Below the pieces are notes generated by a model. The model had not been told where the DNA came from. It searched no databases and saw only the letters and a program-made list of their open reading frames with translations. 64,000 nucleotides of DNA from Phalacrocorax aristotelis. Taxonomy: Eukaryota; Chordata; Aves; Suliformes; Phalacrocoracidae. Location: positions 1-64,000 of the forward strand of contig NW_027441199.1 of the NCBI RefSeq assembly GCF_949628215.1, written 5' to 3'. Below, piece by piece: positions 1 through 64,000 of the stretch; position 1 is the stretch's first letter; the number at the start of each line of letters is the position of its first letter. Both the position numbers and the translations under genes were made by a program.

Positions 1-475
1 CAGTGAGAATAAGAGATGGACAGGAAGGAGGACAGGGATGGTGGGATACAGAATTAAAAAAAAACCACAAAAAACGCACAAACCAAAACAAAACAAAAAC
101 CAGGGACACTGAGCAGGATAGAGGGAGAGAGTGAGAAAGAGAAGGAAGGAGAGAGAGAAAGAGGAGGATGGGGATAGGGAGTGGGACATACAGGCACAGA
201 GAGAACGAGCAGGACAGGCAAGAGGCCAAGAGAGACTGCAAAAACAGGGACTGACGCAGACTCGGACAAAGAGGCAGAGAGCTGAAAAGCAGTGATGGGC
301 TGCAGGACAGAGGAAGAAATAAAGAGGGGAAGGACCAGGACAGAGGGAGAGCAAAGGAAGAAAAAGAATAAAAAAGGAGCAGGCAGAATGGCAGAGAAAG
401 AAGGGCTTGGAAACTAGAGCAGAAGGAACAGGGAGCAGGACACAAGAATAGACAGTAGGAGACAGCTCTTACAGT
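1..475. repeat. Purine-rich low-complexity DNA
   Basis: The plus strand is almost entirely A and G, with many GAGAGA, GGAAGG and AAAGAAG tracts and a short A-rich stretch near 55-110. Open frames across it are serine/proline/leucine-rich by composition only. I see no gene, splice site or element end. Confidence 0.7.
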
Positions 476-808
476 ATGAGGCTTCCTAGGTGCACACTAC
501 ACACACACACTACATGGCCGTACGGTACTTTTGGTTATGCACAGACACCGTGGTGCACGCTGCTGATCTGCTCTGCTGAGGACCACTCAGAGGGACCCCT
601 CCTCACCCAGAGAGGCCAGCTGCCTCTTGCCTGCAGCTGGGGGCAGCTTCCAGCCAGATCCCCTTCATGTCCTTCTCCAGCCGCTTTACCTTCTTCTGAT
701 CTCTTCAACTTCAGCCTGAGCCAGACCCAGCCGACGACACTCCCAGGGGAGGAACAGACAACCGAACCCTCAGTGATGCCTCTGGGAGAGGGAAAGAACC
801 GTGATTAC
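476..808. other. Unassigned sequence next to an LTR
   Basis: Holds a short CA run (about 499-513) and a 113-codon open frame without recognisable motifs. It abuts the LTR that starts near 809. No supported gene. Confidence 0.4.
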
Positions 809-1400
809 TGCAGCTAGCCGAAGGCTGGAGCCCCTCCTGCTGCAGGAGCTTCTCACTCCCCCACTGGCGGGACGGGGGAGAGAATCAGAAGGGTAAAAGT
901 GAGAAAGCTCGTGGATTGAGGTAAGAACAGTTTAATAATAAAAATAAAACAGTAATAATAACAACAATAATAATGCAATGAAAAGGAAAATAATGAGAGA
1001 GAGGAGAGACCTGGGGCGGGGGGAGGGAACAACCAAGAGAAAAAATACGTGACGCAGCCGCTCACCACCCGCCGACCCAACGCCACCAGTCCCCGAGCCA
1101 CAACTGCTCCTCCCACATCGCGCGCCAACTGCCCCGGTTAATACACTGGTCATGACGTCATACGGTATGGAATATCCCATTGGCCAGCTTGGGTCAGCTG
1201 CCTTAGCTGTGGCCCCTTCCTCCCCCCAGCTTCTTGCCCAGGTGGCAGAGCTTGGGAAGCTGGAAAAATCACCAACTTCTATAGGCGCTACTTAGCGACA
1301 CTTAGCCGCCACTCAGCAACAACAAAAGCATCAATGTGCCATCTGCACTATACCAGCTACACTGTAGAAAATTAACTCTATCCCAGCCAAAACCAGCACA
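809..1400 (-). mobile_element. Solo LTR, avian ERV family (B subtype)
   Basis: Matches the other LTRs of this window. It has the ACTCCCCCACTGGCGGGACGG block, an AT-rich stretch with repeated AATAAT, and a CRE-like TGACGTCA at about 1153-1160, and it ends CAGCCAAAACCAGCACA at 1400. The promoter-like order (CRE, then T-rich tract) shows that LTR sense is the minus strand. The edge near 809 is diverged and approximate. No internal retroviral region adjoins it, so it is a solo LTR fossil. The family makes 5-bp target duplications, as seen in copies elsewhere in this window, which fits a class III (ERVL-like) origin. Confidence 0.8.
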
Positions 1401-1437
1401 CGGGGCCACCAGTGCTGGCCCTATCCCTTCACCTTGG

Positions 1438-1643
1438 ACAGGAAATTCACTTCCTGGCAAAAATCATGCTTGGGATGGGAAATCGTGGGGATGGGAAACC
1501 GCTGGGATGGGAAACCATCACGGGGCTGAGAAATCACTGCTAGGGTGGGAAATAATGACTGTTGGGATGGGAGACCATCGTGGGGATGGGAAAACAGCAC
1601 TGAGGACAGGAAATCATCAGCAGGATGGGAAATCATTGAGACA
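1438..1643. repeat. Minisatellite, about 25-bp unit
   Basis: About eight degenerate copies of a unit built on GGATGGGAAATCATNG, for example near 1474, 1488, 1504, 1566, 1585 and 1623. Spacing is irregular, about 14-27 bp. Translations from it (MGNHHGAEK-type repeats) are by-products of the tandem structure. Confidence 0.8.
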
Positions 1644-2040
1644 GCCAGTTGTTGTGGCATGAAAAATCAAACCCTCGCGAGGCTGGCTGAGGCAGGTGCT
1701 GGCAGAATGATCGCCATGAGGACTGACTCCCCGCGACACTGTTTGCCCCAGACAAACCCCACGCTGGCCAACCACCATGGCAGTTACAGCAGCAGGCTCT
1801 CACTCCTCGTGGTGCTCCTGCCCTCCAGGTAACCTCCCAGCCAGCTCTGCCCACCAATATTTCATCCCACTGCCGCTCTCCGCTTCTGAGTCAGTGACGA
1901 ATGCAGCAGCGGCAACAGTAAATTACACGGCTGGGCGCTAGATCGGGGTGGACAAGGGGGTTCCCAGAGCGAGGAAAGCCTGAGGAAGTGCAGAGCGGCC
2001 TGGCAGCTCTCGCGAGGGAGGCTGATGTGGCCTGGGCATT
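1644..2040. other. Unassigned sequence between minisatellite and CR1
   Basis: GC-rich, without a recognisable gene. The part near 1860-2040 may belong to the CR1 5' end or to its insertion site; I could not place that boundary. Confidence 0.35.
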
Positions 2041-3235
2041 GCTACGAGCAACCACGGGAGATTTAAACCGCCCCTAGGCAGCACGAGCGACCAGGAGCGC
2101 GGCGACCAGGACGTGGCACATCAGAAAGGGTGTGGCGCGGCAGTTCGCGCAGGGAGGGTGCTGCATCCCGCTTGTAGGCCCACAGCCCGGGAAGCTCTCT
2201 ATTTTGGTCTCTGCTGGGATGGTGAGCGCTCGCCGCAGAGCGAATAGCAGCGTTATCATGGCGAAAGCCCCAGAGGCGTCTGACGCATCCACCCAGACGG
2301 ATCTGGAGGCTTCAGCACAGACAGTAGGTTGCAACGTGTGCCCCAACCCCTCGCCTGGTGAGAAGGTAAGTACCTGCACAAGGTGTGCACAGGTCGATGA
2401 TCTGCTGAGCCAGGTGGCTGAGTTGCAGGAGGCAGTTAGAAGGCTGAGTAATATTAATATTAGTAGAACTGAGGCAGAGATAGATAGGCAGCCCCAGAAC
2501 CACGCCCCTGTAGCAGACAACACTGAGAAGGAGGGGGCACCTTGGACCCTGGTGACCCGCAATAGCAGGGCTCTGCCTCAGCCCCCACCTCCCATTATCA
2601 CCACCAGCAACAGATTTGTAGCTTTAGCTACTGCAGACACCCACGAGCAAGGTCCACAAGGTGCAACTGTACCAGCAGCACAGAGTAGATACTGCAAAAA
2701 GAAGAGATGAGTGCTCGTAGAGGGTGACTCTCTGTTAAAAGGCACCGAGGCACCCATCTGCCGACCTGACAGGGAGTCACGAGAGGTTTGCTGTCTTCCA
2801 GGAGCTAAGATCCAAGAAGTCACTGAGAAGGTGCCACACCTTGTTAAAAGCACTGATTACTATCCTTTTCTACTCTTCCATGTGGGCACACATGACGCTG
2901 CAAGCCAGCGTCTGGGCAGAACTGAGCAAGACTATAAAGCTCTGGGAAAGCAAGTGAAAAATATTGGTGCCCAAGTCATCATCTTCTCCATACTGCCTGT
3001 TGGAGAAAAATGGGTGACTAGAAATAGGCAAATAATACAAATCAAATCCTGGTTACGTGGCTGGTGTCGACATGAGGGTTTTGGCTTTTATGACAATGGG
3101 ACGTTCTTCAGCAACCATAGACTGCTAGGGAGGGATGGACTCCACCTCTCTGGAAGGGGCAAGGGAATCTTTGGCAGCAGGCTGGCAAACTTGGTGAGGA
3201 GGGCTTTAAACTGAGGAACCTGGGGGGAGGGGGAC
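2041..3235 (+). mobile_element. CR1 LINE, 5' region and ORF1
   Basis: A 5' part of a CR1 LINE: a GC-rich leader (about 2041-2218, with AGCGACCAGGAGCGCGGCGA) followed by ORF1. Most avian CR1 copies keep only the 3' end, so a copy with 5' leader and ORF1 is uncommon. ORF2 is not found downstream. After ORF1 the sequence passes at about 3230 into an unrelated tandem repeat, so the element is truncated or rearranged at its 3' side. Confidence 0.85.
2219..3214 (+). pseudogene. CR1 ORF1 protein, interrupted by one stop codon
   Basis: ORF1 of CR1 LINEs encodes a nucleic-acid-binding protein with an esterase domain. I chose the ATG at 2219 (MVSARRRANSSV); the frame is open further upstream but has no ATG there. 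Residues about 38-55 hold a zinc-knuckle-like C-x2-C-x11-C-x2-C, followed by a heptad-rich coiled coil (VDDLLSQVAELQEAVRRL). A TGA at 2708-2710 interrupts the frame, which then continues in phase to 3214. The second part is an SGNH/GDSL-type hydrolase domain: GDS in VEGDSLLKG, GTHD in FHVGTHDA (the usual Asn of this block is His here) and DGLHL near the end. Apart from the stop, no frameshift is needed over about 1 kb, so the copy is relatively young. Confidence 0.85.
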
Positions 3236-3940
3236 AAACTAGCAATGGCAAGGTCACCATCGACGAAGTCACCGACTCCACCAACTTCCTCAACCGGCTC
3301 CCTGACCTCTCCAAGTACGTGGCACAGGGTGGCTGCCCCGATGAGCGAGTGGTGGCAGCAGGGCTGGGGGGCAGTGAGGACACTGTCCTTGCTTTCCCCT
3401 TGATTTCCCCATCAGCCTCACCAGCACCGCTTTCCTCAGTGAGCTCCATGACTTCTCCATGTACATGGCAGATGGCTACTGCCCCCAGGACCAAGCAGTG
3501 GTGGCGCGGCTAGGGGACAGTGAGGACACCATCTTGACTGGCAATGGCCCCAGCTTGACTGCCGAGACCCTCGATGAGCTCCCTGACCTCTCCAAGTATG
3601 TGGTGGAGGGCACCTCCCCCCAAGGAGGGAGCGGTGGTGGCGGGGCTGGGGGATGGCGGGGCCACCGTCCTCGACATACCCAACGTCCCTGACTTGACAA
3701 CCTCCCTCAACAAGCTCACCCACCTCTTGGAGTACAGGGCAGAGGGCGGCTGCAACATGGAGCAATTGGTGGCAGTGACGCTGGTGGACGCTGAAAACAT
3801 CCTCCCCAATGTCCCCGATAGCCTTGCCAGCAGTGCCTCCTTCAGCAAAATCCCTGACTTCCTGGAGTCCGGGACGGAGGGCAACTGCCCTGAGGACTGC
3901 CTGGCAGAGACAATGCTGGGGGAGGCCGACCCCTTCTGGG
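3236..3940 (+). repeat. Protein-like tandem repeat, about 126-bp unit, five copies
   Basis: About five imperfect units start near 3268, 3417, 3547, 3682 and 3808. Translated, each gives a repeat of about 42 residues of the form F-L-x-x-L-P-D-[LF]-S-x-Y-x-A-x-G-x-C-P-x-[DE], then V-[VA]-x-x-x-L-G-x-[ED]-[ED]-[TN]-[IV]-L. Conserved spacing of Cys, Pro and Gly suggests the units once were, or derive from, coding sequence. Frames change between units, and a possible intron remnant (TTTCCCCATCAG) lies near 3405-3416. I do not recognise the protein family. Confidence 0.55.
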
Positions 3941-6900
3941 GTTCTCCTGATCCTTGTCTCTCATCAAGGCTTGCCCCAGAGGTAGGTGGAATGAGATTTG
4001 CTGTTGTTCTACAGAGAAGTACAGCATAACGAAAACCCGGTGAGGTTTAAGCATGAACAACTCACTGGGCTTTACTGGGCTGTCGCTGCCTTCAGCAGAC
4101 TTCTCGACTGTTAACATGCCAAGCTGCCCAGCACCCCTGCCTTTCCAGAAGGCTTGTTTTGGCTTGGACTAGACTATCAGTTAACACCTACACTGCCAAA
4201 CCCTTGTATACCTGAGCGTGGTCCTCACAGTTCTGTACCGCTGTACCCTGTGGGAAGTGAAGCTCAGGGTGAGCAGTGCTGCACAGATATGTGCTGCAAG
4301 GCAGTGCAACAGGAATATATATACGATAATGGTGGGGGAAAGATGGAGTATCGACACTGGGAAATGTGATGCCGGTTCAGTATCTGCAGCAGGCTCTGGG
4401 CGGCCACAGTACTGAGCAGTGACTCTCTTTGGAGACCATGAGGCAACAGGTACCCTCGCCCCCACAACCCACTCTAGATGACATCCCACTTCTTGCATGC
4501 CTGCCCTCCCCTTCCCCTCCAGCTTTCCAGACTGTGGGAGTCGTCCCCTGATGGTAAGGCAAGAGAAAGTGCCCCTTGCTGAAACGACACCATTTCCTCC
4601 ACTGGAACCACCCTGGGTCTGCACACAGGACATATGGCAGCGGCAGCAGTTCACTCCTGTTCGGCCCCCTACATACCCCCTTGATGATCTGAATGAAGCC
4701 TGCTCCCAGCACCTTCCTCATGCCCACACCAACCTCCCCAAAGAAGCTGACTATCAGCCACTTCTGTTTGCGCAGGAGGTTATGCGGCATGGCAAGGTCC
4801 TGGGGTGCACACAGAAGGGGGGTGCCGCCCTTCCCCCAGGGCCAACGGCTCTCTGGTGGTGAGCACTGGAAGAGGTCAGAAGACACCCTGAGAGCACCCT
4901 TACCCAGAGTCACCATGCCAGGAGGTGTGACACCATCAGGGATAAAGTAGCCTAACTCTTGGATCTGTTCTTCTCTCTCTAGTCTTCCCTGTCTTCTCAG
5001 GGCTTCTGTCAGCAGGGTTTGCTCCTGAGTTCTTGCTGATGCAAACAGAAACCCTGCTGTTACGGCCAAGAAACTAACTCACCCATGAGCTATTTTTCAG
5101 AAAGGGCTATGGTTACTTGTCTGACATATCCAATGCCCAAACAGAGTTTCTGACGCACCTCCTGAGCACAGGGATGCCAACAAGGGATTGCTAAGACTCA
5201 CAGTAACACATACCACTTAAGAACCCACAACAAGCAATTGCATGTGAAAATGAACACAAAGGAAGGGGTCTTTCCAGAATCACTATCTACTTCTTTTTCA
5301 TGTCCATATTTTCCTCACCACAAGGAGGAAACACAGACTCTGCAGTCCCTGCAGCCAAATACAGTCTGCGGGACAGGGGGGAGAAGAAAGTAGGCAGATC
5401 TGAACAGGGAATTTTCAAATCTGTGAAGAATCAAGTAGAAACAGTTGCAAAGTGTGGCATCAATTTACAGAAATTTAAACCTGATGGAGCCGAGTAGTAG
5501 AAGTGAGAATTACAGAGAACTAGAGGGGAGCACTGCAGTCAAAAGGGGAAGCAACGCAGACAGCGCTAACCGTGCATTTTCGGCTGGTTGCCTTAAACAA
5601 AACACGCTTGGGATCCCCATTCCTCACTTCACCCTGGAATAGTCACATTCCTCGCCTAAAAGCTACTGTGTGCCTGGCTGAGGACAGATACAATCCACAC
5701 AAGGAGCAATCAGAGCTAAACGCTGCACTTTCCTTGGAAAAAAATAAATTTTTTAAGAAAAGAAACCTGTCACTTTTCTTACCAGGAACGAAAACCTCCC
5801 CGACGGCTTGACCGCAACTTCCCGGCTGTGCCAAAACCATCCACCCTCGGTACCCCCATTTCCCAAAAGCCGGCAGCACAGCTTGGGCTGGGGGGGAAGG
5901 CACATATCAGACCTTGAGGCCGAGAGAGGAGCACAAGCAGCTGCCAAGGGAGCTGCATCCAACCAGGAACGCTCCCCACTTGCTTCTCTGACAACAAAGC
6001 CCCAGTGCATGCTCTCACCAGGAGGGAGAAACAACTTCCATGTCTGGAAATCCCCATTTATGAAAGGCTGTCAACAGACATGGGCTTGTCCCTGAGCATG
6101 AGACCCACCTGAAGGCCTGGGGACAGCCAAGGCACCTGGCCTGTCCCCACCAGAGCAGGCCTGCTCCGAAGCTTGGAGCCGCCTGTTGGCAAGGAGGCCA
6201 CTCAACCCTACCCTACCCTGTGGGCATGAAACACCGACCTCCAGTTGTCAGGGCTCGGGCTGGCGATCCTTGCAGCAGCAGCAGGAACCGCTCTGACCCT
6301 GGCTGTGGGGCTGTACCTGGGGCTGAGCACTTGGGCCCCAGGGCTTGTGACCTGGGCCATGGCAGGGCCTGTGGGCGATGAGGTCTCCATGTCAACCACT
6401 GACAGCCTCCCACTAGACAGCATGAAGGGTTCGCATCTCAGGCAGTACTGTGTTTGGACTGGCATTTTTCCTGCTCTCCCCGTTTCCAGAGTGCTCCTGA
6501 ATTAAGGGAAAGGTGAAGGGCGCTAGGTCAGGGAGGCCGGGCAGCCGCATCCTTCCCTCAAGCAGCAGCAATGTCCCCCGGCAGGGCACAACCACCGGCC
6601 CAAAGCGTCGCTGCGGCAGTGGTGGTCAGTGAAGGCAGCACCAGCGAGAGCAGCCGGCCCTCAGAGATGCAAGGTGACACTTGGGACACCGGGGGTTGGA
6701 GTTCAGCCCCACCCACAAGCACGCCGCTGTCACAGTGGTGTTTCCACCGGGGTGGCAGAGCTGGTGGAATGCACGAGAAATTGAGTTTGAGCATGGATAC
6801 CGGTGACTTGTCGCTGAATCCACTGAGTCAGACAATACGGAGGTTGACGGAGCAGGCAGGTGGTCTCCCACATCCTTACGTATATTGCCTACTGGAAAAT

Positions 6901-7169
6901 ACCACCCTGAACTATTAATACACTCACTTAACAGTTCAGTATTCAGCGCTTTTATGCCTAGCAGTGGTGTTCCTGTATTTCTTCACCTTTTAATTTATAG
7001 ATGTTTTCAGTATTCTATGAAAAAAAACTTTTTTTCACTGTGTTGATACCTATTATTGCCTGTGTTCTTCATGCTTCATTGGGCACCGGTGCTTGCAGTC
7101 AGGCTAGTAGCTTTATGAGACTTGAGCTGGAAAGATCTTACACCTCATGTTCTTTTCTTTCTTTACCAG
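3941..7169. other. Unassigned DNA upstream of the ACADM pseudogene
   Basis: No gene is recognised. A 230-codon minus-strand frame (4377-5069) includes a hydrophobic stretch (about 4690-4760) but has no start context, domain or splice support I can defend. A plus-strand stretch near 6245-6360 translates to an Ala/Leu/Gly-rich hydrophobic segment, and it too has no gene context. ACADM exon 1 was sought here and not found. Confidence 0.4.
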
Positions 7170-7266
7170 ATGCTCCGACCCACTGCAGGGCATGGATGGA
7201 GATCATGTTCTAGTAAACCTACTCAAAACGTACATATAAGCAAACCTGGAGCTGGCTTTAGCTTTG
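7170..7266 (+). pseudogene. ACADM: ACADM exon 2 remnant
   Basis: Acceptor TTTCTTTACCAG precedes and donor GTAAGT follows. The frame reads MLRPTAGHGWRSCSSKP and on to GAGFSF, matching the transit-peptide/early mature region of ACADM (human ...HWRSQHTK...PGLGFSF). This part evolves quickly, so identity is moderate, but the exon length and the conserved end fit well. The frame is open. Confidence 0.85.
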
Positions 7267-8987
7267 GTAAGTATTGCAGTTTTTGAAAGAAATATAACAG
7301 TTAAGGACACATCACAGAGTTAGGAAAAAACCCAACTGTATTGCAGTTCAGTATGAATTTACAATGAAGGTGTTTATTCTGAACAGATTTCTAGTCTTTT
7401 TTAAAAAAAGGTATTTCAAAACCAAAATTACTTTCTTCTCTGGCTCAGGAAGGCCAGAGAAAGCCGTGTGTGTGATATTTGTGAGGTTTTCTTCTTTTTT
7501 TTAACTAAAGTCTGTCTTGAGCTTTCTTGTTGAGAACATTGCCTTAGCTTTGAATTGTCTCACATTGGCTTTTACAATGTTAAAATAACTGAATGTAGTC
7601 TTAGCTACAGAAATTCATCCTCATCAAGGCATATTATACATGTAAAAGCAAATTTAGTGGGTCAGCGGCTAGATGTTTGAAACTGAGTAGCCAGAATCCT
7701 CAAATAAGGAACATTTATCTGCTCCGTCTCCTCCTTCATTTAATTAGCACACCATGCTTCTCGTTCCTTTTGGTGATACATTTTATGTTACATGGTACTT
7801 CCTACTCCATTTTCATTATTTTATGAATAATTTTGTCAGACGTAAGTGCGTGCATTGTAGGCATTGATTAGAGATCAGTGGAGGTTTTATCTCAAGAGAA
7901 AGAGGAAGTTGAGCTTCTTCGATTTCTGGAGAGGCCCAGCAAGGTGGGTCCTGGTAGTTTGGATTATCCTGGAAGGAACTGAGACTTGTTTTCTCTTTTC
8001 TCATAGTCTGGCAACTGGAAAAATTTGTGACTTTTCTTTACCTTCGGTATCCTCTTCCACTCATAAAATGGGCTTGGGAACTTGGTCTTATAAAGTCACA
8101 GATACCAGAAAGCTGTGGTAAGTAAACATTCTTTTTAATCTGTAAAATAAAACAAAGAAAAGGCCTTAGAGGAGATTTATATTTGTAATTATGGATTCTG
8201 TATAAAATGAATAGCTGCATGCTTGAATAATCTAAATTTAATCAGTAGGCAGCTCAACACATACAAGTATTACTAGGGGTGGATGTAATCAGGCAACAAA
8301 TTAGATCATGATTTAGTAATTTATGACTAGATTTTCCGCCATGATTACAACAGCCTAATGTTCCCCTGGTGCACTGTGTCAGCTGATGAGGCAGAGAAAT
8401 TAGAAGGTCATATTTTGATCTAGTCTCTCACACAGGCTTTAAGAGTTTGTTCCAGAAGGACAGTTTTTCAGTTTAGGTGAGGTGCAGTAGAACAGTGCTT
8501 TGGCAGTGGGCAGTGCTTAGGTATACGACTATGGAAAAAAATGTTACATTTTAGATTTTCTTTTTTACATGTATATTACCTGAAAATGAAGTTGGGGAAA
8601 TGTTCATAGCAGGCCCCATTTTATTTTTTTTTTAAGACTTATCAGAGGGTATATCTTGTATCACAAATTTAATCCACAAAGTTAAGGAACAAAGGGATAA
8701 AAAGAGCAATTGTGAGGAACATATTTATTCAGCCACAAATTCTAGGGAAACTCAAGGACTATTGCAATGTGTAATCCCTTGGTTATTAAATTAAAACTTA
8801 CAAGTGACAAATTGGACACCACTGCTTTACCAGATCTGCAAGGGAGAGCTGGGAAAGCCTGATATACCATCTAACTTAAGAGCAAGTAAGAAGTACAGAT
8901 ATAGCGGACACACATAAACATGATGTGTAGAGAAGGGTTTTCCTAAAAGGAAGTCATGGCACAAAAAATAATTGGAGTTCTCTGAGG

Positions 8988-9060
8988 TAGAATCCTAGAA
9001 TTGCAGAATGGTTTGGGTTGGAAGGGGCCTTTAAAGATCATCTAGTCCAACCCCCAGTAG
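8988..9060 (-). mobile_element. CR1 LINE 3' end
   Basis: Reverse complement of a CR1 tail: GTTGGACTAGATGATCTTTA followed by AAGGCCCCTTCCAACCCAAA. Only the 3' end is clear. Confidence 0.85.
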
Positions 9061-9189
9061 CTAAGAAGTGTGTGAACAAGGGATGCCTGGTTAGTATAAA
9101 ATGCTCAAACTTCAGAAATGAATTTGAAAAATGATCGGGTTTCATAGTGGAAAAAATCAGCAGCACAGTCTTGCTGGTGCTTGTGCTAT

Positions 9190-10040
9190 TTGGGTTATCT
9201 ATAAATAATCTGGAAAAGGAGGTCAATAGTGAGGTCATAGAGTTTACTGATAATACTAAGTTATTCGGTATAGAGAAGATGAGGCTGGTGTGAAGAGCTG
9301 TAGGAGAGGGTCATGAAACCGAGCGACTGTCCAAATGGCAGGTGAAATTCAAAATAGGAAAAAGTATGCATACAAGGAAGGAAAGACGCAATCCAAACTT
9401 CCCAGATGGAACAGTGTCTTCTAAACTAGTCACTACCTCTGGAAAAAAAAAAGAGATTTTGGGGGTTGTAATATACAGTTTTGTGAAGATGCCAGTATGA
9501 AGATCCCAGAAGCAGTCCAAAACATAAACTTAAGGCAAGAAATTAGGAAGGCAATGAAGAAAAAAGCAGAAGCCATAATTATGCTGCTGCTTGAATCTGA
9601 ATTGCACTTGCCTCTTTAATTCATTATGGAGTCAGGTCCTTCCGCTTCAAAAGGGTATTGTGGAAATGGCGACGGTTCCCAAAAGGATGATAAAGATGAT
9701 AAAAGATAAAGAACAGCTTCAGTATAAGAAATGCCTAAAACACCAGGGTCATGGAGCGTGTGACAAGGGCTTGATAGCTCACTGTCCCCTTCAGTACACT
9801 AGAAGGCATCAGATGAAGTCAGCAGACAGCAGGTTCAGAATAAATGAAAGGAGGTGGTTCTACACTCAGTGTGTAGTTGATTTGTGAAACTCATTGCCCC
9901 TGGATGATATTGGTGCCAAAATTGTACATAGGTTCAAAAAGAGACTGGGCAAATTCACAGAAGAAATATCTGTCAAGGATTAGCTAACAAAGATACTTTT
10001 GGCTGAGGAAGTCACCGGAGGGCTGGGGAAAGCATTTTGA
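9190..10040 (+). mobile_element. Old CR1-like LINE remnant
   Basis: A diverged plus-strand 3' reverse-transcriptase tail. Near 9245 it reads as FTDNTKLFG-like (the F-A-D-D-T-K-L motif region of CR1 ORF2), and blocks equivalent to the CR1 C-terminal part (AGSRFRINERRWFYTQC-like and LPLDDIGAK-like) follow near 9830-9920. Many stops and indels mark it as far older than the CR1 copies in the palindrome. It lies in the ACADM intron between exons 2 and 5. Confidence 0.6.
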
Positions 10041-10507
10041 GGAATTATTGCTGTGTCGTTACTTTATACACGTCCCAAAGTGTTGGCTTCTGTCAGAAGG
10101 AGGTTACTGAGTTGGTTTTCTGACTGATATGGACACTAGGTTTTTTATTCCTAAGTGTTGCAGTAGCTCAGGAGCCCTAGTGGCCCTTTCTCTGCTTCCT
10201 AAGAACTCTTAAGAAAATTCTCAGGTGTAGAGCAGTCAAAAGATGCTAGTGGTACGTTCTTGCCATTTTGTGCAACTTGCCCCACATCAAGCACGCAATC
10301 ACCCTGGGACTGCGAAGGGCAATTTTTAAGTCATCTGTTACTAATCTGACAAAACTTTATTTAAAAAGCTGGCATGGGAATGTCTAATCACACACAGTGC
10401 ACAATCAAGTGTATGTGGAGGAATACATTTTTGATAATTAATTTTTGTAAATCACTAATATGTTTTACTTTAAGCTCATTTTAATCAATGAAACATTTCA
10501 ACTCTAG

Positions 10508-10608
10508 GTGGTCTTGGCCTTGGCAGTTTTGAAGCACGCCTTATTACGGAAAAGTTAGCTTATGGATGTACAGAGGTTCAAACCACCACTGAGGCAAACT
10601 CCCTAGCA
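10508..10608 (+). pseudogene. ACADM: ACADM exon 5 remnant
   Basis: Reads [20 protein letters not shown] then [13 protein letters not shown], matching ACADM [20 protein letters not shown]. Acceptor CTCTAG is intact and the donor is GTATGC. The frame is open. Exons 3 and 4, which should precede it, are not found between 7,267 and 10,507. Confidence 0.92.
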
Positions 10609-10694
10609 GTATGCTCTGTCTTTTCTTACCTCCTTTAAAGTAGAGTCTGTGCCCTTTAAAAAGATGGCTTAATGGTCTAAATATTTTCTTTCAG

Positions 10695-10779
10695 CAAATG
10701 CCAGTTATCACTGCAGGAAGTGAGCAGCAGCAGAAAAAATACTTAGGAAGAATGACAGAGGAACCGATGATGTGTGCAA
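10695..10779 (+). pseudogene. ACADM: ACADM exon 6 remnant
   Basis: Acceptor TTCTTTCAG, then [20 protein letters not shown] and TEEPMMCA, corresponding to human [20 protein letters not shown] and TEEPLMCA. The donor is a weak GTATAA and the exact end is uncertain by a base or two. The frame is open. Confidence 0.92.
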
Positions 10780-11298
10780 GTATAACTTAGGAATGCTGTA
10801 GACTGTTCCTAAATCATGTTAATCATGTTTTTGTTTTGTTTTGTTTTGTTTTTTTAAAAAAACACTAATATCTACTCACAATGTAGCCCATTTTGGTTTA
10901 TAAATAAACAGTGGCATTTACTGAAAGTCAAGGAATATTGAATTAGACACATTCAATACGCAAATGGAAGATATTACCTGGGAAACCATCCTGTGTCACT
11001 TACTGAACATTTAATACCTTTTATTTCCCCTTTGAGAGAAGGTGTAGGAGTTTAAGAAAAATCCAAGGTTTATATAAGCACAAACTCAACTCAGATGGGC
11101 ATTAAACTGCATTTATGAATCTTAAAATATTATCTAAGCAGTATTTCATAGATAGAAAGAAATAGATTCATGTGCAATGCATTAAAATCTGAACAACTAA
11201 GCCTCATACAGTGAAGAACACAGTAACTATAAAATGCTACCCTGTGCTCTTATTTTCAAATTTTAAAGATCCTCAGATTTCATATCAGAGTTTGCGAA

Positions 11299-11981
11299 TG
11301 TTGTGGTTTAACCCCAGCCAGCAACTAAGCACCACACAGCCACTCGCTCACTCCCCTGCTGGGACTTAAAACACATGGGTAATTAAGATGCAAGTATTAT
11401 AATTAGTTCCAGGAAATCTAATGCATACGTATATAACTGAGCAATATAAACTTTGTCTATCATGACTTGCGGTATGCACCCTAGGAGGAATTATCCCCCG
11501 TGCATCCCGTGCCGTAATAAAGAATGCCTGCTTCTTAATGCTACATTGGTGTTAAGGAGTTTTATTCCCGATTTCGGTGACAGTACCAGTAGTAATAATA
11601 ATAATAATATGCAAAGCAAACGATGCATGATACAATTGCTCACCACCCACCCTCTGCTGCCCAGCCTGTCCCCGAGCAGTGATCGCCGTTTCCCCCAGCC
11701 AACTCCCCCCAGCTTGTATACTGAGCATGATGTCATATGCTGTGGAATATCCCTTTGGTCAGTTTGGATCAGCTGTCCTGGCTGTGCCCCCACCCCTCCC
11801 AGCTTGTTGTGCACCCGGCAGAGCACGGGAAGCTGAGAAGTCCTTGACTAGTGTGAGCACTACTTAGCAACAACTAAAACATCAGCGTGTTATCAACATT
11901 ATTTTAATGCTAAATACAAAGCACAGCACTGTACCAGCTACTAGGAGGAAAACTAACTCCATCCCAGCTGAAACCAGGACA
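11299..11981 (-). mobile_element. Solo LTR (A subtype) with a second LTR inside it
   Basis: Starts TGTTGTGGTTTAACCCCAGC and ends CAGCTGAAACCAGGACA. Near-matching 5-bp flanks GCGAA and GTGAA look like its target duplication. LTR sense is minus. A foreign stretch from about 11365 to 11581 interrupts it. No internal retroviral region is attached. It lies in the ACADM intron between exons 6 and 7. Confidence 0.85.
11365..11581 (+). mobile_element. LTR of another ERV family nested in the solo LTR
   Basis: Has an AATAAA poly(A) signal at about 11516-11521 and ends TTTTATTCCCGATTTCGGTGACA, a typical U5 end of avian retroviral LTRs of a different family from the host LTR. The 5' edge is approximate. 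Its position inside the outer LTR shows that it inserted later. Confidence 0.65.
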
Positions 11982-12277
11982 GTGAAGCATAAGGAAGTGA
12001 CGACTTATTAAAAGTTACAGAACGGTTCTGTTTATCATTAAAAGTAAAAGACGATTTTATGTATTATTATGGATTTATAAGGAAAACTAACCCACACATG
12101 TTTGGATTCTTGCTCAGACAGTTGTTGGGGTTTTTGGATGTAGTATTTTGGGGTTTTCCACACAGTTCACTTAAAACTTGTACAGATTAGTGTGGTGCAC
12201 ATAATTCTGCACTAATTCATGGTTGCTTAAGAACAGAACTTTTATTCCTCAGGATTTTGCATTTTATTTTCTTTTAG

Positions 12278-12407
12278 GCTTACTGTATAACAGGCCTGGA
12301 GCAGGCTCTGATACGGCTGGTATAAAAACAAAGGCCAAGAAGAAAGGAGATGAATATGTTATTAATGGCCAGGAGATGTGGATCACAAATGGTGGGAAAG
12401 CAAACTG
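12278..12407 (+). pseudogene. ACADM: ACADM exon 7 remnant, one-base deletion and lost donor
   Basis: After TTCTTTTAG the sequence reads AYCIT, then shifts frame because one base of the Glu-Pro codons is missing, and continues [36 protein letters not shown]. This is the FAD/substrate-binding middle domain of ACADM. The exon end AACTG is followed by CTCTG instead of GT, so splicing there is not expected. Confidence 0.93.
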
Positions 12408-13599
12408 CTCTGTTGACTTTGGCCTCACGTTACATTTTCCGTTATTCTGTTCTGTACTGAGGTGTCCCCTCCCAAGTTAGATACTAGTGTTTCTTCAAAG
12501 ATCTCTTACAAATCTGTACATTCACTATGTTTCACCCCACTACACTCCAATTAGCGACCAGTTTATCAGAACAAGGTATAAGAAAGCAGGCTTAGTGCTG
12601 TGCAATGCCTAAAAAGGAAAATGAGCAATGACATGACAAATTATTCAAGAATGCCTCTCAATTTTTGCTGCTATCAAACAAAACTAATTCTGCTTTCTCT
12701 TCAGGGAAGGGCAGCACACTAAGAGTTAACTTGCAAAGTACTCAAGAGGCTCCAAGGCACCTTTCTTTGTGGGGGTGGTGAGCGAGATCAGCTGCTTCTG
12801 ACTCTACTGGAAACACCTCTCACTTTTAGCGAAGATAGAAAAGCTCTAGGGTTGGGGTGTTACATTTTATTTTCTTACGGGAAGACATTTTCCAAGTCCA
12901 AGAATCCAGATTTCACTGCGGCGTCTATGGAATGCGCTTTACAATATAGACCTCTTTATCATGGTCATCCCCAACACAAATTCATTTTAATTCAAGGTGA
13001 AAAACTTTCTACGTTCATGTAGAAAGCTGGTTTTTTTCATTATTTATTTCCTTGTTCAAGGCAGAACCATCAAAGAGGATCGACCAGCTATCTTCTGATA
13101 TTGCTGAACACTGTAAATGCAATTTACAGCTGTTCAATTTCTAACACACACACAAAAAACTTATTTACAACTTATACTTAGGAGAACACAGATCTTTGAA
13201 ATCAGGTGATAACTTAATATTTTGCATGCAATACTGTATTTCCTAAGCATTGATTTTTGTGTATGTGCTGTGAATGGGTTTCTGCTGTATGACTTGTGAA
13301 GATGATGATAATATCGAGGCTTACAATACATGGAAAAGGAGGAGAACCTTTGCATGTTGATCTGAAGTAATTTTATTAAACCTTGACTTTTGCAGTAAGA
13401 GGTGCGCTGAAACTTCCTCTCTCTCTCGCTCCCTCTCAGTTTATTCTTAGAAGGGCCAAGGAAAGAGGGTTGTTTACTTATTGACAGATTTATTCTATGG
13501 TACAAAGACACATAAAAATGTTTAACACATTAGCTGAAAAAAGTATCTGATTATTAATTGTGAGGATAAACTGACTCCCTTGTCTTTGTTTTACACTAG

Positions 13600-13708
13600 G
13601 TATATTTTGCTAGCTTGTACCAATCCAGATCCAAAGGCTCCTGGAAGCAAAGCCTTTACTGGGTTCGTTGTGGAAGCAAATAGCCCTGGAATCCAAATCG
13701 GAAGAAAG
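13600..13708 (+). pseudogene. ACADM: ACADM exon 8 remnant
   Basis: Acceptor TTTTACACTAG, donor GTGAAC. Reads [20 protein letters not shown] then [16 protein letters not shown], matching human [20 protein letters not shown] and [16 protein letters not shown]. The frame is open. Confidence 0.93.
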
Positions 13709-14544
13709 GTGAACAGTATATCTCTGATTTGACAAGCCAGGAATTATTATTCACTTCTAAACCAATAATGCAACAAATTGCCATTGGAGGAAAAAGACTG
13801 TTGCGCAGCTGAATGTTTTCATGTGCTCATATACAGTGATCTCTCAATTTTTACAACATACAGAAACCACTCATGACGTACTTAATTATATCAGTTGATA
13901 TACAGAATTATTTGTAATGGTCTAAAATAAGATGACTTTGCACAGCTGCAAAAGAATCTTTGAGAATCATTTAATTGACAAGTGCCCATTAATGTGAAGT
14001 AGTATGCCTTGCAAGTGTAAGAAGCAAGGTGGACAACTTTAACTGTAAACATATAGTGTGCTTTAATTTCAGCTACTCCTGCTCAAGGCACAGACCTCAA
14101 AGACACTGATGCAAAGTACTATTTTTAGTAGCAGGCAAAACTAGACATTGAACATTAGGCCAGGAATCTGAAAACTTGAAAGTCTCGTTTGCTTGTAGTA
14201 CAGCTGTATTTTACTACTGCTGCATATTAGGTTCTTTACTTTTTCCTCTCCCACCTCACAGGATATAGTTGAGCTAGAAAAAGACAAACACGTGATAACA
14301 GCTACAGAATTGATTTCACATACAGAGAAAGTAAACTGCCCAGCTTTGACAGATTAAGGGCATGCTGGTCTGTAAATGCAAAACTAGCATTTGTTGTATA
14401 TATGGTGATTTTTAGATAAGACTGAAATGTTGGGGGGGGGGGCGGGGGAGCTTACTTTATGCTTTGAGTAAACTAAAGAATGAAAGTGTGTTGTACCTTG
14501 GAAGAATCCAATTTACTTGCACCTCTGTGAACTTCCCTTTTCAG

Positions 14545-14803
14545 GAAGCAAACATGGGTCAGTGCTGCTCTGATACAAGAGGCAATGGCAATGAAAGTGG
14601 AACTGGCTAGGATGGCTTACCAAAGAGCTGCGTGGCGTGTTGAGGCTGGTCGCAGGAACACCTACTATGCTTCCATTGCAAAGGCATTCATGGGTGATGT
14701 TGCAAACCAAGTAGCTACAGAGGCAGTGCAGACTTTTGGAGGAAATGGATTTAATACTGAATATCCTGTAGAAAAACTAACGAGAGATGCTAAAATCTGC
14801 CAG
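14545..14803 (+). pseudogene. ACADM: ACADM exon 9 start fused to exon 11
   Basis: After TTTTCAG, codons for [13 protein letters not shown] match the start of exon 9 (ELNMGQRCSDTRG). At about 14582 the sequence jumps directly into exon 11: [20 protein letters not shown], then [20 protein letters not shown] up to [11 protein letters not shown], matching the C-terminal alpha-domain. The rest of exon 9, intron 9, exon 10 and intron 10 are deleted. The two parts are in different frames and a TAG follows within ten codons. After CAG at 14803 the GT donor is replaced by GA. The last exon is not found. Confidence 0.93.
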
Positions 14804-17236
14804 GAGATTAAAAGAGAATGTGATCTTTATAGTAATGCACACACTTTATATAGAATAAACTAATGGCTACTTACTTGAAATCATGATGTACGCACAGAAA
14901 AAAGTTTTAAGGATGAGAGCAATAATCCTGCAATTAAAGAAAGGGCATTAAATCAGGCAAATCCTTGCAAACAAAACTCTTTGCATTAGATCAAAAACTT
15001 AACCTACATAAGAGAAATAAATTTAGTAGTGTAGTTTTGTTTTTCTGATGTGGTAACTCTGAAATCCTTGGACTCTCCATTCTGAAGCTTTTGAACTCTT
15101 AGAAGAAAGCACTGGAGAAAACAGTGATCAAAATACCAGTGCTTGCTTTGGTATTCTGTAAGTAGAGATGGTTTATGTACAATGCTGTTCTCTTCATCAC
15201 TTCTTGCTGTGCTCTAAACCTTCTGTCTGAAACTTTGGTATCATAAGCTGGGCAGATTACTTCAGCGGAGATATCACCAGCGCTGAGTATCATCGATTAA
15301 TTATGTTGCGTATGTTGTATTAAAAAAAGTGTGGCATGACCTGGAGTAATTAGCTCTTTTTTTTCTTTTTTCAAAAAGAACAAAACATTCTAATATTTGC
15401 TCATGTTTAGCCCAGTCACCCGTTATCCCTAGATCTTCTTCTGCACCAAGAAAATGTTCCATCCCATAGTTATTTTTCTTAGTATATACTATGCTACAGT
15501 TCTTTATTCAGCAGGAATGATTTAGTTACATTCAGCAAAACCAGTAATCTTTATCTTTTCACCTCTTTCTGACATTAATAATGACTAGATAAAACATACC
15601 AAAATAGATAACATCAAGAAATGCAAGTGGACCATGATCTGCAATGTTAGTTATAACAGCTGTTATTCTTAAGATTCTAAGTAGTTGAAGTTTCTTTTAC
15701 AGCTGACTTTAAAATTAAATGTATGCTCACTAGCCAAGAATTTCTCTCTAAGGATAGAAAACTACTGGTTTGGGGTCTAAAGGTTCTTAGTCCTATTTGC
15801 ACTCCTGCAAGTGAGGAAATAAATAAGTAATTGAACTTTGTTATGATTGGGCTTTTTTTCCTGTCAGGTTCCATGCTTTTCTAGAGAAAGAGGCTGGAAG
15901 GGTTAGAAGTTTATCTGAAAGTTGAGACCGATTTTACAGGATGCCGGTTATTCACATTTTCCATTACACTGATCCATCAAGAATGCTTTTTCTTTTTTTT
16001 TTAAATTGTTCAGATTAATCAGATTTAGTATTACATTTTTGGTGGTTTTTTTTTTCTGTTCCCCTTCATCCCCAAATGAATACAGGAAAGTCTTTACAAT
16101 TATTTCACCCATGTCTCTCGATTACATTTCCTATATTACTGCCCAATTCCAGATGGTATAGGCTCTTGGCCATTTGTTTCATGTATAGAAACCTTGTTTT
16201 CCACCTGTTCTTTTCTTCCACATACTTGATATTTCTCAGTAAGACACAATTCTGCTACTGTGTTTACTGGCAATGTTCTTACATGTCCATGCTTTGCTCT
16301 GGATTTCTGTCTGGGTACAAATCTAGGCTACTGTGATAGAACTCTTAGTTTCTCAAATTCAGACGACTTTCCTTTTTTAATTGTCAACAATGCTTGAAAC
16401 TACTCACGTTGGCTTATAAACCAAAGCCTTTCTTATGGTTACTTAAGAAGACTGGGTCTTGAGGTCTCTACACTTTTGAGTTTCATGGCTGTCTTCATCT
16501 GCAAGTAATTTAGGTATGGGCTGAGCAGCAGCAGTCAGAGAACTCACTTTGAGAATGAACCATTTCCTCTGAAACAAAAAAATAATTAATGCAACCACAG
16601 GTTACAATGTCTTCATTTTTTAAAAGTTTTGTAAGGTTCTTGGTAAGATGATCCCATTTCATTACTACAGAGAAAGTGAACTTGCATGCCTTTGACCCAT
16701 TTGCCAAAGCAAGTTTTGACAGAACTGGGAGGTGAAACAAACTCCTGAACTATGTTGCCCTTGAATCACATTGCACTGTGCCTGTGGAGTATATGGCCTT
16801 TTTTCTGTGTTAGGCCTACATACGTGTTTTGTTGTGTATCTCTGGCTTTGCTGCCAGCAAGCCAAACAGAAGAGAGAGAAGATGCAGAGTGTTTCTAGAG
16901 GAGAATGCAAGAATACATGGTTAAAAAAATAGAAATACTGTGCTGAAAAGAGTACTGGTTAAGAAGGAGCAGTGGGAATAAATGGATGAAAATGAACATT
17001 TGTTATGGCCTTGAAAGGCTAGTCAAAGAAAATACAACACCTTCAGCACAGGCCCCTCCACCCGCTCTTTCAAAACCTACTTTGTAAAACCTAAATTATG
17101 TATTTCCTTCCCAGGTAAGACATTTTCCCCATCCTTCTTCACCCCCTACCTCCATTAACTTCATGAGAACTTTACTAGACTTTTGATGAGAGCATCTGAG
17201 AGAACAAGACCATCTCTCAAAATCTTTATGTGGTGG
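14804..17236. other. Unassigned AT-rich DNA
   Basis: Downstream of the ACADM remnant. No exon 12 (IYEGTSQIQRLIVAREH-like) was found. Several T-rich tracts occur (15,358-15,374; 15,988-16,003; 16,045-16,056). No gene or clear repeat seen. Confidence 0.4.
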
Positions 17237-17723
17237 TGTGGTTTAGCCGGCAGCTCAGCCCCACCGGCGGGATGGGGGACAGAATCAGAAGGGTAAAAGT
17301 GAAAAAAGCTTGTGGACTAAGATAAGAACAGTTTGATAAATAAATTCATTAATAATTAAAATAAAACAATAACAAAAACACAATGAAAAGGAGAATAACA
17401 AGAGAGGCAAAACCCAGGGCAGGGGGAATGAACGCCCAAAACAAAGAGCACATGAACCAGCCACTTACCAACCCAACACCACCAGTATCCAAGCTGCAAC
17501 TGTCCCCCTGCATGCCAACTGCCCCGGTTAATATACTGGTCATGGCATCACATGGTATGGAATGAACATCCCATTGGCAAGTTGGGGTCAGCTGTCTTGG
17601 CTGTGGTCCCGCCCCTCCTGGCCTCTTGCCCGCGTGGCAGAGCATGGGAAGCTAGAAAGGCCCCTGACTGCTACAGGCACTACAGTGAAGAGAATTAACT
17701 CTATCGCAGCCAAAACCAGCACA
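17237..17723 (-). mobile_element. Solo LTR (B subtype)
   Basis: Runs from TGTGGTTTAGCCGGCAGC to CAGCCAAAACCAGCACA. It has the AT-rich AATAATTAAAATAAAA stretch shared by the family and lies on the minus strand. No internal region is attached. Exact target duplications are unclear because the 5' flank is itself TGG-rich. Confidence 0.85.
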
Positions 17724-17898
17724 TGTGGTTTATTGCATATAGCCCGCTGTAGTTACTCAAGTCACACTGGAATTTTTTCAGTTTTCTCTCTTTCTGCACG
17801 TCCTAATCCACAGTGGATTAGTGCTATGAAGGTTTACAAGAGTAGAAAGATCTGTTAAAATATTTTAAGAAATGATCAGCCCACAGCAGCTGAACAGC

Positions 17899-18431
17899 TG
17901 TTGTGGTTTAGCCCCAGTCAGCTACGAAGCACCACGCAGCCGCCCGCTCACTCCCCCCTGGTGGGACGGGGGAGAGAATCGGAAGAGTAAAAGTGAGGCA
18001 ACTCATGGTTTGAGATAAAGACAGTTTAACAGGTAAAGCAAAAGCTGCGCGCGGAAGCAAAGCAAAACAAGGAATTCATTCACTACGTCCCATGGGCAGG
18101 CCGGTGCTCAGCCGTCTCCAGGAAAGCATGGCTCCATCACGCGTAACGGTTACTTGGGAAGACAAACGCCATTATTCCAAGCGTCCCCCCGTTCCTTCTT
18201 TTTCCCCCAGCTTTATATACTGAGCATGACGTCATAGGGTATGGAATATCCCACTGGTCAGTTTGGGTCAGCTGTCCTGGCTGCGTCCCCTCCCAGCTTC
18301 CTGTGCACCCAGCAGAGCACAGGGAGCTGAAAAAGTCCTTGACCAGTGTAAGTGCTACTTAGCAACAACTAAAACATCTCCACATTATCACCACGAAGAA
18401 ATTTAACTCTATCCCAGCTGAAACCAGGACA
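17899..18431 (-). mobile_element. Solo LTR (A subtype) with perfect 5-bp target duplication
   Basis: Starts TGTTGTGGTTTAGCCCCAG and ends CAGCTGAAACCAGGACA, flanked by ACAGC on both sides (17894-17898 and 18432-18436). Read on its sense (minus) strand it has TGACGTCA (18227-18234) followed by a TATATAAA box (about 18212-18219), i.e. a CRE-plus-TATA promoter layout. The well-kept ends and promoter make it one of the younger LTRs here. Only about 175 bp separates it from the B-type LTR at 17237-17723. Confidence 0.92.
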
Positions 18432-18789
18432 ACAGCCCTTCCAGCTCAGCAGTACTAAGGCCTGCACTGCTGTTGTCTGCACAGGTGTCGGTTTTAGGGA
18501 TTTAGATACTATGCAGCAGTAACAGAATACCAGCTTCAGAGCACATGGCATCTTTCACTGCTACGCTTCTTAAGTAAATGTTCCATTAGGATGATTCAAG
18601 TGAAAGTGCGTAGCTTTTCCTTAAGAATGACTTACAGCATCACATTTATTTCAAATCCAGTATATTTAAACCTGTTATTCCTTTCCATCAGTATCACTTA
18701 AATACATTTCCTGAGAAAGGGGAATTTTTGTGATTTTTTTTTTTTTTTTTTTGAACTTGGATAGGCCCTTCTTTCAGCACTGGCAGAAT

Positions 18790-19345
18790 GCACCTTCCCC
18801 AGACTTCTTGGGTAAATCATGCAGTGCTGGTGAGGCTGCATCTAGAGCACTGTGCCCATGGCTGGGATCCCCAGCACAAGAGAGGCATGGACATACTGGA
18901 GAGAGTCAGAAGATGGGCCGCAAACATGATGGAGGGTCTGGAGCATGAGGCTGAGAGAGCTGGGATTCTTCAGCCTGTTGAAGGCTCAGGTGGATCTTAC
19001 CAATGTGCATCAACACCTGATAGGATGGAAGGAAGTTGAGGCAGCCAGGCACTCCTCAGTAGTGCCCACCAACAGACAGGGCAAGAGGCAATGGGCACAA
19101 ATTAAGACACATGAGATCCCACCTGAACACAAGAAAACACACCTTTTTTTTTTTAATACTGTGAGCATGGCTCAAGCACTGGCACAGGCTTCCCAGATGG
19201 GTTGTGGAGTCTCCATCCTTGGAGACGGTCAGTATCCAGCTGGACACAGGCCTGGGACAGGGTCTCTGTGTCGCCCTGCTTGAGCGGGGGGGGTGGACTG
19301 GGTGACCTCCAGAGGTCTCTTCCCACCTGAACCCTTCTGTGAATT
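18790..19345 (+). mobile_element. CR1 LINE 3' part, diverged
   Basis: Plus-strand CR1 ORF2 C-terminal region and 3' end. It reads as LVRLHLEHCAHGWDPQHKRG-like, corresponding to the CR1 [20 protein letters not shown] block, and ends with GGACTGGGTGACCTCCAGAG then GTCTCTTCCCACCTGAACCC, the CR1 tail. Indels and a T tract (about 19144-19154) interrupt it. Confidence 0.8.
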
Positions 19346-19545
19346 CATTTGCAGCTACTCACTGAAATGCCCTTGCTTCACTATGGGCCCTGCCACCCAC
19401 CCTCTGAATGTAGTGCTGGACGGTACACATTCTGTCATCAGGTGTGATGTTTGCATTGTTTAATGAAGTGTTTAATGGCTGTAAACCTGTGTCTTATTTA
19501 CCTGCGGGAAGATCAATTCTGTGACATGCTGGACAAGTATTTGCT

Positions 19546-19680
19546 GTATTTAAAAAAAACACCAAAGCTCCCCGACATCCCCCTCCATAAAACCCCAATG
19601 GCCCCCCATAACCTCCCAAACCCCTTCCCCACACCCCCTCAAATACCCCACCCCACCCCACCCCCCCGGAAAACAGGCCC
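19546..19680. repeat. C-rich low-complexity tract
   Basis: Runs such as CCCCACCCCACCCCACCCCC on the plus strand, i.e. repeated G-tracts on the minus strand that could form a G-quadruplex. It adjoins the CpG-rich island. Confidence 0.6.
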
Positions 19681-19879
19681 AGAAAGAGAGAGCTTGTTAT
19701 CAATTGCTCGATGCCAGCCAGCATTATACATACTTTTTTCATTCAGCGTCTCAAAATGATGCTCCCGCCTGGCACGGATGACGTCTGCCAGAGTCCAACA
19801 TTGGTAACTAACAGCACAATCAAAGTAATCAGTTTTAATTAGGAAGGAAAGGGATTTATTTCCTAAGGGGAGCACCGGT

Positions 19880-20320
19880 GCCCTCCCCTCCTCTGGGCTG
19901 AGCTCTAAGACCAGCTCCTCCACAGACCCGCGGCGACCGGTGTGGAGCCCCCGCTTCCGGGCGGGGTCCTTCCCCGCCGCAGGGCGCCTGACTACCCTCC
20001 GGGTCCTGCCCGGCCGTGGTACCGCCTGAGTGCGCCAGCGCGGGACAGGCGAACGCCATCGGCAGCTATAGCGGGGCCCTGCCAGGAGCTCCTTCTTGGC
20101 CCGCCCCGCAGCGCGAGGCTTTTTCCGGCGCGGGCGGCGTTGGCGGTGGGTGCTGCGTGCGGCGTGGCGGGAAAGGGCTCGGCCCGGGACCGCTGACGCC
20201 TGCGGCACCGAGGCAGCGCTGGGGCTTCGGCCCTGGCCGCTCCGGGTCCCGCGGTGCGGCCTGGCCTGGCCTGGCAGTGCGGCTGAGGCCGCGGGGAGGC
20301 GTCTGGTACTCTTCGCTGGA
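19880..20320. promoter_or_regulatory. CpG-rich island, orphan promoter candidate
   Basis: Visibly CpG-dense (CGGCG, GCGCG, CCGCGG repeats) within otherwise AT-rich DNA, as in vertebrate promoter islands. A 189-codon minus-strand frame starts within it (20208 down to 19639). Its first half is Arg/Pro-rich as expected from composition; its second half (VEELVLELSPEEGRAPVLPL and on) is less biased but unrecognised. A CR1 abuts the plus-strand side at about 20,370. No transcript structure can be proven. Confidence 0.5.
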
Positions 20321-20369
20321 TAAAAAAAAAATGAATGGATGGCCGGTCTTGGAGAGTTGTGGTGAGTAG

Positions 20370-21347
20370 AGTTAAACCCGGTTGGGGGTGTTCCCCAGGG
20401 CTTAGTTTTGGGGCCAGTCTTGTTTAATATCTTTCATCAATGATCTGGATGAGGGGATTGAGTGCGCCCTCAGGAATTTTGCAGATGACACCAAATTGTG
20501 CGGCAGTGTCAGTCTGCCTGAGGGTAGGAAGGCTCTGCAGAGGGATCTGGACAGGCTGGGTCGACGGGCCGACGTCTATTGTATGAGGTTTGACAAGGCC
20601 AAGTGCCGGGTCCTGCACTTCAGTCGTAACAACCCCGTGGCTGGAAAGCTGTGCAGTGGGGAAGGACCTGGGGGTGCTGGCTGACAGCTGGCTGAACATG
20701 AGCCCGCAGTGTCCCCAGGTGACCAAGAAGGCCAACAGCATCCTGGCTTGCGTCAAGAACAGCGTGGCCAGCAGGAGTAGGGAAGCGATCGCGCCCCTGT
20801 ACTCGGCACTGGTGAGGCAGCGCCTCAAATACTGTGTTCCAGTTTGGGCCCCTCAGTGCAAGAAGGACATTGAGGTGCTGGAGCGTGTCCAGGGAAGGGC
20901 AATGAAGCTGGTGAAGGGTCTAGAGAACAAGGCTGGTGAGGAGAGGTTGGGGGAGCTGGGGTTGTTTAGCCTGGAGAGGAGGAGGCTGAGAGGAGACCTT
21001 TTTGGTCTCTACAACTACCCGAAAGGAGGCTGTAGTGAGATGGGCGCTGGTCTCTTCTCCCAAGTCACTAGCGATAGGACGAGAGGAAATGGCTTCATGT
21101 TGCATCAAGGGAGGTTTAGACTGGGTAGTGGGGAAAAATTTCTTTACTGAAAGAGCGGTCAGGCATTGGAACAGGCTGCCCCTGCCCAGGGAGGTGGTGG
21201 AGTCACCATCCCTGGAGGCGTTCAAAAAACCATGTAGACGTGGCACTTTGGGACATGGTTTAGTGGTGGGCTTGGCAGTGCTACGTTAACGGTTGGACTC
21301 TATGATCGTAAAGGTCTTACCCAACCTTAATGGTCTATGATCCTGTG
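20370..21347 (+). mobile_element. CR1 LINE, reverse-transcriptase part and 3' end
   Basis: Begins in the ORF2 RT domain ([16 protein letters not shown]-like at about 20380-20440, then [11 protein letters not shown]-like) and runs through the C-terminal [20 protein letters not shown] block to the tail TCTTACCCAACCTTAATGG. It has a few frameshifts. It is the same CR1 subfamily as the short copies inside the palindrome, and is 5'-truncated. Confidence 0.9.
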
Positions 21348-22758
21348 ACACTGGATGCTATCTTGGTGCTTTTTAAAGGTCACGCCACAAAAGGAAGCAA
21401 TAAGAAAACCCAGTGCCCCTAGCATGTTACTTTTGGAGAAACGCATGGCCTATATGGCTTTGTATGGGACAAAGGAAGGTGACTAGGTACGTATTGACTT
21501 ACTTCAGTACAGCTGTGCTTTTAAGAGTAACAATCCTTACTCCCACGTTGAGAGTTAGGGGTTGGGTGCGTGCTCCCTAGCTGCTCTTCTCTTGCCCTGA
21601 CCTCCCTTGTGACATACAAAGGGAGGTGCTTTGTTAGTTCCCCATGATCTGGGATGGGTGTTGGCATGTATTATCTGAGCATAAATCTAAGATGGTCAGT
21701 TTAGCTCTAGAATGACTCTGAGACCTGGGAAGCAAGGGGCTGTATCTGTATTTCCACATGGCTCCCCTGATAGGATGATGTACTGAGTCTCGGCAGAGCA
21801 CTGCCCTGTTCTTGCTTGGGTTGATAAACACTGCAACTAGCAGTACCGGTTTTAGAGGTACAGGTTACCAGATGTAGCCCCCAGTAATGGGATGCCAGTT
21901 CCAGGCGTTTGGAAAATGTCAATAACTGCCTATGTCTGGACGTGGAATAAAGTTGGCAGTTACGTTTAGTGTCCACAAAATAACTGGAGGCACTGTTGCT
22001 TATGATTGTTGTTGCTGTGCTGAAAACACATGGGTTGAAGTACTGCATCAAGAAAATAATGCTTATGGGTAGCGTACGTAAACAACAGGGGAGAGAGAGA
22101 GATGCATATGAGAATTCCCTTCCTAGTGCAGCTTCTGGTTGTGGCAGCTTTGGCACTTGACAGTAAGTTTCATTAAATGTTAGACTTGTTATTTTTGAGA
22201 CTCATGGGGATTTGAGTGTTAGTTTGGATGCTGAGGTGATAACTGATGATCTAAAGTGAATTGGTGCCTTACTACTTGCATGTAGTGGTGTAGGTGTGTA
22301 CAGGTACATGTGCCTGTGTGTGTGTGTACAGGCATGTGTAATGTAGGTCATACTTATGAGTGGCTCATACATCCTAAGTTTTAATGGGTTGGAAAATGTG
22401 TGATGTACTGCAAACTTTGTAAGTGTTAACTAAGGGTTTTTCATTGCTCTAGTCCTTATTCAGAGGAGCATAGCATCAAAATAAAATAGTGCCCTGCTTA
22501 GGGGTGTAGTCTGTCAAGAGTATTTGAGGGTAAGCAGTGCTTCCTGGGGGCAGACAGCAGTGGATCTTGTGGGATGGCTGCACGAATGAAGGTGGATGAA
22601 GTTCTGGCATTCATCAAACCATGCCAGCATGAATGTGGTGGAATAAGTGCCAGGACAGGTTCGAATCCTCATCTTCTGTTGACCCTCCGCATGTCCAGGT
22701 AAATGTACCAGGGTAGTTGCCAAAACCCCCCCACTTTTAGTTAATGATTGTGATGATT
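21348..22758. other. Unassigned DNA just outside the palindrome
   Basis: No supported gene. It contains a short segment (21635-21745) with a related copy inside the palindrome at about 23620-23730, a TG run near 22313-22330, and a possible signal-peptide exon at 22102-22162 (see findings). Whether the left arm extends into this stretch cannot be judged because the right arm runs off the window. Confidence 0.4.
21635..21745 (+). repeat. Low-copy direct repeat, copy 1
   Basis: Shares TTGGCATGTATTATCTGA and TAGCTCTAGAATGACTCTGA (with small differences) with the segment at 23620-23730, in the same orientation and about 2 kb apart. Confidence 0.65.
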
Positions 22759-23619
22759 GCAGGCTTAGGAACCAGGTGCTGTTACATACCAATGGCAAAA
22801 ACTATTTCAGTATGATATTGAGGGCAAAAAAGAAGTAACAGGCAAAACTTCAGGGTTCATCTTCTAAAAAAGTTACCAGATTTGGGAACGTTGTGCTTTT
22901 AACGTTCCTTAACTGGTGGTGATTGCTGCAAAATTTGTGAAGAATGCAGACGTCTTCTCAAAATATTTCTCAGCTACAGGCTTTACTGGAATTTTGTAGA
23001 TAATCACTTTTGGATTTTTATGAATACTTCTTGGTGTACGTTGAGGTGAAAGATGGGTATGGTCAGAGGACAAGTAAAGGTTTGGATTTTATAGGTACTT
23101 GTACACACAGAAATAATATTACTGTGTATTAAAATACATTTTAAAATTATGTAATGAGTATATGAACCATACGTTTAGGAAATACATACAGTTTTTATAT
23201 ATGTGTACTGTGTTTATACTTTAGTGCTACACAAAAGAAACGTTGTAGTCAGATCTTATGATGTTCCTCACATCTGCTTTTTTTTTTTCTGTATAACTTA
23301 CAAATTATGCCAGTCTGAGTATTTTATTTATTTGGTGTGGACTTTTTTTCTGAGAAAAGGATCTAGTCTCAGTCTTATCTGTTCACCAAAGCTATCTCCA
23401 CTGTAGATTAAATTTCTTAGCATCTGTTCCACCTGTTGTTTTTCTTCTCATGCAAACCGTGGTGAAAAATGGTACCCAAAAGGCTCTAGTGCTTCCAAAC
23501 AGTTACTTGGTTGCTTGTGTAATGTACCTTTAGTCCCAGCTCAAGTAATGACGCTACCACTAATACCTCTTTCACGATGAAAGTGTGTTGATTCCAAACC
23601 CTTGGGCAGGACAGAGGGA

Positions 23620-23730
23620 GGTTGCCTTCTTGGGCCAATGATGAGTGCTGGCATGTATTATCTGATCTAAAGTCGATGTCTGTCACCACTTCAGCTCTAG
23701 AATTACTCTGAGACACAGGAAACTCCAGTT
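23620..23730 (+). repeat. Low-copy direct repeat, copy 2
   Basis: Related to 21635-21745: CTGGCATGTATTATCTGATC and CAGCTCTAGAATTACTCTGA. This copy is inside the palindrome arm; the other is at least 1 kb outside the visible arm. Confidence 0.65.
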
Positions 23731-24069
23731 TCCTTACACTGCACCTTGGAACTTTTCAAAACACAAATCAAATTCCTGTCACAAATTGTGCCCCCTCCTC
23801 CTTATGCTGGATTAGAATTTGAGTTTTCTTCCATTTACGCGTTAGGGAGGTACAGTTCTTAGCTTAATACTGGATGTTAATAGGAGGTGCTTTCATGTTA
23901 ACTGATTGCAGCTCTGGATACCCAAAGTTGAACAGTGTAGCAAATGCTGATAGATTTGGTGGTAAACATAACCTGCCTGTCTTAACTAGCACGCGTGTTC
24001 TTAATTCACAAATACTGTTTAGCCCCCAACTAAACATCCAGAATGTTTGAAGGGTCATGTCGTATATTC

Positions 24070-24240
24070 GTTTGATAACAATTAAGTCACATGTTCAGAT
24101 TTGCTTTTTAAGGAGAAAAAAAAAAGTATGGTGATGTATTTTTCTGTTGGGGTTGTAGGTTTCATTTTGCATTTTTGTAATTTTGTAATTATTGTAATTT
24201 TGTAATTTTAGCTGGCAGTTGTAAGATTCCAGTTAACTCT
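24070..24240 (+). repeat. Direct repeat pair, copy 1
   Basis: Contains GTTCAGATTTGCTT, GATGTATTTTTCTGTTGGGG and AGCTGGCAGTTGTAAG, in the same order as 24940-25080. Four TTTTGTAATT units (about 24170-24210) are inserted in this copy. Confidence 0.65.
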
Positions 24241-24939
24241 ACGGGTGGAAAGTTAAAGTTGCTAGCATTTTTCAGGGTTGGCCCAAGAATATTCCTTTGT
24301 TTCAGCTGTCTCTTCTGTAAGGATTTATTATCAATAACATCAATTACTGTTTTTACAGATGACATGAGTTAGGAGTAAAAACATAAAGTCAGCTGGGGCT
24401 CAAGAGCAGCACTGTTGTGTTAATATGGCGCTGTGTCACAGGGGTTTACTGGCTAAAGTCAGTGCTACCTTAGGAATCTTTGTATTCCCTACTCAGACCT
24501 TTATTTTTCCTCACTGTGCAGTTTGTCTAATCATACTGTTCATGTTTTTTTCTCTGAAGTTACTGCAATTATATTTTATTCATTATGTTTAAAAATGGAA
24601 CATAGCATAAATAAAAATCTTATCCTTTGAAACTGGTCACTGCTGGCAGGCTTTGACTGTAAGTGTTATTACTGACCAGCTGCTTAAGCTATGCCTGTGC
24701 ATATCCAAACAGTAGCAGTGCACAGACTGCAAATTTGTCAGTCCAGGGTGTTGTCATCCCATCCCAAAATTCAGCTAGAAACAAATCTCTGCTGTTGTAC
24801 GTAATGCTAACATAAAAATAAATAAGTGTGCTTATGCTGTTGAAAAGCATGTAAGAGTTCAGCTAGAGTTGTTCTTATAATGATTTGGGAACTTCTTAAT
24901 GTTTTTAGATAGCAAGAGATGAACTGCAGGGAACCGAGT

Positions 24940-25080
24940 TTTACTTAAATAAAACGTTACACGTTCAGACTTGCTTGTGTGTGTGTGTGGAGCCCAACCA
25001 AAACCAATGATGATGTATTTTCTGTTGGGGTGGTATGTTCCTTGCCTTGCAGCTGGCGTTTCCTGGCGGGATTAGATTTG
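24940..25080 (+). repeat. Direct repeat pair, copy 2
   Basis: Contains GTTCAGACTTGCTTGTG, GATGTATTTTCTGTTGGGG and CAGCTGGCGTTTCC. It is about 870 bp from copy 1, pointing to an old tandem duplication. A TG run lies at 24975-24990. Confidence 0.65.
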
Positions 25081-26743
25081 GTGTGCGTATTCACGTATTC
25101 CTTAAAATGCTGTAAATGGCAACTACTTTGCCTGCACAGCAGTTCAAAATTTTTCTGGAAATATTACATGTACCTTACAGTATTCTTGGACAGGCACATC
25201 CCTGTTGGTGTGGTGTTGGGTTTTTTTTATTTGTTTTTGTCTTTTGGGGTGTGTTTTTTGTCAGGGGAAGGTGATTATGAGCAGGCTTCAGTTGATACTG
25301 TAGTTTCCTGGAATTTGTACTTTCCTAACGACCGCCTGAAATGTGGCCAGAAGCACCATGAAAGTTATTTCCCAGGGAAAATAGCTGGATTTGCAAATGC
25401 TTGTGTATTACATGACACACTGTAAATAAACTTGGTGGTAGATGTACATGGGATTGCCGGGAATGTTAGCGATCACGGTTAACTTGTTCCTGCCAGAGGA
25501 TTCACTTGGGCTGTGGCTTGTTATCCTTAAGGCTTAGGGTAAGAGGATTATACAGGATCAAACCATAGGCTGTACACAGAATTGTCCTAAAGCCTGTATC
25601 CAGACTGCAGAAAGCAGCTTGAGTACTCTGGGTTTTTGTTTTGTTGTTGTCTTTTCTTTTTTTTTATGTTTGGGTTTTTTGTTTGGTTCATTGGTTTTTT
25701 GCTTGTGTTTTTTTTTTTTTAAAGAAAACAGTAGTGCTCTGCCTGATCTTCTAGGTGTGTTTTCCAAACTTTTTACTGTTGTAATATAAACATTACTGTC
25801 CTATAATTATATTGTGTAACTAGAACTTTTATACAAAAGCTGGAGGTGGAGAATCATAGAATCATAGGTCAGAAGGGACCTTAAAAGCCACCTAGTCCAA
25901 CCCCGCTGCAGTGAGCAGGGACATCTTCAACCAGATCAGGCTGTTCAGAGCCCAGTCCAGCATGACCTTGAATGTTTCCAGGGATGGGGCATCCACCATC
26001 TCTCTGGGCAACCAATGCCAGTGTTTCACCACCCTCATTGTAAAAAAAAAAATTTAAAAAAAAAATAAATTCTTCCTTGTACCTAGTCTAAATCTACCCT
26101 CTTTTAGTTTTAAACCTAATGGGTTAAAACCTTGTCCTATTGCAACAGGCCCTAGGAAAAAGTTTGTCCCCATCTTTCCTATAAGCCCCCTTCAAGTATT
26201 GAAAGGCTGCAGTAAGTTCTCCCGGAGCCTTCTCTTCTCCATGCTCAACAACCCCAACTGTCTCAGCCTTTCCTCACAGGAGAGGCGTTCCATCTCTCTG
26301 ATCATTTTTGTGTCGCTCCTCTGGACCCTGCTCCAACAGGTCCATGTCTTTCCCATGCTGAGGACTCCAGAGCTGGATGCAGTGCTGCAGGTGGGGTGAC
26401 GCCAGGGCAGAGTAGAGGCAGAGAATCATCTCCCTCAACCGCTGGCCATGCTTCTTTGCAGCCCAGGATATGGTAGGCTTTCTGGGCTGCGAGTGCACAC
26501 TGCTGGCTCATGTCCAATTTTTCATCCACCAGTATCCCCCAGTCCTTCTCTGCAGGGCTCCTCTCAATCCCTTCATCCACCAGCCTGTACTGATACAGGG
26601 GTTGCCCTGACCCAGGTTCACATGGGCCCACTTTTCAAGCTTGTCCGGGTCCATCTGGATGGCATCCTGTCTCTCAGGCATGTCAACTGTATCACTCCTC
26701 TTGGTGTTGTCTGCAAACCTCCTGAGGCTGCACTTGATCCCAC

Positions 26744-27302
26744 TGTTCTCCGAAAAGCAGATTCGTCGCCCAGTGTGCAATGAGTCAATAATCACACTCT
26801 CAGGAGAGACGTTGCGAATTTATTTCAGGGTTGCGCAAGCCTGGGTGCTCGGTGGTTTTCCACAAATCGCACACACTGAAGCTGGCTACCTCTTTGTATT
26901 TATACAGTAAGTCCATACATATTCTGCCTATCCAAATACATATTCTAATCTACACAGGTTGCGTAGTGGCATTAAGTCACTCCTCTCTGCTCTGCTTCAG
27001 ATCCTTCTGCGTGTGCCTTCCTCTCTTTGGGGGTCTCGGTGGGCTTTACGGATGAAGTACCCTAACCCATTTTACCCATATATGATTGCATGTTATGCAA
27101 GGACAATTTAAGGCTATGTTCTCTTGCCAACTTTCCATGATTTTCTTCTAAAAGGAACACTTGTCCTTGATTAAATGGACAATTGCTGATGGCCAAGATA
27201 TCCCCGGCCCTAAGCTTAGCTTAAATATTTAAGGAGCCTAGATTCATGCTAATTAAACATATACAATACCTGCTTTTTCCAAGGAGGGGTTGTTCTCTTA
27301 CA
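26744..27302 (-). mobile_element. Solo LTR in CR1 (left arm)
   Basis: Mirror copy of 59457-60015. Sense ends are TGTAAGAGAACAACCC and CTTTTCGGAGAACA. It has a TATAAATA box and an AATAAA signal before the 3' end. The CR1 reading (FTNNIGSG then IKCSLRRFADN) resumes across it. Confidence 0.8.
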
Positions 27303-27512
27303 GTCACCACTGCCTATGTTGTTGGTGAAGATACTAAACAGTACTGGTCCCAATATGGGCCCCTGAGGGACACCATTCATCACAGATCTCCATCTGGACA
27401 TTGAGCCATTGACTGCTACCCTCTGAATGCGACCATCCAACCAATTCCTCATCCACTGAGCAGTCCATCCAATCCATATCTCTCCAGTTTAGAGAGAAGG
27501 ATGTTGTGGGGG

Positions 27513-28086
27513 TGTCCTGATCCAACATTGGGAAGAGGTTTGATATGAACACAAGAGCAAGGTTAAGATGCAAATGAGGTCAAATGCCATATGCCCTAAA
27601 ACACTTTTATTTAAAAAATAATGATAACATTGATAGGACGGAACAGAACAAAAGGCAGAAATCAAGCAAGCATTTGGGGTAGAGTTGCAAGCATAGTCAC
27701 CACCATGGGTCTGACAGCATCCGCTGATCTGTAGCCTGTAACCTCAGTGGTGGGGGTCCTCCCACCGTTCAGTGGCGCAGTCCACCACTCCATAGGGCAT
27801 TCACGGATGTTGTTTCTGCATGTACTGCATTCCCACACGAGCTCCCAGTCCCAGCGTGCTGGTCTCATGGAGTGCATGCGGTTGTCATGCGATCCTGCGC
27901 ATGCTCCCAGAATGTGGGGGGGTATGTGCCTGTGCCTCGGCACATTCCCCAAAGGGACGTGCCTGTTCACTGACCTCTGTTCACTTCCACGACAACAGCC
28001 TTGCGGTCGTATTTAGCAGCCAGAGGGGTTTCCTGCTCAAACAAGCAGTCCTTTGAGACAAATGTTCCACGGTCCAGTCTCCCACA
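27513..28086 (-). mobile_element. Solo LTR in CR1 (left arm), 5-bp target duplication
   Basis: Mirror copy of 58673-59246. Sense ends are TGTGGGAGACTGGACC and GTTGGATCAGGACA, flanked by CCCCC on each side (GGGGG on the plus strand here). It splits the CR1 words for DTVP and HNILLSKL-like residues. A poly(A) signal AATAAA lies near its 3' part. Confidence 0.85.
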
Positions 28087-28889
28087 GGGGGACCGTGTCA
28101 GAGGCCTTACAGAAGTACAGATGGATGACATCTGTAGCTCTTCCCTTGTCCACTGATGTAGTCACTCCATCACAGAAGGCCGTCAGGTTGGTCAGGCAAG
28201 ACTTGCCCTTGGTGAAGCCGTGCTGTGTTGAATCACCTCCCTGTCACCTTCCTGACCCCATCCCAACGCAACTGGGCAGTGTTCCCATAACCTTCCCAGG
28301 ATACCTGTCCCTGCTTCCACTGCCTGTGCATTTCCTTCTTGCCCTTTAGTTTGACCAGCATGTCTCAGCTCATCCATGCCAGTCTCTTGCCTTCCTTTCC
28401 TGATTTCTTGCACCTGGGGACTGAGAGCTCTTGTGCTCTATGGAAAGCATCCTTAAAGATCTGCCAGCTCTGTTCTGCTCCCTTGTCCCTGACGGCAGTG
28501 TCCCAGGGAGCTCTATTGACTAACTCTTTGAACAGCTGGAATTTTGCTTTCCTACAATTCAGGGTCCTGACTTTACTGTTCACCTGATCCATATCCCTTA
28601 GGACTGTGAACTCCACCAGAGTGTGATCACTACAGCCCAGGCTGCTTCCAGTCTTGACATCACCAATTAGCTCACTTGCATTGATGACCAACAAGTCCAG
28701 TATTGCATTCCCTCTGGTAGGGCTGTCTATTACCACCTGGCTTATAAAGTTTATCCTCAATGTACTCTAGGAGTCTCCTGGATTGCCTACAGCTTGCCAT
28801 GCTGCTTTTCCAGCAGACGTCGGGGTGGTTGACGTCAGGGTCCCAGCAGGATGTTTCAGCATCGTGCAAGATGTTTGGAGCGGGAACCA

Positions 28890-29608
28890 ACGGGAAGTAT
28901 CTAGGGGGTTCAGGGAGGAAGAAGTAGGGGGAAAAAGAGGGCTAAAAAGGGTCTGTCACACAAAAATAGCTTGCTGGTTAATCATGCCATGCCCTGGGCG
29001 TGACCAGCACAGTCTGTCTTGCCTGCCCTTCCTAACGAGGACAGCACCTGGAGCCAGCCCGTAGGTCATGGGGTCCATGGGGCGGTGACTGGGGAGACTG
29101 GAGCAAGGGAAACCACATAGGAGAAGGTCCAGAGGCTCCCCTGGGCTGTCGGATCTGGCCTGATGCTCCCCTGGTACCCACCAGCACCACCTCAGTACTG
29201 GATAGGCCAGAGGCAAGTGCATGATCTTGGGTATTATGAGGTCACTTCTACAGGATATGGGGGTTGCTGTGCCACGGTGAAACCACGGGTGTGTGCCCCA
29301 CCCCAGGCCTGACCTTGTGGACCCCAGGTCCTCTGGGCTACAGCACCGCAGCCCCTGGTGGTGTTGTGACATCATTTGTCCTGCTACCCAACTGCTGATA
29401 ACCTCACAGTTCCCAACACCCCTGAGGCTATGACAGTATTGCCTCTGCTGCCCTCATCACTACGACATCACAGCCCCCAGTACCCTGCCTCATGAGGACT
29501 GGGGAGTTAACAGTTATGCAGCTGCAATTCCAAGCACTGCCACCTCTGACATCACTGCCCCAGGCCCTGCATCGCTATGACATCACACTTCACACACTTC
29601 ACACCACC
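28890..29608. other. Unassigned DNA between CR1 and MVP 3' end (left arm)
   Basis: GC-moderate, with scattered short repeats of the type TGACATCAC(A/T) near 29,360-29,590. No gene recognised. Mirror of 57151-57869. Confidence 0.4.
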
Positions 29609-29851
29609 ACTGCCACCTGCTTGCTTTATTGTGCTGGTTATGACTGCTGTGGATGCTGGGGGAGGGGGGAGCCTGGATGCCTGGGTCGTCAGAGGGTGGA
29701 GCTCTGGGGGGGTTGGAGCTTTCTGGGGAAGGGCTAGCCCCTGGGCAATGGTGAAGAGATTGCGGGGGGGGGGGGGGGGGGGGGGCGGGAGGCGGTGCCA
29801 TTGCTTTGTGATGAGGGTGGACTGCAGCCCCAGGACCTGCTGCAGCTTCAC
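29609..29851 (-). pseudogene. MVP: MVP last exon (left arm)
   Basis: Major vault protein builds the shell of cytoplasmic vault particles. After the acceptor (ACTCCCAG in sense) the exon reads VKLQQVLGLQSTLITKQWHR, then NLFTIAQGLALPQ, matching human VKLLQSLGLKSTLI and INLFNTAFGLLGM. Between the two blocks a run of 22 C (sense) encodes a proline tract and keeps the frame. AATAAA lies at about 29625-29630. The exons that normally link this to the preceding shoulder-domain exon are absent, so I call a gene remnant. Mirror of 56908-57150. Confidence 0.85.
29764..29785 (+). repeat. Poly-G run of 22 in the MVP exon (left arm)
   Basis: Twenty-two uninterrupted G, flanked by TTGC and CGGGAGG. The right arm has exactly 22 C at the mirror site, whereas the spacer copy has only seven at 44756-44762. 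Confidence 0.9.
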
Positions 29852-30066
29852 CTGGGAGTGGCCATGGTGCGGGTTGTGCCTCCTGGCTGGCCACACCCCC
29901 TCAGACACCCCACCACACCCACCCACACCACCTTGATTCACAGTCCCACCAGGAGAGGCTCCACCCGCTTGAAGACTGGCCCCTGTCAGCAGGAAGGACC
30001 CCGGTACTTGTGGGCAGGCAGAGGACCTGCATGCCCTGGGCAGTGTGTGCTGGGAAGCTGGCTGAC

Positions 30067-30183
30067 CTGAGGGCCTTGAGCTCTAGCGGCTCTCTGCGCA
30101 CCTGCTCGGCCTCTGCCTGGTTCAGGAGGTGATGCTGCTCCAGGTGGCCCAGGGCCTCCTGTGCCAGGTGCGCTGCCTCATGC
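30067..30183 (-). pseudogene. MVP: MVP shoulder-domain exon (left arm)
   Basis: A 117-bp exon with acceptor CCAGTCCCCAG and donor GTCAGC in sense. Reads HEAAHLAQEALGHLEQHHLL, then NQAEAEQVRREPLELKAL, aligning with human MVP [38 protein letters not shown]. The frame is open. The following long-helix exons of MVP are missing before the last exon at 29851. Confidence 0.9.
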
Positions 30184-30403
30184 CTGGGGACTGGCACCGA
30201 GAGGTGGGGAGCCACGGAGGACACAGGAGACTTGGGGGATGTTGAGGGCGTGGGGAGGCACCACGGATGTGCGGCAGGTTGGGGACATGGGGAGGGGAAG
30301 CTAGGCATGTTGAGAATATGTGGGATGTAGGGAGCATGGGGCAATGTAGGTGGATGTGGTTGGCGTGGGGGGTGTGATGGATATGGGGGTGACATAGCGT
30401 ATC

Positions 30404-30744
30404 GGTCTCTACAACTACCTGAAAGGAGGCTGTAGTGAGGTGGGTGCTGGTCTCTTCTCCCAAGTAACCAGCGATAGGACGAGAAGAAATGGCTTAATGT
30501 TGCGTCAAGGGAGGTTTAGATTGGGTAGCGGGGAAAAATTTGTTTACCGAAAGAGCGGTCAGGCATTGGAACAGGCTGCCCCTGCCCAGGGAGGTGGTGG
30601 AATCACCATCCCGGGAGGTGTTCAGAAAACATGTAGACGTGGCACTTTGGGACATGGTTTAGGAGGCATGGTGGGGTTGGGTTGGTGGTTGGACTTGATG
30701 ATCTTAGACGCCTTCTCCAACCTTAATGATTCCATGATTCTATG
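30404..30744 (+). mobile_element. CR1 LINE 3' end (left arm)
   Basis: Starts abruptly at GGTCTCTACAACTACCTGAA, covers the last ORF2 residues ([18 protein letters not shown] in one frame) and ends TTCCATGATTCTATGG. It lies directly upstream (in plus coordinates) of unassigned DNA before the small secreted-protein gene. Two bases (30496 A, 30521 T) differ from both the right arm and the spacer copy. Confidence 0.92.
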
Positions 30745-31284
30745 GTTGAAAGCCAGCTGGGATGCCAGGGTTCCTCTCAAGTCTTGCCACGGGATGCTGG
30801 GCTCCTGCCCAAACTGCCACGGGACAGTTCAGGGGTGAACCATGGGGTAGCTTACGGAAGAATGAGGAAGTCGAATTTGTACTGCAGGGTGAAAATAACC
30901 AATGATTTGAGTTGTATGATGGCAGTATGCTGCTGTGGCTGCCACGTGTCAAAGGTATTACAGCAGGAACACCTTGCTGGTAGCGAGGCAAGGGGAGGCG
31001 TTCATTGCAATGTTAAACCCTATGGCCAAAGGGACCGGGGCAGAGATTGTAATGGATATAACTTTAATTGCTGTAACCCATGATTTGAGTTGCCTGTTAT
31101 AGGAAGTGCTACAGCAGAAATGGACTGCACGTGCTGGATTTCATCCGGGTCTTTGGAAGCGCCCGGCCTCTCTCAGCCACTCTGCTCATTGCGGTGGTGC
31201 GGCCAGAGAGAACCCAGGCATCCGTGCGCTGGCAGAGGAGAGGGAACATGGACACGGGGGGACACACACACATGCAGAGCGTAG
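30745..31284. other. Unassigned DNA with an internal repeat (left arm)
   Basis: Two related blocks, AACCAATGATTTGAGTTGTA (near 30898) and AACCCATGATTTGAGTTGCC (near 31076), about 178 bp apart, may be an old tandem duplication. No gene recognised. Mirror of 55476-56014. Confidence 0.45.
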
Positions 31285-31298
31285 CTTTAACGAAGCGG

Positions 31299-31304
31299 TT
31301 TATT
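31299..31304 (-). terminator. Poly(A) signal of the small secreted-protein gene (left arm)
   Basis: AATAAA on the minus strand (TTTATT on plus), about 600 bp beyond the stop codon. A T/G-rich stretch (TGTGTGTGTC in sense) follows within about 40 bases, as expected for a cleavage site. Confidence 0.7.
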
Positions 31305-31905
31305 GATCATGAGAGGGTAAGGGTCCAGGGCTCCCAGGGGATCAGGTGGGGTCATCCAGGGATGATCATCTCCTCCTGCTGCTGGAGGGGGACAGGACAC
31401 GGGTGTCACCGCCAGCTCCAGTCCTGAAAGAGAGAGCCCAAAATATGGCCCCCAGTGTCCGCTGGGACATGAGAGGGGCCTTGCCCCCATCGTCTCTGCA
31501 GAGACCTAGGGAAGGAGAAGGGAACTGCAGCCCTCAATATACTCAGGACAGGACTTGGCTCTCCTGAGATCCGTATGGCACCCAGAGCCCCTTGCCCCCT
31601 GTGTCATTACCCTGGGATGCCCCTAAATCTTGCAGAGCCCTGCCCAGCCCTCACTGTGATCCTGGAGGTCTGTATGGCACCTGTATGCCTGGCCTGCACG
31701 GTGACCCTCTGGGTCTGTAGAGCCCCACTGAGTGCAAGGAAAGGCATGGGGCCAGCTGTGTCCAGCTCACCCTGGGACGTGGATTCTGGACAGTTCCCTC
31801 TGTTTCCCTCTCCCACGCCCAAGTGCTGCTCACCCCTGAGGACTCAAGGGGTCCTCCAGGGCCCAGAATCCTTTGTGGGGCTCAAGGTGCCCTGATGCTG
31901 CTCAC

Positions 31906-34013
31906 CTAGACCCTAAGGAGGTGGTGGGCCAAATGTCTGTACGGGATATAGTCCGCCGTCTCAGGTGGAGAGAGCTGCGGAGGAAAGGAGGGTTAGGGAC
32001 GTTCTTGGGAGCACTGGGGTGTACTGGGAGGCAGGGGAAAGCAATGGGGTCCTTGGGGAGGATGCTGCCGGGGAAAAATGGGGTACATGATTTTCTATGG
32101 TGGTGCACAGAAAGCAGCAGGGCTCCTGGGGAAGGGGGCCTCCCTGGGAGAACACTGGGGTGCAGGGTGTTCGCTGGAGTTGCAGTGGGGTGCAGTGGGG
32201 TGTACTGGGGCACACTGGAGTGTTGTGGCCATGGGAGGGGGTGCGGGTCTGGGGCCAGCAGAACTCGTGGTACCTACCTCATCCCTCTTCTCTCGCTCGA
32301 TAATGAGTCCCCCCTGTAGAGAGACCATGAGATGTCACTGGGATGTCCCCAGACCCAGCAAGGGATGAGAGGACTATATTGCCCCCCCAGTTCCCCCAGC
32401 CTGATGCCCTCCAAGTCCACGCCACTACTTACCCCTGCGCAATGACCTCCGCTTGCTTCTAATAATGCCTAGGGAAAAAAGAGCAAGGGGGTGGTCTGGA
32501 TTGGACCTTGGTGGGGCTGTGGGTGGGGCACAGGTGTCCCCAGTCCCATGGCTTCCTCCTGGTGTGAGCAGGGAAAATACCTTCTGCTCCCCCCAGCCCC
32601 ATTCCTCCAAGTTTCACCTGGGATACCTGCTCATGCAAGGACCAGGGATGGGGATGGAGACAAGGATAGCGTGGGGAATTCAGGGCCTCCAAAGAGGATG
32701 GGGGTGGGGGGGACCCAGAGACAGGGCACTGGCGTGAATTAGCAGACCCCAAGGGACTGGGCTGGGGGTGTTGAAGGGACAGGACTGCATGGGATGCGAG
32801 TGAGGGAATTCAAATGGAGAGGATACGGGGACTTTGGGTGCGGTGGTTGGCGGGGGCAGAAGGAAGAGGACTGCAGAGGGCCAAAACGAGGGGATTGGGA
32901 GAGTGTTTGGGAGTGGGGGTTCAAGGAAGGGGCCTCTGCCCCAGTGGACAGGATGAAAGGAAAAGGACTGAGGGGAAAGATGGAAAGAAAGGCATTGGGA
33001 ACGATTGAAGGGAGGGCATTTGAGGACCCTGGACAGGACACGGCAGAGACCCTGGGGAGGAGATGCCTGAGGGGACCAAAAGGATGGGATGGGGAGGCCA
33101 AAAAGGGAGGCATGTGGGGGCACCAAGACAAGAAACCGGTGGGGGCCCTCACAGGAGTTTGCAGTGGACCCTCCCAGGGAGGAGAGAGGTCTGACCATCC
33201 AGTGAGGAACTGTCGTGGTTTAGCCGGCAGCTCAGCCCCACACAGTCGCTCGCTCACTCCCCCACCGGTCGATGGGGGAGAGAATCAGAAGGGTAACGCT
33301 CGTGGGTTGGGATAAGAACAGTTTAATAATTAAAATTGAAAGAAACAACAGCGGAAATGCAACGTAAAGGAGAACAACAAGAGGCGCAAAACCCCGGGGG
33401 GGGGGGGAGGGGAACGAAATGCCGAAACAAACCGCACGCGACGCAGCCGCTCACCGCCCGCTGACCCGACGCTGCGCCGCTCCCAAGCCGCAGACTGCCC
33501 CCCCTTCATATACTGGTCATGGTGTCACATGGTATGGAATGAACATGCCATTGGCCAGTCGGGGTCAGCCGCCCCCACCATGGCCCTGCCCCTCCCAGCC
33601 CCCCGCCATGCTGCGGGAAGCTGGAAAGGTAGCCGACCCCCCACGGTGAGGAGAATTAACCCCTTCTCAGCCAAAACCAGCACAGGAACCCATTCTCTAG
33701 GCACCAGAGGCTTAACTGCAAGGGAAGCGGAGGGAACAGATGGAATTGTGGGAGGGAGAAAGCTGCATTGCGCAGGGCTGGAGGTGCAGGGCAGCCTGGA
33801 GGAGCCCCTGGCTTGGGAAAGGGAGCGGCCAAGTCAAGGGGTTTTGTGCTCACCACTACAAATTTAATTCTGCAGGAAAGCTGATGTCCTACAGCCAAGG
33901 CCCATCCCAAGCCTTGAGCCCTCCCTGTGGCATTGGGGACTCACCTGAGCATCTTCCAGGGTGCACAGCAGGATGGTGAAGAGCAGGGCCACGCTGAGCA
34001 CTGTGACCTTCAT
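31906..34013 (-). CDS. Small secreted prohormone-like protein, four coding exons (left arm copy)
   Basis: Exons 33945-34013, 32433-32468, 32278-32313 and 31906-31974. All introns are phase 0 with GT/AG ends. The 69-residue product begins MKVTVLSVALLFTILLCTLE (signal peptide, about 23 residues), then has a 22-residue acidic/Gly segment with one Cys ending in R-E-K-R, a furin-type site, and a 24-residue C-terminal peptide beginning DELSPPETADYIPYR. I do not recognise the family. The layout (signal exon, short second exon, furin site, short C-terminal part) recalls osteocalcin/MGP genes, but the disulphide Cys pair and Gla motif are absent. The stop TAG is followed at once by a GTGAGC donor, so an untranslated last exon is possible. 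The coding exons are identical to the right-arm copy. An LTR sits in intron 1. Confidence 0.65.
33211..33684 (-). mobile_element. Solo LTR (B subtype) in intron 1 of the small gene (left arm)
   Basis: Starts TGTCGTGGTTTAGCCGGCAG and ends CAGCCAAAACCAGCACA, with a perfect GGAAC duplication on both sides (33206-33210 and 33685-33689). Its sense strand is the same as that of the host gene. It holds the 12-base G run that differs in length from the right arm. Confidence 0.93.
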
Positions 34014-34041
34014 CTTCCCCTGCGGTGTGGCAAGTCGAGGG

Positions 34042-34116
34042 TGAAGCTGGAGAAAGTGAGGGGCAGATTTATCCCTCCCAGAACTCCTCCTTACCCCGCC
34101 CCGCCCCCCCCCCGGA
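34042..34116 (-). promoter_or_regulatory. Promoter of the small secreted-protein gene (left arm)
   Basis: In sense: a GGGGCGGGGCGGGG GC-box array, then GGGATAAATCTGCC (TATA-like ATAAAT) about 55-60 bases before the ATG at 34013. This leaves a short 5' leader of about 30 bases. Mirror of 52641-52715. Confidence 0.6.
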
Positions 34117-36018
34117 GCCTCCAGGGCAAAGCCAGGCATGGCAGAGACACCAGCCCTGGCAACAAGCCCCGCCTCGGCACAGAGTGGCTCCCGCCTCTGG
34201 CACGGATCCAACCACCTTCCCTGGCCTCAGTCCACCTTCCTGCATGGGGCACCTGCACGTGGAAGGGCCCAGGCATCTGGGGGAGGTGAGGGCAGACGCC
34301 GGCACCCCTGGCAGCCGGGCACCCTATGGCGGCAACCCACTGCTCCAACACGAAACCATCCTCCAACAGCCCCCCCAAAGACAGATCCCCCCACCTGCCA
34401 GTGCCCCTCACCTCCCAGCACTGCCATCTTCCAGTGCTGCTTGCCTCCCAGAGCAGCCTTTCATTCCAGGACCCCCCTAGAGATGATGCCAGCCTCAAAC
34501 CAGGTGTCTCTAAGCAGAATTGTCTCTGACCCCTCTCCAGCCCCTTGGGTAAACAGGGGACTGGGACTGATCCCTCTTCTTGGGGCACCAGGGACCCTGA
34601 GATGAGGAACACTGGGAGGTGGGAGGACAACCTGGGGCACAGGCAATGGGGACAGCCAGGTGACTGGGACCTTCAGGCACTGGAGGCACTGGGGAGCACT
34701 GGTGAATGCTGGGCACTGGGGGAGGAGGGCTCCACTTGGGAGAAGTGCTGGGGTTGGTTGTGGTGGTCAGCTCCAGCCTACTGCAGGCCTCAAACTGGTC
34801 CAGTCCCCAGCCATGGCCTCCCCAGAGCAGAGAACAGAGGGGAATATCCCCTGCCCTGGCCCTCACGCTGCCACTGCCCGGGGCCACCGTGCCCTCCCAG
34901 ACAACCTGGGTCCCACCCCGTGGAGCTGATCCTGGGCGGTGGGTCCCAGTGACTCTGTCCCCAACAAGGCTCTGGCTCCAGCCCTGCCTGGAACTCAGCC
35001 ATAGCTCACCAAAGGCCCTTGTCCCCAGGGAGAGTCCCTTCAATGCCCTTGTCCTCAGCCCAGGCCAGCGCTATCCCTGAGCAGGATGTGGCTATTCAGA
35101 GGGACACGCTGAAGCGTCTGCTTGTCCTCGTGCAGCCACTCAGAGCTAATTGCAGGGACGGAGCTGCCCTGGCAAGAGGAGGAACGTTTGTGCCGCAGCA
35201 TCTCTGATAAGCCGTGTCTGTCCATGGCCCGTGGCACAAGGAGCCCATTCAGCACAGGAGAGCGTGTGATCGGGGGCGGAGTCGGGTGGTTAATGCAGCC
35301 TGGGTGCCTGGCCTCCCTCCCACCCCAGCAGCGGGCATAGCCCCCCCCCCAGAGGAGGGCAGTGCTGGGGGGGTCTGGCGGGGAGCAGGTCCTGGGGCAC
35401 CCCACACGCCAGGGATTCCTCACTCCCCTTGGGACAGGCTGGAGCCCAGAGGCGGGGGCAGTCCCAGGGTAGCAGCCTGAGAGCCGGGGTGTTGCTCTCC
35501 TTCGGGAAAGCCTGGTGGCAGCGGAGTCCTGCAGGAGCAGCCTGCGTGCTGGAGCAGGGGCACTGCATCCCTTTCCCTCTCCCATCCGTCTGCTCTGCAG
35601 CTATCCCTGGCTTTCCAGGGTGGTTTCCTTCACAGCACCCCTGGCCCAAACATCACCATCCTGGGGCCCCTGGGCAGCATCCTCTGGCTGGTGTGGGGCA
35701 GGGGCAGTGTGGGATCGTGTACAACTGGTTCAGGTCTCCATGCTGGGTGGGGAGAGCCGCTGGGTGAAGCTGCCAGCCTGGCTCACACAATTCAAGCAAG
35801 ACATTTTCCAGCAATCCAGCACCGATGCACCCATTCTTTCCAGTCGTGACACTCACACAATCTGCCGTCACTGCTCTTTTCGAGGATGCAAGTGCCCCAG
35901 ACAGCAGAGGGAAAGAGCTGGTACCTCTGTTGGCAGGGACATAGTCACAGTGAAGACGGGCATATTTTGGATCAACAAGCCCGCAGGACATGTTTACTTG
36001 TCTCTTTCGGTAGCTGAT
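34117..36018. other. Unassigned upstream DNA (left arm)
   Basis: GC-rich, with CACTGGG/GGTGGG-type short repeats (34,600-34,760) and many open frames that follow composition. No gene recognised. One arm-to-arm substitution lies at 35959. Mirror of 50738-52640. Confidence 0.4.
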
Positions 36019-36568
36019 TGTCCTGGTTTCAGCTGGAATAGAGTTAGTTTTCCTCCAAGCAGCTGGTATATTGTTGTGTTTTGGATTTAGCATGAGAATA
36101 ATGTTGATAACACACTGAAGTTTTAGTTGTTGCTAAGTAGCGTTTACACTAAGTCAAGGACTTTTCAGCTTCCCATGCTCTGCCAGGTGCACAAGAAGCT
36201 GGGAGGGAGTACAGGCCAGGACAGCTGACCCAAACCAGCCAAAGGGATATTCCACACCATATGATGTCATGCTCAGTATGTAAGCTGAAGGGGGAGTTGG
36301 CTGGGGGCAGTGACTGCTGCTCAGGGACTAGCTGGGTGTTGGTCAGCAGGTAGTGAGCAGTTGCATTGTGCATCACTTGCTTTGTATACTCTGTTTGTTT
36401 TTTACTTTATTTCAGTTATTAAACTGTTCTTGTCTCACCCCATGAGTTTTCTCACTTTTGCTCTTCCTGTTATCTTCCCCAACCCACCAGGGCCAGGGGT
36501 GGGGGGGTGGGAAAGCGAGCGAGCGGCTGTGTGGTGCTTAGTTGCTGGCTGGGGTAAAAGTAACCACA
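36019..36568 (+). mobile_element. Solo LTR (A subtype) (left arm)
   Basis: Starts TGTCCTGGTTTCAGCTGGAA; includes GATGTCATGCTCAGTATGTA (decayed CRE/TATA region), ATTAAACTGTTCTTGTCTC, and ends near GGGGTAAAAGTAACCACA. The 3' end is diverged, so the target duplication is not clear. Mirror of 50188-50737. Confidence 0.85.
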
Positions 36569-39054
36569 TGTAATGAGCAGCAAATCCTGTAGCCGCGCTG
36601 AGCAACAGGCATTGGACTCATTGCCTGTACTGAGTTCATGAGACATCAGCATGATGATAGCAGATCCATGAATACGTCGTAAGGCTGGCACGTTCCTCTG
36701 TTTGTTATGTTGCACAGTAAGTCAAGCTACCACGCTGTGCTTCCCAATCACCGTTCACTTCCAAAGCCACCCAGCAGTCCACATCACATGTCTGAAAGTA
36801 AAATAGTGCTCTGTTTTAGTCCTATGTTTCTAAGGGTGTGAGGATAATTTCTTTTTGTGAGAGACAAGCTGGGAATCAAAGGCTGACGGTAAAAATCTGG
36901 TTTAGGTTTTGAAGTCAGTGGGGAGTTTGCCTGAGTTTCAGTGAAACCAAGGCGTTACTGTTTTTGTTCCCATGATGATACAGACACCTGTCACGACTTC
37001 AAAGAAAGCCTGTCTAGTTTTATCCACACGAAAAGAGATAAATACAAATACACTGATAAGTGGTTCACGAGAACTGTAAATGGCTCAGATTCTTCATTGG
37101 CATTATATGTCATTTTTCAGGGTTATGGATAAGGTTATATCTTTATGTGACATTAACTGTAGATAAGAGATGTGTTGTGGATCAGTTGTGAAAAGGTTTA
37201 AGGCAACTGACTTGAGTATTTGCTTTGAAATTGCCCGAAGAGCAGGCAGTCACCTGGAAGATTTTCATTCTGACTGCTTCTGCTTTGTGCATTATTTACT
37301 CGATAGCTAAGCTACAGTGTTGAATTATTTGTCACGCATTTAAATGTGCTGTGATGGCTTTTTGTATTCTGAAGTTATTTTGAAAAGAATTGATGAATTG
37401 TACACACTGTCACAGTTGAGGAATATTGACTTAGGAGAGGTCAAGGCTGCCTTTGAGATAAGTGTAAATCAGGTGGGTGGCATTTGACAGCCACTTAACA
37501 TTAAAGGTGCTATTCAGGAAGATCCCATCTGTTGGTTTAATGGTATCGCAAAAGACATGCTCGTGTTTCTGTAACAGTAGCGTATTGAAAAAATAGTGTA
37601 ATGAGTTTGCTGGTTGGGCAAAGAGATGGATGAGAGACTCTAGACGGTTGGTCTAAATTGTAGCTAATCCTACCCACGTTGCCTCCCTTCACCTTCTCCG
37701 AGCAGGACTGAGAGCACTTCTGGAAGTTCCTCTGTTTTCCCTGCAGTCGCTTCTGCGAGGCAACGGAAATTTTACCACGTTTATTTTCCAAATGAAGTTT
37801 TAGTTCTCCTCAGGCTTTGACCTGCAGTGAGGTATGCTGCTGTTTTACAGAGGGAAAGGGGAGAAAAAGAAAGGTGCATGTACTCCTTCTTTGGTGGAGA
37901 CCCTTGGTTCATCTGTTCATCTTGTATACTTCTATAGGGTTGGAGCCTAAGTGATCACCCCAGCTCTCCCCTCTGCCATTTGGAGATGTATCTTCCCCTG
38001 TCTCATTGTAGGAAACCCAGGGATGGAGGCAGGGAGGGAGAGAGAGGCTGACAGAGGCAGGCATGAAAGGGGAGGAGAAGGGAGTGCGGGGTAGATGCCA
38101 GGGGGAGAGGCAGCTCTGCAGCACTGGCAGGTGTGTCAGTGGGGGCCCTGTTTTCCTGACATTGACATCTTGCTTCCCATCTCCCAGCACCCTCCAGTTC
38201 CCAGTGTCCCTTAGTACCTGCAGAGGGTGGGGGGAAGGACAGCACTCAGCAGGGCATCTCTGCCCCGCTGTACTGCTTTTGGCTGCAATAGAGTTAACAA
38301 CAGATTTGTCCAGAGGGTAGGTATTAGAGGGCACTTACAACTGTTAGATCTGTTTAACAGTTGCTGGTCATGATATTGACTTATCTGTTCTCAACATTAA
38401 TTTATCTGATCTGTGCCACGCTCCCTTTTTTGTTGTACATGTTAAAGGCTCGATTTGGCTTTTGCAGTTTGCTGTGCTCGGTAGCGCTTGTGGTGTTTTG
38501 TCTGGGAGATGTATTGTAAAAGCACTGGCCTTGAGCTCTGATCTGGTATTTGGGCTCTACACTGATGCCATTACTCTACTTTGGGAATCACCTCATGGAG
38601 ACAGTTAACAATCACACTTTTCCCCTTTTCTCCTCAGAGAGGCTTTTGGTGGAGAAAACACAGAATGGCACCTCCAGCGCCGCCTTCTCTGTGGCAGTTG
38701 TTTTCTCCCTTGTTACAATAACTCTTCAGTATCTTGAACATCCTTGGGTAACCAAAATACTCCTATCGGTGCATCTCAGGAATACTTTTTCAGCTTTTTC
38801 TAAGGTTAACCAACTATTTTGGAATATCACCCAGGGATATATGCCCCAAGGCAGTGTGGTTATGGGTGGCAAGGCATGTGGGAGAATATGGGCAGGTACC
38901 TAGAATGGTTGTCACTTCTGATGGTCAGGAACTTCAGCCCAAACAAGTGCGGGACCCTGATGAGGTTTCTCTCTCCTGCAGAGCTGGCAGCCCTTCAGGG
39001 TCATCTGCCAGGTACCCCCTCTCTGCTGGGACTGACTGGGGCTTGTGGGGCAAA
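36569..39054. other. Unassigned DNA (left arm)
   Basis: No gene or repeat recognised. Mirror of 47702-50187. A GGGAGGGAG-rich patch (38,025-38,075) encodes composition-driven frames. Confidence 0.4.
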
Positions 39055-39753
39055 GGGGGCCCAGCAGAGAAGGACCTGGGGGTGCTGGCTGACAGCTGGC
39101 TGAACATGAGCCAGCAGTGTCCCCAGGTGACCAAGAAGGCCAACAGAGCATCCTGGCTTGCGTCAAGAACAGCGTGGCCAGCAGGAGTAGGGAAGCGATC
39201 GTGCCCCTGTACTCGGCACTGGTGAGGCAGCGCCTCAAATACTGTGTTCCAGTTTGGGCCCCTCAGTGCAAGAAGGACATCGAGGTGCTGGAGCGTGTCC
39301 AGGGAAGGGCAATGAAGCTGGTGAAGGGTCTGGAGAACAAGTCTGGTGAGGAGAGGTTGGGGGAGCTGGGGTTGTTTAGCCTGGAGAGGAGGAGGCTGAG
39401 GGGAGACCTTTTTGGTCTCTACAACTACCCGAAAGGAGGCTGTAGTGAGGTGGGTGCTGGTCTCTTCTCCCAAGTAACCAGCGATAGGACGAGAAGAAAT
39501 GGCTTCATGTTGCGTCAAGGGAGGTTTAGATTGGGTAGCGGGGAAAAATTTGTTTACCGAAAGAGCGGTCAGGCATTGGAACAGGCTGCCCCTGCCCAGG
39601 GAGGTGGTGGAGTCACCGTCCCTGGAGGTGTTCAAAAACCATGTAGACGTGGCACTTTGGGACATGGTTTAGGAGGCATGGTGGGGTTGGGTTGGTGGTT
39701 GGACTTGATGATCTTAGACGTCTTCTCCAACCTTAATGATTCCATGATTCTAT
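39055..39753 (+). mobile_element. CR1 LINE 3' part (left arm)
   Basis: From AGAGAAGGACCTGGGGGTG through the ORF2 C-terminal block ([40 protein letters not shown]) to CTTCTCCAACCTTAATGATT and ATTCTATAAT. The frame is open for 212 codons, so the copy is rather young. It belongs to the same subfamily as the CR1 at 20370-21347. Confidence 0.93.
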
Positions 39754-40313
39754 AATTAGTAAAAACAGGCTAAATTCACATCCATTGGTTAGTAATTATC
39801 ACCTTGTCTTCTATTGGTTAGTTGTATTTTAATTAGCCTCGCTAGCTATGTAAATTGGCACGCATGCTCCTTAAGGGAGTGAGGGGCCAAGTCTTCTCAG
39901 TCATGAATTGAGTCAGTGGTTGTCATCTCCCCCTGCTGCCTTTACCTTTCCCCTAGTTACCGCAGTTTTGCCTGACTTCACGCTTTATCACGCAGCTTTC
40001 AGCGTCTTCTGAGGCAGGATGTTCCCTTTTATGAGTCTCTCAGTTCTTCTTCAAGGATATAGTCGTAAAACAAATGCTTCCTTATCTCTCAGTTCCCTCC
40101 TCTGACCGCCAGATTCTGTTCTGCAAAGCTGACATGGCTCATTGTTATTACTTAGTAGAAAATTCCATTTTCTGCAAGATATCAGCAGGACTAGGGAGCT
40201 GCAGCACAGGACACAGGAGAAGGGGCTGTGGCCTCAGCAGTGGGAAAGCATGAGGAGGAGGGCTGGGGCAGGCCAGAGGGAGACTGCTCTGCAAAGAGAG
40301 CCTGCAAGACTAC

Positions 40314-40386
40314 CGCAAAAGCCCTGGCTTGAACCAGGGACCTTCAGACCTTCAGCCTGAGGCCCTCCCAGCTGAGCTGCTTTGGC
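40314..40386 (-). tRNA. tRNA-Phe(GAA)-like sequence, probable pseudogene (left arm)
   Basis: Mirror of 46370-46442, where the cloverleaf is described. One C:T mismatch in the acceptor stem, one G:A in the T stem and a G discriminator make activity doubtful. Confidence 0.65.
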
Positions 40387-41035
40387 CTTGCTCTACAAGT
40401 TGTTCTCCAGGAGCAGTCACAGGCTGGCACACAGGTGGTGTGCTCCTCAGTGAGCTTCCTGGGGGAGAGGCTGTCCCCAGACCAGGCGGAGGTGAGGTGG
40501 CCTCTCTCTGCATGTCCCTGCCGTGCTGACCATGCCACGAGCCCACCTCAGCCCGCTCCTGGGAGGCTTCATGCAGCCCTCCAAGAGCACTGCTGGAGCT
40601 GCCTCTGGCTCAGAGCCTGCCCAGCAGCGAGAGGATCAGCATCCCTAGAGACCCAGTGCGCTGCAAGCAGGGGCAGAAGATGGGACATCGGACTGACACA
40701 GACGGAGGAGCTGGGACATCGGGGCGAGCAGCACAGAGCTCCCAGCTTGCGCCCAGCACACTGGCTCACAAGCATGCTGGCCGGAGCAGGTTGGATTCAA
40801 AGCTGCAAGGGTTAAACAGTGAGGCTTGCCTGGCTGTGCCTAAGGGTGAGCCATGCAGGAGCAATTGGCAGTAAAAAGAATAAAGGGGCTTGATCACCAT
40901 GGAGTAGAGAGATGGAGAAGGCAGGATAGCAGGCAAGCAAGCAGGCAGGCAAGAAAAGCAAAGCAAGCCAGTGAACCGGCACCAGGGACCTAGACCCCAC
41001 TTACTGCCAGACTGAAGGTAAAACTGTCCCTTTGC

Positions 41036-41931
41036 TCACACCAGAAAGCTGCTTTCTAACCTCAGTCAGCCATCTGCACTGGAAGTTCCCCCAGGCATAA
41101 CTGGGGCATCTTCCAGGTGCCAGGGCCGCCCTTTCTGAAGGGGCTCCTGGGGAGATGGACCCTGCTGGGTGAAAGCAAGAGCTGACAAATTAGCAAAGGA
41201 CTGAATGAAGGCAGGATTACTTGTCTGTAATAGGAATCCTGTTTCACCAGCAAGTGTTTCTGAGGGACTCTATAACAAAATATGTGTGCTTGTACATGAA
41301 TTCTCCTGTGTTTTATTTCTGTCAAACAAGGCTCTGAATTTATGAAAACCATGACGTCTGTGTGTATCTCATTGGGAACTTGGCCCTTAGGCTGTGTGCT
41401 TGCTGCCTTTGGCTTTAGCGAGCCCGATTGTGTGGGCACCATTTGAACTGATTTCCATAAACCCACTTTTTTGCACTTTTTACTGCTTGCCTGACAGCAG
41501 ACTTTTCTTTTTCTTTTGTGTTGGTCTGAGCTTATCCAGGGTTGGCCAGGTTGTCAGATATGTGTCTGAAGAAATATTTGCCAGGAAAAGAGAAAATTAC
41601 CCTGTTAGGTCTGTGGGTTTTGAGAATTTGCCTTAACCCTTTACCCTCTCGTGTCCTTGAGTCTTCCTCCATACTGCACTGGGTGGCATCTGGCAATGGG
41701 CTGTCCTGGGTCTGGGTCACTGGTTGCTTTTCAGCACCTAGACCAATTGCAGTAAATCCGTAGCGTGGACTCCCCTGCCCCCATACTGTACAGGAACCAC
41801 ACTAAGTGCAGTGTGTTGGCAGCCCTCGCTCCTCCACACAGACCCTATTGGACAAATTAATCAATTTTATTCTGCTGTCCCCTGGAGTCCCTGATGTCCC
41901 CAAGTGTCTTGCATATCCATGATGTCCCAAG
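41036..41931. other. Unassigned spacer DNA
   Basis: No gene recognised. The end (about 41,870-41,931) is TG/CCC-rich intron-like sequence related to that before the MVP exon at 42723. Confidence 0.4.
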
Positions 41932-41975
41932 AACTCAGAGGTTGATATGCTCAGGCATGTTTGGTTTTGATGAAG
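41932..41975 (+). pseudogene. MVP: Truncated duplicate of the MVP exon start
   Basis: AGAACTCAGAGGTTGATATG then CAGGCATGTTTGGTTTTGAT resembles the first 45 bases of the MVP exon at 42723. It is followed by a repeat (GTGCCCCAACATCCTTAATG) also found before that exon at about 42650. This indicates a tandem duplication of exon start plus intron of about 0.8 kb, later split by an LTR. Confidence 0.65.
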
Positions 41976-42048
41976 CCCCATGTGTTCCCCGACATCCCCA
42001 GTGCCCCAACATCCTTAATGCCCCCAGGTGACCCCGATGTCCCCAGAT

Positions 42049-42607
42049 GTCCTTGTTTTGGCTCAGATAAGAGTTTATTTTCCTCCTAGTAGCTGGTACA
42101 GTGCTGTGCTTTGGATTTAGCATTAAAATAATGTTCATAACACTCTGATGTTTTAGTTGTTGCTAAGCAGTGCTTACACTAGTCAAGGACTTTTCCGGCT
42201 TCCCATGCTCTGCTGGGTGCACAAGAGGCTGGGAGGGGAGGGGCGCAAACAAGACAGTTGATCCAAACTGGCCAAAGGGATATTCCATATCATATGACAT
42301 CATGCCCACTACATTAACTGGGGGCAGTTAGCCGGGGGAAGCAGCGATTGTGGCTCGGGGACTGGTGGCGTCGGTTAGTGGGCTGTGTGCGGCTGCAACA
42401 CTTTTTTCCCTCCTCCCTGAGTTTCACTTCTCTCTTGTTGCTTTCCTTTTCATTACGCTATTATTATTTTAATTATTAAACTGTTTGTATCTCAGCCCAT
42501 GAGTTTTCTTACTTTTGCCCTTCTGATTCTTTCCCCCGTCCCCCTGTGATGGGGGGGGAGTGAGTGGCTGTATGGTGTTTAGCTGCCTGCCAGGTTAAAC
42601 AATAACA
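42049..42607 (+). mobile_element. Solo LTR (A subtype) in the spacer
   Basis: Starts TGTCCTTGTTTTGGCTCAG and ends near AGGTTAAACAATAACA. It has ATATGACATCATGCCCAC (decayed CRE region) and TTAATTATTAAACTGTTTG. It separates the truncated MVP exon copy from the fuller one. Ends are diverged, and no clear target duplication remains. Confidence 0.85.
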
Positions 42608-42722
42608 ATGAAGCATCACATGTTCCCCGATATCCCCCCATGTCCCCAGTGCCCCAACATCCTTAATGCCCCCAGGTGACCCCAATGTCCTCAAGTGTCT
42701 CACATGTCTGTGCTGTCCCCAG

Positions 42723-42922
42723 AACTCCAATAGTCTCATCTGCTTGGTCATGTTTGGCTTTGATGAGGGTGGGCAGCTCTGCTTTGCCCCAAATGGGCTG
42801 CTGGTTATGGGCATCAACAACCAGAGCGCAGAGCCCTCAGACCAGTGCACCTGTGATGATCTGCAGCACCATGTCCAGCTGGCCATCAAGATTGCCACCA
42901 AATCCCAGGAGGCCATCGCCAG
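42723..42922 (+). pseudogene. MVP: MVP shoulder-domain exon, fuller copy
   Basis: Acceptor CTGTCCCCAG, donor GTCCCT. Reads NSNSLICLVMFGFDEGGQLC, FAPNGLLVMGINNQSAEPSD, QCTCDDLQHHVQLAIKIATK, SQEAIAR, aligning with human MVP around AVFGFE, FPQNGLVV, VDVQSVEPVDQ and [20 protein letters not shown]. This is the exon that should precede the HEA exon found in the arms, and it lies on the plus strand as the right-arm MVP exons do. The frame is open, but neighbouring exons are missing, so it is a fragment. Confidence 0.9.
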
Positions 42923-42971
42923 GTCCCTGTGTACCCCCTTGTCCCACCAGGTCCTTCCTGTGTCCCTCCAG

Positions 42972-43015
42972 TTAGAGATCAAGATCAGTGCTAACTCCCA
43001 GGAGGCCACTGCCAG
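42972..43015 (+). pseudogene. MVP: Second copy of the MVP exon end
   Basis: After CTGTGTCCCTCCAG it reads LEIKISANSQEATAR with a GTGCCC donor, repeating the end of the exon at 42723-42922 (LAIKIATKSQEAIAR). It is a partial tandem duplication within the intron. Confidence 0.75.
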
Positions 43016-43169
43016 GTGCCCCTCTGTGCCCCTTGTGTCTCCAAATGTCCCTCCATGTGCCCATGCCCCACTATGTCCTACCATATCTTTCAACGTTTCC
43101 TTATGTCTCCCCCATATGCGCCATGTTGCCATATACCCTATGTCCTCCCATATCCATCATGTGGTGAAT

Positions 43170-44440
43170 AGTGCTAGATAGTGCTCAGTAGGCGTAGGAC
43201 AGGCCCCAGAACAGTGCAGCTCCTGCAATCCCCCTGCCACTTCCAGCAATACTGATGGGTTCTGCCCCTATATAGTTTGATGGCATTAGGGTACACTGTG
43301 CACCAGTGTCTGCTAAAGCTTTATACTCCTGTGGGTTGGATGCGCCAGTCCAGTAAACCCAGTTATCCCTTTCCTCCACCTGGGCTGGAAGCAGGGTCCC
43401 TCTAGACTTGATTGCAGTGTTCGCAACTCACTTCTGGTAAATGCAAATCAGAAGCATCTCTGTTAAGATCAGAAATAAAATCGGGTGCTTCTACTCCTCT
43501 GTTTGGAGAACTGCTTACTGGAAACTGGAGCAGCAGCTTTCCTGGAAGAACTCCCGAGTTATTGTTTTTCCTTGTGGCTCACGTACCCATGCCTGTAGGG
43601 TTGAGGTAGGTTTTCCACCCCACTTCCTCATGTCCTCTCCGTGGTCAGGCAGATAAAACCATAGGGTGCCCCGTGGTGTATATCCTCTCTCATGAGCAAA
43701 GGAATGCTTACTCCTAATGGATGAGATGCTGGTCCATACAGGTAGGGAGTAGAGCATATCCTCTTCAAGTTGCTGAACCTTCCAGGACAGTTTCTTCACA
43801 GCTGAGACAAGGGACAAAGAGAGATTTGCTTTGTAATCCCAGACTTTATCAATCACATCTGCCACTGCTGGTGCCTTGTCCCCTCTCCAGGACATTACTG
43901 CCAATGAATTTGCATACGAGGGTGGTGTGCTTCATACAGGCTTCTGCCACATGGGTCGTGTGCACTTGGCTTCATCTGGATCTTTGGATGACTGCTGATC
44001 GTTCAGGTCACTATAAACCACTTCAAGCACAGCTAGTTCCCTCAGGTACTGGCTACCTTTCTCCATGGTGGTCCATCTTCCTGGACAATAAATAACATCT
44101 TCCATGAAGGGGTACCTTTCACACCGGACAGGAGTCATCTCCAGAGGCTGAAGGCTTGTGTCCCTTTTCCAATCACTTTGTCAACGCTCCCTTCCCTAGA
44201 AAGGGATCCCAGTTGTTTGGCTTCCTTCCCCTCTAATTACAGACTGCTGGCCCATTATCCCAGCATCGGAGCATCCAGTTGACAATGTGATCACCTGAAT
44301 GATGGCCAAAATCTTTTTGCTTATCTTGCAGCTCACTCAAGGATAGGGATTGTGTAGTTTCCGTTGCTTGTACGAGTTATTCCTCTTCCTCCTCCTTTCC
44401 TCGTGATGGTCCTGCTCTTACATCACCTCTTTCTAAACAA
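43170..44440 (-). mobile_element. Endogenous retrovirus fossil, gag and protease region
   Basis: The minus strand encodes a retroviral aspartic protease fragment with the active-site motif (ALADTGAQCTLMPS) near 43260-43330, and gag-like sequence upstream of it in sense (about 43515-44140). No complete gene remains and the fossil is clearly broken. It sits between MVP fragments, with part of an LTR on its far side. The class is not fixed; an ERVL-like origin would match the LTRs of the window. Confidence 0.75.
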
Positions 44441-44482
44441 GTTGATTTTCTCTCCCAGGATTTCTTCTTGTGTATAGGGGCA

Positions 44483-44610
44483 AATGATATGTCATGCCCA
44501 GTATGTTAACTGGGAGGAGCTGGCCCAGAAAGGCAGAGCAGCAATCACGGCTTGGGGACCGGCAGCGTTGGTCAGCAGGTTGTGAGCGGTTGTATCACTT
44601 GTGGGTATTT
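44483..44610 (+). mobile_element. Partial LTR (A subtype)
   Basis: GATATGTCATGCCCAGTATG, then GCAATCACGGCTTGGGGACC and GTTGTGAGCGGTTGTATCAC match the middle of the A-type LTRs. Both ends are missing. Confidence 0.75.
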
Positions 44611-44706
44611 TTTTCCAGACCCCTGTGACAGGCACTGTGGCCACTCCAACCCCGACGACATGCACTGCAGCTGAACCAGAGGATGAACCCGTGCCAGTAT
44701 AGGGTA

Positions 44707-45160
44707 TTGGAGCTTTCTGGGGAAGGGCTAGCCCCTGGGCAATGGTGAAGAGATTGGGGGGGCGGGAGGCGGTGCCATTGCTTTGTGATGAGGGTGGACT
44801 GCAGCCCCAGGACCTGCTGCAGCTTCACCTGGGAGTGGCCATGGTGCGGGTTGTGCCTCCTGGCTGGCCACACCCCCTCAGACACCCCACCACACCCACC
44901 CACACCACCTTGATTCACAGTCCCACCAGGAGAGGCTCCACCCGCTTGAAGACTGGCCCCTGTCAGCAGGAAGGACCCCGGTACTTGTGGGCAGGCAGAG
45001 GACCTGCATGCCCTGGGCAGTGTGTGCTGGGAAGCTGGCTGACCTGAGGGCCTTGAGCTCTAGCGGCTCTCTGCGCACCTGCTCGGCCTCTGCCTGGTTC
45101 AGGAGGTGATGCTGCCCCAGGTGGCCCAGGGCCTCCTGTGCCAGGTGCACTGCCTCATGC
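44707..45160 (-). pseudogene. MVP: MVP 3' exons, third copy in the spacer
   Basis: The HEA exon (45044-45160, 117 bp) and the start of the last exon (44828 down to 44707), in the same order and orientation as the left arm. The C run is only seven long here, and the frame after it differs from the arms. The copy stops at ATTGGAGCTTTCTGGGGAAG, before the poly(A) signal. It has several substitutions relative to both arms (for example CTGCCCCAG versus CTGCTCCAG, and GGGGACGGG versus GGGGACTGG). Confidence 0.88.
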
Positions 45161-45377
45161 CTGGGGACGGGCACCGAGAGGTGGGGAGCCACGGAGGACA
45201 CAGGAGACTTGGGGGATGTTGAAGGCATGGGGAGGCACCACGATGTGCGGCAGGTTGGGGACATGGGGAGGGGAAGCTAGGCATGTTGAGAATATGTGGG
45301 ATGTAGGGAGCATGGGGCAATGTAGGTGGATGTGGTTGGCGTGGGGGGTGTGATGGATATGGGGGTGACATAGCGTA

Positions 45378-45719
45378 TCGGTCTCTACAACTACCTGAAA
45401 GGAGGCTGTAGTGAGGTGGGTGCTGGTCTCTTCTCCCAAGTAACCAGCGATAGGACGAGAAGAAATGGCTTCATGTTGCGTCAAGGGAGGTTTAGACTGG
45501 GTAGCGGGGAAAAATTTGTTTACCGAAAGAGCAGTCAGGCATTGGAACAGGCTGCCCCTGCCCAGGGAGGTGGTGGAATCACCATCCTGGGAGGTGTTCA
45601 GAAAACATGTAGACGTGGCACTTTGGGACATGGTTTAGGAGGCATGGTGGGGTTGGGTTGGTGGTTGGACTTGATGATCTTAGATGTCTTTTCCAACTTT
45701 AATGATTCTATGATTCTAT
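45378..45719 (+). mobile_element. CR1 LINE 3' end, third copy in the spacer
   Basis: Same insertion as 30404-30744, with the same abrupt start next to MVP intron. It differs from the arms at about ten sites, several in the tail (TTAGATGTCTTTTCCAACTT). Its last bases ATTCTATG join the right arm at 45721. Confidence 0.92.
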
Positions 45720-46369
45720 GGCAAAGGGACAGTTTTACCTTCAGTCTGGCAGTAAGTGGGGTCTAGGTCCCTGGTGCCGGTTCACTGGCTTGCTTTGCTT
45801 TTCTTGCCTGCCTGCTTGCTTGCCTGCTATCCTGCCTTCTCCATCTCTCTACTCCATGGTGATCAAGCCCCTTTATTCTTTTTACTGCCAATTGCTCCTG
45901 CATGGCTCACCCTTAGGCACAGCAAGGCAAGCCTCACTGTTTAACCCTTGCAGCTTTGAATCCAACCTGCTCCGGCCAGCATGCTTGTGAGCCAGTGTGC
46001 TGGGCGCAAGCTGGGAGCTCTGTGCTGCTCGCCCCGATGTCCCAGCTCCTCCGTCTGTGTCAGTCCGATGTCCCATCTTCTGCCCCTGCTTGCAGCGCAC
46101 TGGGTCTCTAGGGATGCTGATCCTCTCGCTGCTGGGCAGGCTCTGAGCCAGAGGCAGCTCCAGCAGTGCTCTTGGAGGGCTGCATGAAGCCTCCCAGGAG
46201 CGGGCTGAGGTGGGCTCGTGGCATGGTCAGCACGGCAGGGACATGCAGAGAGAGGCCACCTCACCTCCGCCTGGTCTGGGGACAGCCTCTCCCCCAGGAA
46301 GCTCACTGAGGAGCACACCACCTGTGTGCCAGCCTGTGACTGCTCCTGGAGAACAACTTGTAGAGCAAG

Positions 46370-46442
46370 GCCAAAGCAGCTCAGCTGGGAGGGCCTCAGG
46401 CTGAAGGTCTGAAGGTCCCTGGTTCAAGCCAGGGCTTTTGCG
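46370..46442 (+). tRNA. tRNA-Phe(GAA)-like sequence, probable pseudogene (right arm)
   Basis: Reads GCCAAAGCAGCTCAGCTGGG, then AGGGCCTCAGGCTGAAGGTC, close to vertebrate tRNA-Phe. Acceptor GCCAAAG/CTTTTGC has one C:T mismatch. The D stem is GCTC/GGGC, the anticodon arm is TCAGG-CTGAAGG-TCTGA with anticodon GAA, and the T arm is CCTGG-TTCAAGC-CAGGG with one G:A mismatch. The A and B box promoter sequences (TAGCTC-like and GGTTCAAGCC) are mostly kept. The discriminator is G where Phe tRNAs have A. It is probably a pseudogene, although a tRNA-derived transcript is possible. Confidence 0.65.
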
Positions 46443-47002
46443 GTAGTCTTGCAGGCTCTCTTTGCAGAGCAGTCTCCCTCTGGCCTGCCCCAGCCCTCCT
46501 CCTCATGCTTTCCCACTGCTGAGGCCACAGCCCCTTCTCCTGTGTCCTGTGCTGCAGCTCCCTAGTCCTGCTGATATCTTGCAGAAAATGGAATTTTCTA
46601 CTAAGTAATAACAATGAGCCATGTCAGCTTTGCAGAACAGAATCTGGCGGTCAGAGGAGGGAACTGAGAGATAAGGAAGCATTTGTTTTACGACTATATC
46701 CTTGAAGAAGAACTGAGAGACTCATAAAAGGGAACATCCTGCCTCAGAAGACGCTGAAAGCTGCGTGATAAAGCGTGAAGTCAGGCAAAACTGCGGTAAC
46801 TAGGGGAAAGGTAAAGGCAGCAGGGGGAGATGACAACCACTGACTCAATTCATGACTGAGAAGACTTGGCCCCTCACTCCCTTAAGGAGCATGCGTGCCA
46901 ATTTACATAGCTAGCGAGGCTAATTAAAATACAACTAACCAATAGAAGACAAGGTGATAATTACTAACCAATGGATGTGAATTTAGCCTGTTTTTACTAA
47001 TT
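46443..47002. other. Unassigned DNA between tRNA-like sequence and CR1 (right arm)
   Basis: No gene recognised. Mirror of 39754-40313. Confidence 0.4.
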
Positions 47003-47701
47003 ATAGAATCATGGAATCATTAAGGTTGGAGAAGACGTCTAAGATCATCAAGTCCAACCACCAACCCAACCCCACCATGCCTCCTAAACCATGTCCCAAA
47101 GTGCCACGTCTACATGGTTTTTGAACACCTCCAGGGACGGTGACTCCACCACCTCCCTGGGCAGGGGCAGCCTGTTCCAATGCCTGACCGCTCTTTCGGT
47201 AAACAAATTTTTCCCCGCTACCCAATCTAAACCTCCCTTGACGCAACATGAAGCCATTTCTTCTCGTCCTATCGCTGGTTACTTGGGAGAAGAGACCAGC
47301 ACCCACCTCACTACAGCCTCCTTTCGGGTAGTTGTAGAGACCAAAAAGGTCTCCCCTCAGCCTCCTCCTCTCCAGGCTAAACAACCCCAGCTCCCCCAAC
47401 CTCTCCTCACCAGACTTGTTCTCCAGACCCTTCACCAGCTTCATTGCCCTTCCCTGGACACGCTCCAGCACCTCGATGTCCTTCTTGCACTGAGGGGCCC
47501 AAACTGGAACACAGTATTTGAGGCGCTGCCTCACCAGTGCCGAGTACAGGGGCACGATCGCTTCCCTACTCCTGCTGGCCACGCTGTTCTTGACGCAAGC
47601 CAGGATGCTCTGTTGGCCTTCTTGGTCACCTGGGGACACTGCTGGCTCATGTTCAGCCAGCTGTCAGCCAGCACCCCCAGGTCCTTCTCTGCTGGGCCCC
47701 C
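47003..47701 (-). mobile_element. CR1 LINE 3' part (right arm)
   Basis: Mirror of 39055-39753, with the same 212-codon open C-terminal frame. Confidence 0.93.
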
Positions 47702-50187
47702 TTTGCCCCACAAGCCCCAGTCAGTCCCAGCAGAGAGGGGGTACCTGGCAGATGACCCTGAAGGGCTGCCAGCTCTGCAGGAGAGAGAAACCTCATCAGG
47801 GTCCCGCACTTGTTTGGGCTGAAGTTCCTGACCATCAGAAGTGACAACCATTCTAGGTACCTGCCCATATTCTCCCACATGCCTTGCCACCCATAACCAC
47901 ACTGCCTTGGGGCATATATCCCTGGGTGATATTCCAAAATAGTTGGTTAACCTTAGAAAAAGCTGAAAAAGTATTCCTGAGATGCACCGATAGGAGTATT
48001 TTGGTTACCCAAGGATGTTCAAGATACTGAAGAGTTATTGTAACAAGGGAGAAAACAACTGCCACAGAGAAGGCGGCGCTGGAGGTGCCATTCTGTGTTT
48101 TCTCCACCAAAAGCCTCTCTGAGGAGAAAAGGGGAAAAGTGTGATTGTTAACTGTCTCCATGAGGTGATTCCCAAAGTAGAGTAATGGCATCAGTGTAGA
48201 GCCCAAATACCAGATCAGAGCTCAAGGCCAGTGCTTTTACAATACATCTCCCAGACAAAACACCACAAGCGCTACCGAGCACAGCAAACTGCAAAAGCCA
48301 AATCGAGCCTTTAACATGTACAACAAAAAAGGGAGCGTGGCACAGATCAGATAAATTAATGTTGAGAACAGATAAGTCAATATCATGACCAGCAACTGTT
48401 AAACAGATCTAACAGTTGTAAGTGCCCTCTAATACCTACCCTCTGGACAAATCTGTTGTTAACTCTATTGCAGCCAAAAGCAGTACAGCGGGGCAGAGAT
48501 GCCCTGCTGAGTGCTGTCCTTCCCCCCACCCTCTGCAGGTACTAAGGGACACTGGGAACTGGAGGGTGCTGGGAGATGGGAAGCAAGATGTCAATGTCAG
48601 GAAAACAGGGCCCCCACTGACACACCTGCCAGTGCTGCAGAGCTGCCTCTCCCCCTGGCATCTACCCCGCACTCCCTTCTCCTCCCCTTTCATGCCTGCC
48701 TCTGTCAGCCTCTCTCTCCCTCCCTGCCTCCATCCCTGGGTTTCCTACAATGAGACAGGGGAAGATACATCTCCAAATGGCAGAGGGGAGAGCTGGGGTG
48801 ATCACTTAGGCTCCAACCCTATAGAAGTATACAAGATGAACAGATGAACCAAGGGTCTCCACCAAAGAAGGAGTACATGCACCTTTCTTTTTCTCCCCTT
48901 TCCCTCTGTAAAACAGCAGCATACCTCACTGCAGGTCAAAGCCTGAGGAGAACTAAAACTTCATTTGGAAAATAAACGTGGTAAAATTTCCGTTGCCTCG
49001 CAGAAGCGACTGCAGGGAAAACAGAGGAACTTCCAGAAGTGCTCTCAGTCCTGCTCGGAGAAGGTGAAGGGAGGCAACGTGGGTAGGATTAGCTACAATT
49101 TAGACCAACCGTCTAGAGTCTCTCATCCATCTCTTTGCCCAACCAGCAAACTCATTACACTATTTTTTCAATACGCTACTGTTACAGAAACACGAGCATG
49201 TCTTTTGCGATACCATTAAACCAACAGATGGGATCTTCCTGAATAGCACCTTTAATGTTAAGTGGCTGTCAAATGCCACCCACCTGATTTACACTTATCT
49301 CAAAGGCAGCCTTGACCTCTCCTAAGTCAATATTCCTCAACTGTGACAGTGTGTACAATTCATCAATTCTTTTCAAAATAACTTCAGAATACAAAAAGCC
49401 ATCACAGCACATTTAAATGCGTGACAAATAATTCAACACTGTAGCTTAGCTATCGAGTAAATAATGCACAAAGCAGAAGCAGTCAGAATGAAAATCTTCC
49501 AGGTGACTGCCTGCTCTTCGGGCAATTTCAAAGCAAATACTCAAGTCAGTTGCCTTAAACCTTTTCACAACTGATCCACAACACATCTCTTATCTACAGT
49601 TAATGTCACATAAAGATATAACCTTATCCATAACCCTGAAAAATGACATATAATGCCAATGAAGAATCTGAGCCATTTACAGTTCTCGTGAACCACTTAT
49701 CAGTGTATTTGTATTTATCTCTTTTCGTGTGGATAAAACTAGACAGGCTTTCTTTGAAGTCGTGACAGGTGTCTGTATCATCATGGGAACAAAAACAGTA
49801 ACGCCTTGGTTTCACTGAAACTCAGGCAAACTCCCCACTGACTTCAAAACCTAAACCAGATTTTTACCGTCAGCCTTTGATTCCCAGCTTGTCTCTCACA
49901 AAAAGAAATTATCCTCACACCCTTAGAAACATAGGACTAAAACAGAGCACTATTTTACTTTCAGACATGTGATGTGGACTGCTGGGTGGCTTTGGAAGTG
50001 AACGGTGATTGGGAAGCACAGCGTGGTAGCTTGACTTACTGTGCAACATAACAAACAGAGGAACGTGCCAGCCTTACGACGTATTCATGGATCTGCTATC
50101 ATCATGCTGATGTCTCATGAACTCAGTACAGGCAATGAGTCCAATGCCTGTTGCTCAGCGCGGCTACAGGATTTGCTGCTCATTACA
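47702..50187. other. Unassigned DNA (right arm)
   Basis: Mirror of 36569-39054. No gene or further repeat recognised. Confidence 0.4.
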
Positions 50188-50737
50188 TGTGGTTACTTTT
50201 ACCCCAGCCAGCAACTAAGCACCACACAGCCGCTCGCTCGCTTTCCCACCCCCCCACCCCTGGCCCTGGTGGGTTGGGGAAGATAACAGGAAGAGCAAAA
50301 GTGAGAAAACTCATGGGGTGAGACAAGAACAGTTTAATAACTGAAATAAAGTAAAAAACAAACAGAGTATACAAAGCAAGTGATGCACAATGCAACTGCT
50401 CACTACCTGCTGACCAACACCCAGCTAGTCCCTGAGCAGCAGTCACTGCCCCCAGCCAACTCCCCCTTCAGCTTACATACTGAGCATGACATCATATGGT
50501 GTGGAATATCCCTTTGGCTGGTTTGGGTCAGCTGTCCTGGCCTGTACTCCCTCCCAGCTTCTTGTGCACCTGGCAGAGCATGGGAAGCTGAAAAGTCCTT
50601 GACTTAGTGTAAACGCTACTTAGCAACAACTAAAACTTCAGTGTGTTATCAACATTATTCTCATGCTAAATCCAAAACACAACAATATACCAGCTGCTTG
50701 GAGGAAAACTAACTCTATTCCAGCTGAAACCAGGACA
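50188..50737 (-). mobile_element. Solo LTR (A subtype) (right arm)
   Basis: Mirror of 36019-36568. It ends CAGCTGAAACCAGGACA on the plus strand at 50737. Confidence 0.85.
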
Positions 50738-52640
50738 ATCAGCTACCGAAAGAGACAAGTAAACATGTCCTGCGGGCTTGTTGATCCAAAATATGCTCGT
50801 CTTCACTGTGACTATGTCCCTGCCAACAGAGGTACCAGCTCTTTCCCTCTGCTGTCTGGGGCACTTGCATCCTCGAAAAGAGCAGTGACGGCAGATTGTG
50901 TGAGTGTCACGACTGGAAAGAATGGGTGCATCGGTGCTGGATTGCTGGAAAATGTCTTGCTTGAATTGTGTGAGCCAGGCTGGCAGCTTCACCCAGCGGC
51001 TCTCCCCACCCAGCATGGAGACCTGAACCAGTTGTACACGATCCCACACTGCCCCTGCCCCACACCAGCCAGAGGATGCTGCCCAGGGGCCCCAGGATGG
51101 TGATGTTTGGGCCAGGGGTGCTGTGAAGGAAACCACCCTGGAAAGCCAGGGATAGCTGCAGAGCAGACGGATGGGAGAGGGAAAGGGATGCAGTGCCCCT
51201 GCTCCAGCACGCAGGCTGCTCCTGCAGGACTCCGCTGCCACCAGGCTTTCCCGAAGGAGAGCAACACCCCGGCTCTCAGGCTGCTACCCTGGGACTGCCC
51301 CCGCCTCTGGGCTCCAGCCTGTCCCAAGGGGAGTGAGGAATCCCTGGCGTGTGGGGTGCCCCAGGACCTGCTCCCCGCCAGACCCCCCCAGCACTGCCCT
51401 CCTCTGGGGGGGGGGCTATGCCCGCTGCTGGGGTGGGAGGGAGGCCAGGCACCCAGGCTGCATTAACCACCCGACTCCGCCCCCGATCACACGCTCTCCT
51501 GTGCTGAATGGGCTCCTTGTGCCACGGGCCATGGACAGACACGGCTTATCAGAGATGCTGCGGCACAAACGTTCCTCCTCTTGCCAGGGCAGCTCCGTCC
51601 CTGCAATTAGCTCTGAGTGGCTGCACGAGGACAAGCAGACGCTTCAGCGTGTCCCTCTGAATAGCCACATCCTGCTCAGGGATAGCGCTGGCCTGGGCTG
51701 AGGACAAGGGCATTGAAGGGACTCTCCCTGGGGACAAGGGCCTTTGGTGAGCTATGGCTGAGTTCCAGGCAGGGCTGGAGCCAGAGCCTTGTTGGGGACA
51801 GAGTCACTGGGACCCACCGCCCAGGATCAGCTCCACGGGGTGGGACCCAGGTTGTCTGGGAGGGCACGGTGGCCCCGGGCAGTGGCAGCGTGAGGGCCAG
51901 GGCAGGGGATATTCCCCTCTGTTCTCTGCTCTGGGGAGGCCATGGCTGGGGACTGGACCAGTTTGAGGCCTGCAGTAGGCTGGAGCTGACCACCACAACC
52001 AACCCCAGCACTTCTCCCAAGTGGAGCCCTCCTCCCCCAGTGCCCAGCATTCACCAGTGCTCCCCAGTGCCTCCAGTGCCTGAAGGTCCCAGTCACCTGG
52101 CTGTCCCCATTGCCTGTGCCCCAGGTTGTCCTCCCACCTCCCAGTGTTCCTCATCTCAGGGTCCCTGGTGCCCCAAGAAGAGGGATCAGTCCCAGTCCCC
52201 TGTTTACCCAAGGGGCTGGAGAGGGGTCAGAGACAATTCTGCTTAGAGACACCTGGTTTGAGGCTGGCATCATCTCTAGGGGGGTCCTGGAATGAAAGGC
52301 TGCTCTGGGAGGCAAGCAGCACTGGAAGATGGCAGTGCTGGGAGGTGAGGGGCACTGGCAGGTGGGGGGATCTGTCTTTGGGGGGGCTGTTGGAGGATGG
52401 TTTCGTGTTGGAGCAGTGGGTTGCCGCCATAGGGTGCCCGGCTGCCAGGGGTGCCGGCGTCTGCCCTCACCTCCCCCAGATGCCTGGGCCCTTCCACGTG
52501 CAGGTGCCCCATGCAGGAAGGTGGACTGAGGCCAGGGAAGGTGGTTGGATCCGTGCCAGAGGCGGGAGCCACTCTGTGCCGAGGCGGGGCTTGTTGCCAG
52601 GGCTGGTGTCTCTGCCATGCCTGGCTTTGCCCTGGAGGCT
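50738..52640. other. Unassigned upstream DNA (right arm)
   Basis: Mirror of 34117-36018. It directly precedes the small-gene promoter. Long open frames here (for example 51713-52246) are composition-driven and lack recognisable domains. Confidence 0.4.
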
Positions 52641-52715
52641 CCGGGGGGGGGGGCGGGGCGGGGTAAGGAGGAGTTCTGGGAGGGATAAATCTGCCCCTCA
52701 CTTTCTCCAGCTTCA
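52641..52715 (+). promoter_or_regulatory. Promoter of the small secreted-protein gene (right arm)
   Basis: An 11-G run followed by CGGGGCGGGG (GC boxes, about 52643-52665), then AGGGATAAATCTGCCCC with ATAAAT at 52685-52690. A start about 25-30 bases later would give a leader of about 30 bases before the ATG at 52744. The left arm has one G fewer in the run. Confidence 0.6.
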
Positions 52716-52743
52716 CCCTCGACTTGCCACACCGCAGGGGAAG

Positions 52744-54853
52744 ATGAAGGTCACAGTGCTCAGCGTGGCCCTGCTCTTCACCATCCTGCTGTGCACCCTG
52801 GAAGATGCTCAGGTGAGTCCCCAATGCCACAGGGAGGGCTCAAGGCTTGGGATGGGCCTTGGCTGTAGGACATCAGCTTTCCTGCAGAATTAAATTTGTA
52901 GTGGTGAGCACAAAACCCCTTGACTTGGCCGCTCCCTTTCCCAAGCCAGGGGCTCCTCCAGGCTGCCCTGCACCTCCAGCCCTGCGCAATGCAGCTTTCT
53001 CCCTCCCACAATTCCATCTGTTCCCTCCGCTTCCCTTGCAGTTAAGCCTCTGGTGCCTAGAGAATGGGTTCCTGTGCTGGTTTTGGCTGAGAAGGGGTTA
53101 ATTCTCCTCACCGTGGGGGGTCGGCTACCTTTCCAGCTTCCCGCAGCATGGCGGGGGGCTGGGAGGGGCAGGGCCATGGTGGGGGCGGCTGACCCCGACT
53201 GGCCAATGGCATGTTCATTCCATACCATGTGACACCATGACCAGTATATGAAGGGGGGGCAGTCTGCGGCTTGGGAGCGGCGCAGCGTCGGGTCAGCGGG
53301 CGGTGAGCGGCTGCGTCGCGTGCGGTTTGTTTCGGCATTTCGTTCCCCTCCCCCCCCCCCCCCGGGGTTTTGCGCCTCTTGTTGTTCTCCTTTACGTTGC
53401 ATTTCCGCTGTTGTTTCTTTCAATTTTAATTATTAAACTGTTCTTATCCCAACCCACGAGCGTTACCCTTCTGATTCTCTCCCCCATCGACCGGTGGGGG
53501 AGTGAGCGAGCGACTGTGTGGGGCTGAGCTGCCGGCTAAACCACGACAGTTCCTCACTGGATGGTCAGACCTCTCTCCTCCCTGGGAGGGTCCACTGCAA
53601 ACTCCTGTGAGGGCCCCCACCGGTTTCTTGTCTTGGTGCCCCCACATGCCTCCCTTTTTGGCCTCCCCATCCCATCCTTTTGGTCCCCTCAGGCATCTCC
53701 TCCCCAGGGTCTCTGCCGTGTCCTGTCCAGGGTCCTCAAATGCCCTCCCTTCAATCGTTCCCAATGCCTTTCTTTCCATCTTTCCCCTCAGTCCTTTTCC
53801 TTTCATCCTGTCCACTGGGGCAGAGGCCCCTTCCTTGAACCCCCACTCCCAAACACTCTCCCAATCCCCTCGTTTTGGCCCTCTGCAGTCCTCTTCCTTC
53901 TGCCCCCGCCAACCACCGCACCCAAAGTCCCCGTATCCTCTCCATTTGAATTCCCTCACTCGCATCCCATGCAGTCCTGTCCCTTCAACACCCCCAGCCC
54001 AGTCCCTTGGGGTCTGCTAATTCACGCCAGTGCCCTGTCTCTGGGTCCCCCCCACCCCCATCCTCTTTGGAGGCCCTGAATTCCCCACGCTATCCTTGTC
54101 TCCATCCCCATCCCTGGTCCTTGCATGAGCAGGTATCCCAGGTGAAACTTGGAGGAATGGGGCTGGGGGGAGCAGAAGGTATTTTCCCTGCTCACACCAG
54201 GAGGAAGCCATGGGACTGGGGACACCTGTGCCCCACCCACAGCCCCACCAAGGTCCAATCCAGACCACCCCCTTGCTCTTTTTTCCCTAGGCATTATTAG
54301 AAGCAAGCGGAGGTCATTGCGCAGGGGTAAGTAGTGGCGTGGACTTGGAGGGCATCAGGCTGGGGGAACTGGGGGGGCAATATAGTCCTCTCATCCCTTG
54401 CTGGGTCTGGGGACATCCCAGTGACATCTCATGGTCTCTCTACAGGGGGGACTCATTATCGAGCGAGAGAAGAGGGATGAGGTAGGTACCACGAGTTCTG
54501 CTGGCCCCAGACCCGCACCCCCTCCCATGGCCACAACACTCCAGTGTGCCCCAGTACACCCCACTGCACCCCACTGCAACTCCAGCGAACACCCTGCACC
54601 CCAGTGTTCTCCCAGGGAGGCCCCCTTCCCCAGGAGCCCTGCTGCTTTCTGTGCACCACCATAGAAAATCATGTACCCCATTTTTCCCCGGCAGCATCCT
54701 CCCCAAGGACCCCATTGCTTTCCCCTGCCTCCCAGTACACCCCAGTGCTCCCAAGAACGTCCCTAACCCTCCTTTCCTCCGCAGCTCTCTCCACCTGAGA
54801 CGGCGGACTATATCCCGTACAGACATTTGGCCCACCACCTCCTTAGGGTCTAG
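52744..54853 (+). CDS. Small secreted prohormone-like protein, four coding exons (right arm copy)
   Basis: Exons 52744-52812, 54291-54326, 54446-54481 and 54785-54853 (69, 36, 36 and 69 bases). Donors are GTGAGT, GTAAGT and GTAGGT; acceptors are TTTTTTCCCTAG, TCTCTCTACAG and TTTCCTCCGCAG; all introns are phase 0. The predicted product has 69 residues: signal peptide MKVTVLSVALLFTILLCTLE-DAQ, propeptide ALLEASGGHCAG plus GGLIIEREKR, then 24 residues starting DELSPPETADYIPYR and ending HLAHHLLRV. REKR fits the furin R-x-K-R rule. The single Cys excludes an intramolecular disulphide. The three-exon spacing and consensus splice sites make chance unlikely. The family is unknown; a structural likeness to osteocalcin-type genes is noted, but no Gla region is present. 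MVP 3' exons follow 1.1 kb beyond its poly(A) signal on the same strand. Confidence 0.65.
53073..53548 (+). mobile_element. Solo LTR (B subtype) in intron 1 of the small gene (right arm)
   Basis: Flanked by GTTCC on both sides (53068-53072 and 53549-53553). It is in the same orientation as the gene. The C run is 14 long, against 12 in the left arm. Because both arms carry it with the same target duplication, it predates the palindrome or was spread by conversion. Confidence 0.93.
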
Positions 54854-55454
54854 GTGAGCAGCATCAGGGCACCTTGAGCCCCACAAAGGATTCTGGGCCC
54901 TGGAGGACCCCTTGAGTCCTCAGGGGTGAGCAGCACTTGGGCGTGGGAGAGGGAAACAGAGGGAACTGTCCAGAATCCACGTCCCAGGGTGAGCTGGACA
55001 CAGCTGGCCCCATGCCTTTCCTTGCACTCAGTGGGGCTCTACAGACCCAGAGGGTCACCGTGCAGGCCAGGCATACAGGTGCCATACAGACCTCCAGGAT
55101 CACAGTGAGGGCTGGGCAGGGCTCTGCAAGATTTAGGGGCATCCCAGGGTAATGACACAGGGGGCAAGGGGCTCTGGGTGCCATACGGATCTCAGGAGAG
55201 CCAAGTCCTGTCCTGAGTATATTGAGGGCTGCAGTTCCCTTCTCCTTCCCTAGGTCTCTGCAGAGACGATGGGGGCAAGGCCCCTCTCATGTCCCAGCGG
55301 ACACTGGGGGCCATATTTTGGGCTCTCTCTTTCAGGACTGGAGCTGGCGGTGACACCCGTGTCCTGTCCCCCTCCAGCAGCAGGAGGAGATGATCATCCC
55401 TGGATGACCCCACCTGATCCCCTGGGAGCCCTGGACCCTTACCCTCTCATGATC

Positions 55455-55460
55455 AATAAA
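55455..55460 (+). terminator. Poly(A) signal of the small secreted-protein gene (right arm)
   Basis: AATAAA in GATCAATAAACCGC, followed by GCATGTGTGTGTGTCC, a TG-rich downstream element. Possible acceptors TCCTTCCCTAG (55253) and CTCTCTTTCAG (55335) could create an untranslated last exon with the donor at 54854. Confidence 0.7.
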
Positions 55461-55475
55461 CCGCTTCGTTAAAGC

Positions 55476-56014
55476 TACGCTCTGCATGTGTGTGTGTCCC
55501 CCCGTGTCCATGTTCCCTCTCCTCTGCCAGCGCACGGATGCCTGGGTTCTCTCTGGCCGCACCACCGCAATGAGCAGAGTGGCTGAGAGAGGCCGGGCGC
55601 TTCCAAAGACCCGGATGAAATCCAGCACGTGCAGTCCATTTCTGCTGTAGCACTTCCTATAACAGGCAACTCAAATCATGGGTTACAGCAATTAAAGTTA
55701 TATCCATTACAATCTCTGCCCCGGTCCCTTTGGCCATAGGGTTTAACATTGCAATGAACGCCTCCCCTTGCCTCGCTACCAGCAAGGTGTTCCTGCTGTA
55801 ATACCTTTGACACGTGGCAGCCACAGCAGCATACTGCCATCATACAACTCAAATCATTGGTTATTTTCACCCTGCAGTACAAATTCGACTTCCTCATTCT
55901 TCCGTAAGCTACCCCATGGTTCACCCCTGAACTGTCCCGTGGCAGTTTGGGCAGGAGCCCAGCATCCCGTGGCAAGACTTGAGAGGAACCCTGGCATCCC
56001 AGCTGGCTTTCAAC
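55476..56014. other. Unassigned DNA with an internal repeat (right arm)
   Basis: Mirror of 30745-31284. Confidence 0.45.
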
Positions 56015-56355
56015 CATAGAATCATGGAATCATTAAGGTTGGAGAAGGCGTCTAAGATCATCAAGTCCAACCACCAACCCAACCCCACCATGCCTCCTAA
56101 ACCATGTCCCAAAGTGCCACGTCTACATGTTTTCTGAACACCTCCCGGGATGGTGATTCCACCACCTCCCTGGGCAGGGGCAGCCTGTTCCAATGCCTGA
56201 CCGCTCTTTCGGTAAACAAATTTTTCCCCGCTACCCAGTCTAAACCTCCCTTGACGCAACATGAAGCCATTTCTTCTCGTCCTATCGCTGGTTACTTGGG
56301 AGAAGAGACCAGCACCCACCTCACTACAGCCTCCTTTCAGGTAGTTGTAGAGACC
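56015..56355 (-). mobile_element. CR1 LINE 3' end (right arm)
   Basis: Mirror of 30404-30744. At 56238 and 56263 it carries the bases shared with the spacer copy, so the left arm has the derived bases at both sites. Confidence 0.92.
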
Positions 56356-56575
56356 GATACGCTATGTCACCCCCATATCCATCACACCCCCCACGCCAAC
56401 CACATCCACCTACATTGCCCCATGCTCCCTACATCCCACATATTCTCAACATGCCTAGCTTCCCCTCCCCATGTCCCCAACCTGCCGCACATCCGTGGTG
56501 CCTCCCCACGCCCTCAACATCCCCCAAGTCTCCTGTGTCCTCCGTGGCTCCCCACCTCTCGGTGCCAGTCCCCAG

Positions 56576-56692
56576 GCATGAGGCAGCGCACCTGGCACAG
56601 GAGGCCCTGGGCCACCTGGAGCAGCATCACCTCCTGAACCAGGCAGAGGCCGAGCAGGTGCGCAGAGAGCCGCTAGAGCTCAAGGCCCTCAG
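56576..56692 (+). pseudogene. MVP: MVP shoulder-domain exon (right arm)
   Basis: Mirror of 30067-30183: HEAAHLAQEALGHLEQHHLL exon, 117 bp, with intact splice sites. The preceding MVP exon is found only in the spacer (42723-42922). Confidence 0.9.
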
Positions 56693-56907
56693 GTCAGCCA
56701 GCTTCCCAGCACACACTGCCCAGGGCATGCAGGTCCTCTGCCTGCCCACAAGTACCGGGGTCCTTCCTGCTGACAGGGGCCAGTCTTCAAGCGGGTGGAG
56801 CCTCTCCTGGTGGGACTGTGAATCAAGGTGGTGTGGGTGGGTGTGGTGGGGTGTCTGAGGGGGTGTGGCCAGCCAGGAGGCACAACCCGCACCATGGCCA
56901 CTCCCAG

Positions 56908-57150
56908 GTGAAGCTGCAGCAGGTCCTGGGGCTGCAGTCCACCCTCATCACAAAGCAATGGCACCGCCTCCCGCCCCCCCCCCCCCCCCCCCCCCGCAAT
57001 CTCTTCACCATTGCCCAGGGGCTAGCCCTTCCCCAGAAAGCTCCAACCCCCCCAGAGCTCCACCCTCTGACGACCCAGGCATCCAGGCTCCCCCCTCCCC
57101 CAGCATCCACAGCAGTCATAACCAGCACAATAAAGCAAGCAGGTGGCAGT
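56908..57150 (+). pseudogene. MVP: MVP last exon (right arm)
   Basis: Mirror of 29609-29851: VKLQQVLGLQSTLITKQWHR, a proline tract from 22 C at 56974-56995, then NLFTIAQGLALPQ. Poly(A) signal AATAAA at 57129-57134. The coding frame runs through the poly(A) signal without a stop, another sign of decay. Confidence 0.85.
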
Positions 57151-57869
57151 GGTGGTGTGAAGTGTGTGAAGTGTGATGTCATAGCGATGCAGGGCCTGGG
57201 GCAGTGATGTCAGAGGTGGCAGTGCTTGGAATTGCAGCTGCATAACTGTTAACTCCCCAGTCCTCATGAGGCAGGGTACTGGGGGCTGTGATGTCGTAGT
57301 GATGAGGGCAGCAGAGGCAATACTGTCATAGCCTCAGGGGTGTTGGGAACTGTGAGGTTATCAGCAGTTGGGTAGCAGGACAAATGATGTCACAACACCA
57401 CCAGGGGCTGCGGTGCTGTAGCCCAGAGGACCTGGGGTCCACAAGGTCAGGCCTGGGGTGGGGCACACACCCGTGGTTTCACCGTGGCACAGCAACCCCC
57501 ATATCCTGTAGAAGTGACCTCATAATACCCAAGATCATGCACTTGCCTCTGGCCTATCCAGTACTGAGGTGGTGCTGGTGGGTACCAGGGGAGCATCAGG
57601 CCAGATCCGACAGCCCAGGGGAGCCTCTGGACCTTCTCCTATGTGGTTTCCCTTGCTCCAGTCTCCCCAGTCACCGCCCCATGGACCCCATGACCTACGG
57701 GCTGGCTCCAGGTGCTGTCCTCGTTAGGAAGGGCAGGCAAGACAGACTGTGCTGGTCACGCCCAGGGCATGGCATGATTAACCAGCAAGCTATTTTTGTG
57801 TGACAGACCCTTTTTAGCCCTCTTTTTCCCCCTACTTCTTCCTCCCTGAACCCCCTAGATACTTCCCGT
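57151..57869. other. Unassigned DNA (right arm)
   Basis: Mirror of 28890-29608. No gene recognised. Confidence 0.4.
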
Positions 57870-58672
57870 TGGTTCCCGCTCCAAACATCTTGCACGATGC
57901 TGAAACATCCTGCTGGGACCCTGACGTCAACCACCCCGACGTCTGCTGGAAAAGCAGCATGGCAAGCTGTAGGCAATCCAGGAGACTCCTAGAGTACATT
58001 GAGGATAAACTTTATAAGCCAGGTGGTAATAGACAGCCCTACCAGAGGGAATGCAATACTGGACTTGTTGGTCATCAATGCAAGTGAGCTAATTGGTGAT
58101 GTCAAGACTGGAAGCAGCCTGGGCTGTAGTGATCACACTCTGGTGGAGTTCACAGTTCTAAGGGATATGGATCAGGTGAACAGTAAAGTCAGGACCCTGA
58201 ATTGTAGGAAAGCAAAATTCCAGCTGTTCAAAGAGTTAGTCAATAGAGCTCCCTGGGACACTGCCGTCAGGGACAAGGGAGCAGAACAGAGCTGGCAGAT
58301 CTTTAAGGATGCTTTCCATAGAGCACAAGAGCTCTCAGTCCCCAGGTGCAAGAAATCAGGAAAGGAAGGCAAGAGACTGGCATGGATGAGCTGAGACATG
58401 CTGGTCAAACTAAAGGGCAAGAAGGAAATGCACAGGCAGTGGAAGCAGGGACAGGTATCCTGGGAAGGTTATGGGAACACTGCCCAGTTGCGTTGGGATG
58501 GGGTCAGGAAGGTGACAGGGAGGTGATTCAACACAGCACGGCTTCACCAAGGGCAAGTCTTGCCTGACCAACCTGACGGCCTTCTGTGATGGAGTGACTA
58601 CATCAGTGGACAAGGGAAGAGCTACAGATGTCATCCATCTGTACTTCTGTAAGGCCTCTGACACGGTCCCCC

Positions 58673-59246
58673 TGTGGGAGACTGGACCGTGGAACATTTG
58701 TCTCAAAGGACTGCTTGTTTGAGCAGGAAACCCCTCTGGCTGCTAAATACGACCGCAAGGCTGTTGTCGTGGAAGTGAACAGAGGTCAGTGAACAGGCAC
58801 GTCCCTTTGGGGAATGTGCCGAGGCACAGGCACATACCCCCCCACATTCTGGGAGCATGCGCAGGATCGCATGACAACCGCATGCACTCCATGAGACCAG
58901 CACGCTGGGACTGGGAGCTCGTGTGGGAATGCAGTACATGCAGAAACAACATCCGTGAATGCCCTATGGAGTGGTGGACTGCGCCACTGAACGGTGGGAG
59001 GACCCCCACCACTGAGGTTACAGGCTACAGATCAGCGGATGCTGTCAGACCCATGGTGGTGACTATGCTTGCAACTCTACCCCAAATGCTTGCTTGATTT
59101 CTGCCTTTTGTTCTGTTCCGTCCTATCAATGTTATCATTATTTTTTAAATAAAAGTGTTTTAGGGCATATGGCATTTGACCTCATTTGCATCTTAACCTT
59201 GCTCTTGTGTTCATATCAAACCTCTTCCCAATGTTGGATCAGGACA
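58673..59246 (+). mobile_element. Solo LTR in CR1 (right arm)
   Basis: TGTGGGAGACTGGACC to GTTGGATCAGGACA, with CCCCC on both sides (58668-58672 and 59247-59251), i.e. a 5-bp duplication of the CR1 word GTCCCCCACAAC. AATAAA lies at about 59147-59152. Confidence 0.88.
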
Positions 59247-59456
59247 CCCCCACAACATCCTTCTCTCTAAACTGGAGAGATATGGATTGGATGGACTGCT
59301 CAGTGGATGAGGAATTGGTTGGATGGTCGCATTCAGAGGGTAGCAGTCAATGGCTCAATGTCCAGATGGAGATCTGTGATGAATGGTGTCCCTCAGGGGC
59401 CCATATTGGGACCAGTACTGTTTAGTATCTTCACCAACAACATAGGCAGTGGTGAC

Positions 59457-60015
59457 TGTAAGAGAACAACCCCTCCTTGGAAAAAGCAGGTATTGTATAT
59501 GTTTAATTAGCATGAATCTAGGCTCCTTAAATATTTAAGCTAAGCTTAGGGCCGGGGATATCTTGGCCATCAGCAATTGTCCATTTAATCAAGGACAAGT
59601 GTTCCTTTTAGAAGAAAATCATGGAAAGTTGGCAAGAGAACATAGCCTTAAATTGTCCTTGCATAACATGCAATCATATATGGGTAAAATGGGTTAGGGT
59701 ACTTCATCCGTAAAGCCCACCGAGACCCCCAAAGAGAGGAAGGCACACGCAGAAGGATCTGAAGCAGAGCAGAGAGGAGTGACTTAATGCCACTACGCAA
59801 CCTGTGTAGATTAGAATATGTATTTGGATAGGCAGAATATGTATGGACTTACTGTATAAATACAAAGAGGTAGCCAGCTTCAGTGTGTGCGATTTGTGGA
59901 AAACCACCGAGCACCCAGGCTTGCGCAACCCTGAAATAAATTCGCAACGTCTCTCCTGAGAGTGTGATTATTGACTCATTGCACACTGGGCGACGAATCT
60001 GCTTTTCGGAGAACA
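59457..60015 (+). mobile_element. Solo LTR in CR1, different family (right arm)
   Basis: TGTAAGAGAACAACCC to CTTTTCGGAGAACA. TATAAATA lies near 59853 and AATAAA near 59935. Flanks GTGGTGAC and GTGGGATC are similar but not identical. The family is unlike the CRE/TATA LTRs of the window. Confidence 0.8.
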
Positions 60016-60909
60016 GTGGGATCAAGTGCAGCCTCAGGAGGTTTGCAGACAACACCAAGAGGAGTGATACAGTTGACATGCCTGAGAGACAGGATGCCAT
60101 CCAGATGGACCCGGACAAGCTTGAAAAGTGGGCCCATGTGAACCTGGGTCAGGGCAACCCCTGTATCAGTACAGGCTGGTGGATGAAGGGATTGAGAGGA
60201 GCCCTGCAGAGAAGGACTGGGGGATACTGGTGGATGAAAAATTGGACATGAGCCAGCAGTGTGCACTCGCAGCCCAGAAAGCCTACCATATCCTGGGCTG
60301 CAAAGAAGCATGGCCAGCGGTTGAGGGAGATGATTCTCTGCCTCTACTCTGCCCTGGCGTCACCCCACCTGCAGCACTGCATCCAGCTCTGGAGTCCTCA
60401 GCATGGGAAAGACATGGACCTGTTGGAGCAGGGTCCAGAGGAGCGACACAAAAATGATCAGAGAGATGGAACGCCTCTCCTGTGAGGAAAGGCTGAGACA
60501 GTTGGGGTTGTTGAGCATGGAGAAGAGAAGGCTCCGGGAGAACTTACTGCAGCCTTTCAATACTTGAAGGGGGCTTATAGGAAAGATGGGGACAAACTTT
60601 TTCCTAGGGCCTGTTGCAATAGGACAAGGTTTTAACCCATTAGGTTTAAAACTAAAAGAGGGTAGATTTAGACTAGGTACAAGGAAGAATTTATTTTTTT
60701 TTTAAATTTTTTTTTTTACAATGAGGGTGGTGAAACACTGGCATTGGTTGCCCAGAGAGATGGTGGATGCCCCATCCCTGGAAACATTCAAGGTCATGCT
60801 GGACTGGGCTCTGAACAGCCTGATCTGGTTGAAGATGTCCCTGCTCACTGCAGCGGGGTTGGACTAGGTGGCTTTTAAGGTCCCTTCTGACCTATGATTC
60901 TATGATTCT

Positions 60910-63900
60910 CCACCTCCAGCTTTTGTATAAAAGTTCTAGTTACACAATATAATTATAGGACAGTAATGTTTATATTACAACAGTAAAAAGTTTGGAAAAC
61001 ACACCTAGAAGATCAGGCAGAGCACTACTGTTTTCTTTAAAAAAAAAAAAACACAAGCAAAAAACCAATGAACCAAACAAAAAACCCAAACATAAAAAAA
61101 AAGAAAAGACAACAACAAAACAAAAACCCAGAGTACTCAAGCTGCTTTCTGCAGTCTGGATACAGGCTTTAGGACAATTCTGTGTACAGCCTATGGTTTG
61201 ATCCTGTATAATCCTCTTACCCTAAGCCTTAAGGATAACAAGCCACAGCCCAAGTGAATCCTCTGGCAGGAACAAGTTAACCGTGATCGCTAACATTCCC
61301 GGCAATCCCATGTACATCTACCACCAAGTTTATTTACAGTGTGTCATGTAATACACAAGCATTTGCAAATCCAGCTATTTTCCCTGGGAAATAACTTTCA
61401 TGGTGCTTCTGGCCACATTTCAGGCGGTCGTTAGGAAAGTACAAATTCCAGGAAACTACAGTATCAACTGAAGCCTGCTCATAATCACCTTCCCCTGACA
61501 AAAAACACACCCCAAAAGACAAAAACAAATAAAAAAAACCCAACACCACACCAACAGGGATGTGCCTGTCCAAGAATACTGTAAGGTACATGTAATATTT
61601 CCAGAAAAATTTTGAACTGCTGTGCAGGCAAAGTAGTTGCCATTTACAGCATTTTAAGGAATACGTGAATACGCACACCAAATCTAATCCCGCCAGGAAA
61701 CGCCAGCTGCAAGGCAAGGAGCATACCACCCCAACAGAAAATACATCATCATTGGTTTTGGTTGGGCTCCACACACACACACAAGCAAGTCTGAACGTGT
61801 AACGTTTTATTTAAGTAAAACTCGGTTCCCTGCAGTTCATCTCTTGCTATCTAAAAACATTAAGAAGTTCCCAAATCATTATAAGAACAACTCTAGCTGA
61901 ACTCTTACATGCTTTTCAACAGCATAAGCACACTTATTTATTTTTATGTTAGCATTACGTACAACAGCAGAGATTTGTTTCTAGCTGAATTTTGGGATGG
62001 GATGACAACACCCTGGACTGACAAATTTGCAGTCTGTGCACTGCTACTGTTTGGATATGCACAGGCATAGCTTAAGCAGCTGGTCAGTAATAACACTTAC
62101 AGTCAAAGCCTGCCAGCAGTGACCAGTTTCAAAGGATAAGATTTTTATTTATGCTATGTTCCATTTTTAAACATAATGAATAAAATATAATTGCAGTAAC
62201 TTCAGAGAAAAAAACATGAACAGTATGATTAGACAAACTGCACAGTGAGGAAAAATAAAGGTCTGAGTAGGGAATACAAAGATTCCTAAGGTAGCACTGA
62301 CTTTAGCCAGTAAACCCCTGTGACACAGCGCCATATTAACACAACAGTGCTGCTCTTGAGCCCCAGCTGACTTTATGTTTTTACTCCTAACTCATGTCAT
62401 CTGTAAAAACAGTAATTGATGTTATTGATAATAAATCCTTACAGAAGAGACAGCTGAAACAAAGGAATATTCTTGGGCCAACCCTGAAAAATGCTAGCAA
62501 CTTTAACTTTCCACCCGTAGAGTTAACTGGAATCTTACAACTGCCAGCTAAAATTACAAAATTACAATAATTACAAAATTACAAAAATGCAAAATGAAAC
62601 CTACAACCCCAACAGAAAAATACATCACCATACTTTTTTTTTTCTCCTTAAAAAGCAAATCTGAACATGTGACTTAATTGTTATCAAACGAATATACGAC
62701 ATGACCCTTCAAACATTCTGGATGTTTAGTTGGGGGCTAAACAGTATTTGTGAATTAAGAACACGCGTGCTAGTTAAGACAGGCAGGTTATGTTTACCAC
62801 CAAATCTATCAGCATTTGCTACACTGTTCAACTTTGGGTATCCAGAGCTGCAATCAGTTAACGTGAAAGCACCTCCTATTAACATCCAGTATTAAGCTAA
62901 GAACTGTACCTCCCTAACGCGTAAATGGAAGAAAACTCAAATTCTAATCCAGCATAAGGAGGAGGGGGCACAATTTGTGACAGGAATTTGATTTGTGTTT
63001 TGAAAAGTTCCAAGGTGCAGTGTAAGGAAACTGGAGTTTCCTGTGTCTCAGAGTAATTCTAGAGCTGAAGTGGTGACAGACATCGACTTTAGATCAGATA
63101 ATACATGCCAGCACTCATCATTGGCCCAAGAAGGCAACCTCCCTCTGTCCTGCCCAAGGGTTTGGAATCAACACACTTTCATCGTGAAAGAGGTATTAGT
63201 GGTAGCGTCATTACTTGAGCTGGGACTAAAGGTACATTACACAAGCAACCAAGTAACTGTTTGGAAGCACTAGAGCCTTTTGGGTACCATTTTTCACCAC
63301 GGTTTGCATGAGAAGAAAAACAACAGGTGGAACAGATGCTAAGAAATTTAATCTACAGTGGAGATAGCTTTGGTGAACAGATAAGACTGAGACTAGATCC
63401 TTTTCTCAGAAAAAAAGTCCACACCAAATAAATAAAATACTCAGACTGGCATAATTTGTAAGTTATACAGAAAAAAAAAAAGCAGATGTGAGGAACATCA
63501 TAAGATCTGACTACAACGTTTCTTTTGTGTAGCACTAAAGTATAAACACAGTACACATATATAAAAACTGTATGTATTTCCTAAACGTATGGTTCATATA
63601 CTCATTACATAATTTTAAAATGTATTTTAATACACAGTAATATTATTTCTGTGTGTACAAGTACCTATAAAATCCAAACCTTTACTTGTCCTCTGACCAT
63701 ACCCATCTTTCACCTCAACGTACACCAAGAAGTATTCATAAAAATCCAAAAGTGATTATCTACAAAATTCCAGTAAAGCCTGTAGCTGAGAAATATTTTG
63801 AGAAGACGTCTGCATTCTTCACAAATTTTGCAGCAATCACCACCAGTTAAGGAACGTTAAAAGCACAACGTTCCCAAATCTGGTAACTTTTTTAGAAGAT

Positions 63901-64000
63901 GAACCCTGAAGTTTTGCCTGTTACTTCTTTTTTGCCCTCAATATCATACTGAAATAGTTTTTGCCATTGGTATGTAACAGCACCTGGTTCCTAAGCCTGC
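60910..64000. other. Outer right-arm DNA without genes
   Basis: Mirror of 22759-25849. It includes the mirror copies of the direct-repeat pair (about 61680-61820 and 62520-62690) and the one visible substitution at 62863. Confidence 0.4.

Follow-up and report, generated by a model that had tools for sequence, protein, structure and literature searches.

Discussion of giant palindromes with arms more than 99.9% identical has centred on the Y and W chromosomes, where they are seen as standing in for crossing over. The stretch of Phalacrocorax aristotelis DNA considered here (the window, 64,000 nucleotides, corresponding to bases 1-64000 of the 89000-base contig C144) holds part of such a palindrome, and raises the questions of where it comes from, what keeps its arms alike, whether it belongs to a sex chromosome and which of the sequences it carries are still preserved.

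A base-by-base self-alignment of the arms, as proposed together with the original prediction, was run on the full 89-kb contig, which is almost wholly one palindrome. The left arm (1..41035, + strand) is followed by a spacer (41036..45720) and by the right arm (45721..64000, - strand), which is cut by the window end and runs on to C144:86759. The arms are 99.946% identical over 41039 columns: of 18 substitutions, 13 are transitions and 5 transversions, and three homopolymer tracts contribute 4 gap bases. These differences are distributed along the arms and are mostly of the transition type; where substitutions can be polarised by a relative, they occur on both arms. Because the left arm already starts at contig base 1, the arms measure 41.0 kb or more and their outer end lies beyond the contig. 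The predicted palindrome (arms of at least 18.3 kb, identity well above 99.9%, a 4.7-kb spacer, the outer end outside the window) is therefore present and larger than had been claimed. Within the window only (22759-41035 against the reverse complement of 45721-64000), identity is 99.945% over 18280 columns; the two homopolymer tracts noticed earlier were recovered (3 gap bases), whereas the five substitutions counted in the parts compared at that time became 7 across the full alignment. Position 22759 is merely the point where the partner arm leaves the window. Chance does not account for a repeat so long and so nearly identical, and C144 is taken to be a real large inverted duplication, with the layout that defines a giant palindrome, namely inverted arms more than 99% identical around a non-duplicated spacer (here 4685 bases).

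The nearest relatives of this palindrome lie at the start of contig C21, whose first 0.82 Mb contain 18 arrayed units and five palindrome centres; the 24.3-kb unit is present there in both orientations. C21, an 8.9-Mb contig with a metabotropic glutamate receptor 4 (GRM4-like) exon at 4.0 Mb, is most likely an autosomal microchromosome. Specifically, the inner arm segment at 34860..38963 (+ strand) also occurs, at 80-87%, at the five C21 palindrome centres and at one centre of C68, every block appearing a single time and the blocks lying on opposite sides. One C21 palindrome was aligned in full, and its arms are 99.3% identical. C144 and C21 probably share one palindrome origin, and C144 is proposed to be a diverged, ageing member of a palindromic amplicon family.

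The origin of part of the arm can be traced further. The segment 7089..25630 (+ strand) is collinear, introns included and at about 68-84% identity, with the ACADM-RABGGTB region at C6:38.656-38.679 Mb, in the opposite orientation; by this homology, part of the arm is derived from the ACADM-RABGGTB segment now located on C6. Sequence comparison reveals three ACADM exon remnants (12292-12405, 13601-13708 and 14585-14803, spanning 12292..14803, + strand), one exon lacking a base and another its splice donor, as well as a RABGGTB remnant of two exons (21379..22690, + strand), the first interrupted by a stop and the second frame-shifted. The examined exons are broken identically in both arms, and the lesions are free of any arm difference. 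The expectation that conversion keeps gene copies working thus does not hold for these protein genes. No intact protein gene was recognised in the part of the arm covered by the ACADM and RABGGTB exons examined and 10 selected open reading frames, and a Pfam search of the latter yielded one match (GDSL-like lipase, 30.5 bits), under the cut-off of 32.9. Upstream of the RABGGTB remnant, a CpG-rich stretch (19600..20500; GC 0.62, CpG observed/expected 0.74) is a candidate promoter remnant; in two C21 units, the CpG islands have a GC of 0.74 and an observed/expected ratio of 0.92-0.93.

What appears to have survived is an intronic RNA. A search of the genome with the Rfam model of SNORD45 (RF00279, gathering score 42 bits) gave 44 matches over the cut-off, 36 of them on C21, 4 on C144 and 1 at the parental gene. 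The C144 copies score 43.3 and 52.4 bits, and the 36 C21 copies, many near-identical snoRNAs in repeated units (18 in number), score 57.1-66.2 bits. In the left arm of C144, the first copy (21646..21727, + strand, 43.3 bits) is without a standard C box and has one D-guide base changed, its right-arm partner lying outside the window at C144:65032-65113. The second copy (23633..23717, + strand, 52.4 bits; right arm 63042..63126, - strand, 52.4 bits) has the C box and both guides, with a disrupted terminal stem. The standard C box is missing in all five first copies checked, including 3/3 on C21, and boxes and guides are present in all five second copies checked (3 on C21, 2 on C144), the stem being lost in C144. 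Between C144 and C21 the snoRNAs are less diverged than their flanks (19/167 vs 592/2924, p 0.0037), a modest conservation in which each snoRNA singly falls within the lowest 10-12% of windows. On the C144 branch alone, snoRNA constraint is not significant (10 changes vs 14.5 expected, p 0.14). RABGGTB exon 2 is also low in C144-C21 divergence (24/172).

With regard to what keeps the arms alike, two blocks common to C144 and C21 are informative. Arms within a palindrome differ there by 0-0.15%, as against 11-13% between C144 and C21, and all of the 347 two-against-two sites (263 and 84 in the two blocks) group the arms by contig, C21 serving as a paralogous comparison palindrome. Such grouping fits arm-to-arm gene conversion, and lesions as well as good sequence would be common to both arms because gene conversion keeps the arms alike. 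A competing explanation, possible but on balance doubtful, is that the C144 palindrome is a young inverted duplication whose arms are alike for that reason alone, the C21 palindromes having formed separately and without gene conversion. The scatter of the 18 differences, the 11-19% that separates C144 from C21 in shared blocks and the fact that the spacer element common to both is a dispersed repeat would all agree with this. It accounts less well for the C21 palindrome centre, which falls, to within a few kb, at the position of the C144 centre in the family sequence, and for the unpaired inner parts of the C21 palindrome, which resemble remains of longer arms.

The original prediction had placed the arms in the context of the avian W, with intrachromosomal gene conversion keeping the copies alike; a giant palindrome with arms kept alike agrees with the data, and a sex chromosome is not supported. 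Palindromes are indeed reported from the duck and sparrow W (PMC7787181, PMC3403216), and C144 is unplaced. In addition, a dispersed repeat inside the spacer (43202..44496, + strand) has 37 other places at 80-83% among the matches listed, 18 of which fall on C35, the candidate for the most W-like contig as suggested by repeat enrichment. But the nearest relatives lie on the autosome-like C21 and part of the arm comes from the segment on C6, and, together with the unplaced state of C144, this leaves a W location unsupported. Moreover, two arm pieces (1.0 and 4.2 kb) searched for relatives on C35 gave none beyond apparent dispersed repeats. A W-linked palindrome whose arms convert each other there is, therefore, unlikely.

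Contig sizes in exact multiples of 1000 are as expected after automatic cutting by a scaffolder. That two haplotypes of one locus were joined head to head during assembly is very improbable: heterozygosity could account for the 0.044% by which the arms differ, and C144 measures exactly 89000 bases (multiples of 1000 make up 6/25 contigs listed and 6/13 small contigs listed), but a double pass through one unitig would yield zero substitutions rather than 18, a 4.7-kb spacer separates the arms, and a related inverted layout recurs on C68 and at five of the centres in C21.

The preferred reading is that of a palindromic snoRNA amplicon family, with an origin on C6, amplification on C21, conversion between arms and C144 as a diverged member, and we regard its chances of being right as about even. 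The family would have started when the ACADM-RABGGTB segment now on C6 was duplicated at the DNA level; a relative would have been amplified into the 18 units and five palindrome centres of C21, and intrachromosomal gene conversion most likely keeps the two arms of each palindrome alike. The protein genes would have died, while the intronic C/D snoRNA SNORD45 and the CpG-rich stretch resembling a promoter persisted, in best condition in the C21 array, the C144 copies of SNORD45 apparently ageing. If the family has a function, it most likely serves as a snoRNA locus in many copies that directs two 2'-O-methylations of 18S rRNA, which presumes that the snoRNAs are produced. The structure, relatives, broken exons and snoRNA copies of the family are read directly from the sequence, whereas gene conversion, an autosomal location and the making of snoRNA are inferred. 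More tentative is the further proposal that a dead RABGGTB duplicate has become a snoRNA amplicon, palindromic and gene-converted, on an autosomal microchromosome, with some forty extra SNORD45 copies, broken protein exons and retained promoter CpG islands and rRNA guides, so that conversion might maintain an RNA and not a protein gene, outside a sex chromosome.

Several known systems invite comparison. Duck W palindromes measure 15.2-345.5 kb, and their gene copies are described as not robustly expressed (PMC7787181); a New World sparrow W palindrome bears signs of arm conversion (Davis et al. 2010, as cited in PMC3403216, PMC7692361 and PMC7787181). These share with C144 large inverted arms around a spacer, whereas C144 has relatives on an autosome-like contig, ACADM-RABGGTB-derived arms and a snoRNA. 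Human Y palindromes also have inverted arms more than 99.9% alike, attributed to gene conversion (PMC3723533), but sit on a sex-limited chromosome; working protein genes in the arms are a feature of human-type palindromes and not of the duck ones, nor, in the part of the arm examined, of C144. Chicken dot-chromosome amplicons and HINT1W are likewise multi-copy arrays of recent origin in a bird (PMC9974502), although HINT1W is a tandem 5648-bp unit in 52 copies, in contrast to the C21 array with its two orientations and palindrome centres. In chicken, SNORD45 (U45) lies in RABGGTB introns, with 2 copies given, and guides 18S A158 and U171 (PMC2653536); snoRNA family and host-gene introns are the same as here, but here nearly all of the matches over the Rfam cut-off lie in a dead host-gene copy.

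In the mammalian SNORD115/SNORD116 arrays, non-coding host units that are tandemly repeated and imprinted carry C/D snoRNAs in many nearly identical copies. The C21 array resembles them in its many near-identical C/D snoRNAs in repeated units, and differs in its snoRNA family and palindromic arrangement. The literature searched gave no report of RABGGTB together with the W chromosome or a germline-restricted chromosome, nor of autosomal palindromes with gene-converting arms, and none of the titles listed in a search on snoRNAs concerned SNORD45 amplification in birds. A palindrome family on a recombining-looking microchromosome, if true, would show that such palindromes do not depend on crossing over being absent. 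Should the snoRNA reading be right, palindrome amplification (i) would here preserve a non-coding RNA while the host protein gene is lost and (ii) would provide a natural test of the effect of extra SNORD45 on 18S rRNA methylation.

A coding gene at 31-36 kb of the arm was also considered, as C144 and C21 have a similar open frame near 34.1 kb with a signal-peptide-like sequence, but it was set aside when a frame-wise scan yielded just one window, a weak one. Similarly, the spacer element was discarded as proof that the C144 and C21 palindromes have a single origin, since 43202-44496 is a dispersed repeat and its C21 match reaches just 67.6%. At the right spacer edge, a 1-kb repeat (44707..45720, + strand), whose terminal part we take to be CR1-like, is 97% identical to 29713-30745 and 56014-57046 in the arms, and its end adjoins the right arm exactly.

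The giant inverted repeat of the original prediction is borne out by self-alignment of the window, where 22759-41035 pairs with 45721-64000 over 18280 columns at 99.945% identity. The two homopolymer tracts said to differ between the arms are there (3 gap bases), and the five substitutions counted in the compared parts become 7 over the full alignment; arms of at least 18.3 kb also held, but 22759 is merely where the partner leaves the window and not the start of the left arm. Across the whole contig (C144, 89000 bases, one of 352 contigs in an assembly of 1.279 Gb) the arms occupy 1-41035 and 45721-86759 (41039 columns). The differences between them amount to 18 substitutions, of which 13 are transitions and 5 transversions, plus 4 gap bases spread over three homopolymer tracts. 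The assembly's size, CR1-like repeats and gene content point to a bird. Because the left arm begins at contig base 1, the arms must be at least 41.0 kb long; 2241 bases are left to the right of the right arm. A composite repeat of 1 kb, made of about 690 bases and a CR1-like end, is found in the spacer (44707-45720), where it exactly abuts the start of the right arm, and in both arms (29713-30745 and 56014-57046), at 97% identity and with unrelated flanks.

Within the left arm, 7089-25630 is collinear, with gaps and in opposite orientation, with C6:38.656-38.679 Mb (the parental ACADM-RABGGTB locus) at about 68-84% identity, introns too. The genes were recognised by their exon peptides, which match the medium-chain acyl-CoA dehydrogenase ACADM at E 4e-36 and the geranylgeranyl transferase type-2 beta, RABGGTB, at E 1e-15. 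Eight exon queries were used, three later exons of ACADM and five exons of RABGGTB; five matched C144 (three ACADM and two RABGGTB), and the other three RABGGTB exons had no true match on the contig. One ACADM exon lacks a base, another its splice donor, and the third (13601-13708) is free of lesions in itself; of the RABGGTB exons, the first is interrupted by a stop and the second by a frame shift. The whole-arm alignment contains no arm-to-arm difference within the matched exons, so that both arms carry the same lesions. Some other arm pieces we take to be CR1.

Searched against the assembly, a 1-kb arm piece recovered itself twice in C144, together with near-full-length matches at 78-79%, 18 of them on C21 and a single one on C68, further matches being a shorter C25 place (78%), the C6 locus (68%) and rows of around 80 bases. 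C21:1-90000 holds a direct repeat of 24.3 kb (98.6-99.6%) and a palindrome with arms at 23138-52981 and 60240-90000, in pieces of 99.3%, this first C21 palindrome being the one aligned in full. On C21, the arm piece 34800-38960 located five centres, near 56, 293, 489, 627 and 791 kb, and C68 has a sixth. The asymmetric arrangement is identical at all six, the centre near 489 kb being oriented opposite to the remaining four on C21. For a 4-kb block, nine copies from C21 are 3-23 bases apart among themselves and 884-892 from the C144 arms. C68 (52.9 kb) seems to be another fragment of the C21-type array, and C25:195001-205000 includes a 5.8-kb amplicon piece, about 97% identical to C21, with one SNORD45.

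C144 and C21 have two blocks in common, of about 2.0 and 0.8 kb. Here no base separates the arms of C144, and those of C21 are 3 and 1 bases apart, while divergence between the contigs is 13.3% and 10.8-10.9%. Every two-against-two site places the arms with their own contig (263/263 and 84/84), and in a third block (RABGGTB, five sequences) the two C144 arms stand together at 659/659 such sites. If the palindromes are of single descent, this grouping would represent concerted evolution. C144 and C21 have their centres no more than a few kb apart in family-sequence terms, and the unpaired inner sequence at C21, 34860-35767 on one flank and 35822-38963 on the opposite one, has the look of what is left of longer arms. 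A spacer element at 43202-44496 had been considered as proof of common palindrome origin, and was dropped as a dispersed repeat; recent and separate formation of the palindromes on C144 and C21 therefore remains as a rival to arm-to-arm conversion.

Among the matches listed for this repeat (best 40 of 17757 candidates scored), 37 are other places at 80-83%, with 18 on C35 and six on C36, a concentration that suggests C35 as candidate W and C36 as candidate Z. For C144 itself, an unplaced contig, W-linkage is possible but looks unlikely. An open frame at C21:4.002 Mb has metabotropic glutamate receptor 4 as its match (E 1e-155); the gene, GRM4, is on a microchromosome in chicken. Of four 4-kb samples from C21 (at 2, 4, 6 and 8 Mb) three had no match, and one short matches only, to the examined C144, C21 and C6 sequence; we read C21 as an autosomal microchromosome.

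Exact multiples of 1000 are the sizes of 6 of the 25 contigs shown, all within the 13 small ones and C144 included, a pattern typical of automatic contig breaking in Hi-C scaffolding, and C144 probably does not end at natural breakpoints. That the palindrome is an assembly artefact, the contig passing twice through one unitig, would predict zero substitutions, yet the arms show 18, and, as the strongest and independent objection, a related inverted layout recurs five times on C21 and also on C68. For ten of the 18 a comparison with C21 or C6 was possible, in several cases a loose one, with apparent changes on both arms. The palindrome is most likely genuine.

SNORD45 is the sole Rfam family above cut-off within the window. 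At least 44 copies exceed the cut-off in the assembly (a lower bound, with 68 candidates scored): 36 on C21 (two in each of 18 units), four on C144, two on C68, one on C25 and one in RABGGTB on C6. For chicken, PMC2653536 lists two copies of U45, located in introns 1 and 2 of RABGGTB, that guide 18S A158 and U171. Bit scores are 62.6-66.2 for C21 second copies, 57.1-63.3 for C21 first copies and 64.2 for the C6 copy; the parental site matching the second copy is degenerate, and the array copies keep it. C144 and C21 differ at 19/167 snoRNA and 592/2924 flanking positions (Fisher p 0.0037), and C21 and C6 at 23/168 and 944/2967 (p 1.8e-7), the latter conservation being partly due to constraint on the parental lineage. 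Per branch, 9 snoRNA changes fall on C21 where 19.2 are expected (p 0.008) and 10 on C144 where 14.5 are expected (p 0.14); all these p values ignore local rate variation. Against a retained snoRNA, either copy taken by itself ranks no lower than the bottom 10-12% of window divergences, the divergence of RABGGTB exon 2 is low too (24/172; exon 1 is high, 29/108), and the standard C box is absent from all three C21 first copies checked. In C144, copy 1 is without a standard C box and has one D-guide base changed, and in copy 2 the terminal stem is gone. The remnant gene has a CpG island upstream (GC 0.74, o/e 0.92-0.93 in two C21 units checked), weaker in C144 (GC 0.62, o/e 0.74); the C6 values are GC 0.60 and o/e 0.87.

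The duplication, decay and multiplication can be read from the sequence; the step order, gene conversion and snoRNA production we infer. The ACADM-RABGGTB segment would have been duplicated away from C6, its protein genes would have decayed, and the decayed segment would have undergone inverted duplication; palindromic units would then have multiplied on C21, with arms converting each other and SNORD45 and a promoter-like stretch being kept, best in C21. The build is like that of the palindromes on the duck W (38, of 15.2-345.5 kb, with gene copies not robustly expressed, according to PMC7787181) and of a palindrome on a sparrow W (as cited in PMC3403216 and PMC7692361). Unlike those, the relatives of C144 lie on the presumed autosomal C21 and not on a demonstrated sex chromosome, and the best-kept content of the family is an RNA gene.

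An open frame with a signal-peptide-like start (33864-34226 (-) and 52084-52893 (+)) has a similar frame in the C21 array, with weak evidence of coding constraint. The tRNA-Phe calls by ARAGORN under bacterial settings, one per arm (40315-40382 (-) and 46374-46441 (+)), are probably false, since Rfam returned nothing for them at gathering score in the window. The open frame at 2711-3214 (+), with a sub-threshold match to a GDSL-like lipase, is presumably ORF1 of a CR1-type element.
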